DNA from: Lachnospiraceae bacterium
Lineage (GTDB): Bacteria; Bacillota; Clostridia; Lachnospirales; Lachnospiraceae
Assembly: GCA_029062895.1 (NCBI GenBank)
Contig: JAIDPF010000050.1
Coordinates: 1-46,684 of the forward strand
Reading direction: 5' to 3'
DNA: 46,684 nucleotides
How positions within the stretch are numbered: position 1 is the stretch's first letter; each line of letters begins with the position of its first letter. The notes beneath the pieces were generated by a model, which did no database searches, was not told the origin of the DNA, and saw only the letters and a list, made by a program, of their open reading frames with translations. Positions 1 through 46,684 of the stretch are shown one piece after another. Made by a program: the position numbers and the translations under genes.

Positions 1-810
1 GTATTAGGACATGCATTTTATGGATATTATAGTACAATTTTTGAATCTATTTTAGTATGGGGAGACTGTAAGAGGGGAGGGATACAGCTTTCTATAGATG
101 GTATATCCATAAAGGTTGGTTCATTGGATGAATTCAATAATGTTTGTGAAGTTTTAGTGGAGAAGGTTTATTCATATTTTATTAATAATACAAAGAAGGA
201 TATTGTTTTTGATGTTGGCATGAATATAGGAGATGCAGTTTTGTTTTTTTTATCAGATCCTAAGGTGGAAAAAATATATGCTTATGAGCCATTTAAAGAT
301 ACTTTTGCATCAGCAAGGGAAAATTTGAAGGAATATTTAGATGATACCGATAGACTGGAAATTTTTCAATTTGGTATTAGCGATAAAAATGAAGTGCGAA
401 AAATAGGATTTAATGAAGGGATGACATGTGGACAAAGTACAGTGGAATCAATAAGGCAAACTGTGTATGAAGAGTATTACGCCAATGGTCTGGTTAAACC
501 GGAAAACGAACAAACGGATCAAATTGAGGTAAAAGATGCTGTAGATGTTTTTAACCCTATTTTTGAGAAATATTCCAACGATAACAATATGGTTTTGAAG
601 ATGGATTGTGAAGGAGAAGAATACGGAATTATTAGAGAACTTTATGAAAATGCTTTATTAGAAAAATTTGATTATATAATGTTGGAGTGGCATTATAAAG
701 GAAAAGAAGAAATTCTAAAATACTTAAATAAATCCGGATTTTCCTATTTGTGTGTTGATATAAGTAATGATATGGGTTCAATTTATGCATACCATATGCA
801 AAGCCGATAG
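1..810 (+). CDS. FkbM-family methyltransferase, 5'-truncated by the window edge
   Basis: The reading frame is open from base 1 to the TAG at 808-810, so 269 residues of a longer protein are visible. A TTG at 124 could be mistaken for the start, but the upstream codons encode sequence matching the protein at 7545-9350: here GISIKVGSLDEF, there EISIKVRSSDEF. The true start therefore lies outside the window. The SAM-binding motif I region reads DVGMNIGD, followed by the acidic YAYEP motif and the late MDCEGEE and LEWHYKG motifs of FkbM methyltransferases. Those enzymes O-methylate sugars or polyketides. The first 20 or so residues resemble the end of the Rossmann-like module that precedes the FkbM domain in the paralogue, so this is probably also a fusion. 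It is the first visible gene of the glycan cluster. The family is clear; the substrate is unknown. Confidence 0.85.
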   Translation, partial: VLGHAFYGYYSTIFESILVWGDCKRGGIQLSIDGISIKVGSLDEFNNVCEVLVEKVYSYFINNTKKDIVFDVGMNIGDAVLFFLSDPKVEKIYAYEPFKDTFASARENLKEYLDDTDRLEIFQFGISDKNEVRKIGFNEGMTCGQSTVESIRQTVYEEYYANGLVKPENEQTDQIEVKDAVDVFNPIFEKYSNDNNMVLKMDCEGEEYGIIRELYENALLEKFDYIMLEWHYKGKEEILKYLNKSGFSYLCVDISNDMGSIYAYHMQSR

Positions 811-824
811 AGATAGGGCATTGG

Positions 825-884
825 ACAATATGTTTTAAGGCGGTGTGTGCGCTATTGTAAGGATTGGCGGCTGAGGAATACATT
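825..884 (+). pseudogene. Relic of the 3' end of a class I methyltransferase gene
   Basis: Bases 845-879 match 10352-10386, inside the intact methyltransferase gene at 9381-10457, at 33 of 35 positions. The match becomes looser upstream to about 825. In the matching frame the relic reads KAVCALL, stop, GLAAEEY against KVACALLYGMAAEEL in the intact gene, so a TAT codon has become TAA. It sits between the truncated FkbM gene and the CapA gene. The simplest reading is that a second copy of the methyltransferase gene was deleted or recombined away, leaving only this scar. The relic also adds a false N-terminal extension (MAAEEYISNGGF) to the CapA reading frame. Confidence 0.7.
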
Positions 885-899
885 TCTAATGGAGGCTTT

Positions 900-2333
900 A
901 TGAGTTTTAAAGTTTTAGTTATAGGTGATATATGTATAAAGAAAGAATATGATCATAATTTGGTTGAGGATGAAGTGTTAAAAATGATAAAAGAACATGA
1001 TATTGTTTCATGTGATTTTGGAATTACAATATGTTCGTCAGCAAAGGAAGGGGTTATAAAAGTTGGACCATATGAAAGTCAGATAGATGGCAGCGTTATG
1101 CGGTGTAAAGAACTTGGAGTTAATTTGGTGAGATTGGCAGGCAATCATATTATGGATTATGGATTGGAAGGGGCGCAGGAATTAACTGATAAACTGGATG
1201 CCCTGGATATTGGTTGGATTGGTGTCTCATCGGATTATCAGGAGGCGTACCAGCCTGCCATCGTTTGTGTGGATAATATTAAACTGGCTTTTTTTTCAGT
1301 AGGACAGATGGAGTTTGGATGCTCTTATGAAAAAGGAGTCTCCGGGTTTGCATGGATTAATAGTCATGAATTGGAAAAGGAGATACAAAAAATTCGTGAT
1401 GAGGTGGATTATATATTTGTTTTTCCGCATGCAGGGGTTGAATCTACTCCGGTACCTATGCCGGAATGGAGAAATCGATATTATTCTTTGATTGATCTGG
1501 GAGCGGATTTTATTATGGCAACGCATCCACATATCATTCAGGGTGTTGAAAGGTATGGCCGGGGAGTAATAGCATATAGTCTGGGTAACTTTGCCTATGA
1601 TTATGAGAATCCGGATGATATAGATGATTGGAATAGATCTATAGGGATTTCATTTGAGATTTCTTCGGATGGTTATTCTTATGAGATCATTCCGTTTCAA
1701 TATGATAATGGGACGGTGAAGATAGTTAATGATAATGTGTTTAGAGAAAAATTTGAATTTGCCAATAAGCTCTTATTAAATAATGATCTCTATCATAATG
1801 AATTAGATAAGGTTTGTGAAGAATTTTGGTATAAATATTATTCCGGCTATTATGCAATAAATACTGTAAAAAGTGGTGGGATAATAAATAGTGCGTTCCT
1901 TTTTCATAATATAGGGATAGAATCGCATGATTATATATGTAGAAGAGCTTTGCGAAATAGAATGTATAGTGAAACAGACTGTAAAAATAATGTGCTGGAA
2001 GAAGTTTATCTGTTGTGGGGGGCAGGAAAGATTGGGCATGCTGCAGTTAAATACTGTAGAAGCAAAAATGTTAAGATCATTGGTATTACTGATCGTAATG
2101 AGGCTTTATCGGGAGAATTTGTGGAAGAGTACAAAATTATCAATGTAGAAGATGCGATTCATAAATTGGAAGAATATCCCGAGGCAGTTGTTATGGCATG
2201 TGCTGGTATATATCTTATGAGCGAGATTAAATGTGTGCTTTTTGATAAAGTGGGAAGCAGGCGGTGTATTTCTTACGAAGATTTTAGAACAATAATTTTC
2301 ATTGAAGAGTTGTTAGAGGAGTTAAAGAAATAA
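900..2333 (+). CDS. CapA-family metallophosphatase fused to a Rossmann-like module
   Basis: The frame opens at a TTG at 864, but those first 12 codons are the methyltransferase relic. The ATG at 900 with GGAGG just upstream (891-895) is the better start and gives 477 residues. Residues 1-300 form a CapA/PGA_cap-type calcineurin-like phosphoesterase. Visible metal-site motifs are GDICI near the N terminus, AGNH near residue 82, PHAG near 177 and THPH near 209, followed by YSLGNFAYD. Family members act in poly-gamma-glutamate capsule and other surface polymer assembly. No signal peptide or membrane anchor is seen, so a cytoplasmic location is likely here. Residues from about 368 (LLWGAGKIG, then ITDRNEAL) form the Rossmann-like module shared across the cluster. 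The stop overlaps the next start as TAATG. The phosphatase fold is secure; its role is inferred from context. Confidence 0.85.
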   Translation: MSFKVLVIGDICIKKEYDHNLVEDEVLKMIKEHDIVSCDFGITICSSAKEGVIKVGPYESQIDGSVMRCKELGVNLVRLAGNHIMDYGLEGAQELTDKLDALDIGWIGVSSDYQEAYQPAIVCVDNIKLAFFSVGQMEFGCSYEKGVSGFAWINSHELEKEIQKIRDEVDYIFVFPHAGVESTPVPMPEWRNRYYSLIDLGADFIMATHPHIIQGVERYGRGVIAYSLGNFAYDYENPDDIDDWNRSIGISFEISSDGYSYEIIPFQYDNGTVKIVNDNVFREKFEFANKLLLNNDLYHNELDKVCEEFWYKYYSGYYAINTVKSGGIINSAFLFHNIGIESHDYICRRALRNRMYSETDCKNNVLEEVYLLWGAGKIGHAAVKYCRSKNVKIIGITDRNEALSGEFVEEYKIINVEDAIHKLEEYPEAVVMACAGIYLMSEIKCVLFDKVGSRRCISYEDFRTIIFIEELLEELKK

Positions 2334-3502
2334 TGAATTACTATATAGTTGCAGATATGATGATAAAGGCAATTATGAGCAGTTTAAAGTTAGATAAGTT
2401 GTGTTTATTTGGGATGGGAGACGCGTGTAATTCATTTTTAGACAATTCGATACTGCGTAACGATGTCGAGAAAATTTTTGATAACGACTCAAGCAAATGG
2501 GGAGGAATTAAAAATGTATTGTCACCGGAATATATAAATCGGGATTTAAATGCATTGTATATTATTATGTCTATGTATGATGAAGAGATAGGAAAACAAT
2601 TGCAGGCGCTTGGCGTGACGAATTATATTTCTTATTATCAGGTACTGGATTTTATCAAAGTAAAACTTGGACTGGCACATATTTCCATTAAGGCATGTAT
2701 GATAGAGGCGACAAATTATTGTAATGCGGCATGTTCGTTTTGTGCTAATCCTACAATGAAGCGGAAGAAGATGCATATGACTTCCGATATTTTTGAAAAA
2801 ATAATTGAAAGATTACATATTGAAAACCAGACGCCGGAATGGTTTTGGTTACATTGTTTGGGGGAACCGCTTTTAGATCCTGATATTTTCCAAAAAGTGC
2901 ATAGGTTAAAAGTAGAGTTTCCCAATAGTAAAGTTGGCTTTACCAGTAATTTTTCTATTGCGAATGCAGATACGATCGATTCAATTTTTACATCTGGACA
3001 GGATTATATATACATTAGTTTAAATGCAATAAATGAGACTGATTATGAACAGATCATGCATTTGAAATATCAGAAAACCTTGAGTAATATTAATGATCTT
3101 TTAAGGGAAAAAGAAAAGAGACAATCAGAAATTCAAATAGTTTTGTCAATAGTCGAGACACCTGGTAATGAGCAGCAGGTTAATTTGTTCAAAGAAAACT
3201 GGGGTACAAAGGCTGAGGTCAGAGTCATCAAACAAGGAAAGTGGATTGATAGCAGATTAAAAAGTGAAAGCAGAAGAAAAAGGCATCTGGTATGTAACCA
3301 GTTGTTAGAAGAGATATGTATTTTGAGCAATGGAGATTATGCACTGTGTTGTTTTGACGGGGAGGGAACAATTCCTTTGGGAAATGTAATGGAACGTTCG
3401 CTTGCTGAAATGTTTGTTTGTGAAGAAAAGCAAATGATAATTGATCAATTTTTGTTTTCAGATAAGGAAGTTTCAGTATGCGCAGAGTGCAGCTTTTATT
3501 AA
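2333..3502 (+). CDS. Radical SAM/SPASM protein with N-terminal Rossmann-like module
   Basis: The protein has 389 residues and is translationally coupled to the CapA gene by a TAATG overlap. Residues about 20-110 are the cluster's Rossmann-like module (CLFGMGDACNSF, then FDNDSSKWGG). The radical SAM core follows, with the 4Fe-4S motif C130-x3-C134-x2-C137 (YCNAACSFC) in the usual CxxxCxxC spacing. The C terminus has a SPASM-like set of cysteines (LVCNQLLEEICILSNGDYAL, CCFDGEG, VCAEC), which would bind a further iron-sulfur cluster. Radical SAM/SPASM proteins in surface-glycan loci are often annotated as sugar-modifying oxidoreductases or epimerases. The reaction here cannot be read from the sequence. 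The fusion of the module to this fold is unusual. Confidence 0.85.
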   Translation: MNYYIVADMMIKAIMSSLKLDKLCLFGMGDACNSFLDNSILRNDVEKIFDNDSSKWGGIKNVLSPEYINRDLNALYIIMSMYDEEIGKQLQALGVTNYISYYQVLDFIKVKLGLAHISIKACMIEATNYCNAACSFCANPTMKRKKMHMTSDIFEKIIERLHIENQTPEWFWLHCLGEPLLDPDIFQKVHRLKVEFPNSKVGFTSNFSIANADTIDSIFTSGQDYIYISLNAINETDYEQIMHLKYQKTLSNINDLLREKEKRQSEIQIVLSIVETPGNEQQVNLFKENWGTKAEVRVIKQGKWIDSRLKSESRRKRHLVCNQLLEEICILSNGDYALCCFDGEGTIPLGNVMERSLAEMFVCEEKQMIIDQFLFSDKEVSVCAECSFY

Positions 3503-3975
3503 TGAAGGCAAGCAGGGGGATGAAAAGCAAAATGCAGATAGAAAAAGAAATTACAGAGGAACACTATAAGGGGGTGGACGTTTCGTGGAACTTGGAACGA
3601 AATAGACTCACTCTCAATGCTGAATTGCTTAATAGATGGCTGTATTTAAAAATAAAAGGGAAATCATTGGGCAGATATCTCTTGGAAAGAAATATTTGCA
3701 GAGTGGCGATTTATGGTATGGCGGATTTGGGAATACGTTTGTATGAGGAACTGACGAATGATGGGGTATTAGTAAAATATGGAATAGATCGGATGCCGAA
3801 TAAAGTTGATTTGCGAAATAAGTTGTTGATTGTAGATGCCAGCGAAGAATTTGATCCGGATATTGATATGGTGATTGTAACACCGGTATTATATTTTGAT
3901 GAGATAGGAAAGTTGATAAACAGTAAAATAAGTTGCCCGATTATGTCAATCAAGGATTTGATTTGGGAGGTGTGA
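3502..3975 (+). CDS. Free-standing Rossmann-like module protein
   Basis: About 157 residues, with no enzyme domain beyond the module. The frame opens at ATG 3478 inside the radical SAM gene. I prefer ATG 3502 because it overlaps the preceding stop as TAATG, exactly as at the junction before it; ATG 3532 is also possible. After a helical lead-in (LNRWLYLKIKGKSLGRYLLE) comes the module: VAIYGMADLGIRLYEEL, then YGIDRMPN, then DIDMVIVTPVLYFDEI. The protein at 12958-13434 and the C-terminal third of the GT2 at 14406-15581 share both the lead-in helix and the module, so the three form a subfamily. Function is unknown; a nucleotide or nucleotide-sugar binding or docking role is a guess from the fold. 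Confidence 0.7.
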   Translation: MKASRGMKSKMQIEKEITEEHYKGVDVSWNLERNRLTLNAELLNRWLYLKIKGKSLGRYLLERNICRVAIYGMADLGIRLYEELTNDGVLVKYGIDRMPNKVDLRNKLLIVDASEEFDPDIDMVIVTPVLYFDEIGKLINSKISCPIMSIKDLIWEV

Positions 3976-3985
3976 TAGAGAAGAA

Positions 3986-5941
3986 ATGTGTGGAATTGCA
4001 GGATGTATAGCTTTAGGAGATAGTTTGATTGAATGGAAAAAGGACAGAGAATATTTGAAGCATATGCTTGATATACAAAAGCACCGTGGACCAGATGACA
4101 GGGGAATGCGAGGTTTTCGATATCATTGTGACAGAAGTGTTGATTTAATTAAAAAAAATGAAATAGAGGATGTTTTCCATGGTGTGATAGGATTTAACAG
4201 ATTAAGTATACAGGATTTATCAGTCAATGGGCATCAACCTATGTGTAGTGAAAAAGAAGATATTATCTTGGCATTTAATGGAGAAATATATAATGCAGAT
4301 ATTTATCGAAGGGAATTAATAAAAGCTGGTTATAAATTTCATAGTACTACAGATACAGAAGTGATATTAAACCTCTATATAGATAGAGGAATTGAAGAAA
4401 CGCTGAGAGCTTTGAACGGAATGTTTGCAATTATGATTGTGGATATGAGGAAGGGCAGAGTCTATATTGCAAGAGACCGTTTCGGCATTAAACCGATGTA
4501 TTATTTGCTACATGAAAAAAGAGCATATTTTAGTTCGGAAATCAAAAGCTTTCTGACAATTCCGGATTATCAACCACATATTGATAATGACGCGCTAAAT
4601 GAATGTTTAATATATATTTCATCTCCGGAGAAAACATTAATTAAAGAAATACAACAGATTAAACCCGGAGAGCTTATGTGCATTGATGGGGAAAATATAA
4701 GAAAGGAAAAATTTTTTGATATTGATCAATATCAACATGTTTCTGAAAATGCTTCTTTAAAAGAAAAAATGGAAGAATTAGATGAAATACTGCGTGATGC
4801 TGTCGGACGGCAAATGGTGAGTGATGTGGCTGTCGGTTGCCAATTATCAGGAGGCGTGGATTCTTCTTTGATCAGCTTTTATGCTTCTCATAATTCGGAA
4901 AATAAGATGAACGATAGCGTTTCTATTATATTTAAGGATGCCTTTTTGAACGAAGAGAACTATATTGACGAGGCAGCGGAAAATATAAATGTTCATTCTC
5001 ATAAATATACTTTTGATGGCAGAGTACTGATCGAAAATATGAAACAGGCAGTATGGCATCTGGAATCAATACCAACGGTGCCGAATGCGAATGCATTGAT
5101 GCTATTAACAAGAAAATCAAAAGAAAACGTTACAGTTTTACTTAGTGGGGAGGGCGCTGATGAAGTATTTGGCGGATATACTGACTTCGAGAGAGTAAAA
5201 ATTATGGAGTTCAATGCCAAATATAACATGGGAAAGCAGTTTCAATTTATTGACAGAGAATGGAATCTGATCAGGAAGCCGAAGGATGTCTTGGACTTTG
5301 CCATTTTGTGTCAAATATATGTTTCTCCTGAAAGATGCGCCAAATTGTTGAATAGGAAGACGGATTATTCTCCGTTGATGAGGAGACGGGAGGAAATTTC
5401 TAAATATAGCGGAAGCAATATAGATAAGCTTACTAAATATGAGATGAATAATTATTTGGTGGATTTGCTTGTCAGGCAGGACAAGATGTCGATGGCCAAC
5501 TCCATTGAAAACCGAGTCCCTTTTTTAGATAATGAAGTGGTTGATTTTGCGTTTTCACTGCCGGAAAATTTTAAAGTAGGTTTAAATCAGTATAATTATG
5601 AAACAAAAAGTGCGCGGGGATTTGAATTAATTACCGGAAAATACATATTAAAAGAATTATGTGCAAAAAAATTTAACAGAAAATTTGCATATAGAGGGAA
5701 AGGTGGTTTTGGTTTACCACTTCGTTACTTTATGGGAATGCCGGAATTTAAAAACATTTATGATGAGACCATAAAATCCATGAAAAAACGAGGGCAAGTA
5801 AATACGGAATATATTTTATGGCTATATGACAGGCTGCCAGTGTTGGATTGGAGTGAAATAGAACTTTTATGGAGAGCGCTTAACATTGAAATTTTTATGG
5901 AAGAATTTATAGATAAAAGAGGTGTTAGTTTATGTTGTTAA
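3986..5941 (+). CDS. asnB: Asparagine synthetase, glutamine-hydrolysing (AsnB family)
   Basis: The 651-residue product starts MCGIAGC, so Cys2 is in place as the N-terminal nucleophile of a class II glutamine amidotransferase domain (about 1-230, with RLSIQDLS, FNGEIYN and the RDRFGIKP segment). The synthetase domain carries the PP-loop SGGVDSS at residues 288-294, the GEGADEVFGGY segment, and the late RQDKMSMANSIENRVPFLD motif. The enzyme transfers ammonia from glutamine to a carboxylate through an acyl-adenylate. Free aspartate is the classical substrate. In surface-glycan clusters such enzymes are thought to amidate uronic acids or amino-acid substituents, which fits this setting better. 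It overlaps the following glutaminase-less relative by 10 bases. Family certain, substrate open. Confidence 0.92.
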   Translation: MCGIAGCIALGDSLIEWKKDREYLKHMLDIQKHRGPDDRGMRGFRYHCDRSVDLIKKNEIEDVFHGVIGFNRLSIQDLSVNGHQPMCSEKEDIILAFNGEIYNADIYRRELIKAGYKFHSTTDTEVILNLYIDRGIEETLRALNGMFAIMIVDMRKGRVYIARDRFGIKPMYYLLHEKRAYFSSEIKSFLTIPDYQPHIDNDALNECLIYISSPEKTLIKEIQQIKPGELMCIDGENIRKEKFFDIDQYQHVSENASLKEKMEELDEILRDAVGRQMVSDVAVGCQLSGGVDSSLISFYASHNSENKMNDSVSIIFKDAFLNEENYIDEAAENINVHSHKYTFDGRVLIENMKQAVWHLESIPTVPNANALMLLTRKSKENVTVLLSGEGADEVFGGYTDFERVKIMEFNAKYNMGKQFQFIDREWNLIRKPKDVLDFAILCQIYVSPERCAKLLNRKTDYSPLMRRREEISKYSGSNIDKLTKYEMNNYLVDLLVRQDKMSMANSIENRVPFLDNEVVDFAFSLPENFKVGLNQYNYETKSARGFELITGKYILKELCAKKFNRKFAYRGKGGFGLPLRYFMGMPEFKNIYDETIKSMKKRGQVNTEYILWLYDRLPVLDWSEIELLWRALNIEIFMEEFIDKRGVSLCC

Positions 5942-7233
5942 CAAATGCGCAGACAGATTGTCTTGCATCCCGTAATATTTTTTATAATAAAAGAACAAAC
6001 AAAATTGCAGATAACATTAATGAGGTATTAGATCCTGATCACATTGAATTTCATGCTGAAGGGTTAAGAAATTATTTGGATTATGGATATTCTGTTTTTG
6101 GACAGACTTTTGTAGAAGATGTTCATATTTTACCTGCTAACCATAGAATATGGACAGATGAGGAAGGGAAAATACAGATTGAAGAATTGAAAGATCCCTT
6201 TGAGGATAAATTAGATATTCCGTCTAAACCGCAGGAGACGTTGGAGTGTATCCGGGCGGCGGTATCTGAATGGGAACAGAAAGCAGAAGGTACGATTATT
6301 ATTCCTACAAGTTCAGGATTTGATTCGAGACTTTTGAACTGTATGATCTCCGCAAAGGATAGGATACATGCATATACTTATGGTATTTCTGATGTTCAAT
6401 CGCAGTCACAGGAGGTAGTCTATGCAAAGAAATTATGTGAAATTCTGCAGATTGACTGGCATCAGATAGAACTTGGGAAAATTCATAATTATTTTGAAGA
6501 ATGGTATAAATTATATGGATTTTCCACTCATGCTCATGGAATGTACCAGATGGAGTTTTATGATATCATAGGGAAAATAGAAAACAATTGCGGGAATGTA
6601 CTGAGCGGTATTTACGGTGATTTGTGGGCTGGAAATTGGAAGTTCGATAATTTAAAGAACAGTCGTGATTTAGAAAATCTTGCTATAACGCATGGATTGC
6701 ATGCGGATTCTGCGTTTTGTAAATTGTCAGAAAAACATGAAATTCGAGATGCGTTTTATGAAAAACACAGAGAAAAATTAAAGGATGAAAAGTGGAGGAT
6801 TATTTTTGCGGCCAGAATGAAAATGGTGCTGTTATCCTATTTACTTCAAGTACCGCAATATTATGGTTTTTCAACATGGTCGCCCTTTATTAATGTAGAA
6901 GTAATTTCTCAGATGATTAATTTGGATCGAAAAGAAAAAGAGAGGAGAAAATGGCAAGTTGATTATTTTAAAAGTAATGGAGTATTAATTGGAGAGATGG
7001 GGCTGGTATGTGATGCAAACAATACATTAAATGTGACGGCTTGTCACACAATTATACCTGAACCGTTAAATGTAAAACTTCTGGGAACATTGATGGAGGA
7101 GCATTATGTAGAGAGTATCAATAAAAAACTACCAGCGATCAATCATATTGCAGATAGTGCCTATTGTGGTTATCTCACTCTGTTTCCATTGCAAAAAATC
7201 TTGGAGATAAAGGAATATGGCCGAGAAAAATAA
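5932..7233 (+). CDS. Asparagine-synthetase-like PP-loop protein lacking the glutaminase half
   Basis: The 433-residue protein begins inside the end of asnB. Its PP-loop reads SSGFDS (residues 127-132) where asnB has SGGVDS, and GIYGDLWAGN takes the place of GEGADEVFGG, so an AMP-forming synthetase core is likely. Its N-terminal 100 residues (RNIFYNKRTNK, then YLDYGYSVFG, then VHILPANHRI) resemble only the last part of the AsnB glutaminase domain. The Cys2 nucleophile and roughly the first 130 residues of that domain are missing. It would need ammonia from another protein, plausibly the adjacent AsnB, or could use a different nucleophile, as related beta-lactam synthetase-like enzymes do. The overlap with asnB suggests the two act together. 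Substrate unknown. Confidence 0.8.
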   Translation: MLLTNAQTDCLASRNIFYNKRTNKIADNINEVLDPDHIEFHAEGLRNYLDYGYSVFGQTFVEDVHILPANHRIWTDEEGKIQIEELKDPFEDKLDIPSKPQETLECIRAAVSEWEQKAEGTIIIPTSSGFDSRLLNCMISAKDRIHAYTYGISDVQSQSQEVVYAKKLCEILQIDWHQIELGKIHNYFEEWYKLYGFSTHAHGMYQMEFYDIIGKIENNCGNVLSGIYGDLWAGNWKFDNLKNSRDLENLAITHGLHADSAFCKLSEKHEIRDAFYEKHREKLKDEKWRIIFAARMKMVLLSYLLQVPQYYGFSTWSPFINVEVISQMINLDRKEKERRKWQVDYFKSNGVLIGEMGLVCDANNTLNVTACHTIIPEPLNVKLLGTLMEEHYVESINKKLPAINHIADSAYCGYLTLFPLQKILEIKEYGREK

Positions 7234-7274
7234 AATCACATACAGGATGATGTAGGAAGTTTGAGTAAAGTTAT

Positions 7275-7302
7275 TTGTTAAACCTGTCGATAAAAATACT
7301 AT
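7275..7302 (+). promoter_or_regulatory. Possible promoter in the 311-base gap after the AsnB-like gene
   Basis: TTGTTA (7275-7280) and TACTAT (7297-7302) are 16 bases apart. The match is only moderate, but this is the largest gap inside the otherwise tightly packed cluster. A secondary promoter here would serve the small reading frame at 7382 and the glycosyltransferase gene at 7545. The rest of the gap holds a long hairpin (7371-7421) and no other recognisable gene. Confidence 0.3.
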
Positions 7303-7370
7303 ATAGAAAAAGAATATTGTGTAATGCGGGATAGCAAGGAAGGTTGGGTAAATATCATGGAGGATAACTG

Positions 7371-7430
7371 CAAGGATAAAAATGATGATTATATGGATTA
7401 TTGCATCAGTTTTTATCCTTGTTTTTATTG
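7371..7430 (+). terminator. Long A/T-rich hairpin with a T-rich tail
   Basis: Bases 7371-7387 and 7404-7421 are inverted repeats forming a 17-bp stem with a single bulged base and a 16-base loop. TTTTTATTG follows directly. The stem has few G/C pairs for a standard intrinsic terminator, so it may instead attenuate or process the long transcript. It overlaps the candidate small membrane protein at 7382-7480, and only one of the two readings may be real. Confidence 0.4.
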
Positions 7431-7480
7431 CAAAATATAATAAGGTTGATTTATATTTACATAAGGGAAATCAATCTTAA
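7382..7480 (+). CDS. Candidate 32-residue single-span membrane peptide
   Basis: ATG 7382 is preceded by AAGGA (7372-7376) at a workable spacing. The peptide reads MMIIWIIASVFILVFIAKYN and then a polar tail KVDLYLHKGNQS: one hydrophobic helix of about 17 residues followed by a short basic, polar stretch. It lies in the only sizeable gap of the glycan cluster, just before the trimodular glycosyltransferase. Against it, the same bases form a long hairpin, and a short hydrophobic frame can arise by chance in AT-rich DNA. It could also be the decayed N terminus of a larger membrane protein. I recognise no family. Confidence 0.3.
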   Translation: MMIIWIIASVFILVFIAKYNKVDLYLHKGNQS

Positions 7481-7544
7481 AGAACTCAATTTTATATGTT
7501 ATCATATGGAATGGAACAGATACATTTGAGAGGATTGGGTATGT

Positions 7545-9350
7545 ATGAATATTGCAACAGTCTTATTTACATACAATCGAAGTGATCATACAAGAAAAGT
7601 ATTGGAGGCATTAAGCCAGAATACAGTATTGCCGGATAAATTCTATATTTTTCAAGATGGACTAAAAAGTGAAGAACATCGAGCGGAGTGGGAAAAAGTT
7701 AATTTGTTGATCAGAGAGGTGAATTTTTGCCCTATAGAGTTGAATGTTTCAAAATATAATAAAGGATTGGCAAATTCAATTGTGTCGGGTGTGAATTATG
7801 TGTTTGAGAAGTATGATGCTGTTATTGTGTTAGAAGATGATTGTGTTCCGGCTGCTGATTTCATTAATTTCATGCAGCAGTGTTTAAAAAAATATCGAGA
7901 AGATAAGAGAGTGTATTCGGTTACTGGGTATGGATGGCCGATTGAACTTTCTGGTAATCAATATGATGTGTACGGATGTGGACGTATTTCAACATGGGGA
8001 TGGGGTACATGGAAGGATCGGTGGGAGCAGAGAGAAGTTGATAGTGGTATTTTAGAGCGAATAAAAAATGATCAAAGTAAATCCCGATATTTGGCAATGT
8101 GGGGAAATGATTGCGAACAAATGTTTTTAGATCGTATTATCGGCTGCAATAATTCATGGGCAATATATTGGGGATTGTACGTAATTGAAAATAAGGGGAT
8201 ATGTATTAATCCTTATAAATCCCTGATACAAAATATAGGAATGGATGGGAGCGGAACCCACAGTGGTATAACTGACAGATATTGGGTTGAGTTAGAGGAA
8301 GAATTACAATCGGAGTTTGCTTTGCCGGATCATATTGATATTTTGCATACCGTCGAGGTGGCTTTTGCAGATTTTCTGGGAAGCCATACAGCTGCAAATA
8401 CAGATGAATTGTCAAAACAGCATATTTTGATTTACGGAATGGGGAACTTTTTCTACCAATATGAAAAGGAAATTAATGATTCATACTATATAGAAGCATT
8501 CGTTGATAGATATAAAAATGGCTGGTATGCGGGAAAAAAAGTGATTCGCATGAATCAAATATCGGAATACAATTATGGCAAGATCATGATCATGGTTCAG
8601 GATATCCAGCAGTGCATTTGCATTGTCAAGGAATTGATTGAACGTGGAATAGACGCAGAGAAGATAGTTTTAGGACAAAATTGTTATGGAGAACTTAGCA
8701 AGTCAATAGATCAAATTATCGTAGTATCGGATGGCAATCTTATGCTCAAATTTGGTGAGATATCAATTAAAGTCAGGTCAAGTGACGAATTTAAGAGTGC
8801 CTGTACAATTTTTTTGAATCAAATATACAATTATAGTGTTAATAATTTAATGAGAGATATTATTTTTGACATTGGAATGAATATTGGGGATTCAACAGTG
8901 TTTTTTGCCAATCAAGATCATGTAGACAAGGTATATGCCTATGAACCGTATAAAGAGCCATTTTCTGTGGCAGAAGAGAATTTAGGAAAGTATATATGTA
9001 CAGGAAAAGTAGAGATTGCTAATTATGGTATTAGTAATAAAAATACAATTCGGACAATAGAAGGCGGTGAGCAAATAGTTGGAAAGAGAGTAACGGAGAT
9101 ATTTGAACCAATTATTGCGAGCTTTCCCAATCATAATATGATATTAAAATTAAATTGTGAAGGTGACGAAGAAGGTATTTTACAGGATCTTTTGCATAGT
9201 AAATTATTGGAGAAAATGAAGTTAATTATGATGGAGTGGCATCATAAAGGAAACGATACTATTTTGGATTACTTAAGAGAAGCTGGGTTTTCATGGTGGT
9301 GTATTGACAAGAGTAAGAATATAAGTATTGTGCATGCTTATAAAAATTAA
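7545..9350 (+). CDS. Trimodular protein: glycosyltransferase, Rossmann-like module, FkbM methyltransferase
   Basis: Three parts are visible in 601 residues. Residues 1-230 resemble GNT1/GT2-like sugar transferases with a GT-A fold: VLFTYNRSDHTRKVLEAL at the start, the metal-binding LEDDCVP near residue 96, and the WGWGTWKDRW segment. Residues about 293-375 are the cluster's Rossmann-like module (ILIYGMGNFFYQYE, FVDRYKNG). Residues from about 438 are an FkbM methyltransferase (DIGMNIGDS, YAYEP, LNCEGDEEG, MEWHHKG), closely similar to the truncated gene at the window start. One polypeptide could therefore add a sugar and methylate it. No signal peptide or membrane segment is seen, so cytoplasmic action on a carrier-bound glycan is likely. 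The sugar and methylation position are unknown. Confidence 0.85.
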   Translation: MNIATVLFTYNRSDHTRKVLEALSQNTVLPDKFYIFQDGLKSEEHRAEWEKVNLLIREVNFCPIELNVSKYNKGLANSIVSGVNYVFEKYDAVIVLEDDCVPAADFINFMQQCLKKYREDKRVYSVTGYGWPIELSGNQYDVYGCGRISTWGWGTWKDRWEQREVDSGILERIKNDQSKSRYLAMWGNDCEQMFLDRIIGCNNSWAIYWGLYVIENKGICINPYKSLIQNIGMDGSGTHSGITDRYWVELEEELQSEFALPDHIDILHTVEVAFADFLGSHTAANTDELSKQHILIYGMGNFFYQYEKEINDSYYIEAFVDRYKNGWYAGKKVIRMNQISEYNYGKIMIMVQDIQQCICIVKELIERGIDAEKIVLGQNCYGELSKSIDQIIVVSDGNLMLKFGEISIKVRSSDEFKSACTIFLNQIYNYSVNNLMRDIIFDIGMNIGDSTVFFANQDHVDKVYAYEPYKEPFSVAEENLGKYICTGKVEIANYGISNKNTIRTIEGGEQIVGKRVTEIFEPIIASFPNHNMILKLNCEGDEEGILQDLLHSKLLEKMKLIMMEWHHKGNDTILDYLREAGFSWWCIDKSKNISIVHAYKN

Positions 9351-9380
9351 GTAGAAAGATATGAAGGGGATATAATCAAG

Positions 9381-10457
9381 ATGAAAACAATGGTATATGT
9401 GTTTGGATGCGGTCGATTTTTTGAAAATAAGCAGGCTGACATTTTGGCAAAGTATGATATAGGTGCGATTTTAGATAATAATAAGAAGGGTAAAATACAA
9501 CTTCTAAATGGCAAATCTGTACCTGTTTTGAAACCGGCAGAGGCGGTGGAGGTCGGTGATGTTCCTATTATCATCATGGTCTATGATTTTTACAGTGTAT
9601 GGAGAGAACTGCAAGGATTATCAATTGACCCTTCCAGAATTATTTTTCCCAATATTTTTTTGCCGTTTACGGATGAAGAACAGATGATTAGCATTGATGG
9701 CGGTGAATTTCGTATTGTGGAAGATGATATATATTATGTGAATGAGCATAAGCGATATATTATAGATTCAACAGATGCTATTCATATTCTTTCAATGCGG
9801 TTGGAAAAAGAACATGTGGATGCTTCTTTTATAACAGATTTGGCGCCTACCGAGCCACTGAACAGAAAATTTGGGCTTTCCAGAGGAACGCCTATAGACA
9901 GATATTACATAGAGGCGTGGCTTGAAAAAAATAAAGAACTGATCAGGGGAGATGTGCTGGAAATTGCTGAAGATACATATACTAAGCGGTTTGGTGGAAG
10001 TGATGTGATACCTCATATACTGCATGTAAGTTTGGAACAGGAGGGAATTATTAAAGGAGATTTTGAGACGGGTGAGGGAATCACAGAAGATTCTATGGAT
10101 TGCATTATACTGACTCAGACGCTTCCCTTTATATATGGATGCGATAAAGTGATAGCCAACATATATAAAATGCTGCGAAAAGGAGGAACAGCGCTGATTA
10201 CAGCCGGAGGAATATCACAGATTTCGAGATATGATATGGATCGTTGGGGGCATTTTTGGAGTTTTACAACTGCATCATTAAAAAGACTGATAGAAGAATC
10301 TGCGTTTGGAGAAAATTATGAAATTACTGTATATGGCAATGTCAAGGTAGCGTGTGCGCTATTGTATGGAATGGCGGCTGAGGAATTGAAGACGGAAGAA
10401 CTAGAATATGCAGACGAGGATTATCCGGTATCGATCTGTGTAATTGTGACGAAATAG
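9381..10457 (+). CDS. Class I SAM methyltransferase with N-terminal Rossmann-like module
   Basis: The protein has 358 residues, with AAGGGG (9363-9368) upstream of ATG 9381. Residues 1-95 are the module: VYVFGCGRFFENK, ILDNNKKGK, then VPIIIMVYDFYSVWREL. The C-terminal part from about 170 is a methyltransferase: RGTPIDRYYIEAWL, a weak SAM motif I at GDVLEIAEDTYT, SMDCIILTQTLPF at the motif IV position and YKMLRKGGTALIT at the post-motif position. Proteins with this RGTPIDRYYIE signature are usually found in polysaccharide gene clusters. A decayed copy of the 3' end of such a gene lies at 825-884. It probably methylates a sugar or a linked phosphate of the cluster's product; the target is not deducible. 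Confidence 0.8.
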   Translation: MKTMVYVFGCGRFFENKQADILAKYDIGAILDNNKKGKIQLLNGKSVPVLKPAEAVEVGDVPIIIMVYDFYSVWRELQGLSIDPSRIIFPNIFLPFTDEEQMISIDGGEFRIVEDDIYYVNEHKRYIIDSTDAIHILSMRLEKEHVDASFITDLAPTEPLNRKFGLSRGTPIDRYYIEAWLEKNKELIRGDVLEIAEDTYTKRFGGSDVIPHILHVSLEQEGIIKGDFETGEGITEDSMDCIILTQTLPFIYGCDKVIANIYKMLRKGGTALITAGGISQISRYDMDRWGHFWSFTTASLKRLIEESAFGENYEITVYGNVKVACALLYGMAAEELKTEELEYADEDYPVSICVIVTK

Positions 10458-10483
10458 AAATGAAAAATGGGAGATGATAATCT

Positions 10484-11389
10484 ATGGGAAGAGTAATCAC
10501 CTTGTTGTATCACAGGGTACGCAAATATGAAGAGGATATCCAGTTGCTGGCTGTGACCCCAGAGCATTTCAGTGAACAGATGGGCTGGTTGAAAGACCAT
10601 TATCCAATAGTGGGATTTGATGCGGATTGGGACACGGTAGAGGGGGATGCGATTTGTATTACCTTTGATGATGGCTATCGGGATAATTTTCTTACAGCAG
10701 TACCTATTTTGAATAAGCTACAGATCCCGGCAACAATTTTTGTGTCAACAGGAAATATTGATACATGTCGTGAGATGTGGTGGGATGAGGTGGAAAGGAA
10801 TTTCCTAATTGATAAAGAGTATTGTGAAAGGTTTCATTTGTCTGATGAGATGTTTGGATGTACATGGGATGTGAGTACGGCAGAACGTAGGAAAGATTTA
10901 TATTATACATTACATTGGCTTATGAAACAGATTAATGTAGAGAGAAGAAACGACTGGATCAGGCAGTTGCAGGAATGGAATGGTTATCAAGAGAATGGAC
11001 GGGAAGAAAATAAATGTTTTCAAACGGCAGATTTAAAAGATATTGATATGTCGCAGATCTTGATCGGGGCACACACTGTGAATCATCCCGTGTTGTCAAA
11101 ATTGACAGCAGAGGAACAGAAAAGAGAAATAGAGATATCAAAACGGCATCTGGAAAAAATTTTTGATAAACCTATTTTAACTTTATCTTATCCATTTGGA
11201 GGAATAACGGATTATAACGAAGAGACGATTAAAGTATGTAAAGAGCTTGGATTTTTGAAAGCAGCAGCTAATATACCTGGAATATGGGAGAAGGGGAATG
11301 ATCCATATCAGATTCCTAGGCACATCGTAAGGGATTGGGATTTGGAACAATTCAAGGAACATCTGAAAGTGTTTTGGAAAGGAATATGA
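10484..11389 (+). CDS. Polysaccharide deacetylase (NodB-like, carbohydrate esterase 4)
   Basis: The protein has 301 residues and is a NodB homology domain throughout. Motif 1 is TFDDG at residues 60-64, supplying the catalytic base and a metal-binding aspartate. Motif 2 is H197-TVN-H201, the two metal-binding histidines. LSYPFGG and the late PRHIVRDW segment correspond to the later family motifs. Members use a divalent metal to remove N-acetyl (sometimes O-acetyl) groups from amino sugars. No signal peptide or membrane anchor is visible, so it likely deacetylates an intracellular lipid-linked glycan or precursor rather than finished peptidoglycan. It is followed four bases later by a free-standing Rossmann-like module gene. 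Confidence 0.88.
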   Translation: MGRVITLLYHRVRKYEEDIQLLAVTPEHFSEQMGWLKDHYPIVGFDADWDTVEGDAICITFDDGYRDNFLTAVPILNKLQIPATIFVSTGNIDTCREMWWDEVERNFLIDKEYCERFHLSDEMFGCTWDVSTAERRKDLYYTLHWLMKQINVERRNDWIRQLQEWNGYQENGREENKCFQTADLKDIDMSQILIGAHTVNHPVLSKLTAEEQKREIEISKRHLEKIFDKPILTLSYPFGGITDYNEETIKVCKELGFLKAAANIPGIWEKGNDPYQIPRHIVRDWDLEQFKEHLKVFWKGI

Positions 11390-11393
11390 GACA

Positions 11394-11723
11394 ATGGTGT
11401 ATATAGGGAATCTGGATTATGATGAACATATAAAGAAGGCAACGGGGATTATTATTTTTGGAGGCGGATCCATGCTGCCTCATCTTCTCAAAAAAATGGA
11501 GCAACATGATTTGATAGAAAAAGTTATAGCGATATGCGACAATAACACAGACCTGCAGGGAAAAGAGATATCGGGTATCCCCGTGTTAGCGCCGGATGAT
11601 GTTTGCAAAAAATATATAAACATGGATTTTATAGTTTACAATCAGTATTTTATGGAGATTTGTGAACAATTGTATAAGAATCGCATTACCCAAATCCATT
11701 TGATAAGGCAGGATAGTTTATGA
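11394..11723 (+). CDS. Free-standing Rossmann-like module, minimal 109-residue form
   Basis: This is the smallest version of the module in the cluster, with practically nothing else attached. It reads GIIIFGGGSMLPHLLKKM, then VIAICDNNTDLQGKEISGIP, then MDFIVYNQYFMEICEQL. Glycine-rich loop, acidic second strand (CDNN) and closing beta-alpha unit are all present, so the domain appears complete as a fold. It has no catalytic partner, being placed between a deacetylase and a GT4. It overlaps the next start by four bases (ATGA). A free copy beside many fused copies suggests a binding or scaffolding unit that can act in trans. Function unknown. Confidence 0.7.
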   Translation: MVYIGNLDYDEHIKKATGIIIFGGGSMLPHLLKKMEQHDLIEKVIAICDNNTDLQGKEISGIPVLAPDDVCKKYINMDFIVYNQYFMEICEQLYKNRITQIHLIRQDSL

Positions 11724-12961
11724 AAAAGATTATGTGGTTATGCAATACGCCTTTACCGGAAATACAGTCGGAACTTGGAGTTAAGATGCGCAATGAGGGT
11801 TGGCTGCAAGGAATATCGGATCAGCTTCGTAAGCGTGAAGATATAGAATTGCATTATGTATTTCCACAAGGAAAGAGCCGGAGATTGTTTAAAAAGTGCG
11901 TAAACAATATCTGTTTTTGGGGATTTTATAGTAATGTGGGCAATGGTTATGAACTTTCACAGGATAGGAAAAGAACTATTGGTAAGGTGATAAAGGAAAT
12001 CAGTCCGGATATCATTCATATTTTTGGAACAGAATTTGCTCATTCATTGGAATGTGTGCAAGCTGCTCCGGTCAGAATGAAACTCATAGTATCTACTCAG
12101 GGTCTGGTTTCAGAGCTTGCGAAGGTATATACAAAGAAGATTCCAGTCATGGAACAGGTGCTGCGTGCAAGTCATTCAGTTAGTCTGCTGGAAGAAAAAT
12201 ATGAGTTTTACAGAAGAGGAATTAATGAGAGAGCAATATTAAAGGAAGCGCCGAATGTAATAGGAAGAACGGCATGGGATAAGCAATGTGTTAAAAAGTT
12301 GAATCCGGATTGTCGGTATTTTTATTGTAGTGAGACAATGCGAGGAGCATTTTATGAGGGAAAGTGGAATATTGACAACATAAGGCGGCATTCGATTTAT
12401 ATCTCACAAGCAAATTATCCAATTAAAGGATTTCATGTTTTTATAAAAGCACTCGGAGAGGTGATGAAATGTTTTCCGGACACACGTGTATATGTGGCAG
12501 GCAGAAATGTTCTTCAGCAGACAGGGAGTGAATATGGGAGATATATTAATAAGCTCATGGAGAAGTATGAAGTAAAAAATAGTATCAAGTTTCTCGGATT
12601 AATTCCGGCAGAAAAGGTCAGGGAAAGATTATTGAATGTACATATCACTGTTATGCCGTCATTATTAGAAAACTCACCCAATTCAATAGGTGAGGCCCTA
12701 ATATTGGGAACACCGGTAGTGGCGGCTTGTGTTGGCGGAGTACCGAGTCTAGTAAGGAATGAGAAAGAAGCACTGCTATATTCTAATCATAGTGCAAGGC
12801 AGTTGGCAGAATGTATAAATCGCGTTTTTTCTAATGATAATTTGGCACGTATGTTGTCATATAATGGGTGCAGGAGGGCAGCAAAATTGTATGACAGAGA
12901 TGCTAATTTAGAACAGTTGCTTGAAATATATGATGCTTTGATAAGGAGGAACAAGTTATGA
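11720..12961 (+). CDS. Glycosyltransferase family 4
   Basis: A 413-residue GT-B-fold retaining glycosyltransferase. The N-terminal half opens with MKKIMWLCNTPLPE and contains DIIHIFGTEFAHSLE and LIVSTQGLVSELA. The C-terminal donor-binding half shows YISQANYPIKGFHVFIKAL, VYVAGRN, FLGLIPAEKVRERL, and the family E-x7-E element in MPSLLENSPNSIGEALILG, followed by GTPVVAACVGGVPSLV. Such enzymes use nucleotide-sugar donors on the cytoplasmic face to extend a lipid-linked chain. It lacks the attached Rossmann-like module, but is bracketed by free-standing copies through four-base overlaps at both ends, which suggests functional pairing. Donor sugar unknown. Confidence 0.88.
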   Translation: MKKIMWLCNTPLPEIQSELGVKMRNEGWLQGISDQLRKREDIELHYVFPQGKSRRLFKKCVNNICFWGFYSNVGNGYELSQDRKRTIGKVIKEISPDIIHIFGTEFAHSLECVQAAPVRMKLIVSTQGLVSELAKVYTKKIPVMEQVLRASHSVSLLEEKYEFYRRGINERAILKEAPNVIGRTAWDKQCVKKLNPDCRYFYCSETMRGAFYEGKWNIDNIRRHSIYISQANYPIKGFHVFIKALGEVMKCFPDTRVYVAGRNVLQQTGSEYGRYINKLMEKYEVKNSIKFLGLIPAEKVRERLLNVHITVMPSLLENSPNSIGEALILGTPVVAACVGGVPSLVRNEKEALLYSNHSARQLAECINRVFSNDNLARMLSYNGCRRAAKLYDRDANLEQLLEIYDALIRRNKL

Positions 12962-13434
12962 AAAAAGGAGTTATTTCTGTGCTATCAGCAGTAATAGGAG
13001 CAACAGTAGGTGCGTGTGCGGCAGGAAAGGTGATACTTGAGGAAGGGGAAAAGGTGAAGAACATGTCGGACAAGCATCTGTCGCTTTTTCTGATGATGAA
13101 CCAGTGGGTAAAGGTAAAGCAGGAGGGGAAAAACTTATCAGAATATTTTGAGAAAAACGGCTATAAAAAAATTGCGGTTTATGGTATGAGTTACGCGGGC
13201 GAGACGTTAATTGATGAACTGAGAGATACGCAGATAAAAGTAGTTTATGGTATTGATAAGAATGCAGATGCTATCTACGCAGATGTGGATATCTTATCGC
13301 TGGAGGATGATTTTAGCGATGTAGATGCAGTGGTGGTTACAGCGATTACATTTTTTAAGGAAGTAGAGGAAAAACTTTCTAAAAAGATGGATTGTCCGAT
13401 TATTTCACTAGAGGATATTCTATACGAAGTATAA
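12958..13434 (+). CDS. Rossmann-like module protein with a hydrophobic N-terminal segment
   Basis: The protein has 158 residues. Residues 4-24 (GVISVLSAVIGATVGACAAG) after MKK form a small-residue-rich hydrophobic segment, consistent with a membrane anchor or an uncleaved signal. A helical lead-in follows (MNQWVKVKQEGKNLSEYF), then the module (IAVYGMSYAGETLIDEL, YGIDKNAD, VDAVVVTAITFFKEVEEKL). The lead-in and module match the free-standing protein at 3502-3975 closely, but that one has no hydrophobic start. If the segment is an anchor, this copy would sit at the membrane where the glycan is assembled. No lipobox with cleavage context is evident; the ACAAG stretch is only suggestive. Function unknown. 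Confidence 0.7.
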   Translation: MKKGVISVLSAVIGATVGACAAGKVILEEGEKVKNMSDKHLSLFLMMNQWVKVKQEGKNLSEYFEKNGYKKIAVYGMSYAGETLIDELRDTQIKVVYGIDKNADAIYADVDILSLEDDFSDVDAVVVTAITFFKEVEEKLSKKMDCPIISLEDILYEV

Positions 13435-13505
13435 TGGAGATACAAAACCACTTATAAAAAATGGATGGTTACGTTATTGGAGGTATTAGGAGGCACGGGA
13501 TAGGG

Positions 13506-14384
13506 ATGATTATTGTTAGAATATGGGAAGGGCTTGGCAACCAGCTTTTTCAATATGCTTTTGCAAGGGCAGTATCTTTGTCAACAAACCAGAAGGTTTT
13601 TCTGGATATTCGAGAAACGGGAAGCTGTATGGGAGAACAGAATAAAGTTCAAAGAGAATGTGGATTAAGAAACTTTAGGATTTTTTTGCCTATATGTAAT
13701 AATGTTCAGCATTTTTATCCATATATAAATGGGCCTCAGGTTATTAAGGAAGCTGCAAAGCGGATTTCAATAAATGGATGGATGCCATATAAGTATTATG
13801 AAGAAACTGAGTTGGGTTATCATGAAGAGTTATTAAGATTAGATGGAAACTGGTATTTGCAGGGGTGGTTTCAGGATAGCCGATATTTTGATAAGTATAG
13901 TGCAATTATTGCAAAAGAGATATTCCCTAGGAAAAAGATACGGATAAGCAAAACATTACGGGAACATCTGGAAAGGTCTAATACCGTTTCTGTTCATATC
14001 AGAAGAGGTGATTATGCCAGAACATTTAACGCAATTCCGGATAGTTATTATGTGAATGCTATGAAACATATGAAAGAACTTGTAGATAATCCATTCTGGA
14101 TTATCTTTTCTGATGAGCCTGACTGGGTTAAACGAAATATTGATTTTGGTTATAATTGCTATTATGTCAGTGGAAATGAGTGTTTAAAGGATTATGAAGA
14201 AATGTTCGTTATGAGTTGTTGCAAAAATAATATCATAGCTAACAGTACTTTTAGTTGGTGGGGAGCATGGTTGAATGGCAATCATGATAAGGTGGTGATT
14301 GCTCCAAATCACTGGTTCCTAAAAGGAGTCAGTGGATGTGAGAAAAATATTCTGCCGGTAGAATGGATTCGAGAGTCTATTTAA
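13506..14384 (+). CDS. Alpha-1,2-fucosyltransferase-like, GT11
   Basis: The frame is open from ATG 13461, but AGGAGG at 13488-13493 and the conserved N terminus IVRIWEGLGNQLFQYAFARA point to ATG 13506, giving 292 residues. GT11 hallmarks are GLGNQLFQYAFA at the N terminus, H164-IRRGDY (the H-x-R-R-x-D motif of alpha-1,2/alpha-1,6 fucosyltransferases), IIFSDEPDWV, and NSTFSWWGAWL with KVVIAPNHWF near the end. These enzymes use GDP-L-fucose and act in the cytoplasm. No GDP-fucose synthesis gene lies in the window, so the donor would be made elsewhere, or the donor specificity differs from the family norm. The family assignment is strong. Confidence 0.9.
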   Translation: MIIVRIWEGLGNQLFQYAFARAVSLSTNQKVFLDIRETGSCMGEQNKVQRECGLRNFRIFLPICNNVQHFYPYINGPQVIKEAAKRISINGWMPYKYYEETELGYHEELLRLDGNWYLQGWFQDSRYFDKYSAIIAKEIFPRKKIRISKTLREHLERSNTVSVHIRRGDYARTFNAIPDSYYVNAMKHMKELVDNPFWIIFSDEPDWVKRNIDFGYNCYYVSGNECLKDYEEMFVMSCCKNNIIANSTFSWWGAWLNGNHDKVVIAPNHWFLKGVSGCEKNILPVEWIRESI

Positions 14385-14405
14385 ATAAAAAGGAGAAAAG
14401 CGTGC

Positions 14406-15581
14406 ATGAATACTGTAACTATAATTGTTCCAATATTTCATGGCAAAAAATATATAGACAACATGATTGATCAGCTCGAGAAATGTGCATCAAGGAGTGT
14501 TGGCGGATGCACCTTGGAACTTCTGTTGGTCAATGACGATCCGGATGAACAGATAGGCAGCTTTTCTTCTGATATAATAGATGTAAAAGTCATTGAAACT
14601 GATAAGAATAGGGGGATCCACGGAGCCAGAGTCAGAGGGTTGGACTATTGTAGGGGCGATTATGTCCTTTTTTTGGATCAGGATGACAGGATATATCCGG
14701 ATTATTTTAATAGTCAGCTAGCGCATCTGGCGGATAAAGATGCTGTTGTATGTAAGCTCCTTCATGAAGGGCGGCAGTTCTATGATACCAGAATGCCTTT
14801 TGAGAAAGTGATCAACAGAGAATATATAGTCGGCGTCAAAAATCCGATCATTTCTCCGGGACAAGTATTGCTCAGGAAAGATAGAATTCCAAAGATTTGG
14901 ACAAAACTTGAACTAAAAAATAACGGGGCAGACGACTGGCTGTTGTGGCTGTGTATGATTGCAGAAGGACAGGAGTTTGCGTTGAATCCTGAACTTCTAT
15001 TTGAACATGTGGTGGAAGGGGAAAATGAGTCGATAAATGTAAAACATATGATGGATTCGGAGGCAGAGTTGTATGATGCAGTGAAAGCAAACGGAATCCT
15101 TACAGGGCAGGAATTGGAAAAACTGCATGATGCTGTAGAAGCGGTGGCAGCAGCCCATATAGGAATACTGGTTAAGTTTCAAAAAATGTTTTTTGTATAC
15201 GACTCATGGCTGAGATTGCAGGAACAGGGTATCAGTATATCCGTCTATTTACGGCAACGAGGTATTTATAGTATAGCATTGTATGGATACAATCAGATTG
15301 GAAAAAGACTGTATCACATTCTTTCAAAAGAAGGAGTAAGCGTCAATTATTTTATCGATTTGAACGCAGAGTATCTGAAGGAAGAAATACCGATATACCA
15401 GCCGGAGGATTCGCTCCCGCAGGTGGATATGATCATTATATCGTTGGTGGAAGCGGTAGACAGTATAAAGGAGAAACTGTCTCATTTGACGAAAATGAAA
15501 GTATGTGGGATTATGGAATTGCTTGGGGAGATGAAGATATTTTCCAAGTCGCATCTGATAGGAGAGGATAACGGGATATGA
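14406..15581 (+). CDS. Glycosyltransferase family 2 with C-terminal Rossmann-like module
   Basis: The protein has 391 residues, and AAGGAG (14390-14395) precedes ATG 14406. Residues 1-220 are a GT-A inverting transferase: VTIIVPIFHGKKYIDNMI, LLLVNDDPDE, the NRGIHGARVRGL segment and the metal-binding FLDQDDRIYP. Residues from about 270 contain the lead-in helix (YDSWLRLQEQGISISVYL) and the Rossmann-like module (IALYGYNQIGKRLYHIL, FIDLNAEY, VDMIIISLVEAVDSI). This C-terminal part looks like a fused form of the free-standing proteins at 3502 and 12958. The stop overlaps the next start as ATGA. The donor and acceptor sugars cannot be deduced. Confidence 0.87.
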   Translation: MNTVTIIVPIFHGKKYIDNMIDQLEKCASRSVGGCTLELLLVNDDPDEQIGSFSSDIIDVKVIETDKNRGIHGARVRGLDYCRGDYVLFLDQDDRIYPDYFNSQLAHLADKDAVVCKLLHEGRQFYDTRMPFEKVINREYIVGVKNPIISPGQVLLRKDRIPKIWTKLELKNNGADDWLLWLCMIAEGQEFALNPELLFEHVVEGENESINVKHMMDSEAELYDAVKANGILTGQELEKLHDAVEAVAAAHIGILVKFQKMFFVYDSWLRLQEQGISISVYLRQRGIYSIALYGYNQIGKRLYHILSKEGVSVNYFIDLNAEYLKEEIPIYQPEDSLPQVDMIIISLVEAVDSIKEKLSHLTKMKVCGIMELLGEMKIFSKSHLIGEDNGI

Positions 15582-16966
15582 AATATCTGATCTTTGGAAC
15601 AGGAGAGTATTACATTCGATATAAGAAATGGTTTGCAAAGGAAGATATCGTTGCGTTAATTGACAACGCTGTTGGTAAACAGAATACATATTTGGATGGA
15701 ATACAGATCCTTTCGCCGGAACAAGGGGTAAAGCTTGCATATGATGCGGTTATGATCTTGAGTTTCTATGTGAAGGAGATGAAAAAGCAGCTATTAGCGC
15801 TGGGAGTTCCGGAAGAGCGTATTTATCATTTCTACGACCTTCACAATTTAATTTGCCGGGGTGATGAGGAACAGGCGGCAGATTATAAGAAACCCGTACA
15901 ATATTATGGAGGAGCGGAAGCTGTGGAGAAGTCCTCCTGCACTCTGCTTTTGTCGCATGATCTTACCTTGGGTGGACCCGCGATTGCTTTATATCATATG
16001 GCGAGAGTGCTTAAAACACGAGGAGATAAGGTTGTATTTGCATCGACACTGGATGGACCATTGAGAGATATGTTGATCTCCGAGGGGATTCCCGTGATTG
16101 TGGATGTGAATTTACAGATAGAAACCATGCGTGAGGCAAAATGGACAGCAGGATTTTCGTGTATTGTATGTAATACGATAAATTTTTATGTATTTTTATC
16201 GGATAGGGATACAAAAGTGCCGGTTGTGTGGTGGCTGCATGATTCAGCATTTTTTTATGAGGGCGTAGATAAGCAAATACTTAGTGGATTGAACCGGGAG
16301 AATATGCAGGTTTATGCAGTAGGACCGGTTGCAAGGAAGGCACTGGCCCAATTTTTACCGGATATGGAAATTGGTGATTTGATTTATGGAGTTGCTGACG
16401 AAGCGGCATTTTGTGATAAATCGAATGATGACAATAAGAAAATTTGTTTTGTAACGATCGGATATATTGAAGCCAGAAAAGGACAAGATATTCTGGTGCG
16501 GGCGATTCAGAAAATCCCGAAAGAGGTCCGCGAAAAAGCAAAGTTTTATCTGATAGGACAAAACACATCTCAAATGGCGGAGAGTATTAAGGAAACAATA
16601 CAAGATATTCCGGAGATTATCATGACCGGGACTATGGACAGGAAGGGAATTCATGATATACTTGAATGTGCAGATGTCATGGTTTGTCCGTCAAGAGAAG
16701 ACCCGATGCCGACGGTAGCAGCTGAGGCGATGATGCACAAAGTATTCTGTATCGTATCAGATGCGACAGGCACAGCAGAATATATATGCAGCGGAATAGA
16801 TGGAATAGTATTCCACAGTGAGGACGAACAGGAATTGACTGATAAGATCATCTGGTGCATAGAGCACCAAGACAAATTAGCTGATATGGGAATACGCGCA
16901 AGAGAAATTTATGAGAAACAGTTTTCTATGACAGCTTTTGAGAAGAAGGTAACGGAAATATTGTAA
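15578..16966 (+). CDS. Glycosyltransferase family 4 with N-terminal Rossmann-like module
   Basis: The protein has 462 residues. Residues 1-95 are the module (YLIFGTGEYYIRYKKWF, ALIDNAVGKQ, YDAVMILSFYVKEM). After a linker, a GT-B glycosyltransferase begins at about residue 112: LLLSHDLTLGGPAIALYHMA, VVWWLHDSAFF, VTIGYIEARKGQDILVRAI, MTGTMDRKGIHDIL, and the donor-site segment PSREDPMPTVAAEAMMHK. The module lies at the opposite end from its position in the GT2 encoded immediately upstream, so at the gene level the two modules are adjacent across a four-base overlap. That arrangement could reflect exchange by recombination at gene ends. Sugar specificity unknown. Confidence 0.87.
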   Translation: MKYLIFGTGEYYIRYKKWFAKEDIVALIDNAVGKQNTYLDGIQILSPEQGVKLAYDAVMILSFYVKEMKKQLLALGVPEERIYHFYDLHNLICRGDEEQAADYKKPVQYYGGAEAVEKSSCTLLLSHDLTLGGPAIALYHMARVLKTRGDKVVFASTLDGPLRDMLISEGIPVIVDVNLQIETMREAKWTAGFSCIVCNTINFYVFLSDRDTKVPVVWWLHDSAFFYEGVDKQILSGLNRENMQVYAVGPVARKALAQFLPDMEIGDLIYGVADEAAFCDKSNDDNKKICFVTIGYIEARKGQDILVRAIQKIPKEVREKAKFYLIGQNTSQMAESIKETIQDIPEIIMTGTMDRKGIHDILECADVMVCPSREDPMPTVAAEAMMHKVFCIVSDATGTAEYICSGIDGIVFHSEDEQELTDKIIWCIEHQDKLADMGIRAREIYEKQFSMTAFEKKVTEIL

Positions 16967-17052
16967 TACTGAGAGTGGAATACGCTACTGTCCATGCAAA
17001 AAGAACAGCAAACGAAATATGCCATAAGAAATATATAGTAAGGGTGTTGAAA

Positions 17053-19461
17053 ATGAAAAAGAGAGAGATTTTGTCCATTATAGATTCTTTGGAAAAAATA
17101 AATACTTCTGTTACAAAAAATCTGGAATCCAATATTCCTGTGACAACAGAAGTTTTGGCTGATTGTCAAGATGCGGCAATCCAAATTGGTAATACAATTG
17201 AAAAGCAGGGACAGGAAGTCGAAGAGATCGTTCACATGTTAGAAGCATATTGTGAGAATATCTACCAGATGAATTGCGTGCAGGCGGATACCAATTTGTG
17301 CAGAAAACTGACCAAGAAGATTCAAAAGCAGTTAGTGCAGATTCGTAATCGTGTGAACTATGATCTGCCGGATGATAAGAAACAGGTTGTTTTTCTGCCC
17401 TATAAGGCATCTATGTGGGACAGTCTGGAAAGTGTCTGGAAAGCGGCAGATGCCGATCCGAATTGTGATGCGTATGTCATACCTATTCCTTATTTTGATA
17501 AGAATCCTGATGGAAGTGTTCGGGAAATGCACTATGAAGGGGATCTGTACCCGGAATATGTGCCAATCGTATCGTGGCAACAATACGATATAGCGGCAGA
17601 ACATCCGGATGTGATTTATATACATAATCCATATGATGAGTATAATCTGGTAACCAGCGTTCATCCTGCCTATTATTCTAAAGAATTAAAAAAATACACG
17701 GATGAATTAGTGTATATACCTTATTTTATCTTGAGAGAGATAGAGCCGGATGATCAGGCGGCCGTGCAGGGGATGGAACATTTCTGCATAGTTCCTGCGG
17801 TTGTCTATGCAGACAAGGTAATCGTGCAGTCAGAGAAGATGCGGCAGATTTATATCAATGTGATGACAAAGACGATGGGGGAAGATACGAGAAAGATCTG
17901 GGAAAAGAAGATATTTGGATCGGGTTCTCCGAAAGTGGAAAAGCTGCTGAATACGAAAAAAGAAGATTTGGAGATTCCGGAGGAATGGCGAAAGATCATA
18001 GAGAAACCGGATAGAAGCTGGAAGAAGATAGTATTCTATAATATAGGGGTGTCGGCGCTTCTTGCATATGGTGAGAATGTGCTTCGAAAAATGGAATCCG
18101 TGTTTGGGATATTTAAGGAGAATCAGGATGAAGTGGCGCTCTTGTGGAGACCTCATCCGTTAATTAAGGCAACAATTGAATCCATGCGTCCACAGCTTTG
18201 GTTAGAATATGAGAAGCTTTTGGAGCGATATCAGGAAGAAGGCTGGGGGATTTATGACGATTCTGCGGATGTGGATCGGGCGATTATCTTAAGCGACGCA
18301 TACTATGGGAATCACAGTAGCGTGGTACAGTTGTGTCAGCAGACAGGGAAAAAAATTGCTATACAAAATGATAAAGATATATTGGATAGTGCGGAAATAA
18401 TCAATGATCAGGAGAAAGTGTATCTTCTTACAAGGGATACACAAAGCCTGTTTGAATATTCGATATCGTCTGGAACTCTCAGATTATGTGGTATGGTACA
18501 AACTAAATTAGAACAGACATTTATTTCTGCAACATTATACGAGAATAAAATATACATACCCCCTTATGCCGGAGACTGCATTCGGGTTTATGATATCTGC
18601 CAAAAAAAGTTTCATAGTATTCTATTAACACAGTCAACGGTGGAAAAACTAAATAAAAAGTACTATCAGATATGTTTTGGATATGGAGGAAAGGTATATA
18701 TACTAGGGGGCGGAGATTCTGTGATACTGTCTGTGGATGTCCGGAATGAAACGGTGCAGGAACTTTCAAACTGTCACGATGGGTTTAAAAAACTATACGG
18801 ATATGAGGCAGGTGTGTATATCCATAAAAATGTATGCATTGTAGAGAACTGCTTTTGGGTGCCGATGAGCTGCGATAATATTTTACTGCAATATGATATG
18901 CAGAAAGATGAATGTTATTTTTGGAATGTTGGTCTAAGAAAGATGCAGTATGCGACTATAAATTTTGATGGGAAGTATTTCTGGCTTACAGGAAATCAGA
19001 AAGTGATTGTCAGATGGGAAAAGGAAAGTGATAGCGTAAAAGAATTCGAAGCATTTCCAACCGGATTTGAGTGTTCAAATGATCGTGTGGGATGGGACGA
19101 TTTGTTTTTATGCGGATTTTTATTGAAAGATCAATTATACTATGCACCATTAGATTCAAATATGGTTATTAAATTTGACACAAAGAAAGAAAAAATGGAA
19201 TGTATCTTAAAAATTGACTCCGATCATGTATGTTTGAATATGGAGAAAATGAACGAAGATACATTATATTTAGAAGAGTATGACTCGAATCCGGTTCTTT
19301 ATCAAACGTACTTGATTGATTCAAAGGGTAAATGTGAGAAAATTTCCCCCTGTCTTAGTGAAAAAGATGATGTTAATGTACTTGTCAACTGCATAGAACA
19401 AAGAACTGAAATGTTGGAGAATCATCCTAATTTTCTAAAATATTTTTTAAATCAATTGTAG
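17053..19461 (+). CDS. CDP-glycerol-transferase-like domain fused to a beta-propeller
   Basis: The frame can be read from GTG 16975, but AAGGG (17040-17044) before ATG 17053 gives the better start and 802 residues. Residues 1-100 are helical, coiled-coil-like (IDSLEKINTSVTKNLESN, then IEKQGQEVEEIVHMLEAY). Residues about 110-460 resemble GT-B CDP-glycerol glycerophosphotransferase-like proteins: VVFLPYKASMWDSLESVW, VIYIHNPYDEYN, VALLWRPHPLI, and the donor-site-like AIILSDAYYGNHSSVVQL. The C-terminal half carries repeated beta-rich units (NKIYIPPYAGDCIRVYDI, GKVYILGGGDSVILSVDV, GKYFWLTGNQKVIVRWEK), which looks like a kelch-type propeller. A teichoic-acid-like polyol phosphate transfer fits the CDP-alditol genes downstream, but this is inference. 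Confidence 0.7.
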   Translation: MKKREILSIIDSLEKINTSVTKNLESNIPVTTEVLADCQDAAIQIGNTIEKQGQEVEEIVHMLEAYCENIYQMNCVQADTNLCRKLTKKIQKQLVQIRNRVNYDLPDDKKQVVFLPYKASMWDSLESVWKAADADPNCDAYVIPIPYFDKNPDGSVREMHYEGDLYPEYVPIVSWQQYDIAAEHPDVIYIHNPYDEYNLVTSVHPAYYSKELKKYTDELVYIPYFILREIEPDDQAAVQGMEHFCIVPAVVYADKVIVQSEKMRQIYINVMTKTMGEDTRKIWEKKIFGSGSPKVEKLLNTKKEDLEIPEEWRKIIEKPDRSWKKIVFYNIGVSALLAYGENVLRKMESVFGIFKENQDEVALLWRPHPLIKATIESMRPQLWLEYEKLLERYQEEGWGIYDDSADVDRAIILSDAYYGNHSSVVQLCQQTGKKIAIQNDKDILDSAEIINDQEKVYLLTRDTQSLFEYSISSGTLRLCGMVQTKLEQTFISATLYENKIYIPPYAGDCIRVYDICQKKFHSILLTQSTVEKLNKKYYQICFGYGGKVYILGGGDSVILSVDVRNETVQELSNCHDGFKKLYGYEAGVYIHKNVCIVENCFWVPMSCDNILLQYDMQKDECYFWNVGLRKMQYATINFDGKYFWLTGNQKVIVRWEKESDSVKEFEAFPTGFECSNDRVGWDDLFLCGFLLKDQLYYAPLDSNMVIKFDTKKEKMECILKIDSDHVCLNMEKMNEDTLYLEEYDSNPVLYQTYLIDSKGKCEKISPCLSEKDDVNVLVNCIEQRTEMLENHPNFLKYFLNQL

Positions 19462-19499
19462 AAGAAATCATTATTTCCGCAAAGGGGTTCATTTGAAAA

Positions 19500-21539
19500 A
19501 TGATTGAGAAAATTATTGATCAGTATAAAAACAGAAAGATTGCACTTTACGGAATAGGGACGGAAACAGAGCGGTTCTTAACGGAACGCGGGAAGGAACT
19601 TTTGATTGTCGGCATATTAGATGGATTTAGAACGGATGGCGAGATCTATGGATATCCGATTATTCCTATTTCTGAAACACCGTCAAGGGATGTGAGTCTG
19701 ATCATTGTTGTGGCCCGCCCAGGATCATGCAAAGCAATTTCAAAGCGGATTGGCGAGTTTTGCCGTGCGCACGGTATTGCCCTTTTTGATGTGAGAGGCA
19801 GGGATTTACTTATAAACACCAGTGTTTCCTATGAATTTAGGAGTCTGAATGGAAATACAAAGCAAAGACTTTTAGATATGGCTTCCAATGCCGATGTGGT
19901 TAGTTTTGATTTATTTGACACACTTATTACAAGAAAAGTCTATACATATACGGATGTTTTTGAATTGGTTGATCTTAGACTGCGGGAAAAGGGGATCTGT
20001 ATACCGGATTTTGCAAAGCTTAGATTGTATGCAGAAAAGGAACTTTCAAAAGATAACGCTCCGAGACTGGAGGATATCTATGAATTTGTGCTGAAGAGCG
20101 TCGGGGGTAGTTTTATTACCGCTTCAGAGCTTGCTGTAATGGAATGGGAGATTGATTTATCCGTTATGCGTGCAAGAGATGCCGTTTGCGATATTTTCCG
20201 TAGGTTCACCTCTGAAGGAAAACAGATTGTCATTACAACAGACACCTATTATTCGGATGCACAGATAGGGCAGATTCTGAAACACTTTAATATAACCGGA
20301 GCAAATAGAATTCTGGTGTCAAGTGAGCTTGGTACATCAAAGACACAGAAGCTGTATGAGATGTTAACGAGGGAGTATCCTCTAAAGAAGATATTACATA
20401 TTGGAGATGATGAGCTGGCAGATATGGAAAAAGCTGCGCAGTATGGAATAGAGACTTATCGTATATATAGTGGTATGGATTTGTTTAGCGCTCTTGGCGG
20501 CTTGGGAATGGAGGATGACTTTCATACATTATCGGACAGAGTTAAGGCCGGGATGTTTATAGCCGGTATGTTCAACACTCCTTTTTGGTTTGAAGACGAG
20601 GAGCGAAAGCTGGCGGTAGATAATACGTTTGGGATAGGTTATTTGTTCTGTGCACCTATGATAACGGACTTTCTTCTATGGATGAAGAAAAAGGCGGAGG
20701 CGGAGGGGTATATGCAGATGCTTTTTTGCGCCAGAGATGGATATCTTCCTGAACGGTTATTCAAAGAGATATCATCCTATACGAATCCGGTCTATTTTCT
20801 CTCGTCCAGAACTGCGGTGATACGTGCCGGTATGGAAAATGAGCGGGACATCGAATATGTTGACAGCATGAAATACTTCGGTACGCCGGAGGAATTTTTA
20901 AGGGCACGTTTTGGAATTATTGTAGATGATATCAATAGTATTGACCGTGAGAAAGAGATTCTTCGAAAAGCAGGAGTTCAGCGGGAGTATTATAAAAAAT
21001 ATATAGAAAAACTGGATATTCAAGATTCCCCCATTGCCATGTTTGATTTTGTCGCAAAGGGTACAACGCAGATGTACTTGCAGAAACTGTTTAGCAATCC
21101 TTTAAAAGGATTTTATTTTCTTCAGTTGGAGTCCGAATTCATGGCTGACAAAGGATTGGATATTGAGTCGTTTTATTCGGTTAAAGAAAAGGATGCAAGC
21201 GCCATCTTTGACAATTACTATATTCTCGAAACGATACTGACATCACCTTATTCACAGTTGGAGGAATTTGACGCAAATGGAAATCCCGTATTTGCTGAGG
21301 AGACGCGTACTGATCAGGATATAAGGTGTTTTGAACAGGCGCAGCGCGGAATTACGGCTTATTTTGAGGAATATCTGGCGATTTTGCCGGATGCAGCGAG
21401 AATAGAGAATAAAAAGCTGGATGAAAAGCTGCTGGCTCTTGTAAATAAAATTGTGATAAAGGACGAGGATTTTCTGGCGCTTACGGTAGAGGATCCATTC
21501 TTCGGAAGAATGACGGATATTAAGGATGTCATTGGTTGA
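19500..21539 (+). CDS. HAD-family protein (COG5610-like) with N-terminal Rossmann-like module
   Basis: The protein has 679 residues. Residues 1-100 are the Rossmann-like module (IALYGIGTETERFLTERG, ILDGFRTDGEIYGYPI, SLIIVVARPGSCKAI). The HAD domain follows: motif I is D137-LFDTL, a TTDTYYSDAQI segment takes the motif II position, and HIGDDELADMEKAAQYGI is motif IV. The C-terminal 300 residues (CARDGYLPERLF, YFLSSRTAVIRAG, FDFVAKGTTQMYLQKLF) match the large HAD proteins commonly found in polysaccharide loci, whose role is not established. Phosphatase or phosphotransferase activity on a sugar phosphate is plausible. It is the last gene of the AT-rich glycan cluster; no clear terminator follows. 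Confidence 0.82.
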   Translation: MIEKIIDQYKNRKIALYGIGTETERFLTERGKELLIVGILDGFRTDGEIYGYPIIPISETPSRDVSLIIVVARPGSCKAISKRIGEFCRAHGIALFDVRGRDLLINTSVSYEFRSLNGNTKQRLLDMASNADVVSFDLFDTLITRKVYTYTDVFELVDLRLREKGICIPDFAKLRLYAEKELSKDNAPRLEDIYEFVLKSVGGSFITASELAVMEWEIDLSVMRARDAVCDIFRRFTSEGKQIVITTDTYYSDAQIGQILKHFNITGANRILVSSELGTSKTQKLYEMLTREYPLKKILHIGDDELADMEKAAQYGIETYRIYSGMDLFSALGGLGMEDDFHTLSDRVKAGMFIAGMFNTPFWFEDEERKLAVDNTFGIGYLFCAPMITDFLLWMKKKAEAEGYMQMLFCARDGYLPERLFKEISSYTNPVYFLSSRTAVIRAGMENERDIEYVDSMKYFGTPEEFLRARFGIIVDDINSIDREKEILRKAGVQREYYKKYIEKLDIQDSPIAMFDFVAKGTTQMYLQKLFSNPLKGFYFLQLESEFMADKGLDIESFYSVKEKDASAIFDNYYILETILTSPYSQLEEFDANGNPVFAEETRTDQDIRCFEQAQRGITAYFEEYLAILPDAARIENKKLDEKLLALVNKIVIKDEDFLALTVEDPFFGRMTDIKDVIG

Positions 21540-21666
21540 TAGTTTGGTATGTATTTGTTGGGACTGTTGTATCAGAATGGTTTTGGGGAGAAAATGCAAC
21601 AGGATGTTACATTTGACCTGAAAATTCCCGATAGAATGATGTGTTTATGTTTCTGATTAAATTTTC

Positions 21667-21695
21667 TTGCTAAATTTAAAAATAGATGATATGAT
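21667..21695 (+). promoter_or_regulatory. Sigma-A-type promoter in the gap after the glycan cluster
   Basis: TTGCTA (21667-21672) and TATGAT (21690-21695) are separated by 17 bases. The 328-base gap from 21540 to 21867 otherwise shows only AT-rich DNA and copies of a TTCTTGCT-like octamer (21664, 21758 and, inverted, near 21702), two of which are followed by A/T runs. I see no terminator and no further gene in the gap. Confidence 0.4.
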
Positions 21696-21867
21696 ACCAT
21701 CAAGCAAGAGAGTTGATATTATAATTCTTATCTGAAATGTTCTAAATGATCTAAAAAGTTCTTGCTTAAAAACCCATTTTTATTTTTGATATTGAATTAG
21801 CAGGAACAACAAGAAAGATAACTGATTATCTGATATGCTTCCTGCGGTGCAAAAGGGAGGAATGCAT

Positions 21868-22233
21868 ATGGATTATCTGGCGGAGGGAAACAACTACTGC
21901 TCTGACAGGGAAATCGTGCATACAGAGGCATTGGTCAGGATGATTATGGCATTGAGCGGGGATCAGGATGTTGATAATGTAGAAAAAATATTAAAGGACA
22001 TCAATGTTGAAAAGGAGGAGAAAATAAAAGTGTGTGAATTGTTTGAACAATATGTGAGAAAAGGCAGACAGGAAGGAAGACAAGAAGGCATGCGTTTCTT
22101 GATCATGGATAATCTTGAAGAGGGAAAAACGGAAGAGATCATCATTAAAAAATTGATGAGGGGTTTCTCGCTGGGACAGGATGAGGCTAAACACTATTAT
22201 GATCAGTGTACCATGGAAATGGCAGCAGATTGA
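21868..22233 (+). CDS. Remnant or short form of an Rpn/PD-(D/E)XK nuclease-transposase tail
   Basis: The frame opens at 21835, but GGGAGG at 21855-21860 fits ATG 21868, giving 121 residues. The protein is helical and charged. It contains the RKGRQEGRQEG repeat followed by EEGKTEEIIIKKLM and SLGQDEAKHYY, the usual C-terminal tail of Rpn-family recombination-promoting nuclease/putative transposase proteins. The N-terminal PD-(D/E)XK nuclease domain is absent. It is either a decayed insertion-derived gene or a short paralogue that could bind full-length Rpn proteins. Its position exactly between the AT-rich glycan cluster and the more GC-rich DNA suggests a past rearrangement boundary. Moderately sure of the family, unsure whether it is functional. 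Confidence 0.6.
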   Translation: MDYLAEGNNYCSDREIVHTEALVRMIMALSGDQDVDNVEKILKDINVEKEEKIKVCELFEQYVRKGRQEGRQEGMRFLIMDNLEEGKTEEIIIKKLMRGFSLGQDEAKHYYDQCTMEMAAD

Positions 22234-22316
22234 TATAATAGCGGTATCAGGTGGCGATGTCCGGCAAAAGGTTTTGAGACGACGTTCATTTTGAGGGTTT
22301 CTCTGCAATCAAAGTG

Positions 22317-22345
22317 TTGAAAGCGTCGAACTCTTGTTATATTAT
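22317..22345 (+). promoter_or_regulatory. Sigma-A-type promoter for the CDP-alditol gene trio
   Basis: TTGAAA (22317-22322) lies 17 bases from TATTAT (22340-22345). It sits about 80 bases upstream of the epimerase-like start. The three genes that follow are tightly coupled, so this would drive them as a unit separate from the glycan cluster. Confidence 0.45.
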
Positions 22346-22424
22346 GGATGTTATGGTAAAATAACAGTACGGCAATCACTTGATTTTAGAAATATATAAT
22401 CAAAAACAGGGAGAATTCCTAAAG

Positions 22425-23087
22425 ATGGATTTTAAATTAACAGCCTCAATGATGTGTGCTAATTATGGCTGTCTGGAAAAAGAAGTAAGGGCTCTGGAAG
22501 AGGGCGGGATAGATTCCTTTCATATTGATATTATGGATGGACGGTTCGTACCTAATTTTGCAATGTCTTACAATGATTTGCAGTATATTGCGTCTGCTAC
22601 AAAGAAGCCGCTGGATGTTCATCTGATGATAGAGCATCCCAATTCCAATATTCAACTTTTCTTAGGTGCGCTGCGTAAGGGAGATACGGTTTATATTCAT
22701 CCGGAAGCAGAATATCATGCCTCCACCACACTCCAAAAGATTATTGACGCCGGGATGACCCCGGGAATTGCCATCAATCCGGGAACCAGCGTGGAATATA
22801 TTACGGAAATGCTGCGTATCGTAGGAAAGGTGCTTGTCATGACGGTGAATCCCGGCAATGCTGGTCAGATGTATCTTCCCTATATGGGGAAAAAGATTGA
22901 TAAGCTTTTGGCGATTAAGCAGGAGATGCAATTTGAACTGTTTTGGGATGGCGCCTGCAGCGCGGATAAGATTCGGGAGTTCGCTCCTAAGGGAATGGAT
23001 GGCTTCGTACTGGGAACAACGCTTCTTTTTGGGCGGGGGAGATCTTATGGAGACGTCTTAAAGGGAATAAGGGAGTTGAAATTCTAA
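22425..23087 (+). CDS. Ribulose-phosphate 3-epimerase family protein
   Basis: The frame opens at 22380, but family alignment (MDFKLTASMMCANYGCLEKE) and a GGGAG upstream favour ATG 22425, giving 220 residues. It is a TIM barrel of the Rpe family. FHIDIMDGRFVPN gives the paired His and Asp metal ligands, LDVHLMIEHP the second His, MTVNPGNAGQ the phosphate loop, and FWDGACS the late catalytic Asp, where classical Rpe has VDGG. The key residues are therefore kept but the protein is divergent, so a different keto-pentose or ketohexose phosphate is possible. It overlaps by one base with the cytidylyltransferase. In that setting it could convert ribulose-5-phosphate to xylulose-5-phosphate as precursor for a CDP-pentitol. 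Not assigned as the housekeeping rpe. Confidence 0.82.
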   Translation: MDFKLTASMMCANYGCLEKEVRALEEGGIDSFHIDIMDGRFVPNFAMSYNDLQYIASATKKPLDVHLMIEHPNSNIQLFLGALRKGDTVYIHPEAEYHASTTLQKIIDAGMTPGIAINPGTSVEYITEMLRIVGKVLVMTVNPGNAGQMYLPYMGKKIDKLLAIKQEMQFELFWDGACSADKIREFAPKGMDGFVLGTTLLFGRGRSYGDVLKGIRELKF

Positions 23088-23800
23088 TGAATACCGCATT
23101 GATTTTATCCGGGGGTACAGGTACAAGGATGGGGACGGATATCCCCAAACAGTATATCAGAATAGAGGGCAGACCTATTATTTCTTTTGTTTTGGATACT
23201 TTTGAAGGGCATGAGATGATAGAGCGGATCCAAATCGTGGCGGATGAGGATTGGCATGATCTGATATCGCAATATGCGGGAAAGAAGCTGGCGGGATTTT
23301 CCAGACCCGGAGTGAACCGGCAGTATTCTATTCTGAACGGATTGGCAGATATTCTGACGTATGCTGATCCGGAAGACTATGTGATCATACAGGATGCGGC
23401 AAGACCGTTAGTGAGCAGCGAGACGATCACGGAGATTCTTAAGACTTTAAAAAATCACGAGGCAGTTACGCCGATTCTTTCACTAAAAGATACAGTATAT
23501 CTATATGAGAACGGTAAATTTACCGGAACCGCCGAACGGGCAAAGCTTGCTGCCGGACAGGCACCGGAAGGTTTTTTGCTTGGGCGGTATTATGAAGCGG
23601 TAAAGGGACTGTTGCCTGACAGGATCATGCATATTACCGGTTCCCTTCAGGCTGCATTGGAAGCGGGGATGGATGCGGTGCCGATTCCGGGTGATGAAGG
23701 AAACTTTAAGATCACGACCATGGCGGATCTGGAAAAATTCCAGCAGATTATACAACAGAGAAAAACAGAAAGAGTTCATGATAGGAGAGAATGCAGTTGA
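23087..23800 (+). CDS. IspD/TarI-like cytidylyltransferase
   Basis: The protein has 237 residues. The N-terminal nucleotide-binding loop is ALILSGGTGTRMGTDIPKQY, which has the family GG-x-GxRM and the lysine of PKQY. QDAARPLVS corresponds to the D-x-A/V-RP motif, and TPILSLKDTVY and the FKITTMADLE ending are also typical. The family couples CTP with a sugar-alcohol phosphate: methylerythritol-4-phosphate for IspD, ribitol-5-phosphate for TarI. The sequence alone does not separate the two. Its coupling to a dehydrogenase and a pentulose-phosphate epimerase, next to a glycan cluster, strongly favours a TarI-like role making a CDP-pentitol. The end overlaps the dehydrogenase gene by 10 bases. 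Confidence 0.85.
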   Translation: MNTALILSGGTGTRMGTDIPKQYIRIEGRPIISFVLDTFEGHEMIERIQIVADEDWHDLISQYAGKKLAGFSRPGVNRQYSILNGLADILTYADPEDYVIIQDAARPLVSSETITEILKTLKNHEAVTPILSLKDTVYLYENGKFTGTAERAKLAAGQAPEGFLLGRYYEAVKGLLPDRIMHITGSLQAALEAGMDAVPIPGDEGNFKITTMADLEKFQQIIQQRKTERVHDRRECS

Positions 23801-24996
23801 AGGCTTATGTATTAAGAGATATCGGCAGATTTGGGATAGAAGAGGTGGAACGACCCGTTCCCGGACCGGATGAAGTGATCGTTCAGGTAAAGGCGGCGGG
23901 GATCTGCGGCTCTGATATTCCCCGTATTTATTATCATGGTACATATTCCTATCCACTGATACCGGGACATGAGTATTCTGGTATCGTGGTGGAGGCTGAG
24001 AGTACTGCGGTGAAGGAAGCGGATGTTCAGGAAGATTCCTGTAATGCAGGAGAAGACATATACGTTGGTCAGGCTGCTTCGTGGATTGGGAAGAGAGTCG
24101 GGGTGTTTCCATTAATTCCCTGTGGGAAATGTCTGCCCTGCAGACAGAAACGATATGAGATGTGCAGGAATTATAGCTATCTTGGCTCAAGAAGGGATGG
24201 GGGCTTTGCAGAGTATGTCAGTGTGCCGGTATGGAATCTGATCGAACTGCCGGAGGAAGTGACCTTTGAGCAGGCGGCCATGATGGAACCGATGGCGGTG
24301 GCGGTGCATGCTATGCGGAAAGTTTTGCAGGACAAACTGATGCATACGGGAAATATGCCGCAGATAAGAATAGCGATTTGCGGCTTAGGGACGATAGGGC
24401 TGTTTCTTTTAATGTTTTTAAAAGAAGCAGGGTATGAAGATATCCTTGTCATCGGTAATAAAGACATCCAAAAAGAAAAAGCTTTTGCACTGGGCATCTC
24501 CGGAGAGCAGTACTATGACAGTAGAGACGGTGGGGCGGGTGCATGGTTGGAACAATGCGCGCGGGAAAAGGGAATTGACGTTTTCTTTGAATGTGTCGGC
24601 GTGAATGAAACAGTGAATCTGGCAGTCAACCATACGGCACCCGGGGGCAGAGTCATGCTGGTCGGTAATCCGGCCTCTGACATGGTACTGGACCGGCAGA
24701 TATACTGGAAGATTTTAAGAAATCAGCTGACGCTTTTTGGTACATGGAATTCTTCATATAGCAAACCCTTTTATAACAAAGGAGCTGATCGCCAGCCGGC
24801 TGCAAGTTGTCTGTCTTGCGATGACCAGATTTTGGAAGATGACTGGCAGTATGTTTTGAACCGACTTGCGGCAGGAAGGGTTCATCCGGAACAGATGATT
24901 ACGCACCGTTATGATTTTGACGGTCTGATTAAGGGATTTGAACTGATGCGCGGAAAAACAGAGGAATATCTGAAGATTATGTTACAAAGGATTTAA
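23791..24996 (+). CDS. Zinc-dependent medium-chain alcohol dehydrogenase, TarJ-like by context
   Basis: The protein has 401 residues. AGICGSDIPRIYYHG and PGHEYSGIVVEAE supply the catalytic zinc Cys, His and Glu. The structural zinc cluster is visible as CGKCLPCRQKRYEMC, with four cysteines. The NAD(P)-binding fold follows (ICGLGTIGLFLLMFLKEAG), and then VFFECVGVNETVNLAV. In sequence it resembles sorbitol or galactitol-1-phosphate dehydrogenases. In the order epimerase, cytidylyltransferase, dehydrogenase it probably reduces ribulose-5-phosphate or xylulose-5-phosphate to a pentitol-5-phosphate, the TarJ reaction. An insertion of about 20 residues near residues 75-90 (KEADVQEDSCNAGEDIYVGQ) is unusual. 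The fold is certain; the substrate is an inference. Confidence 0.87.
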   Translation: MQLKAYVLRDIGRFGIEEVERPVPGPDEVIVQVKAAGICGSDIPRIYYHGTYSYPLIPGHEYSGIVVEAESTAVKEADVQEDSCNAGEDIYVGQAASWIGKRVGVFPLIPCGKCLPCRQKRYEMCRNYSYLGSRRDGGFAEYVSVPVWNLIELPEEVTFEQAAMMEPMAVAVHAMRKVLQDKLMHTGNMPQIRIAICGLGTIGLFLLMFLKEAGYEDILVIGNKDIQKEKAFALGISGEQYYDSRDGGAGAWLEQCAREKGIDVFFECVGVNETVNLAVNHTAPGGRVMLVGNPASDMVLDRQIYWKILRNQLTLFGTWNSSYSKPFYNKGADRQPAASCLSCDDQILEDDWQYVLNRLAAGRVHPEQMITHRYDFDGLIKGFELMRGKTEEYLKIMLQRI

Positions 24997-25050
24997 TTTT
25001 ACTTGCATGGAAACAAATGATTTGATATATTAATTTTAAGAAAAGTGCAA

Positions 25051-25082
25051 AGGCAATTGTGGATGCAGTTTCGCAATTGCCT
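25051..25082 (+). other. Perfect 9-bp inverted repeat after the dehydrogenase gene
   Basis: AGGCAATTG (25051-25059) and CAATTGCCT (25074-25082) form a hairpin with a 14-base loop. No T-run follows, so it is a poor intrinsic terminator. It could be an operator or an mRNA-stabilising 3' hairpin. Confidence 0.45.
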
Positions 25083-25176
25083 ATAATATTGTAAAAAGTT
25101 CTGACATTCAGGCCGTTGTGGAAGCCAAGTTTAATAGAGCGGACCGCGGGAAGTTTAAGAAAGGTGTGGCGATTTT

Positions 25177-25830
25177 ATGAGGTTATATATTATCCGTCAT
25201 GGGGTGACCGCATGGAATAAAGCAAAGCGTATGCAGGGACAGACGGATATACCGCTGGCGGAAGAAGGGATAGAATTGGCTGTGAGGACGGGCGAAGGAA
25301 TGGCGGATGTTCCGATTGATGTTGTGATTTCAAGCCCGTTGATCAGAGCGGTAGAGACGGCAAAATGTGTTTTGAGAGGCAGGGCTCTCTCCGGTTCGAA
25401 GAGGAACGGAAATATACCGGAGATACCGATTATTACGGATGATAGGATTCAGGAGATTTCTTTTGGCGAATGGGAAGGGGAATGTGTTCTGGACAGTAAG
25501 GTGCTGCCGGAAGACCATATGGAGAGGTTTTTTCATGATCCACTAAACATTCCGCAGTTTCCCGGAGGGGAGACGTTTTTGCAGGTCAGGGAACGAACGG
25601 GGGCATTTTTGCGGGAGTTATCCGCGCGTAGCGACTATGTGGAAAAAAATATCCTGATCTCCACTCATGGAGCTGCAGGAAGATGCCTATTGTCGCATTT
25701 TTTTGAAGATGGCGAGACGAATATCTGGAGGACCGGGGTACCGGCGAACTGTTCTGTTTCCATAGTGGAAATACGGGATGGCATAGGAACTGTTATTGAA
25801 CTTGATAAAATATATGCTCCTTCGAGATAG
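25177..25830 (+). CDS. Histidine phosphatase (phosphoglycerate-mutase-like) family protein
   Basis: The protein has 217 residues. It starts MRLYIIRHGVTAWN, with the R7-H8-G9 motif carrying the histidine that becomes phosphorylated. VISSPLIRAVETA contains the second conserved arginine, ISFGEWEG the family glutamate region, and ISTHGAAGRCL the second histidine. Members include CobC, GpmB and broad-range phosphatases. No cobalamin or glycolytic genes are nearby, so the substrate is unclear. A small phosphatase beside the CDP-alditol genes could act on a sugar phosphate, but it is separated from them by 180 bases and may be independently transcribed. Confidence 0.85.
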   Translation: MRLYIIRHGVTAWNKAKRMQGQTDIPLAEEGIELAVRTGEGMADVPIDVVISSPLIRAVETAKCVLRGRALSGSKRNGNIPEIPIITDDRIQEISFGEWEGECVLDSKVLPEDHMERFFHDPLNIPQFPGGETFLQVRERTGAFLRELSARSDYVEKNILISTHGAAGRCLLSHFFEDGETNIWRTGVPANCSVSIVEIRDGIGTVIELDKIYAPSR

Positions 25831-25891
25831 ATAGATTCGTGTCTGTTCATGAAATATAGAAAAGGTTTACATAACTTAGATGGCAGAAGAA

Positions 25892-25906
25892 TATCCTAAT
25901 AGGATA
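25892..25906. promoter_or_regulatory. 15-base palindrome upstream of the diguanylate cyclase gene
   Basis: TATCCTAATAGGATA is a perfect palindrome around a 3-base centre, located 57 bases before the GGDEF gene. It is a candidate operator. A TTTACA at 25866-25871 upstream resembles a -35 element, but no convincing -10 was found at the right distance. Confidence 0.35.
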
Positions 25907-25962
25907 CAGGGCCTGTGCCGATATGATATTGTGCTATAGAGAGCGTAGGGTGAATCTTTAAT

Positions 25963-27660
25963 ATGAAAAAAGGCAGTCATTTAATTCAAATGATATATGT
26001 GATCATGGTCTCATGTTTTTCCATTCTTTTGCTATGGGCAGTGATCTACTATAAGGGTCCCCAGATGCGGGATGATCTGGCACAGGGTAATATTCCAGTG
26101 GAAGAGGGATGGTTTCTGACGGGTGGCGATGAAGCCGATATTTCCCATTTACAGCAGATCGAGGGGATTGCTCCTTATCAGGAGACTTCCGTTTATTATA
26201 AGCTTCCACAGCAGCTTACGGATATTGCGTTTTTATGTTTCCGGTCCAAAAATATCAATTATCAGGTTTATGTGGGCGGAAAACTCAGGTATGAACCCTA
26301 CCATGAGGACAATATCGTTTACATGAAATCTCAGGGGACCAGATGGAACTTTATTCCCTTATTTCCGGACGATGCGGAAAAAATGGTAGAAATCAGGTTT
26401 ATGATCGTCTATGAAAACGCCACGGCATGTATCGATCATGTGGTGATTGGAATGGCGGCAGGGCAGATATTGGATATCGTTGCGGAAAAGGCGTTGGCTG
26501 CCATTACGGCAGGACTGATCATGTTGATGGGAATCATACTGATGGTTTTGGATATTCCAGTGAACATACAGAAAGAGAAGAACCACGAGTTGTTATATCT
26601 TGGCGTTTTCGCGTTTATGATCGGCGCATGGTGTTTTACGGAAACCAACATTCTGCAGGTGTTTTTCGGCGACAGCAGGATGATCCAGCTGTTAAGCTGT
26701 GGATTGATCCCGCTATTTACGATCCCTCTGATGCTCTATCTGAATGCGTCCTTTGAGCAGAAGCCTGAGAAGCTGATCAGGGGCATCTGTTTTCTTTCCG
26801 CTCTGCAGTTTATTGCGTGTACGGTGCTTCATTTTCTGGGGATCATGGATTATCATGAGACGCTGATACTGGCGCATATTATTTTGATACTGGCGGCTGT
26901 CATGTTGTTTTATGCCGGCATCAGAAACTCTTTTAAGTTTTTAGGTGAACAGGAGAACCGGGTTTATCAGATTGCCCGGGGGATCGGTCTGATTTCCATT
27001 GCGGTTACGGCGGCGATTGATGTTTTCCGTTATTATTTAAAGACCGGCGGCGATAACGCCATGTTTATTCGGTTCGGACTGCTGATCTGGATCCTCTGCT
27101 TTGGCGGTTCCAGTATGAAAAGGACGGTGGAAGCGGTGCGTAAGGGGGCCCATGTGGATTTTGTCAGCCAGCTTGCTTATATGGATGGTTTGACGGGGAT
27201 CGGTAACCGTACGGCATTTCAGGAAAAAATGGAGGAATTGGAAAAGGGAAAGCAGGAAAAAGGCAGCATAGGGATTGTTATCTTTGACGTTAATAATTTG
27301 AAATGGGTCAATGATACGCTGGGACATAGTGAAGGCGACCAGATGATCAAAAAAGGAGCGGAGACAATTAGACAGGCATTTGCACAGGAAAAAGGTGACT
27401 GCTATCGTATCGGCGGTGATGAATTTGCGGTATTTTTAACAGGCGACCAGATCGCTGAGCGGTGCGAGCAGGCGATCGGACGTTTGCTAGAGGAGTTACA
27501 TATATATAATAGCAGGCAGAACAGAGAATATGAACTAAGTATTGCAAGCGGTTACGCGGTTTATGATGAAAGCTGCGCTGAGATGACGCTGACGGAGTTG
27601 TTTGAGACTGCCGATGCGAGAATGTATGAAAATAAGAAAAAAATGAAAAATAAATCTTGA
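25963..27660 (+). CDS. Membrane diguanylate cyclase with 7TM-DISM-like sensor
   Basis: The protein has 565 residues, and AGGGTG sits 9 bases before ATG 25963. A first hydrophobic segment (about residues 8-28) is followed by an extracellular region of about 140 residues. Seven predicted membrane helices between about 170 and 385 follow, the layout of 7TM-DISM receptors. The C-terminal GGDEF domain begins at LAYMDGLTGIGNRTAF, with IVIFDVNNLKWVNDTLGHSE and the intact signature G484-GDEF. It should therefore make cyclic di-GMP from two GTP in response to an external ligand. I do not see an RxxD inhibitory site at the expected distance before GGDEF, so product inhibition may be weak. The gene end overlaps the aspS leader promoter. 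Confidence 0.88.
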   Translation: MKKGSHLIQMIYVIMVSCFSILLLWAVIYYKGPQMRDDLAQGNIPVEEGWFLTGGDEADISHLQQIEGIAPYQETSVYYKLPQQLTDIAFLCFRSKNINYQVYVGGKLRYEPYHEDNIVYMKSQGTRWNFIPLFPDDAEKMVEIRFMIVYENATACIDHVVIGMAAGQILDIVAEKALAAITAGLIMLMGIILMVLDIPVNIQKEKNHELLYLGVFAFMIGAWCFTETNILQVFFGDSRMIQLLSCGLIPLFTIPLMLYLNASFEQKPEKLIRGICFLSALQFIACTVLHFLGIMDYHETLILAHIILILAAVMLFYAGIRNSFKFLGEQENRVYQIARGIGLISIAVTAAIDVFRYYLKTGGDNAMFIRFGLLIWILCFGGSSMKRTVEAVRKGAHVDFVSQLAYMDGLTGIGNRTAFQEKMEELEKGKQEKGSIGIVIFDVNNLKWVNDTLGHSEGDQMIKKGAETIRQAFAQEKGDCYRIGGDEFAVFLTGDQIAERCEQAIGRLLEELHIYNSRQNREYELSIASGYAVYDESCAEMTLTELFETADARMYENKKKMKNKS

Positions 27661-27685
27661 GTTTCTGTTATATAAATGATATAGT
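27657..27685 (+). promoter_or_regulatory. Promoter of the aspS-gatCAB operon
   Basis: TTGAGT (27657-27662) overlaps the last codon of the diguanylate cyclase gene. TATAGT (27680-27685) lies 17 bases further. Transcription would start near 27692 and run through the T-box leader. The promoter of the restriction-modification operon near 43049 has the same -35 hexamer, the same spacing and a similar -10. Confidence 0.5.
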
Positions 27686-27691
27686 GAATAT

Positions 27692-28060
27692 CTGAATAGA
27701 TTTGGTGTTATAGGTTGCCCGGCGGTGGATGTTCTATAACGTTGATCAGATCTAATTTTGGAAAAAGAATAAGGAAATGCTTAGAAGGAGACTCTACCTG
27801 GCGAAGGCATCAGGGAGGCGGCGTCATAGACTGAGCGTCATAGACTGAAAGCGCTGTCGGTCGGGAACAGGATAGGGAACGCTCCGGAGCAGACCATTTG
27901 AGGGCATACGTTAGGATGGTACGTCAGCACACGTTACGTGTTTTGAGTGGAAATAGAATGCGGATGGGAAGCATTCATTTCAATGCGGGTGGTACCGCGG
28001 ATTATGATGATCCGTCCCGGGATACAATGATATTGTGTCCCGGGCTTTTTATGCTGGGAA
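27692..28060 (+). promoter_or_regulatory. T-box leader of aspS
   Basis: The T-box itself is GGGTGGTACCGCG at 27987-27999, preceded by the AATGC-rich stem region and followed by an intrinsic terminator. The element senses uncharged tRNA through a specifier codon in Stem I and the tRNA 3' end through the T-box bulge, giving antitermination. With aspS downstream, the tRNA should be tRNA-Asp and the specifier GAC. A 14-base unit containing GAC is tandemly duplicated at 27821-27848, in the region where the 3' side of Stem I is expected. The exact Stem I boundaries are not resolved by eye. This leader fills the 433-base gap before aspS. Confidence 0.9.
28014..28050 (+). terminator. T-box regulated intrinsic terminator
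   Basis: A 13-bp stem (28016-28028 with 28032-28044) with a 3-base loop is followed by C and TTTTT. Its 5' part competes with pairing to the T-box sequence just upstream, so uncharged tRNA would prevent its formation. Confidence 0.9.
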
Positions 28061-28093
28061 GCTATAAGATCTTTGATGGAAGGGAGAAGAAAC

Positions 28094-29839
28094 ATGAGTA
28101 CAATTTACAGAGAGGTAACATTGGATCAGATCAAGGAATCTGATATTGATAAGACGATACGGGTAGCCGGATGGATAGAGAATATCCGCGACCATGGCGG
28201 AGTGTCCTTTATCGATCTTCGAGATATGTATGGCGTGGTACAGATCGTCCTTCGTGATACGTCCCTGTTGGATGGTCTGACCAAGGAGGACTGTGTGTCC
28301 ATTCAGGGCAAGGTAGAACAGCGTTCCGAGGATACCTACAATCCCAAGATCCCTTCCGGAACAATAGAGATTGAAGCTGCGTCAGTCGATGTGCTTGGCA
28401 AGGTATATAAACAGCTTCCTTTTGAGATTATGACATCGAAAGAGATCAGGGAAGACCTGCGCCTGAAATATCGTTATCTGGACCTTCGTAACCAGAAGGT
28501 TAAGGAGACAATGATCTTCCGGTCCAAAGTGATCTCGTATCTGCGTGAAAAGATGACGCAGATGGGATTTTTGGAGATTCAGACGCCAATCCTTTGCGCA
28601 TCTTCTCCGGAGGGTGCCAGAGATTATATTGTGCCTTCCAGAAAATATAAAGGCAGATTTTACGCGCTGCCACAGGCGCCGCAGCAGTATAAGCAGCTAT
28701 TGATGGCATCCGGGTTTGATAAATATTTCCAGATCGCGCCGTGCTTCCGTGATGAAGACGCTAGAGCGGATCGTTCTCCGGGAGAGTTTTACCAGCTGGA
28801 TTTTGAAATGAGTTTTGCTACGCAGGAGGACGTCTTTGCAGTGGGCGAGGAAGTGCTGACGGCAGTATTTGAGAAATTTGCTCCCGAGGGTGCTAAGATC
28901 ACAAAGGCGCCTTATCCGGTAATCCCGTATAAGCAGGCCATGATCGAGTTTGGCACGGATAAGCCGGACCTGCGTAATCCTTTGCGTATCATCGATCTGA
29001 CGGATTTCTTTCAGGAATGTACATTTAAAATGTTCCATGGCAGGACAGTCCGCGGGATCAAGGTGCATGCCGAGATGTCCAAGGGCTTTCATGAGAAATT
29101 ATTAAAATTTGCCAATTCCATTGGTATGGGCGGCTTAGGCTATCTGGAAGTGATGGAAGATCTTTCCTATAAGGGACCGATCGATAAATTTATTCCGGAG
29201 GAAAAGAAAGCAGTGCTCCGTGAATTGGCAGGGTTGGAAGTGGGAGATACGATTTTCTTTATCGCAGATAAGGAGGAAAGAGCCAATCTGTATGCAGGAC
29301 AGATCAGGACAGAACTTGGCGAGAAGTTGGATCTGATTGAGAAAGATGCTTACCGATTCTGTTATATCAATGATTTTCCGATGTATGAGTATAATGAGGA
29401 AGAGAAGAAGATCGGATTTACGCACAATCCGTTTTCTATGCCGCAGGGCGGGCTGAAAGCATTGCAGGAAAAGGATCCGCTGGAGATTCTGGCATACCAG
29501 TACGATATCGTCTGCAACGGCGTGGAGCTTTCCTCCGGTGCGGTCCGTAACCACGATATGGAGGTTATGGTCAAGGCATTTGAAATTGCGGGATATGATG
29601 AGGAAGTATTAAAGAGCAAATTCGGCGCATTGTACAATGCGTTTCAGTTCGGTGCGCCGCCTCACGCAGGTATGGCGCCGGGAGTGGATCGTATGATCAT
29701 GCTGCTTCGTAAGGAAGAAAATATCCGTGAAGTTATTCCGTTCCCCATGAGTGGAACGGCGCAGGATCTGATGTGCGGCGCGCCGAATGAAGTGACGGAG
29801 CAGCAGCTGAGGGAAGTGCATATTAAGATAAGAGATTGA
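28094..29839 (+). CDS. aspS: Aspartyl-tRNA synthetase
   Basis: GGGAG at 28082-28086 supports ATG 28094, giving 581 residues, the normal size of a bacterial class II AspRS. The frame extends to 28073, but those codons belong to the leader. The N-terminal OB-fold anticodon domain shows [20 protein letters not shown]. Class II catalytic motifs are visible: motif 2 around [20 protein letters not shown] and motif 3 in [20 protein letters not shown] insert lies between about residues 290 and 400. It charges tRNA with aspartate using ATP. Because gatCAB follows immediately, a non-discriminating enzyme that also makes Asp-tRNA-Asn for amidation is possible, but the sequence does not settle this. Controlled by the T-box. 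Confidence 0.96.
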
Positions 29840-29858
29840 GGCAAGGAGGGATAACCCT

Positions 29859-30152
29859 ATGGCAAATGTAATTACGGATGAAACAATAGAATATGTCGGC
29901 ATCCTGTCCAAGCTGGAACTGAACGCAGAGCAGAAGGAACAGGCTAAAAAAGATCTTGAGGAGATGCTGGATTATATCGATCAACTGGGAGAGCTGGATA
30001 CGGAAGGTGTGGAGCCCATGAGCCATGTGCATCCGTTATGCAACAGATTTCGTGAGGATGTGGTGACAAACGGGGATGACAGGGAGAATATCCTTGCCAA
30101 TGCACCGGAGAAGAAGGATGGAACATTCGTTGTTCCAAGGACATTTGACTAG
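29859..30152 (+). CDS. gatC: Asp-tRNA(Asn)/Glu-tRNA(Gln) amidotransferase subunit C
   Basis: The protein has 97 residues, within the usual size. The conserved N-terminal part is [20 protein letters not shown], and [20 protein letters not shown] with EPMSHVHPL is the typical GatC region that wraps around GatA and GatB. AGGAGG precedes the start. It is a structural chaperone-like subunit of the GatCAB complex, with no catalytic residues of its own. It is placed between aspS and gatA in one operon. Confidence 0.95.
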
Positions 30153-30187
30153 AGGATAGAAAGAAATAGTGTTCAGGAGGTATGGCT

Positions 30188-31630
30188 GTGGGTATATTGG
30201 ATTGTACGGCAGTAGAGCTTGGGAAAAAAATACAGGCCGGAGAAGTATCCGTCAGAGAGGCTGTAGAAGCTGTCATAGAGCAGATAGAGCAGACGGAAGG
30301 GACATATCATTGCTATATTACATGGGATAAGGAAGGCGCGTTAAGACAGGCTGACCTGATTCAGAAAAAGATCGACGCAAAGGAATTAACAGGGCCATTA
30401 GCCGGCGTTCCTGTGGCAATTAAGGATAATATGACGACAGAGGGGATGCTGACCACCTGTGCGTCTAAGATCCTTGGTAACTTCGTACCCACCTATACGG
30501 CAGAGGCGGTAAGACATCTGCAGGAAGCCGGTGTCGTGATCATCGGCAAGGCGAATATGGACGAGTTCGCAATGGGAAGCACGACAGAGACTTCGGCGTA
30601 CGGTGCGACGAAAAATCCGTGGAATCCGGAACATGTGCCGGGAGGATCTTCCGGCGGCTCGGCAGCGGCAGTTGCGGCGAAAGAATGTTTCTTTGCGCTG
30701 GGTTCCGATACCGGAGGTTCGATCCGGCAGCCGGCTGCTTTCTGCGGCGTTGTCGGTTTAAAACCTACGTATGGGACAGTGTCGAGATATGGGTTGATTG
30801 CTTACGGATCCTCACTGGATCAGATCGGTCCCTTGTGTAAGGATGTAACGGATACGGCAGTTGTTCTGGAGACGATCGCAAAGGCGGATGAGAAGGATTC
30901 GACTTCCATACTGCGTAATGATACGAATTTTACGTCTGCGCTCATAGAGGATGTGGAGGGGATCAGGATCGGCATTCCCAGAGATTATTTTGGCGAGGGT
31001 CTGGATCCTGAGGTTTCGGAAGCGGTGAAAAAGGCGGCGGAAGATCTCAAAGCCCACGGCGCCATTGTAGAGGAATTTGACTTAAGCCTTGTGGATTATG
31101 CAATACCGACGTATTATACCATAGCCGATGCAGAGGCAAGTTCCAATCTGGAGCGTTTTGACGGTGTCAAATATGGTTACCGTACTGCGGAATACGAAGG
31201 ACTTCATAATATGTATAAAAAGACGCGTTCCGAAGGTTTTGGCGAGGAAGTAAAGCGCCGTATCATGCTTGGTTCCTTTGTTCTGTCATCCGGTTATTAT
31301 GATGCGTATTATCTGAAAGCGCTGAAAGTAAAAGCACTGATCAAACAGGCGTTTGACGCGGCATTTGAAAAATATGACATTATTCTGGGACCTGTTGCCC
31401 CGACGACAGCTCCCATGCTGGGCGCCAGCCTTTCCGATCCACTCAAGATGTATCTTGGTGATATCTATACGATATCGGTCAATCTTGCGGGACTTCCGGG
31501 AATCAGCGTACCCTGTGGCATGGATTCCAAAGGACTGCCCATCGGTATGCAGATGATTGCGGACTGCTTCAATGAAAGTGTGCTGATTCAGGCGGCTTAC
31601 ACATATGAAAAGATACGGGATAAAAATTAA
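30188..31630 (+). CDS. gatA: Asp-tRNA(Asn)/Glu-tRNA(Gln) amidotransferase subunit A
   Basis: An ATG at 30182 is only one base from the AGGAGG at 30175-30180. The GTG at 30188 has the proper 7-base spacing, so I choose it, giving 480 residues. It belongs to the amidase signature family. Catalytic lysine is in VAIKDNM, the Ser-rich signature is PGGSSGGSAAAVA, and the nucleophile region is LGSDTGGSIRQPAAFCG. The subunit hydrolyses glutamine and channels ammonia to GatB, which amidates Asp-tRNA-Asn or Glu-tRNA-Gln. The C-terminal half (GPVAPTTAPMLG, then LAGLPGISVPCG) is complete. Confidence 0.96.
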   Translation: MGILDCTAVELGKKIQAGEVSVREAVEAVIEQIEQTEGTYHCYITWDKEGALRQADLIQKKIDAKELTGPLAGVPVAIKDNMTTEGMLTTCASKILGNFVPTYTAEAVRHLQEAGVVIIGKANMDEFAMGSTTETSAYGATKNPWNPEHVPGGSSGGSAAAVAAKECFFALGSDTGGSIRQPAAFCGVVGLKPTYGTVSRYGLIAYGSSLDQIGPLCKDVTDTAVVLETIAKADEKDSTSILRNDTNFTSALIEDVEGIRIGIPRDYFGEGLDPEVSEAVKKAAEDLKAHGAIVEEFDLSLVDYAIPTYYTIADAEASSNLERFDGVKYGYRTAEYEGLHNMYKKTRSEGFGEEVKRRIMLGSFVLSSGYYDAYYLKALKVKALIKQAFDAAFEKYDIILGPVAPTTAPMLGASLSDPLKMYLGDIYTISVNLAGLPGISVPCGMDSKGLPIGMQMIADCFNESVLIQAAYTYEKIRDKN

Positions 31631-31662
31631 GTAATAATTGATTTTTCAATTGCAAATATTGT

Positions 31663-31702
31663 ACCCGCGGCATAGCACTAAAGTGCATTAAGATCCGCGG
31701 GT
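31663..31702 (+). other. Nested hairpin between gatA and gatB
   Basis: ACCCGCGG (31663-31670) pairs perfectly with CCGCGGGT (31695-31702), enclosing a second small palindrome GCACTAAAGTGC. There is no T-run after it. It ends four bases before the gatB ribosome binding site (GGAAAGG, 31706-31712). It may tune gatB translation or mark an mRNA processing site. Confidence 0.6.
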
Positions 31703-31726
31703 TACGGAAAGGTATGATGATTGATT

Positions 31727-33172
31727 ATGGTGAAAGAATATGAAACTGTCATAGGTCTGGAAGTTCATGTGGAACTTGCAACAAAGACAAAGATCTTCTG
31801 CGGTTGTTCGACCCGGTTTGGCGGTGAGCCGAATACCCATACCTGTCCGGTTTGTACCGGTATGCCGGGTTCCCTTCCTGTGCTTAATAAACAGGTGGTG
31901 GAATATGCGGCTGCGGTGGGACTGGCGACAAATTGTGATATTACAAGACATTGTAAATTTGATCGGAAAAACTATTTTTATCCGGATAATCCGCAGAACT
32001 ATCAGATATCACAGCTCTATCTGCCGATTTGTCGTAATGGCTATGTGGAGATTGAGACAAAGGATGCGGATCAGAATGTTGTCACAAAGAAAGTTGGCAT
32101 TCACGAGATCCATATGGAGGAGGACGCGGGCAAACTGATTCATGATGAGTGGGGCGACTGCAGTCTTGTAGATTATAATCGTTCCGGAGTTCCGCTGATT
32201 GAGATTGTGTCTGAGCCGGATATGCGTAGCGCGGATGAGGTTATTGCATATCTGGAAAAGCTGCGTATGATTATCCAGTATCTTGGCGCGTCCGATTGCA
32301 AACTACAGGAGGGCTCCATGCGTGCGGATGTGAACCTTTCCGTGCGCGAGGTCGGTTCTAAGCAGTTTGGTACCAGAACAGAGATGAAGAATCTGAATTC
32401 CTTTACCTCGATCACCCATGCCATTGAAGGAGAGAAGAACCGCCAGATCGATCTTTTGGAGGCGGGAGAAAAGGTGGTGCAGGAGACAAGACGCTGGGAT
32501 GATGTGAAGATGGAATCCTATGCTATGCGAAGTAAGGAGGATGCGCAGGATTACCGGTATTTTCCGGATCCGGACTTGATCCCTGTGGAGATTTCCGAAG
32601 AGTGGCTTGACGAGCTTCGGGCAAAGCAGCCGGAATTCAGACCGGAGAAGATAGAGCGTTATAAAAGAGAATATGGGATCCCGGAATACGATATTGAGAT
32701 CATTACCGGAACGAAGCGGATGGCGGATATTTTTGAGGAAGCGACGGCGCTCTGTGGGCAGCCCAAGAAGGTGTCCAATTGGCTGATGGTGGAGACGATG
32801 CGTCTCTTGAAGGAAAACAATATGGATGCGGATCAGATTCGCTTTGCTCCGGAGCATCTGGCAAAACTGATTCAGATCGTGGATCAGAAAGTCATCAATC
32901 AGACCACCGCAAAAGAGATTTTTGAAGTAATGTTTGCGGATGATATAGATCCGGAAAGGTATGTAGAGGAACATGGCTTAAAGCAGGTAAGCGACGAGGG
33001 AGCGCTCCGTAAGACGGTGGAGGAGGTTATTGCTGCCAATCCGCAGTCAGTAGCGGATTATCGGGCAGGGAAAGAAAAGGCCATCGGTTTTCTGGTAGGA
33101 CAGACCATGAAAATAATGAAAGGAAAAGCCGATCCCGGGACGGTCAATAAACTGTTGAAGGAGCTTTTATAA
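31727..33172 (+). CDS. gatB: Asp-tRNA(Asn)/Glu-tRNA(Gln) amidotransferase subunit B
   Basis: About 481 residues. The ATG at 31727 gives the usual N terminus MVKEYETVIGLEVHVELAT; a TTG at 31721 has better spacing to GGAAAGG and would add two residues. Family motifs are ETVIGLEVHVEL, the zinc-site-like CGCST and CPVC cysteines, KNYFYPDNPQNYQISQ, HEIHMEEDAGKL and EPDMRSADEV. The C-terminal YqeY-like tail domain (about 330-483) contacts tRNA. It activates the Asp or Glu carboxylate with ATP and receives ammonia from GatA. This is the last gene of the T-box operon. Confidence 0.96.
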   Translation: MVKEYETVIGLEVHVELATKTKIFCGCSTRFGGEPNTHTCPVCTGMPGSLPVLNKQVVEYAAAVGLATNCDITRHCKFDRKNYFYPDNPQNYQISQLYLPICRNGYVEIETKDADQNVVTKKVGIHEIHMEEDAGKLIHDEWGDCSLVDYNRSGVPLIEIVSEPDMRSADEVIAYLEKLRMIIQYLGASDCKLQEGSMRADVNLSVREVGSKQFGTRTEMKNLNSFTSITHAIEGEKNRQIDLLEAGEKVVQETRRWDDVKMESYAMRSKEDAQDYRYFPDPDLIPVEISEEWLDELRAKQPEFRPEKIERYKREYGIPEYDIEIITGTKRMADIFEEATALCGQPKKVSNWLMVETMRLLKENNMDADQIRFAPEHLAKLIQIVDQKVINQTTAKEIFEVMFADDIDPERYVEEHGLKQVSDEGALRKTVEEVIAANPQSVADYRAGKEKAIGFLVGQTMKIMKGKADPGTVNKLLKELL

Positions 33173-33208
33173 AAGGATCAGAATATTTATGAAAAATAAA
33201 TAAATCAC

Positions 33209-33237
33209 TTGCAGTTCCCCCCTGTTATTGATACAAT
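33209..33237 (+). promoter_or_regulatory. Promoter of the sigma-like gene, flanked by an inverted repeat
   Basis: TTGCAG (33209-33214) and TACAAT (33232-33237) are 17 bases apart, predicting a start near 33244. A 14-base inverted repeat surrounds the -10: 33218-33231 and 33251-33264, with one G-T wobble. The right arm contains the GGGGG of the ribosome binding site. The left arm lies in the promoter spacer. Confidence 0.55.
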
Positions 33238-33271
33238 AATAATATAAGTTTCAATAATAGGGGGTAGTTTA

Positions 33272-33961
33272 TTGAATACAACTTATGAATTGGTGAAATC
33301 GGCAAGATATTTTATGCAGGGACATTCGGATGATTTCTGGAGAATCTATGAGATGTCTATAGATGATATGTATTATCAGATGCATTTTATTGTCTGCGAC
33401 GACCAGCAGACAGACGCCCTGCTGGAAAAACTGTATATTTATTTTGTTCAGAATGCGTTCCTGTTGGATGATGCTAATGAGTTTGCGTCATGGATGAATG
33501 AAACGGTATCCCAATTCACTGCGGACTGGCTGGCAGCGAACAGGCAGGATATGCTTGCGGCAGAAGAGGCGGGTGCGTATGAGATCCCGATTGGAGCAGA
33601 TGCATATCTTCCGGGCAATGAGATCGATGATTTAGAATATATCCGCACACTTGAGAATTATATCTGTAATCTTCCTGAGATTCACAGGCAGACAGCGCTG
33701 GCATTTTATTTTGACAATCTTCCGATGGAGAAGTTGGTGGATATCCTTCATCTGGATGCGTTGAAGATCAAAAAAAGGATCGGATATATTGAAAAGGTTT
33801 TGAATCAGCAGATGAGGATGTATTGTAAAGATCGTGGATATTCCATGCCGTATGTTGACTCACAGAAGATTCTGCGGGCATTGGCAGAGCTTGGAAAGAT
33901 GTATCGTTATCCCGAAGCAGAGAAGATTTTTAATCAGATCCGTATCAAGGCAATCCATTAA
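33272..33961 (+). CDS. Divergent sigma-70 (ECF-like) family protein
   Basis: The protein has 229 residues, with a TTG start seven bases after GGGGG. Residues about 15-95 look like a region 2 helix bundle (DDFWRIYEMSIDDMYYQMHF, then DALLEKLYIYFVQNAFLLDD). Residues about 130-195 look like region 4, with a helix-turn-helix (LENYICNLPEIHRQTALAFY, then LPMEKLVDILHLDALKIKKR). An acidic linker separates them. A C-terminal tail of about 35 residues follows. No anti-sigma factor gene is adjacent. It would direct RNA polymerase to a small regulon, or might be a degenerate sigma-like regulator. A 14-base inverted repeat at its promoter suggests self-regulation. Confidence 0.65.
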   Translation: MNTTYELVKSARYFMQGHSDDFWRIYEMSIDDMYYQMHFIVCDDQQTDALLEKLYIYFVQNAFLLDDANEFASWMNETVSQFTADWLAANRQDMLAAEEAGAYEIPIGADAYLPGNEIDDLEYIRTLENYICNLPEIHRQTALAFYFDNLPMEKLVDILHLDALKIKKRIGYIEKVLNQQMRMYCKDRGYSMPYVDSQKILRALAELGKMYRYPEAEKIFNQIRIKAIH

Positions 33962-33984
33962 AGAAATGCTGAATTTACGCCGTT

Positions 33985-34010
33985 AAGCGTCACCATTGCG
34001 TGGCGCTTTC
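33985..34010 (+). terminator. Terminator-like hairpin after the sigma-like gene
   Basis: A 9-bp stem with one G-U pair (33985-33993 with 34000-34008) and a 6-base loop is followed by a weak T-rich stretch. TATAAT at 34015-34020 right after it could be the -10 of an addB promoter, although no good -35 was found. Confidence 0.5.
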
Positions 34011-34047
34011 ATTATATAATTTATATTATACATTTGGAGGAAAGAAC

Positions 34048-37000
34048 GTGTCATTAAGATTTTATATCGGCAGTTCAGGCGCGGGAAAGAGCAGCCGCCT
34101 GCAGGAAGATATTATAGAGCGTTCCACGAAAGAGCCGGAGAGGCATTTTTTTGTATTGGTTCCTGATCAATATACCATGCAGACGCAGAAGGAGATGATA
34201 GAACGTCATCCGCTGCATGGATTTATGAATATAGAGATCTTCAGTTTTGGAAGGTTGGCGCATTATATCTTTGAGGAAGTGGGGCAGCCGGAACGTCTGA
34301 CGCTGGATGACACCGGAAAAAATCTGATTCTGAGAAAGCTGGCATCCGAAATGGCGGATGAGCTTCCGACGATCGGAAGATATCTGAAAAAGACCGGCTA
34401 TGTTCATGAGGTGAAATCTGTTATTTCCGAGTTTATGCAGTATGGTCTGGATGTGGAAAAGGTGGACAAACTCTGCGCGACGGTAAAGGATAAGCCTGTG
34501 CTCAAGGGAAAGCTTCAGGACATCAACAGGCTTTATGAAAGCTTTTTGAAGTATCTGGGAGAAAAGTATATCACCACGGAAGAGACGATGGATCTTTTGG
34601 CCGGGTTACTGGAAAAATCAGAATTGATCAGGGGAAGTATCGTGGCTTTGGATGGATTTACCGGATTTACACCGGTGCAGAACCATGTCATCAGCAGGCT
34701 TTTAACATTGTGCGAGGAAGTGATCCTGACGGTCACGCTGCCTGAGGAGGAATTAGGGCAGCTAAAGCAACCCGGGCAGCTAAAGCAACCCGGGCAGGAT
34801 TCCACACTCTTTGCCTTGAGTAAAAAAACGATTTTTACGATGATCAGACTGGCGAAGGAGATGGATGTGCCAAGGGGAGAGGATGTTCTGTTAAAGGGTT
34901 CTCCGGTGATCCGTTACCGGACGCAGCCAGCGCTGGCGCATCTGGAACAGCATCTGTTCCGGGCAGGAGCGGGGATCTATCAGGGACAGGCGGATGGGAT
35001 ACATATTTATTCCGCAATATCGCCAAGGGAAGAACTTAGGAAGACTTTTGTCAGGATTCGCCGGCTGATCCAGGAAAAAAAATATGCGTATAGGGATATT
35101 GCCATTGTCACAGGGGATTTGGAGCGTTATGCCTCATACGCGGCAGAAATGTCAGAACGGTACGATGTTCCGATCTTTTTGGACAATAACAGAAAATTGG
35201 GATTAAATCCTTTTACGGAGTATGTGAAAAGCGGTCTCAGGGTGATCCGTAATAATTTCTCCTATGAAAGTGTGGTGCATTTTTTGAAATGCGGATTTAC
35301 TGGACTTTCGGAGGAGGAGATCGACAGGCTGGAAAATTATATGCTGGCGTTGAAGATCCGTGGAGAGAAAACATGGAGCCGGGCGTTCGTGCGCTGCCCG
35401 GCATACATGAGGCGGCAGACACAAGAACCACCACAGACACAGGATCTACAGCAGACGCAGGACCAACCACAGACACAAGACCCACTGCAGCAGATCAATC
35501 AGACAAGGGAGGCGTTGATGGAGCTGCTGAGACCTTTATTGCCGTTGAAAAAAGGGGGCCTGGCGGAAGAAATGGTAAAGACCCTTTACCATTTTATTGC
35601 GGATCATAATATTTATGACAAGCTGCAGGAGTATGTCAGGTATTTTAAAGATCAGGAGGATTTTGCCAGAGCGGGAGAATACGATCAGATCTATGGATAT
35701 CTGATGCAGCTTTTGGAGCAGATGTCTTCTTTGTTGGAAGGTGAGGAATTGTCATTAGAGGAGTTTATCGAGATCCTGGAGGCGGGTATTTTGGAACTTC
35801 AAGTGGGGATCCTGCCACAGGATACGGACCGTGTGGTGATGGGGGATATCGAACGAACCAGACTGAAACAGGTGAAAGCGCTCTTTTTTGTGGGTGTAAA
35901 TGAAGGAATCATACCAAAACATAATACGGGTGGTGGTATGATCTCCGATATGGATCGGGAGACGATTGCAGAAGCGGGATATGAACTCAGTCCTACGCCA
36001 AGGCAGAAGATGTATACCCAAAGGCTGTATCTGTACATGAATATGACAAAGCCCTCAGAGCAGCTGTGGATATCCTATGCGCAGGTGGATGCAGAGGGAA
36101 AGTCCCTCAGACCGTCTTATCTGGTGGGAATGATCAGTAAGATGTTTCCGAAGCTTGAAGCGTCTGGTGCTGATGGGCAGCCGGATATCAGACCGTCGGA
36201 GGGCGGCAGGGGATCTGGTGTTGTTATGCCGTCGGTTATGGATGAGATTGTGGCGTTGAAGGACAGTAGGGAACATTTCGCGCAGCTTTTCCGGGAGTAT
36301 GCCGGACAGACGCTTCGGAGAGAAATGCTGCCGATGTTCGCGGCGTTATATAAGGAGTATGAAAAGCGGGATGCGGTCACGCTTTCCATGATCAGGGACG
36401 CGGCGTTTTACCGTTATACCCCGGAAAAGCTTGACCGTGGGGTGGTCAGGGCTTTGTATGGCGTCGTGCTGGAGAACAGTATCAGCAGGATGGAAGCATA
36501 TGCCCGCTGCGCTTACGCCCATTTTCTGCAGTATGGTATGCAGCTCAAGGAGCGGGAAGATTATTCTTTTGGAAATATGGATATGGGAAACTTTTTTCAT
36601 CAGGCTCTGGAACAGTTTGGTCTTCAGTTGAAAGATCAGGGTCTGTCATGGACGGATTTTACAAAGGAACAGGCGGAGGAGATCCTCGACAACATTTTAA
36701 ATAATATTGCCGTGGCCTATGGAGAGAGTGTGATCTATCAGGACGAAAGGACTGCTTACCGGCTGACGCAGATTCGCAGGATTCTGCTTCGCACGGTACA
36801 GAATCTTCAATATCAGTTAAAAAAAGGAAGTTTTGTGCCACAGGAGCTGGAGTACAGCTTTCGTAAGGAGGTATCTGTAGACCGGATGAAGCTGGGATTG
36901 ACCGATGAGGAAAAGCTGATGCTTACCGGAAAGATCGACCGTTATGATGTCTTTGAAAAGGACAATATGCTTTACGTGAAGGTAATCGATTATAAATCAA

Positions 37001-37596
37001 GGGATAAAAAGATAGATCTTGTCCAGTTGTATTACGGACTGCAGTTGCAGCTTGCCGTATATCTGGAACAGGCGGTAGAGCGTGTAAAGCAAAAGAATCC
37101 GGGCAGGCAGGTCATTCCGGCAGCATTATTTTATTATCCGGTGACAGATCCAATCATGGCGCAGGAAAATGCCAATGTATCACAGGAGGAATGGGAGCGT
37201 TGGATGCATGAAAAACTGCGTGTGTCAGGTTATTTTGTAGAGGATGAAGAGGTTATTAAAGGGCTGGATCGGACATATATGGATGTTTCCGATGTCATCC
37301 GGCTGGAAAAGAAAAAGGACGGCAGCTATACGGCAGCGTCTCAGGTCATCCCGAAGGATACCCTAAAGCTGCTTGGCGATTATGCGGATCATATGATCCG
37401 CAGGATCGGAAGCGAGATATTGCAAGGAGAGCGGAATGCCCGTCCGTGCGGTGATACTGCCTGTAGTTATTGTTCCTATCGGGAAGTATGCTGCTTTGAT
37501 AGTCGGCTGCCCGGATTTGAAAGTCAGGATATGGATATGAGCGAGACGGAGGCAATGGAGAAGATAGTGGAGGAACTGAAAGATTCGCGGAAGTGA
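34048..37596 (+). CDS. addB: ATP-dependent helicase/nuclease subunit B
   Basis: GGAGG at 34036-34040 and a 7-base gap point to GTG 34048, not the ATG at 34000, giving 1182 residues. The N-terminal P-loop is IGSSGAGKSSRLQE. The C-terminal RecB-type nuclease shows GKIDRYDVFE and VKVIDYKS. The iron-sulfur cluster cysteines are the single one in ARCAYAHFLQYG and the trio in CSYCSYREVC. AddB pairs with AddA to resect double-strand ends and load RecA after Chi recognition. Two low-complexity insertions are unusual: GQLKQP repeated twice near residue 240 and QTQ-rich repeats near residue 455. The stop is 16 bases before addA. Confidence 0.94.
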   Translation: MSLRFYIGSSGAGKSSRLQEDIIERSTKEPERHFFVLVPDQYTMQTQKEMIERHPLHGFMNIEIFSFGRLAHYIFEEVGQPERLTLDDTGKNLILRKLASEMADELPTIGRYLKKTGYVHEVKSVISEFMQYGLDVEKVDKLCATVKDKPVLKGKLQDINRLYESFLKYLGEKYITTEETMDLLAGLLEKSELIRGSIVALDGFTGFTPVQNHVISRLLTLCEEVILTVTLPEEELGQLKQPGQLKQPGQDSTLFALSKKTIFTMIRLAKEMDVPRGEDVLLKGSPVIRYRTQPALAHLEQHLFRAGAGIYQGQADGIHIYSAISPREELRKTFVRIRRLIQEKKYAYRDIAIVTGDLERYASYAAEMSERYDVPIFLDNNRKLGLNPFTEYVKSGLRVIRNNFSYESVVHFLKCGFTGLSEEEIDRLENYMLALKIRGEKTWSRAFVRCPAYMRRQTQEPPQTQDLQQTQDQPQTQDPLQQINQTREALMELLRPLLPLKKGGLAEEMVKTLYHFIADHNIYDKLQEYVRYFKDQEDFARAGEYDQIYGYLMQLLEQMSSLLEGEELSLEEFIEILEAGILELQVGILPQDTDRVVMGDIERTRLKQVKALFFVGVNEGIIPKHNTGGGMISDMDRETIAEAGYELSPTPRQKMYTQRLYLYMNMTKPSEQLWISYAQVDAEGKSLRPSYLVGMISKMFPKLEASGADGQPDIRPSEGGRGSGVVMPSVMDEIVALKDSREHFAQLFREYAGQTLRREMLPMFAALYKEYEKRDAVTLSMIRDAAFYRYTPEKLDRGVVRALYGVVLENSISRMEAYARCAYAHFLQYGMQLKEREDYSFGNMDMGNFFHQALEQFGLQLKDQGLSWTDFTKEQAEEILDNILNNIAVAYGESVIYQDERTAYRLTQIRRILLRTVQNLQYQLKKGSFVPQELEYSFRKEVSVDRMKLGLTDEEKLMLTGKIDRYDVFEKDNMLYVKVIDYKSRDKKIDLVQLYYGLQLQLAVYLEQAVERVKQKNPGRQVIPAALFYYPVTDPIMAQENANVSQEEWERWMHEKLRVSGYFVEDEEVIKGLDRTYMDVSDVIRLEKKKDGSYTAASQVIPKDTLKLLGDYADHMIRRIGSEILQGERNARPCGDTACSYCSYREVCCFDSRLPGFESQDMDMSETEAMEKIVEELKDSRK
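34756..34797 (+). repeat. 18-base tandem repeat inside addB
   Basis: The unit GGGCAGCTAAAGCAACCC occurs twice in exact tandem (34756-34773 and 34774-34791), followed by one further GGGCAG. It encodes GQLKQP repeats without breaking the frame. Confidence 0.9.
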
Positions 37597-37612
37597 CAGA
37601 AAGGAAAAAAAC

Positions 37613-40600
37613 ATGGCCGGTGTTACCTATACAGAAGAACAACAGAGAGCCATTCAGACCAGAAATGCCAACCTTCTGGTCTCAGCGGCGGCGGGAAGCG
37701 GCAAGACGGCAGTGCTGACGGAACGGATCATCTCCCTGATTACGGACAGGGAACATCCGGTTGACATTGACCGGATGCTTGTGGTGACGTTTACCAAAGC
37801 TTCCGCTGCAGAGATGCGGGAAAGGATCGGCAAAGCCATCAATGAAAGACTGGAGCAGACGCCGGAGGACGGTAATCTGCTGCGGCAGATGGCGCTGCTT
37901 TATAATGCCCAGATCACTACCATAGACAGTTTCTGTCTCTATCTGCTTCGGAATAACTTTGGGGATATCGGGCTGGATCCTGCTTTTCGGGTGATGGAAC
38001 AAGGAGAGCGGAAGCTTCTGATGAAGGATACGATGGACGAGCTGCTGGAGGAGCGGTATCAGGATAAAGAGAATCAGGATTTCTTTCTGCTGGCAGAATG
38101 TTATGGGGAGAATGGAAAGGACGAGCTTTTAGAGGAAATCACACTCTCACTTTATGATTATGCCATGAGCCATCCATATCCGCTGGACTGGCTGGAGAAT
38201 GCGGCAAAGAGTTATGCTGCGGAGACCTTTGAGGAACTGGAGCAGAAAGAATGGTGGAAGGATTGGCTGGCGGAAAATGAACGGTTGATAGAACAGGGAC
38301 TTATGATTACAGAGGAAGCGGAGGGACTCTGCCGGGAATCGGATGGTCCGTTGGCATATCTGCCGGCGATGGAAGCGCAGAAGTCGCTGCTGACGGAATT
38401 GAAGGAGAATCAAGCATTTGACCGCAGATATAAGCTTCTGCATGGAGCGGAGATTCCGGGATTTGGAAGGGCAAAGAAAACAGATGATAAGGAACTCTGC
38501 GACAGGGTGAAAGCCTGTCGGGAAAGTGTAAAGAAGATTTTGGAGCGGCTGTCCGGTTGTTATTATGATACGTCGGAACATATCCTTGCCGCACAGAAAG
38601 GGGCTCAGACGGCAGCAGGAGCTCTGATACGTCTTGCGGAAGATTTTATAGAGCGTTTTGGACGTCATAAGCGGGAGAGAAATGTTGTGGATTTTTCTGA
38701 TATGGAGCATCTTGCGCTTGAAGTTCTTCTGCAAAAATCAGAGGAGGGAACGCTGATTCCCACAAGAGCGGCGAAGGAATATCAGGATTACTTTGAATGT
38801 GTAATGGTGGATGAATATCAGGATAGCAATTATGTGCAGGAGTATCTCTTAAAGACGGTTGCCAGAGAGGATAATTATTTTATGGTGGGCGATGTGAAAC
38901 AGAGTATCTACCGTTTCCGTCTGGCCAGACCGGAGATCTTTATGAAGAAATATGCGCTTTTCAAGGAAGAGGCTGCGAGCGACATTCGTATCGATCTGAA
39001 CCGTAATTTCAGAAGCCGCAGGGAAGTATTGGAAAGCGTTAATGATGTCTTTGAAAAGATCATGACCGGAAAAAGCGCGGGCGTGTCTTATGACGAGCGG
39101 GCAAGACTGTATTCCGGAGCGGAATATCCGGCGGTCGAAGGACAAAGTCAGAATACGGAGCTTGTCCTGATCGAGAAGCCAAAGGAATATGATGACGCCA
39201 TAGACGCAGGGAATGCAAAAGAGCTGGAGGCATATTATATTGCCGACAGGATACAGGATATGATGAAGCAGCATTTTCAGATCTATGATTCCAAAAACAA
39301 AACTGTCAGAGCGGTGTCTTACGCGGATATTGTGATCCTGCTGCGTGCCATGGACGATCAGGAAGAGGCGCTGCGCAAGGTTTTTGAAAAGCAGGGGATC
39401 CCGGTTTATTCCACAACGAAAACAGGATATTTTTCGACATTGGAAGTGAGGACGATCATGAGTGTCCTTCAGGTACTGGACAATCCCCGGCAGGATATTC
39501 CGTTGTATGGCATGATGACTTCTTATATCGGCGGTTTTACGGAGGAGGAAGCGGCAGAGATCAAGTCGGGAAGAAATCGGAAGGACGGGGACAGATGCCT
39601 GTATGATGATGTATGCAGCTATGGGGAAGATACCGCAGCAAAGCCAGTGGAGGCGAAGACCGCCGCTCTGCTTGATATGATTGCGAAGTACCGCAGGAAG
39701 GCAAAATATACCGGCATCAGGGAACTTCTGGAGGAACTCTATGAAAAGACCGGTTATCTGGACTATGTCACAGCGCTTCCGGGAGGGACGCAGCGACGCG
39801 CCAATCTGATGATGCTTTTGGAACGGGCCTCTGATTTTGAAGCGACGAGCTATCACGGATTGTTTCATTTTGTCCGTTATATCAGCCAGCTAAAGGCGCA
39901 GGAGGTGGACTATGGGGAAGCGGGCATATTGGATGAGCATGCGGATGTGGTCAGGATCATGACCATCCATAAGAGCAAGGGATTGGAGTTCCCCGTATGC
40001 TTTTTGTGCGGATTGGGAAAGAAGATCAATCGGAGAGATGTCTCAAAGCCTGTGTTGCTGGAGTCGGAATACGGTATTGGACTGGATCATATTGATCCCC
40101 TGCTTCGCGTCAGGAGACCCACGATATTGAAAAAAGCGATTGCTGATAAGATCCTGACGGATGCAATTTCAGAGGAAATGAGGATTCTGTACGTCGCTAT
40201 GACGCGGGCGAAGGAAAAGCTGATCATGACCGGAAGTGTCAACGATTTTGAGAAGACGGTGGAAAAGTGGAGAAAGGGCGGATCAGCGGATTATGATAAT
40301 ATCCTGCAGTATTCAACCTATCTGGACTTTTTATTGGCGGCTTATCTAGGAAGCGGAAAGGGAGAAAAATATATCTTAGGCAGTAAAATAGAAGAGATGA
40401 TAGCGCATACAGAGAAAGACGACCTTGTAACTGCGCTGTCAAAGGAAGCGTTGAAGGATATCGGAATACAGTCGGATCCTTCCTGGGAGAAGGTTTTGGA
40501 GGAGCGCTTTTCTATGACCTATCCATATCCGGAACTGGCGGGATTGTATACAAAGACTACGGTATCGGAATTAAAAAAGGCGGCTTATGAGGACACGGAA

Positions 40601-41260
40601 GCCTATCAGATGTTTGATACGCAGCAGAAAGAGGCTTATGTGCCAAAGTTTATACGGGGAGAGGAGGAAGCCTCTCTGGGAAGTAAGCGAGGAACGGCAG
40701 TTCACAGGATCATGGAGCTGATAGAATACAAGGAATTGTGGAATATTTTTGAAGAGGCGGGAGCCTTATCGGAAGGTCTCAGGCAGAGAGAGGGAAAAAT
40801 GGATCAGAAAGTGTTGGAAGGTCAGGTCAAACTGATCATGGAAAAAAATATTGCGTCCGGCAAGCTGACAAAAGAAGCGGCAGAGCTGATTAACGTCAGA
40901 AAGTGCGCGCGTTTTCTTGCCTCCGATCTTGCCGGACGGATGGTCAAGGCTGACAGGGAAGGGAAATTATGTAAGGAAAAATCTTTTTTCATAGGGATTC
41001 CTGCAAAGGAGCTAAAAGAGGAATTTCCGCAGGAGGAGACGGTTCTGGTGCAGGGGGTGATCGATGTCTATTTTGAGGAAGAGGACGGACTGGTGCTGTT
41101 AGATTATAAGACAGACAGGGTAGCGGAACCGGAGGAACTGAGATCGAGGTATCATATCCAGATGGAACTGTATGCCCGTGCGCTGGAGCAGATCACACGA
41201 AAACCGGTGAAGGAAAGGCTGATTTATTCTTTTGCATTGGAAACTTCCCTGAAGGTCTAA
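37613..41260 (+). CDS. addA: ATP-dependent helicase/nuclease subunit A
   Basis: The protein has 1215 residues, the expected size. It is a UvrD/RecB-type superfamily 1A helicase. The Q-like motif TEEQQRAIQ and Walker A AAAGSGKTAVL are at the N terminus; motif II is VMVDEYQDSNYVQ, motif III GDVKQSIYRFR, motif V IMTIHKSKGLEFPVCF and motif VI LYVAMTRAKEKL. The C-terminal nuclease has GVIDVYFEEEDG and LLDYKTD. Together with AddB it forms the Gram-positive counterpart of RecBCD. The two genes are only 16 bases apart and certainly co-transcribed. No truncation or frameshift is visible. Confidence 0.96.
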   Translation: MAGVTYTEEQQRAIQTRNANLLVSAAAGSGKTAVLTERIISLITDREHPVDIDRMLVVTFTKASAAEMRERIGKAINERLEQTPEDGNLLRQMALLYNAQITTIDSFCLYLLRNNFGDIGLDPAFRVMEQGERKLLMKDTMDELLEERYQDKENQDFFLLAECYGENGKDELLEEITLSLYDYAMSHPYPLDWLENAAKSYAAETFEELEQKEWWKDWLAENERLIEQGLMITEEAEGLCRESDGPLAYLPAMEAQKSLLTELKENQAFDRRYKLLHGAEIPGFGRAKKTDDKELCDRVKACRESVKKILERLSGCYYDTSEHILAAQKGAQTAAGALIRLAEDFIERFGRHKRERNVVDFSDMEHLALEVLLQKSEEGTLIPTRAAKEYQDYFECVMVDEYQDSNYVQEYLLKTVAREDNYFMVGDVKQSIYRFRLARPEIFMKKYALFKEEAASDIRIDLNRNFRSRREVLESVNDVFEKIMTGKSAGVSYDERARLYSGAEYPAVEGQSQNTELVLIEKPKEYDDAIDAGNAKELEAYYIADRIQDMMKQHFQIYDSKNKTVRAVSYADIVILLRAMDDQEEALRKVFEKQGIPVYSTTKTGYFSTLEVRTIMSVLQVLDNPRQDIPLYGMMTSYIGGFTEEEAAEIKSGRNRKDGDRCLYDDVCSYGEDTAAKPVEAKTAALLDMIAKYRRKAKYTGIRELLEELYEKTGYLDYVTALPGGTQRRANLMMLLERASDFEATSYHGLFHFVRYISQLKAQEVDYGEAGILDEHADVVRIMTIHKSKGLEFPVCFLCGLGKKINRRDVSKPVLLESEYGIGLDHIDPLLRVRRPTILKKAIADKILTDAISEEMRILYVAMTRAKEKLIMTGSVNDFEKTVEKWRKGGSADYDNILQYSTYLDFLLAAYLGSGKGEKYILGSKIEEMIAHTEKDDLVTALSKEALKDIGIQSDPSWEKVLEERFSMTYPYPELAGLYTKTTVSELKKAAYEDTEAYQMFDTQQKEAYVPKFIRGEEEASLGSKRGTAVHRIMELIEYKELWNIFEEAGALSEGLRQREGKMDQKVLEGQVKLIMEKNIASGKLTKEAAELINVRKCARFLASDLAGRMVKADREGKLCKEKSFFIGIPAKELKEEFPQEETVLVQGVIDVYFEEEDGLVLLDYKTDRVAEPEELRSRYHIQMELYARALEQITRKPVKERLIYSFALETSLKV

Positions 41261-41332
41261 AGAGAAAGAAGCGATGTAGGAGAATGCGTCCGGAAAGCAC
41301 AAAAAACGATAGCCAAAAGTGTTTTTATTTGT

Positions 41333-41490
41333 TATAATGTACGCGAAAGCAATGAGCAGTGCGCGAACGAATGAAATCATCTGCCGCCGGAAGCTTGCTT
41401 CCGGGCGGAATATGATTTCATGAGTGAGCATAGGGCGAAGCCCGCGAGCGAGAAGGAGCAAAGCGGAATCGAGCGAGAGCACTGCGGGGT
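41333..41490 (+). promoter_or_regulatory. Extended -10 promoter and structured leader of the HD-GYP gene
   Basis: TGTTATAAT ending at 41338 is an extended -10 element without a good -35. Downstream, the presumed leader folds into several helices. GCAGTGC (41356-41362) pairs with GCACTGC (41479-41485) as a closing stem. Inside it a 51-base hairpin has perfect ATGAAATCAT/ATGATTTCAT arms (41371-41380, 41412-41421) around a G/C-rich core, and GGGC-GAA-GCCC forms at 41433-41443. There is no T-run or terminator. It may be a cis-regulatory RNA or a dispersed intergenic repeat. The known GEMM cyclic-di-GMP riboswitch sequence is not recognisable. Confidence 0.55.
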
Positions 41491-41516
41491 TATGTATAGA
41501 AAGGTATCTCTTTAGC

Positions 41517-42983
41517 ATGTTGAAGATTACGGATGATATTAATGATATATTGGAATTAGGTTATTCGTTATCCACAGAAAGATATTATTTTAAGTTGTTT
41601 GACCTGATTTTGGATGGCTGCATGAAGTTTACCAATGCGGATGGCGGCAGTCTTTATATTGAGGACGGAGGAAGGCTTCGTCAGCTTACGTCTATCAACC
41701 GTTCCCTTGGGTTGTATCGGGGGCGTGGCGGTGAACCGACGGATGACGTCGCGATTGATATCAAGTCCCATAATCTACTGGCCTATACGGCGTCCCATCA
41801 GGTCAATCTGAATATACCGGATATTTATCATGAGAAAGAATTTGAGATATTATCCATTAAAGAATTTGACGTAGTACATAATTACAGAACAAAATCCCTA
41901 TTGACTGTTCCGATCTTTGAGCCGGGTAAGAGCGTTATCGGCGTTATGCAGCTGACCAATTGTACGGAAGATGATGGCAGCGTGATTCCGTTTTCCGAAC
42001 CGCATGTGAAGATGGTCAATTCTCTGACGGCACAGATGGCGATGGCGCTGACCAATATGATGCTGATTCAGGATTTGGAGGAACTGCTGTTTTCTTTTGT
42101 GGCTTCCCTGACAACGGCGATTGACGCCAGAACCCCCTATAATGCCAATCACACGGTGCATGTGGCTGCATATTGCAGGGAGATCGTGGATCATATCAAT
42201 GCACTTCATACACGTGGGGAATATGATAAGTATATTGACAAGAATGAAAGCGAACAGCTATACATGGCTGCTATGCTTCACGATATCGGTAAGATGATCA
42301 CACCACGTGAGGTGTTGAATAAATCAACCAGACTGGGTGACCGGCTTGAGGGATTATTGAACAAGTTGGAAAAAATCAGCCTGATGATGAAGATCGATAT
42401 GCTGGAAGGCAGGATGGATAATGCGGAGTGGGCGATGGAGGATCTGCGGTTGAGTAATTTCCGGGCAGAGATTCCGGGTATGAATATCAGGGAACGGGTC
42501 ACGGAGAGCGAACTTCGAAGGATCAAGGATATGGCTTCGCGTACCTATGTGATGAAGGATGGAACAAAGATCCCTTATCTGGATGAGCAGGAGTTGAAAG
42601 CCCTTTCGATTACCAGAGGCACCTTGACGGATGAGGAACGGGAGATCGTACAGCAGCATGTTGTGTTTACGGATAAAATGCTGGATAAGATCCGGTTTAA
42701 TGAAAAATATGACAAAGTGCAGGAAATTGCGTCCTCGCATCATGAGTATCTGGATGGTTCCGGCTATCCAAATCACAAAAAAGGGGATGAACTGAGTATT
42801 TTGACTAGGATCCTTACGATCATAGATATCTATGATTCCCTGACTTCCGAAGATCGTCCTTATAAGGGCACAATGCCATTGCATAAGGCGTTGGAGATTC
42901 TGGATTCCATGGCAAAGAATGGAAAGCTGGATAAGGAACTGGTACGGATCATTAGTGATTATATGAAAAAGAGGGCAAGATAA
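41517..42983 (+). CDS. GAF and HD-GYP domain protein, probable cyclic di-GMP phosphodiesterase
   Basis: The frame opens at GTG 41424 inside the structured leader. ATG 41517, after GAAAGG (41499-41504), gives 488 residues and a sensible N terminus. Residues about 20-185 are a GAF-type sensor (LILDGCMKFTNADGGSLYIE, LTVPIFEPGKSVIGVMQL). The HD-GYP domain begins near residue 205 (DARTPYNANHTVHVAAY), with HDIGK at 255-259 and HHEYLDGSGYP, the defining signature. An insertion of roughly 100 residues separates the two halves of the domain. It should hydrolyse cyclic di-GMP, opposing the diguanylate cyclase at 25963. Membrane segments are absent, so it is cytoplasmic and senses through GAF. Confidence 0.88.
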   Translation: MLKITDDINDILELGYSLSTERYYFKLFDLILDGCMKFTNADGGSLYIEDGGRLRQLTSINRSLGLYRGRGGEPTDDVAIDIKSHNLLAYTASHQVNLNIPDIYHEKEFEILSIKEFDVVHNYRTKSLLTVPIFEPGKSVIGVMQLTNCTEDDGSVIPFSEPHVKMVNSLTAQMAMALTNMMLIQDLEELLFSFVASLTTAIDARTPYNANHTVHVAAYCREIVDHINALHTRGEYDKYIDKNESEQLYMAAMLHDIGKMITPREVLNKSTRLGDRLEGLLNKLEKISLMMKIDMLEGRMDNAEWAMEDLRLSNFRAEIPGMNIRERVTESELRRIKDMASRTYVMKDGTKIPYLDEQELKALSITRGTLTDEEREIVQQHVVFTDKMLDKIRFNEKYDKVQEIASSHHEYLDGSGYPNHKKGDELSILTRILTIIDIYDSLTSEDRPYKGTMPLHKALEILDSMAKNGKLDKELVRIISDYMKKRAR

Positions 42984-43048
42984 TATATTTCCTAATACGG
43001 GGCATGTTGAGATGGTAGTATTGATGTAAAGAAAATGACAACGCAGGA

Positions 43049-43077
43049 TTGAGTATTATGCATTACATATTTATAGA
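43049..43077 (+). promoter_or_regulatory. Promoter of the restriction-modification operon
   Basis: TTGAGT (43049-43054) and TATAGA (43072-43077) are 17 bases apart, 31 bases before the endonuclease start. A second AT-rich -10-like stretch lies just downstream. Confidence 0.4.
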
Positions 43078-43107
43078 AAATTATATAATAATTTTGAGAG
43101 ATTAGTT

Positions 43108-44196
43108 ATGAAATACAATGAGATAATTAAAGAGTTAACCAAAAATATTGATACTAGTTTGGTCAACTTTGATTCCGAGAGAATTCACGGAAGTATGCCT
43201 ACTCAGGTTTCTAGTGAATTCTTGACCAATAAAGAACAAGGCGGTTGGGCTGAGAATACTTTGCTAGCTGGAATTAATAATAATTCCAGCAAAATGATTG
43301 CTGTTCATTATGGAAGGAATGATGATATAAATGCTGGCGATGATGACTTTAAAGAGTTTTTTGAAGAGTACCAAAAGGAATTAGATACAATTGGAAAGAG
43401 ACCAGATATTCTTATTTTTGATAAAGCAGATTTCCCCTATGAAACAGACGATATATCATGTTTTTCGAATGATGTTCTAGATGCACTCGTTCCGAAAGCT
43501 AAGTGTGCTATTGAAGTGAGATCCAGTGCATTTTTGATTGATAAATATGAAAATTACATGAATAAAAAGGTTGAGGCAGCAATAGATTCCGCAATGAAAT
43601 CGAGAAGTATCATCCTTAACAACTATGAAGAACTTCTTCTGTTAAAAGATCCGGCTTTGTTCAACATTGTTCAATCCATTTCTCTGGATAATATTCATGT
43701 AATATCCTTTAGAGTGCCATCATGGCGAAGTTCTAAAGAGTTGAAAGATTTGTCAGACGAACTGAAAAAACTTAAATCAAGTATAAACGAAATATCAAAA
43801 AGAACATCTTTAAACATAACACCAAAAGTCGAAGATTTGAAAGTTGTTTATACCTGGATACAAAAATACAATGTACCGCACTATTATATACAAGTGTTTT
43901 TTGACAAAGCGTATGGAATATCATTTGAAAAGATACTCACTTTGATTGGAAATCCGGCATTAGAAGGAAAAGATTACTTCATTGAATCAGATATAAAGAA
44001 TCAGGGAAAAACAACAATAAAAATAAATGCTGCCAATGAAAGTAATGTTTTGGATAAGATTTATCTGCCAGAACATTATAGTGAAATGAAAGAACTTAAC
44101 AGAGGAAGACTATTGTATTATGTCAAGTTTAAGGACAGCATTTCGATAATAAATAAAGAGGAATTTGAAAAATTGTTAGGAATAAGTTTAGTGTAA
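43108..44196 (+). CDS. Probable type II restriction endonuclease, AccI-like
   Basis: The protein has 362 residues. I recognise the N-terminal stretch ERIHGSMPTQVSSEFLTNKE with QGGWAEN as resembling AccI-family endonucleases. A PD-(D/E)XK-type core is suggested by RPDILIFDK and, about 50 residues later, CAIEVRSSAF, where the usual lysine would be replaced by arginine. The five-base gap to an adenine methyltransferase gene supports a restriction-modification pair. Such enzymes cut unmethylated DNA at a short recognition site, which cannot be predicted safely here. The gene is clearly more AT-rich than addA and the HD-GYP gene upstream, consistent with horizontal acquisition. Confidence 0.7.
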   Translation: MKYNEIIKELTKNIDTSLVNFDSERIHGSMPTQVSSEFLTNKEQGGWAENTLLAGINNNSSKMIAVHYGRNDDINAGDDDFKEFFEEYQKELDTIGKRPDILIFDKADFPYETDDISCFSNDVLDALVPKAKCAIEVRSSAFLIDKYENYMNKKVEAAIDSAMKSRSIILNNYEELLLLKDPALFNIVQSISLDNIHVISFRVPSWRSSKELKDLSDELKKLKSSINEISKRTSLNITPKVEDLKVVYTWIQKYNVPHYYIQVFFDKAYGISFEKILTLIGNPALEGKDYFIESDIKNQGKTTIKINAANESNVLDKIYLPEHYSEMKELNRGRLLYYVKFKDSISIINKEEFEKLLGISLV

Positions 44197-44201
44197 AGGT
44201 T

Positions 44202-45701
44202 ATGAAAACAAAAAAGAAAGAACTTGGACAATTTTTTACAAACTCAATAATAGCTGAATTCATGGTGGATTTGGTACTTACAAAAAATACAAAAAGAATA
44301 CTTGACCCAGCGGTGGGAATGGGAGTGTTTCCAAAGATAGCATATTCACATAACAATAAACTAGAAATTGAAGCTTGCGAAATTGATCCTGAAATGATAG
44401 ATGGATTTCAAAGAGAAAATAAATATCCTTATAAACTCTATAAAAAGGATTATCTGACAACATTCTTCGATGAACCTTTTGATGCAATAATTTGTAATCC
44501 GCCGTATAATAAATTTCAAGAGATCCCAAATAGAGAAAAACTAATCGCAGACTTTAATAGATTGTATAGTGTATCTATGAGTGGATACTCAAATCTTTGT
44601 ACATATTTTCTTATAAAAAGCATCAACGAATTAAAGAAAAATGGACGTTGTTGCTATATTATTCCGTATGAATTTATAAATACGGGATATGGAACTGTAA
44701 TAAAAAAATATCTATTAGATTCAAGAATGTTGAGAACTATATACAAATTTAGTAATAAATTGAGTCTTTTCGATGAGGCAATCACAACATCATGCATCAT
44801 AGTGCTTGAAAATAACCAAGCTTCTAAAGTCAGTTTTATTAATATTGATGATATTGATGAACTGAATTCAAGAATTTTTAAGAATACTAATGAGTATGAT
44901 TATTCTGAACTTCTTCCAGAAGAAAAATGGCTAAAATACTTTGATTTTTCCTCTAAGAAAATAGAATATAACAATATTACCAAGATGTCTGTTTTTGGAA
45001 AAGTTTCCAGAGGGATTGCTACAGGTGCAAATAATTTTTTTGTGATAAACAAAACGATCATTGAGGAACGAAAATTAAGCGATTCGGTTTGTTTGCCATG
45101 TTTGACTAAGGCGCCAGATGTAAAAGATGTAGTGTTTACAAACGACTCATTTCAGCGACTTGTTGAGGCTGACAAAAAAGTTTATTTGTTTGATGGTACA
45201 AAGGCTGCTGGTGAAAATGACTTTTCATATATTGAATATGGTGAGTCACTTGGTGCAGATAAAGCCTATCTTACAAGCCATAAGAATCCCTGGTATTTGT
45301 TAGAAGCAAAAAAACCAGCTCCAATTTTGGTTTGTGTGTTCAATAGAAACAGAATAAAAGTAATTAGAAACGAAGCTGGAATTAAAAACCTCACAAATTT
45401 TCACGGTCTATATTTGACAAATGATGATGAGGATTTCTCAAACATTATGTTTTGTTATTTATTAACGCCATTGGCGCAAGAGTTGCTTTATCTTTCAAGA
45501 AGAGAATATGGAAATGGATTAACAAAATTTGAACCAGATGATCTGACAAATGCGGATATTGTCGATTTGCGAATTATAGACAAAAAAGACAAAAAGAGAA
45601 TCTTGGAAATATACGCAAAAATTAAGGAAGCTAATGCTGAAATAATGGTAGAAAAGTTAGATGCCATTTTCAGAAAATATACTAAGTTGTCGAATATTTA
45701 G
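44202..45701 (+). CDS. Type II DNA adenine-N6 methyltransferase
   Basis: The protein has 499 residues. ELGQFFTNSIIAEFMVDLV opens the domain. Motif I is DPAVGMGVF (SAM binding), DAIICNPPYNKF carries the NPPY catalytic motif IV, and EIDPEMIDGF is the acidic motif II. The order of motifs and long C-terminal recognition region match the TaqI-like gamma class of N6-adenine methyltransferases. It protects the host from the upstream endonuclease. The only ribosome-binding-like sequence (AAAGG) is two bases from the ATG, so translation may depend on coupling to the endonuclease gene. AT-rich like its partner. Confidence 0.9.
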   Translation: MKTKKKELGQFFTNSIIAEFMVDLVLTKNTKRILDPAVGMGVFPKIAYSHNNKLEIEACEIDPEMIDGFQRENKYPYKLYKKDYLTTFFDEPFDAIICNPPYNKFQEIPNREKLIADFNRLYSVSMSGYSNLCTYFLIKSINELKKNGRCCYIIPYEFINTGYGTVIKKYLLDSRMLRTIYKFSNKLSLFDEAITTSCIIVLENNQASKVSFINIDDIDELNSRIFKNTNEYDYSELLPEEKWLKYFDFSSKKIEYNNITKMSVFGKVSRGIATGANNFFVINKTIIEERKLSDSVCLPCLTKAPDVKDVVFTNDSFQRLVEADKKVYLFDGTKAAGENDFSYIEYGESLGADKAYLTSHKNPWYLLEAKKPAPILVCVFNRNRIKVIRNEAGIKNLTNFHGLYLTNDDEDFSNIMFCYLLTPLAQELLYLSRREYGNGLTKFEPDDLTNADIVDLRIIDKKDKKRILEIYAKIKEANAEIMVEKLDAIFRKYTKLSNI

Positions 45702-45791
45702 TATTATTTTTTGCAGAGATTATAGATACAACTATTGGCTGCTGTAATTTGTGATTCACTAAAGAAGAATCAGATATCAGCAGACTGTAGA

Positions 45792-45825
45792 CAAAGTCCG
45801 AGGCGGATGTCTCGGACTTTGTTTG
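45792..45825. terminator. Bidirectional terminator between the methyltransferase gene and thiT
   Basis: CAAAGTCCGAG (45792-45802) and CTCGGACTTTG (45811-45821) form a perfect 11-bp stem with an 8-base loop. A T-rich tail follows on the plus strand, and the A-rich start gives a partial one on the minus strand. It separates the convergent restriction-modification operon and thiT; its plus-strand tail just meets the thiT stop codon. Confidence 0.8.
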
Positions 45826-46518
45826 TTACATAGTCATGCGTTTGATGGCATCCAAGGCCTTCTTAACCGGAGGGAGAGCCAGAATGATCAGGGTAAGGAT
45901 CGTCTCCGGGAGAATATAACTGGCCTGATAGGTCAGGGAATAGACCACGGGAGACATTCCTTCCGGCGCGTAGATACCCCAGATCACAACTCCAGCAATG
46001 CATGCAAAGATGTATCTGCCGATAACGCCTGTAAGATAACCAAGAATCAGACCGTGCTTTTTGTTGGAAAATATACCGGAAAGACCTAGTGCGCCAAATG
46101 CCAGAATATAGTCTAATAGAAGCTGGCCAAAGGATAAAAACTTGGGATCTAAGACAAATTGAAGCAGTCCGTAAGCCAGAGCGGCGGTAAGACCTGCTCC
46201 AAGACCATACCAGTAGCCGATCAGGGTGATGAACAGCATGGAGAAGAGTGTGATGGAACCACCCATGGGCAGACTCAGGGTAGGAATGACCTCTGAGGTG
46301 ATGACCCCCAGCGCCATAGCGGCAGAAGAGAAAACCAGCTGCCGGGTATTTCTTGCAAGTGCACTGTTTTTGCGTTCTGGCGTTTTCTTGGATAATCTGG
46401 CGCCGATCAGGATAGAGGCAGCAAGCAGGATCAGGATCATGATGATGGTTACAGTAATACCTGCAGTTGTTAGGACAAATTCATCGTCCTTTAGGAAAAA
46501 AAACGGATTGTTCAGCAT
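45826..46518 (-). CDS. thiT: Energy-coupled thiamine transporter substrate-binding subunit ThiT
   Basis: The protein has 230 residues. AGGAGG seven bases before the ATG (minus strand) is a strong ribosome binding site. Hydrophobic helices occur throughout. The central segment SEVIPTLSLPMGGSITLFSM followed by LIGYWYGLGAGLTAALAYGL and LQFVLDPKF is typical of the ThiT/YuaJ S-component, which binds thiamine and docks with the shared ECF ATPase module. An extra N-terminal membrane helix (GITVTIIMILILLAASILIG) makes it longer than the usual 180-200 residues. The TPP riboswitch directly upstream confirms a thiamine role. Confidence 0.93.
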   Translation of the reverse strand: MLNNPFFFLKDDEFVLTTAGITVTIIMILILLAASILIGARLSKKTPERKNSALARNTRQLVFSSAAMALGVITSEVIPTLSLPMGGSITLFSMLFITLIGYWYGLGAGLTAALAYGLLQFVLDPKFLSFGQLLLDYILAFGALGLSGIFSNKKHGLILGYLTGVIGRYIFACIAGVVIWGIYAPEGMSPVVYSLTYQASYILPETILTLIILALPPVKKALDAIKRMTM

Positions 46519-46525
46519 AAAAAAA

Positions 46526-46550
46526 CCTCCTTGGTTGTTACGCCGGGAGG
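46526..46550 (-). promoter_or_regulatory. Possible ribosome-binding-site sequestering stem before thiT
   Basis: On the minus strand CCTCC (complement of 46546-46550) can pair with the GGAGG of the thiT ribosome binding site (complement of 46526-46530) across a 15-base loop. No strong intrinsic terminator is evident between the riboswitch and the gene, so control at translation initiation is likely. Confidence 0.45.
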
Positions 46551-46598
46551 GAAAAAACGTTCACGATGTTCATATCTGAAAAAACAGAAAATCGAGAT

Positions 46599-46679
46599 CG
46601 CTTCCTTCCGCCGGTATTATCCGGTTCAAGTAATGAGGGTTAGCATAAATGCTTCTCAGCCTGATGAGCACCCCTAGCG
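46599..46679 (-). promoter_or_regulatory. TPP riboswitch (THI element)
   Basis: The minus strand reads GGGGTGC, then CAGGCTGAGA, then ACCCT, then TTGAACCGGATAATACCGG and GGAAGGAAGC. These are the conserved segments of the TPP aptamer in order. The closing P1 pairing CGCT/AGCG is visible, so the aptamer is complete inside the window. It should lower thiT expression when thiamine pyrophosphate is plentiful. Confidence 0.95.
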
Positions 46680-46684
46680 CTGTA

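Follow-up and report, generated by a model that had tools for sequence, protein, structure and literature searches.

A Rossmann module recurring on unrelated enzymes of a Lachnospiraceae glycan cluster: a possible recruitment tag, in relatives often near flagellin

Ten proteins encoded within positions 1-21539 of a 46,684-nucleotide stretch from a Lachnospiraceae bacterium (contig JAIDPF010000050.1; hereafter the window) carry the same Rossmann module, as an initial annotation made from the letters of the window had proposed. The check named there, whether an HMM connects the ten segments, was run with a profile built without window sequences, and all ten were matched; the other open reading frames (ORFs) of the window gave zero matches below E 1 to this profile. 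We tentatively propose, with confidence somewhat short of even, that one mobile Rossmann module is the shared tag by which enzymes of glycan clusters are recruited; in relatives these clusters often lie near flagellin. The fold itself is already known, and what appears to be new is the arrangement. The annotation knew of no described system of this kind, and none was found among the titles and abstract openings of openly licensed literature.

All features of the window given here lie on the forward strand. The module was located by the profile at the C-terminus of a CapA/PGA_cap protein (module 1995..2258, ORF 864-2333, PF09587), at the N-terminus of a radical SAM/SPASM protein (2384..2641, ORF 2333-3502, PF04055 and PF13186), as a free-standing group A copy without membrane helix (3688..3957, ORF 3478-3975), centrally in a GT2-FkbM fusion (8409..8675, ORF 7545-9350, PF05050), at the N-terminus of a methyltransferase (9381..9650, ORF 9381-10457), at the C-terminus of a GT2 (15261..15515, ORF 14406-15581, PF00535; group A), and at the N-termini of a GT4 (15578..15832, ORF 15578-16966, PF00534) and a HAD-type protein (19524..19784, ORF 19500-21539, TIGR01549). 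The methyltransferase copy is the weakest of the ten, with E 8.8e-5 against the profile built without window sequences. Two more copies are free-standing: a 109-residue protein encoded directly after a polysaccharide deacetylase (11394..11723) and a protein predicted from hydropathy and a structure model to be membrane-anchored (12958..13434). The last residues of a possible eleventh module may be encoded at 1..24, in the first codons of a truncated FkbM methyltransferase (ORF 1-810), as suggested by the alignment of VLGHAFYG with VLGQNCYG, the end of the GT-FkbM module.

Other members of the cluster are untagged. These are two asparagine-synthase-like proteins (3986..7233), the polysaccharide deacetylase (10484..11389), a GT4 whose gene overlaps a free module gene by 4 bases at each side (11720..12961), a GT11 after the membrane-anchored module gene (13461..14384), and an 828-residue protein for which Pfam gave no match below 0.05 (16975..19461). 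A fused module was found in none of 15 AsnB-type proteins and none of 19 proteins of the 828-residue type. Of the HAD-type proteins that a model built from tagged members matched, all 19 were tagged (window protein counted); for most families the partner models were made from tagged members, which favours tagged matches.

The module belongs to the known PglD_N / WbaP-DUF / CAC2185 N-terminal superfamily, and the Rossmann-type, PglD_N-like layout first described is thereby upheld. Predicted structures of the free proteins at 11394 and 12958, two divergent copies, were compared with solved structures by VIA-align 2. The nearest folds were identical for the two, which answers the earlier concern that the segments might differ in fold, and the Rossmann-like fold of the models agrees with solved PglD_N / WbaP-DUF superfamily members (AlphaFold2 model of the 109-residue protein: pLDDT 90, pTM 0.83). 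The likeness to the PglD_N / NeuD N-terminal domain (PF17836, TIGR03570) lies in the commonest family matches of isolated modules, which at E<=0.01 were TIGR03570 (72/148) and PglD_N (29/148). A curated Pfam score was passed by at least one fused copy (L086, PglD_N 28.1 bits, cut-off 23.4), and in the Pfam/TIGR scan no window copy reached the curated score of the PglD_N-like families. The annotation had also allowed for a commonplace domain, already known, that seldom clusters in other genomes; the first part stands, but the second does not, as the clusters recur in flagellated relatives.

The PglD_N domain is known in front of sugar acetyltransferases, and Rex redox repressors, which bind NAD(H), have a DNA-binding domain before their Rossmann domain. 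Unlike Rex, the modelled free window modules have no such preceding domain. The DUF of Salmonella WbaP (PF13727) is part of one large monotopic phosphoglycosyl transferase, which has a four-helix bundle and a swapped beta-hairpin, whereas the present module is found on unrelated enzymes and the 109-residue model is without the C-terminal hairpin. In both modelled free proteins, helices or a short lead-in (one long helix in the 12958 protein) precede the Rossmann head, with no hairpin and no further domain. Judged by these models, the free window modules are probably not large phosphoglycosyl transferases, since the four-helix bundle, hairpin and catalytic domain are absent. The C2185-like N-terminal domain (PF22674, PDB 2g6t) comes from an uncharacterised protein of Clostridium acetobutylicum, and literature searches with C2185-like and PglD terms returned nothing.

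Across 119 stretches the module was found at protein ends in more than 20 families, in addition to free-standing copies, so that the spread by fusion over unrelated enzymes claimed for the window holds more widely. Among 563 fused matches (E<=1e-6), 91% lay at most 40 residues from an end, compared with 25% expected. Locus set 1 was selected by module matches and set 2 by the membrane form, and module densities are therefore biased. Two false positives, both UDP-sugar dehydrogenase C-terminal domains (L095:6636-8003 and L077:8529-8999), were taken out before the precursor-motif and neighbour tests; the loop-residue, partner-fusion and some family counts retain one or both. Further false positives are possible among the 43 of 742 module ORFs at E 1e-6 to 1e-4.

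Inside clusters, the module marks transferases and modifiers and almost never precursor-making enzymes. Precursor-enzyme motifs occurred in 16 of 362 untagged ORFs versus 1 of 582 tagged ORFs (p 2e-6), the single tagged case being a spurious N-terminus. The untagged cluster ORFs included, among the matches listed, epimerases (5/87), IspD (4) and other nucleotidyltransferases; untagged transferases also occur (GT2 in 7 of 87 untagged ORFs, again among the matches listed). An exception to the rule is a cytidylyltransferase with a module (L078:6581-7852).

The annotation had suggested either a docking tag or a shared ligand. The docking tag gains some support from the membrane-anchored free copies, the free copies beside untagged enzymes and the restriction to acceptor enzymes. 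A shared nucleotide ligand is less supported: for many of the tagged proteins (radical SAM, methyltransferase, HAD, CapA) no use of nucleotide sugars is known, and the makers of such sugars are untagged. Similar evidence bears on a nucleotide sensor, in which the module would bind a uridine or cytidine nucleotide by-product and throttle its enzyme, as proposed for the WbaP DUF. We consider this rather unlikely, given that for many tagged proteins neither use nor release of such nucleotides is known, that nucleotide-sugar enzymes are untagged, and that a sensor would leave unexplained both the membrane-anchored free copies and their position beside untagged enzymes.

The first Gly of the glycine-rich loop was present in 97% of 719 modules with that column, and the acidic residue after strand 2 was Asp in 79% of 731 modules with that column. 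The full loop together with the Asp was found in 143 of 315 N-terminal and 150 of 264 C-terminal copies, when Gly, Ala or Ser was accepted at the second and third place. In 97 membrane-type copies the third Gly and the Asp were each present in 94, and the second Gly in only 22. These conserved nucleotide-site residues speak against a pure docking tag, which would not need them. In one protein two modules naturally follow each other (L182:2190-2951); judged by the invariant columns, its alignment rows fell on the first half.

Alternatively, the module could bind flagellin or its glycan, with free copies presenting flagellin at the membrane. The nearly exclusive placement of the tag on acceptor-acting proteins and the association of the clusters with flagellin (below) are in keeping with acceptor binding, as is the sharing of the fold by VioB, PerB, C-methyltransferases and UDP-quinovosamine dehydrogenase, all of which act on sugar nucleotides. 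However, modules in one cluster are only about 20% identical, which is low for a common ligand, and no member of this fold is known to us to bind a protein acceptor; we judge acceptor binding unlikely.

Mean module identity for differing partners was 0.197 within one genome and 0.197 between genomes, and this equality gave no sign of a cluster-specific docking code, a reading that this comparison did not support. For the same partner in different genomes identity was 0.232, versus 0.197 for different partners. That modules follow their partner would fit a leftover of shared ancestry, namely an extension that Clostridial glycan enzymes inherited for folding or stability, that has no common function and that was shuffled within clusters. 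Such an origin would not lead one to expect the conserved site residues, the free copies with hydrophobic helices, the tagging rule or the flagellin association, and we regard it as very improbable.

Returning to recruitment, two observations go beyond the initial annotation: the membrane helix of the 12958 protein and the link to flagellin. In its model, this protein is predicted to have a hydrophobic N-terminal helix, a helical stalk (residues 3-55) and a Rossmann head (71-157). The majority of free copies in the 119 stretches have an N-terminal hydrophobic helix. Hydropathy exceeded 1.6 in the first 50 residues of 77 of 95 group-A-like free modules (at least 140 residues long) versus 33 of 720 untagged ORFs. 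Among complete free modules, a hydrophobic N-terminal helix was found at a threshold of 1.2 in 12/19 (set 1) and 89/109 (set 2), and at 1.6 in 8/19 and 73/109; 'free' modules touching a stretch end (4/23 and 9/118), which may be pieces of longer proteins, were excluded. The 12958 protein is unlikely to be a lipoprotein: although it contains a lipobox-like stretch, only 5 of the 95 group-A-like free copies have one.

Free copies keep company with fused ones. At least one fused module was present elsewhere in 71 of 72 loci matched through a free module, and at least three in 63; the 72 are a subset of 80 loci fetched by the membrane-type alignment with at most 10 kb a side, some sharing a contig. 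When the matched protein itself may be fused, the count is 78/80, and 5/80 matches lay outside every ORF called as a module protein. Genes next to free modules were themselves without a module in 22 of 30 cases, with 15.6 expected (set 1, p 0.012). The polysaccharide deacetylase and free module gene pair recurs in L103 and L135. A free module lies 5' of 10 of 16 GT11-type proteins (window GT11 counted), 15 of which come from loci selected for the free module, and directly 3' of unfused WbsX-type proteins in 2/3 cases in set 1 and 5/8 in set 2, the latter likewise from loci selected for free modules. The membrane copy cannot be an obligatory hub, because 16 of 23 module-rich stretches (at least 4 modules, set 1) show no membrane-type copy, a count that a copy just beyond a stretch would escape.

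Flagellin was present in 53/53 family genomes matching the membrane-type model versus 213/397 overall (p 1.5e-16, kinship ignored); for the LicD control it was present in 141/249 genomes (p 0.15). It was also found in 25/25 module-rich genomes, 14 of these in other families. A module survey scored at most 17 candidates per genome; two of its genomes, G325 and G447 (four matches each, Rex- or NeuD-like by ORF length), stand outside the flagellin count. Measured in 30 genomes that have cluster and flagellin-domain gene on one contig, the distance between them had a median of 12 kb, and 25 of the 30 lay within 30 kb, the cluster position being that of group-A matches for most genomes of one set; distances of 110 and 134 kb were seen in two shared-contig genomes. 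Outside this count, G103, G152, G206 and G381 have a flagellin-domain match on the cluster's contig, about 30, 18, 10 and 9 kb away. Of 52 genomes examined, 18 had cluster and flagellin on different contigs. Hook-associated FlgL-type proteins are matched by PF00669 as well, and a few genomes (e.g., G497 and G676) have a nearest match of this weaker kind.

In all stretches 14 of 1792 ORFs looked polytopic, two of them in the window (25963-27660 and 45826-46518), both outside 1-21539; because of this, there is no sign of a Wzx/Wzy flippase, polymerase or ABC transporter in the stretches covered. A capsule or exopolysaccharide reading was set aside on the basis of the few polytopic membrane genes and the flagellin association. 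Most likely, the module clusters are flagellin-glycosylation islands. Gram-positive islands described in passages on Geobacillus and Clostridium likewise link glycan clusters to flagellin, and resemble the present ones in having an FkbM-type methyltransferase and sugar-synthesis genes (PMC5109656). Neither a common Rossmann module nor a membrane-anchored copy is named in passages of PMC5109656, PMC13317340 and PMC5207246.

We infer recruitment, module-module contact, a membrane site and a nucleotide role as follows. The tag would sit on the glycan builders and decorators that work at the acceptor (transferases, methyltransferases, radical SAM, HAD and CapA proteins). These cytoplasmic enzymes would gather via their modules, by module-module contact or through a common partner; a membrane-anchored copy, where present, would join the contact, and nucleotide binding at the conserved glycine-rich site may make this contact more stable or control it. 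The gathered enzymes would modify flagellin in sequence before export; for Aeromonas, glycosylation of flagellin in the cytoplasm before export is reported (PMC4065374). It is possible, though doubtful, that this amounts to plug-and-play cytoplasmic glycosylation, with the module docking acceptor-touching enzymes onto other copies, some membrane-stalked, near the flagellar export site, and with tagged genes swappable between strains.

The host immune system recognises the flagellin of gut Clostridia, and glycan assembly on this flagellin is little understood. If recruitment is correct, a tag on acceptor-acting enzymes would indicate which genes form a unit in poorly annotated islands, would account for the coordination of unrelated enzymes in the cytoplasm, and would represent an enzyme-assembly module that is natural and evolvable. 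It also provides the free and fused members of a widespread superfamily (PglD_N, CoA-binding DUFs) with a function that can be tested.

The window's own cluster may also act on flagellin, which is present in its genome on other contigs, one of which is cut inside flagellin. A second module cluster of the same genome adjoins a CDP-glycerol transferase, and some module clusters may therefore make other polymers.

A run of genes on one strand, the majority of them glycan genes, occupies 1-21539 of the window (G000:C62:1-46684, from a source genome of 3.07 Mb in 115 contigs), and a Rossmann module of about 90 residues is present in ten proteins of this run. BLASTP alone joined only parts of the ten-module set. 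A profile model was built from 169 modules, all from contigs other than that of the window though recruited with window seeds. The modules form two sequence groups, group A (3502, 12958 and the GT2), with a helical lead-in ahead of the first strand, and the remaining modules; these groups were linked by profile-profile comparison at E 9e-10. The initial annotation had proposed one module across these proteins and had named an HMM failing to connect the segments as evidence against it; the model without window sequences connected all ten (E 1.2e-16 to 8.8e-5). No other window ORF scored below E 1, and of the 1792 shuffled and 1792 reversed control ORFs none was matched.

Iterative searching (E ≤ 1e-4) of the window and 38 stretches from related genomes (first set) gave 176 module ORFs, 76 N-terminal, 74 C-terminal, 23 free and 3 central. 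Using the membrane-type form of the module as bait, 131 places were confirmed and 80 further loci kept (second set), yielding 566 module ORFs (245 N-terminal, 191 C-terminal, 118 free and 12 central). Four free modules in the first set and nine in the second lie at stretch ends and may be pieces. Fused hits (n = 563) lay within 40 residues of a terminus in 91% of cases, against 25% expected. Tandem modules were observed at L182:1428-2957, L204:6312-7664, L086:2528-4216 and L186:12509-13228, and L187:8035-10107 reads by sequence as GT2, module, module, methyltransferase, as though two adjacent tagged genes had merged.

For 146 first-set fusions, those of the window excluded, the partner families were tallied. 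Among the families listed were GT2 (36), radical SAM (16), FkbM, RgpF and GT4 (7 each), WbsX (6), LicD (5), GT8 (4), TylF and CDP-glycerol transferase (3 each), and, in one or two cases each, TOD1, MptE-like, GT-D, TupA, DUF362, NKWYS, DUF4422, WcbI and GNAT. The module was present in every match to RgpF (25/25), HAD-679 (19/19) and TOD1 (12/12), using models built from tagged members, and in no match to AsnB (0/15) or to the 828-residue window protein (0/19). The 87 untagged ORFs inside first-set clusters included, among the families listed, epimerases (5), IspD (4) and other nucleotidyl- or cytidylyltransferases, short-chain dehydrogenases (3) and UDP-GlcNAc 2-epimerase (2), and also some transferases (GT2, 7). 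By motif, across both sets, precursor enzymes made up 16 of 362 untagged versus 1 of 582 tagged ORFs (p 2e-6); the lone tagged case is a spurious N-terminus. The tag thus accompanies action on the acceptor; a cytidylyltransferase with a central module (L078:6581-7852) is an exception. LicD reading frames near module clusters were about 400-420 residues among the matches listed (G103:C11, G493:C48, G662:C3), and many elsewhere were about 270-320, as though tagging of LicD were confined to the vicinity of such clusters.

The free protein at 12958-13434 has a hydrophobic N-terminal stretch, and its predicted structure places a single helix at residues 3-55 with a Rossmann head after it. Hydropathy above 1.6 within the first 50 residues was found in 77 of 95 free group-A-like copies (at least 140 residues) versus 33 of 720 untagged ORFs. 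The match was a free module in 72 of the 80 bait loci; 71 of these (some on one contig) also have a fused copy within the same stretch, and 63 have at least three. For the 58 with full flanks, which are partly non-independent, the corresponding counts were 58 and 53. In the first set, the module was absent from 22 of 30 neighbours of free modules (15.6 expected, p 0.012). Free modules lay directly 3' of an unfused WbsX-type protein in 2 of 3 cases in the first set and 5 of 8 in the second, and the window's pair of a deacetylase gene and 11394 recurs in L103 and L135.

Among the nearest folds is the WbaP DUF, for which dimerisation and a stabilising effect of uridine nucleotides are reported (PMC10942596); for EpsZ, a partner protein has been modelled as favouring dimer contact through the corresponding domains (PMC12802240). 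Given these precedents and the pattern of tagging and free copies, the likeliest reading is that the module acts as a recruitment tag, for which the membrane-anchored copy would be one receptor. A universal membrane hub is disfavoured because 16 of the 23 stretches holding at least four modules showed no membrane-type copy. A docking code specific to each cluster is likewise not supported, since mean identity of modules with differing partners was 0.197 both within one genome and between genomes (0.232 between genomes when the partner is shared); this pattern would be better explained by a contact or ligand common to all modules. The conserved first glycine (97%) and Asp (79%) argue that the module may still bind a nucleotide; the full glycine loop and Asp are kept in only about half of fused copies.

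Of 397 family genomes surveyed, 53 matched A9, the model of the membrane-type form (E ≤ 1e-15, fused group-A copies included), and 213 contained flagellin (PF00669). All 53 A9-matched genomes carry flagellin (p 1.5e-16, ignoring kinship); for LicD, used as a control and found in 249 of 397, flagellin was present in 141, which does not depart from expectation (p 0.15). Flagellin was likewise present in all 21 genomes where the model covering the other seven modules had at least three hits, versus 82 of the 150 overall (p 8e-7, ignoring kinship), and in 25 of 25 further module-rich genomes, 14 of them outside the family. The median distance from cluster to nearest flagellin-domain hit on the same contig was 12.1 kb in 30 genomes, including the single-contig G238, G326, G355, G640 and G676; it was at most 30 kb in 25, with two at 110 and 134 kb, and G497 and G676 are among the few genomes whose closest hit is weaker and may be FlgL. 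Polytopic membrane proteins were scarce (14 of 1792 ORFs), as would be expected if a protein were modified in the cytoplasm. In the window's own genome, contigs C5 and C99, rather than C62, carry flagellin; C99 starts within a flagellin gene, with late flagellar genes after it (names read from translations).

The fold and this type of glycan island are already known. No description of the common module or its membrane-anchored copy was found in the available text of the publications searched, including those on flagellin-glycosylation genes, and as far as could be seen its cluster-wide use is new.

Contig C87 ends (L067:7216-7404) inside a module resembling that of the GT-FkbM protein, and window positions 1-24 are the apparent tail of such a module. 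The two contigs may be neighbours separated by some 75 bases (an estimate based on the GT-FkbM module), the break being due to near-repeat sequence. A second module cluster in this genome (G000:C84:72000-84157; L228, L068) has GT2s bearing the module at the C-terminus, next to a CDP-glycerol transferase (Pfam) and what is, by sequence, a TagD-like cytidylyltransferase. Within the window, the 828-residue protein at 16975-19461, of whose type 19 untagged proteins occur in the loci, had Kelch as its best Pfam match (0.05, not firm); we take its N-terminal half to be reminiscent of glycerophosphotransferase-like proteins. Directly after the cluster, a ribulose-phosphate epimerase, an IspD-type cytidylyltransferase and an alcohol dehydrogenase lie in a row (22380-24996), a set that could make CDP-ribitol. 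At the window end, a TPP riboswitch (RF00059, 61 bits) lies on the minus strand at 46586-46684.
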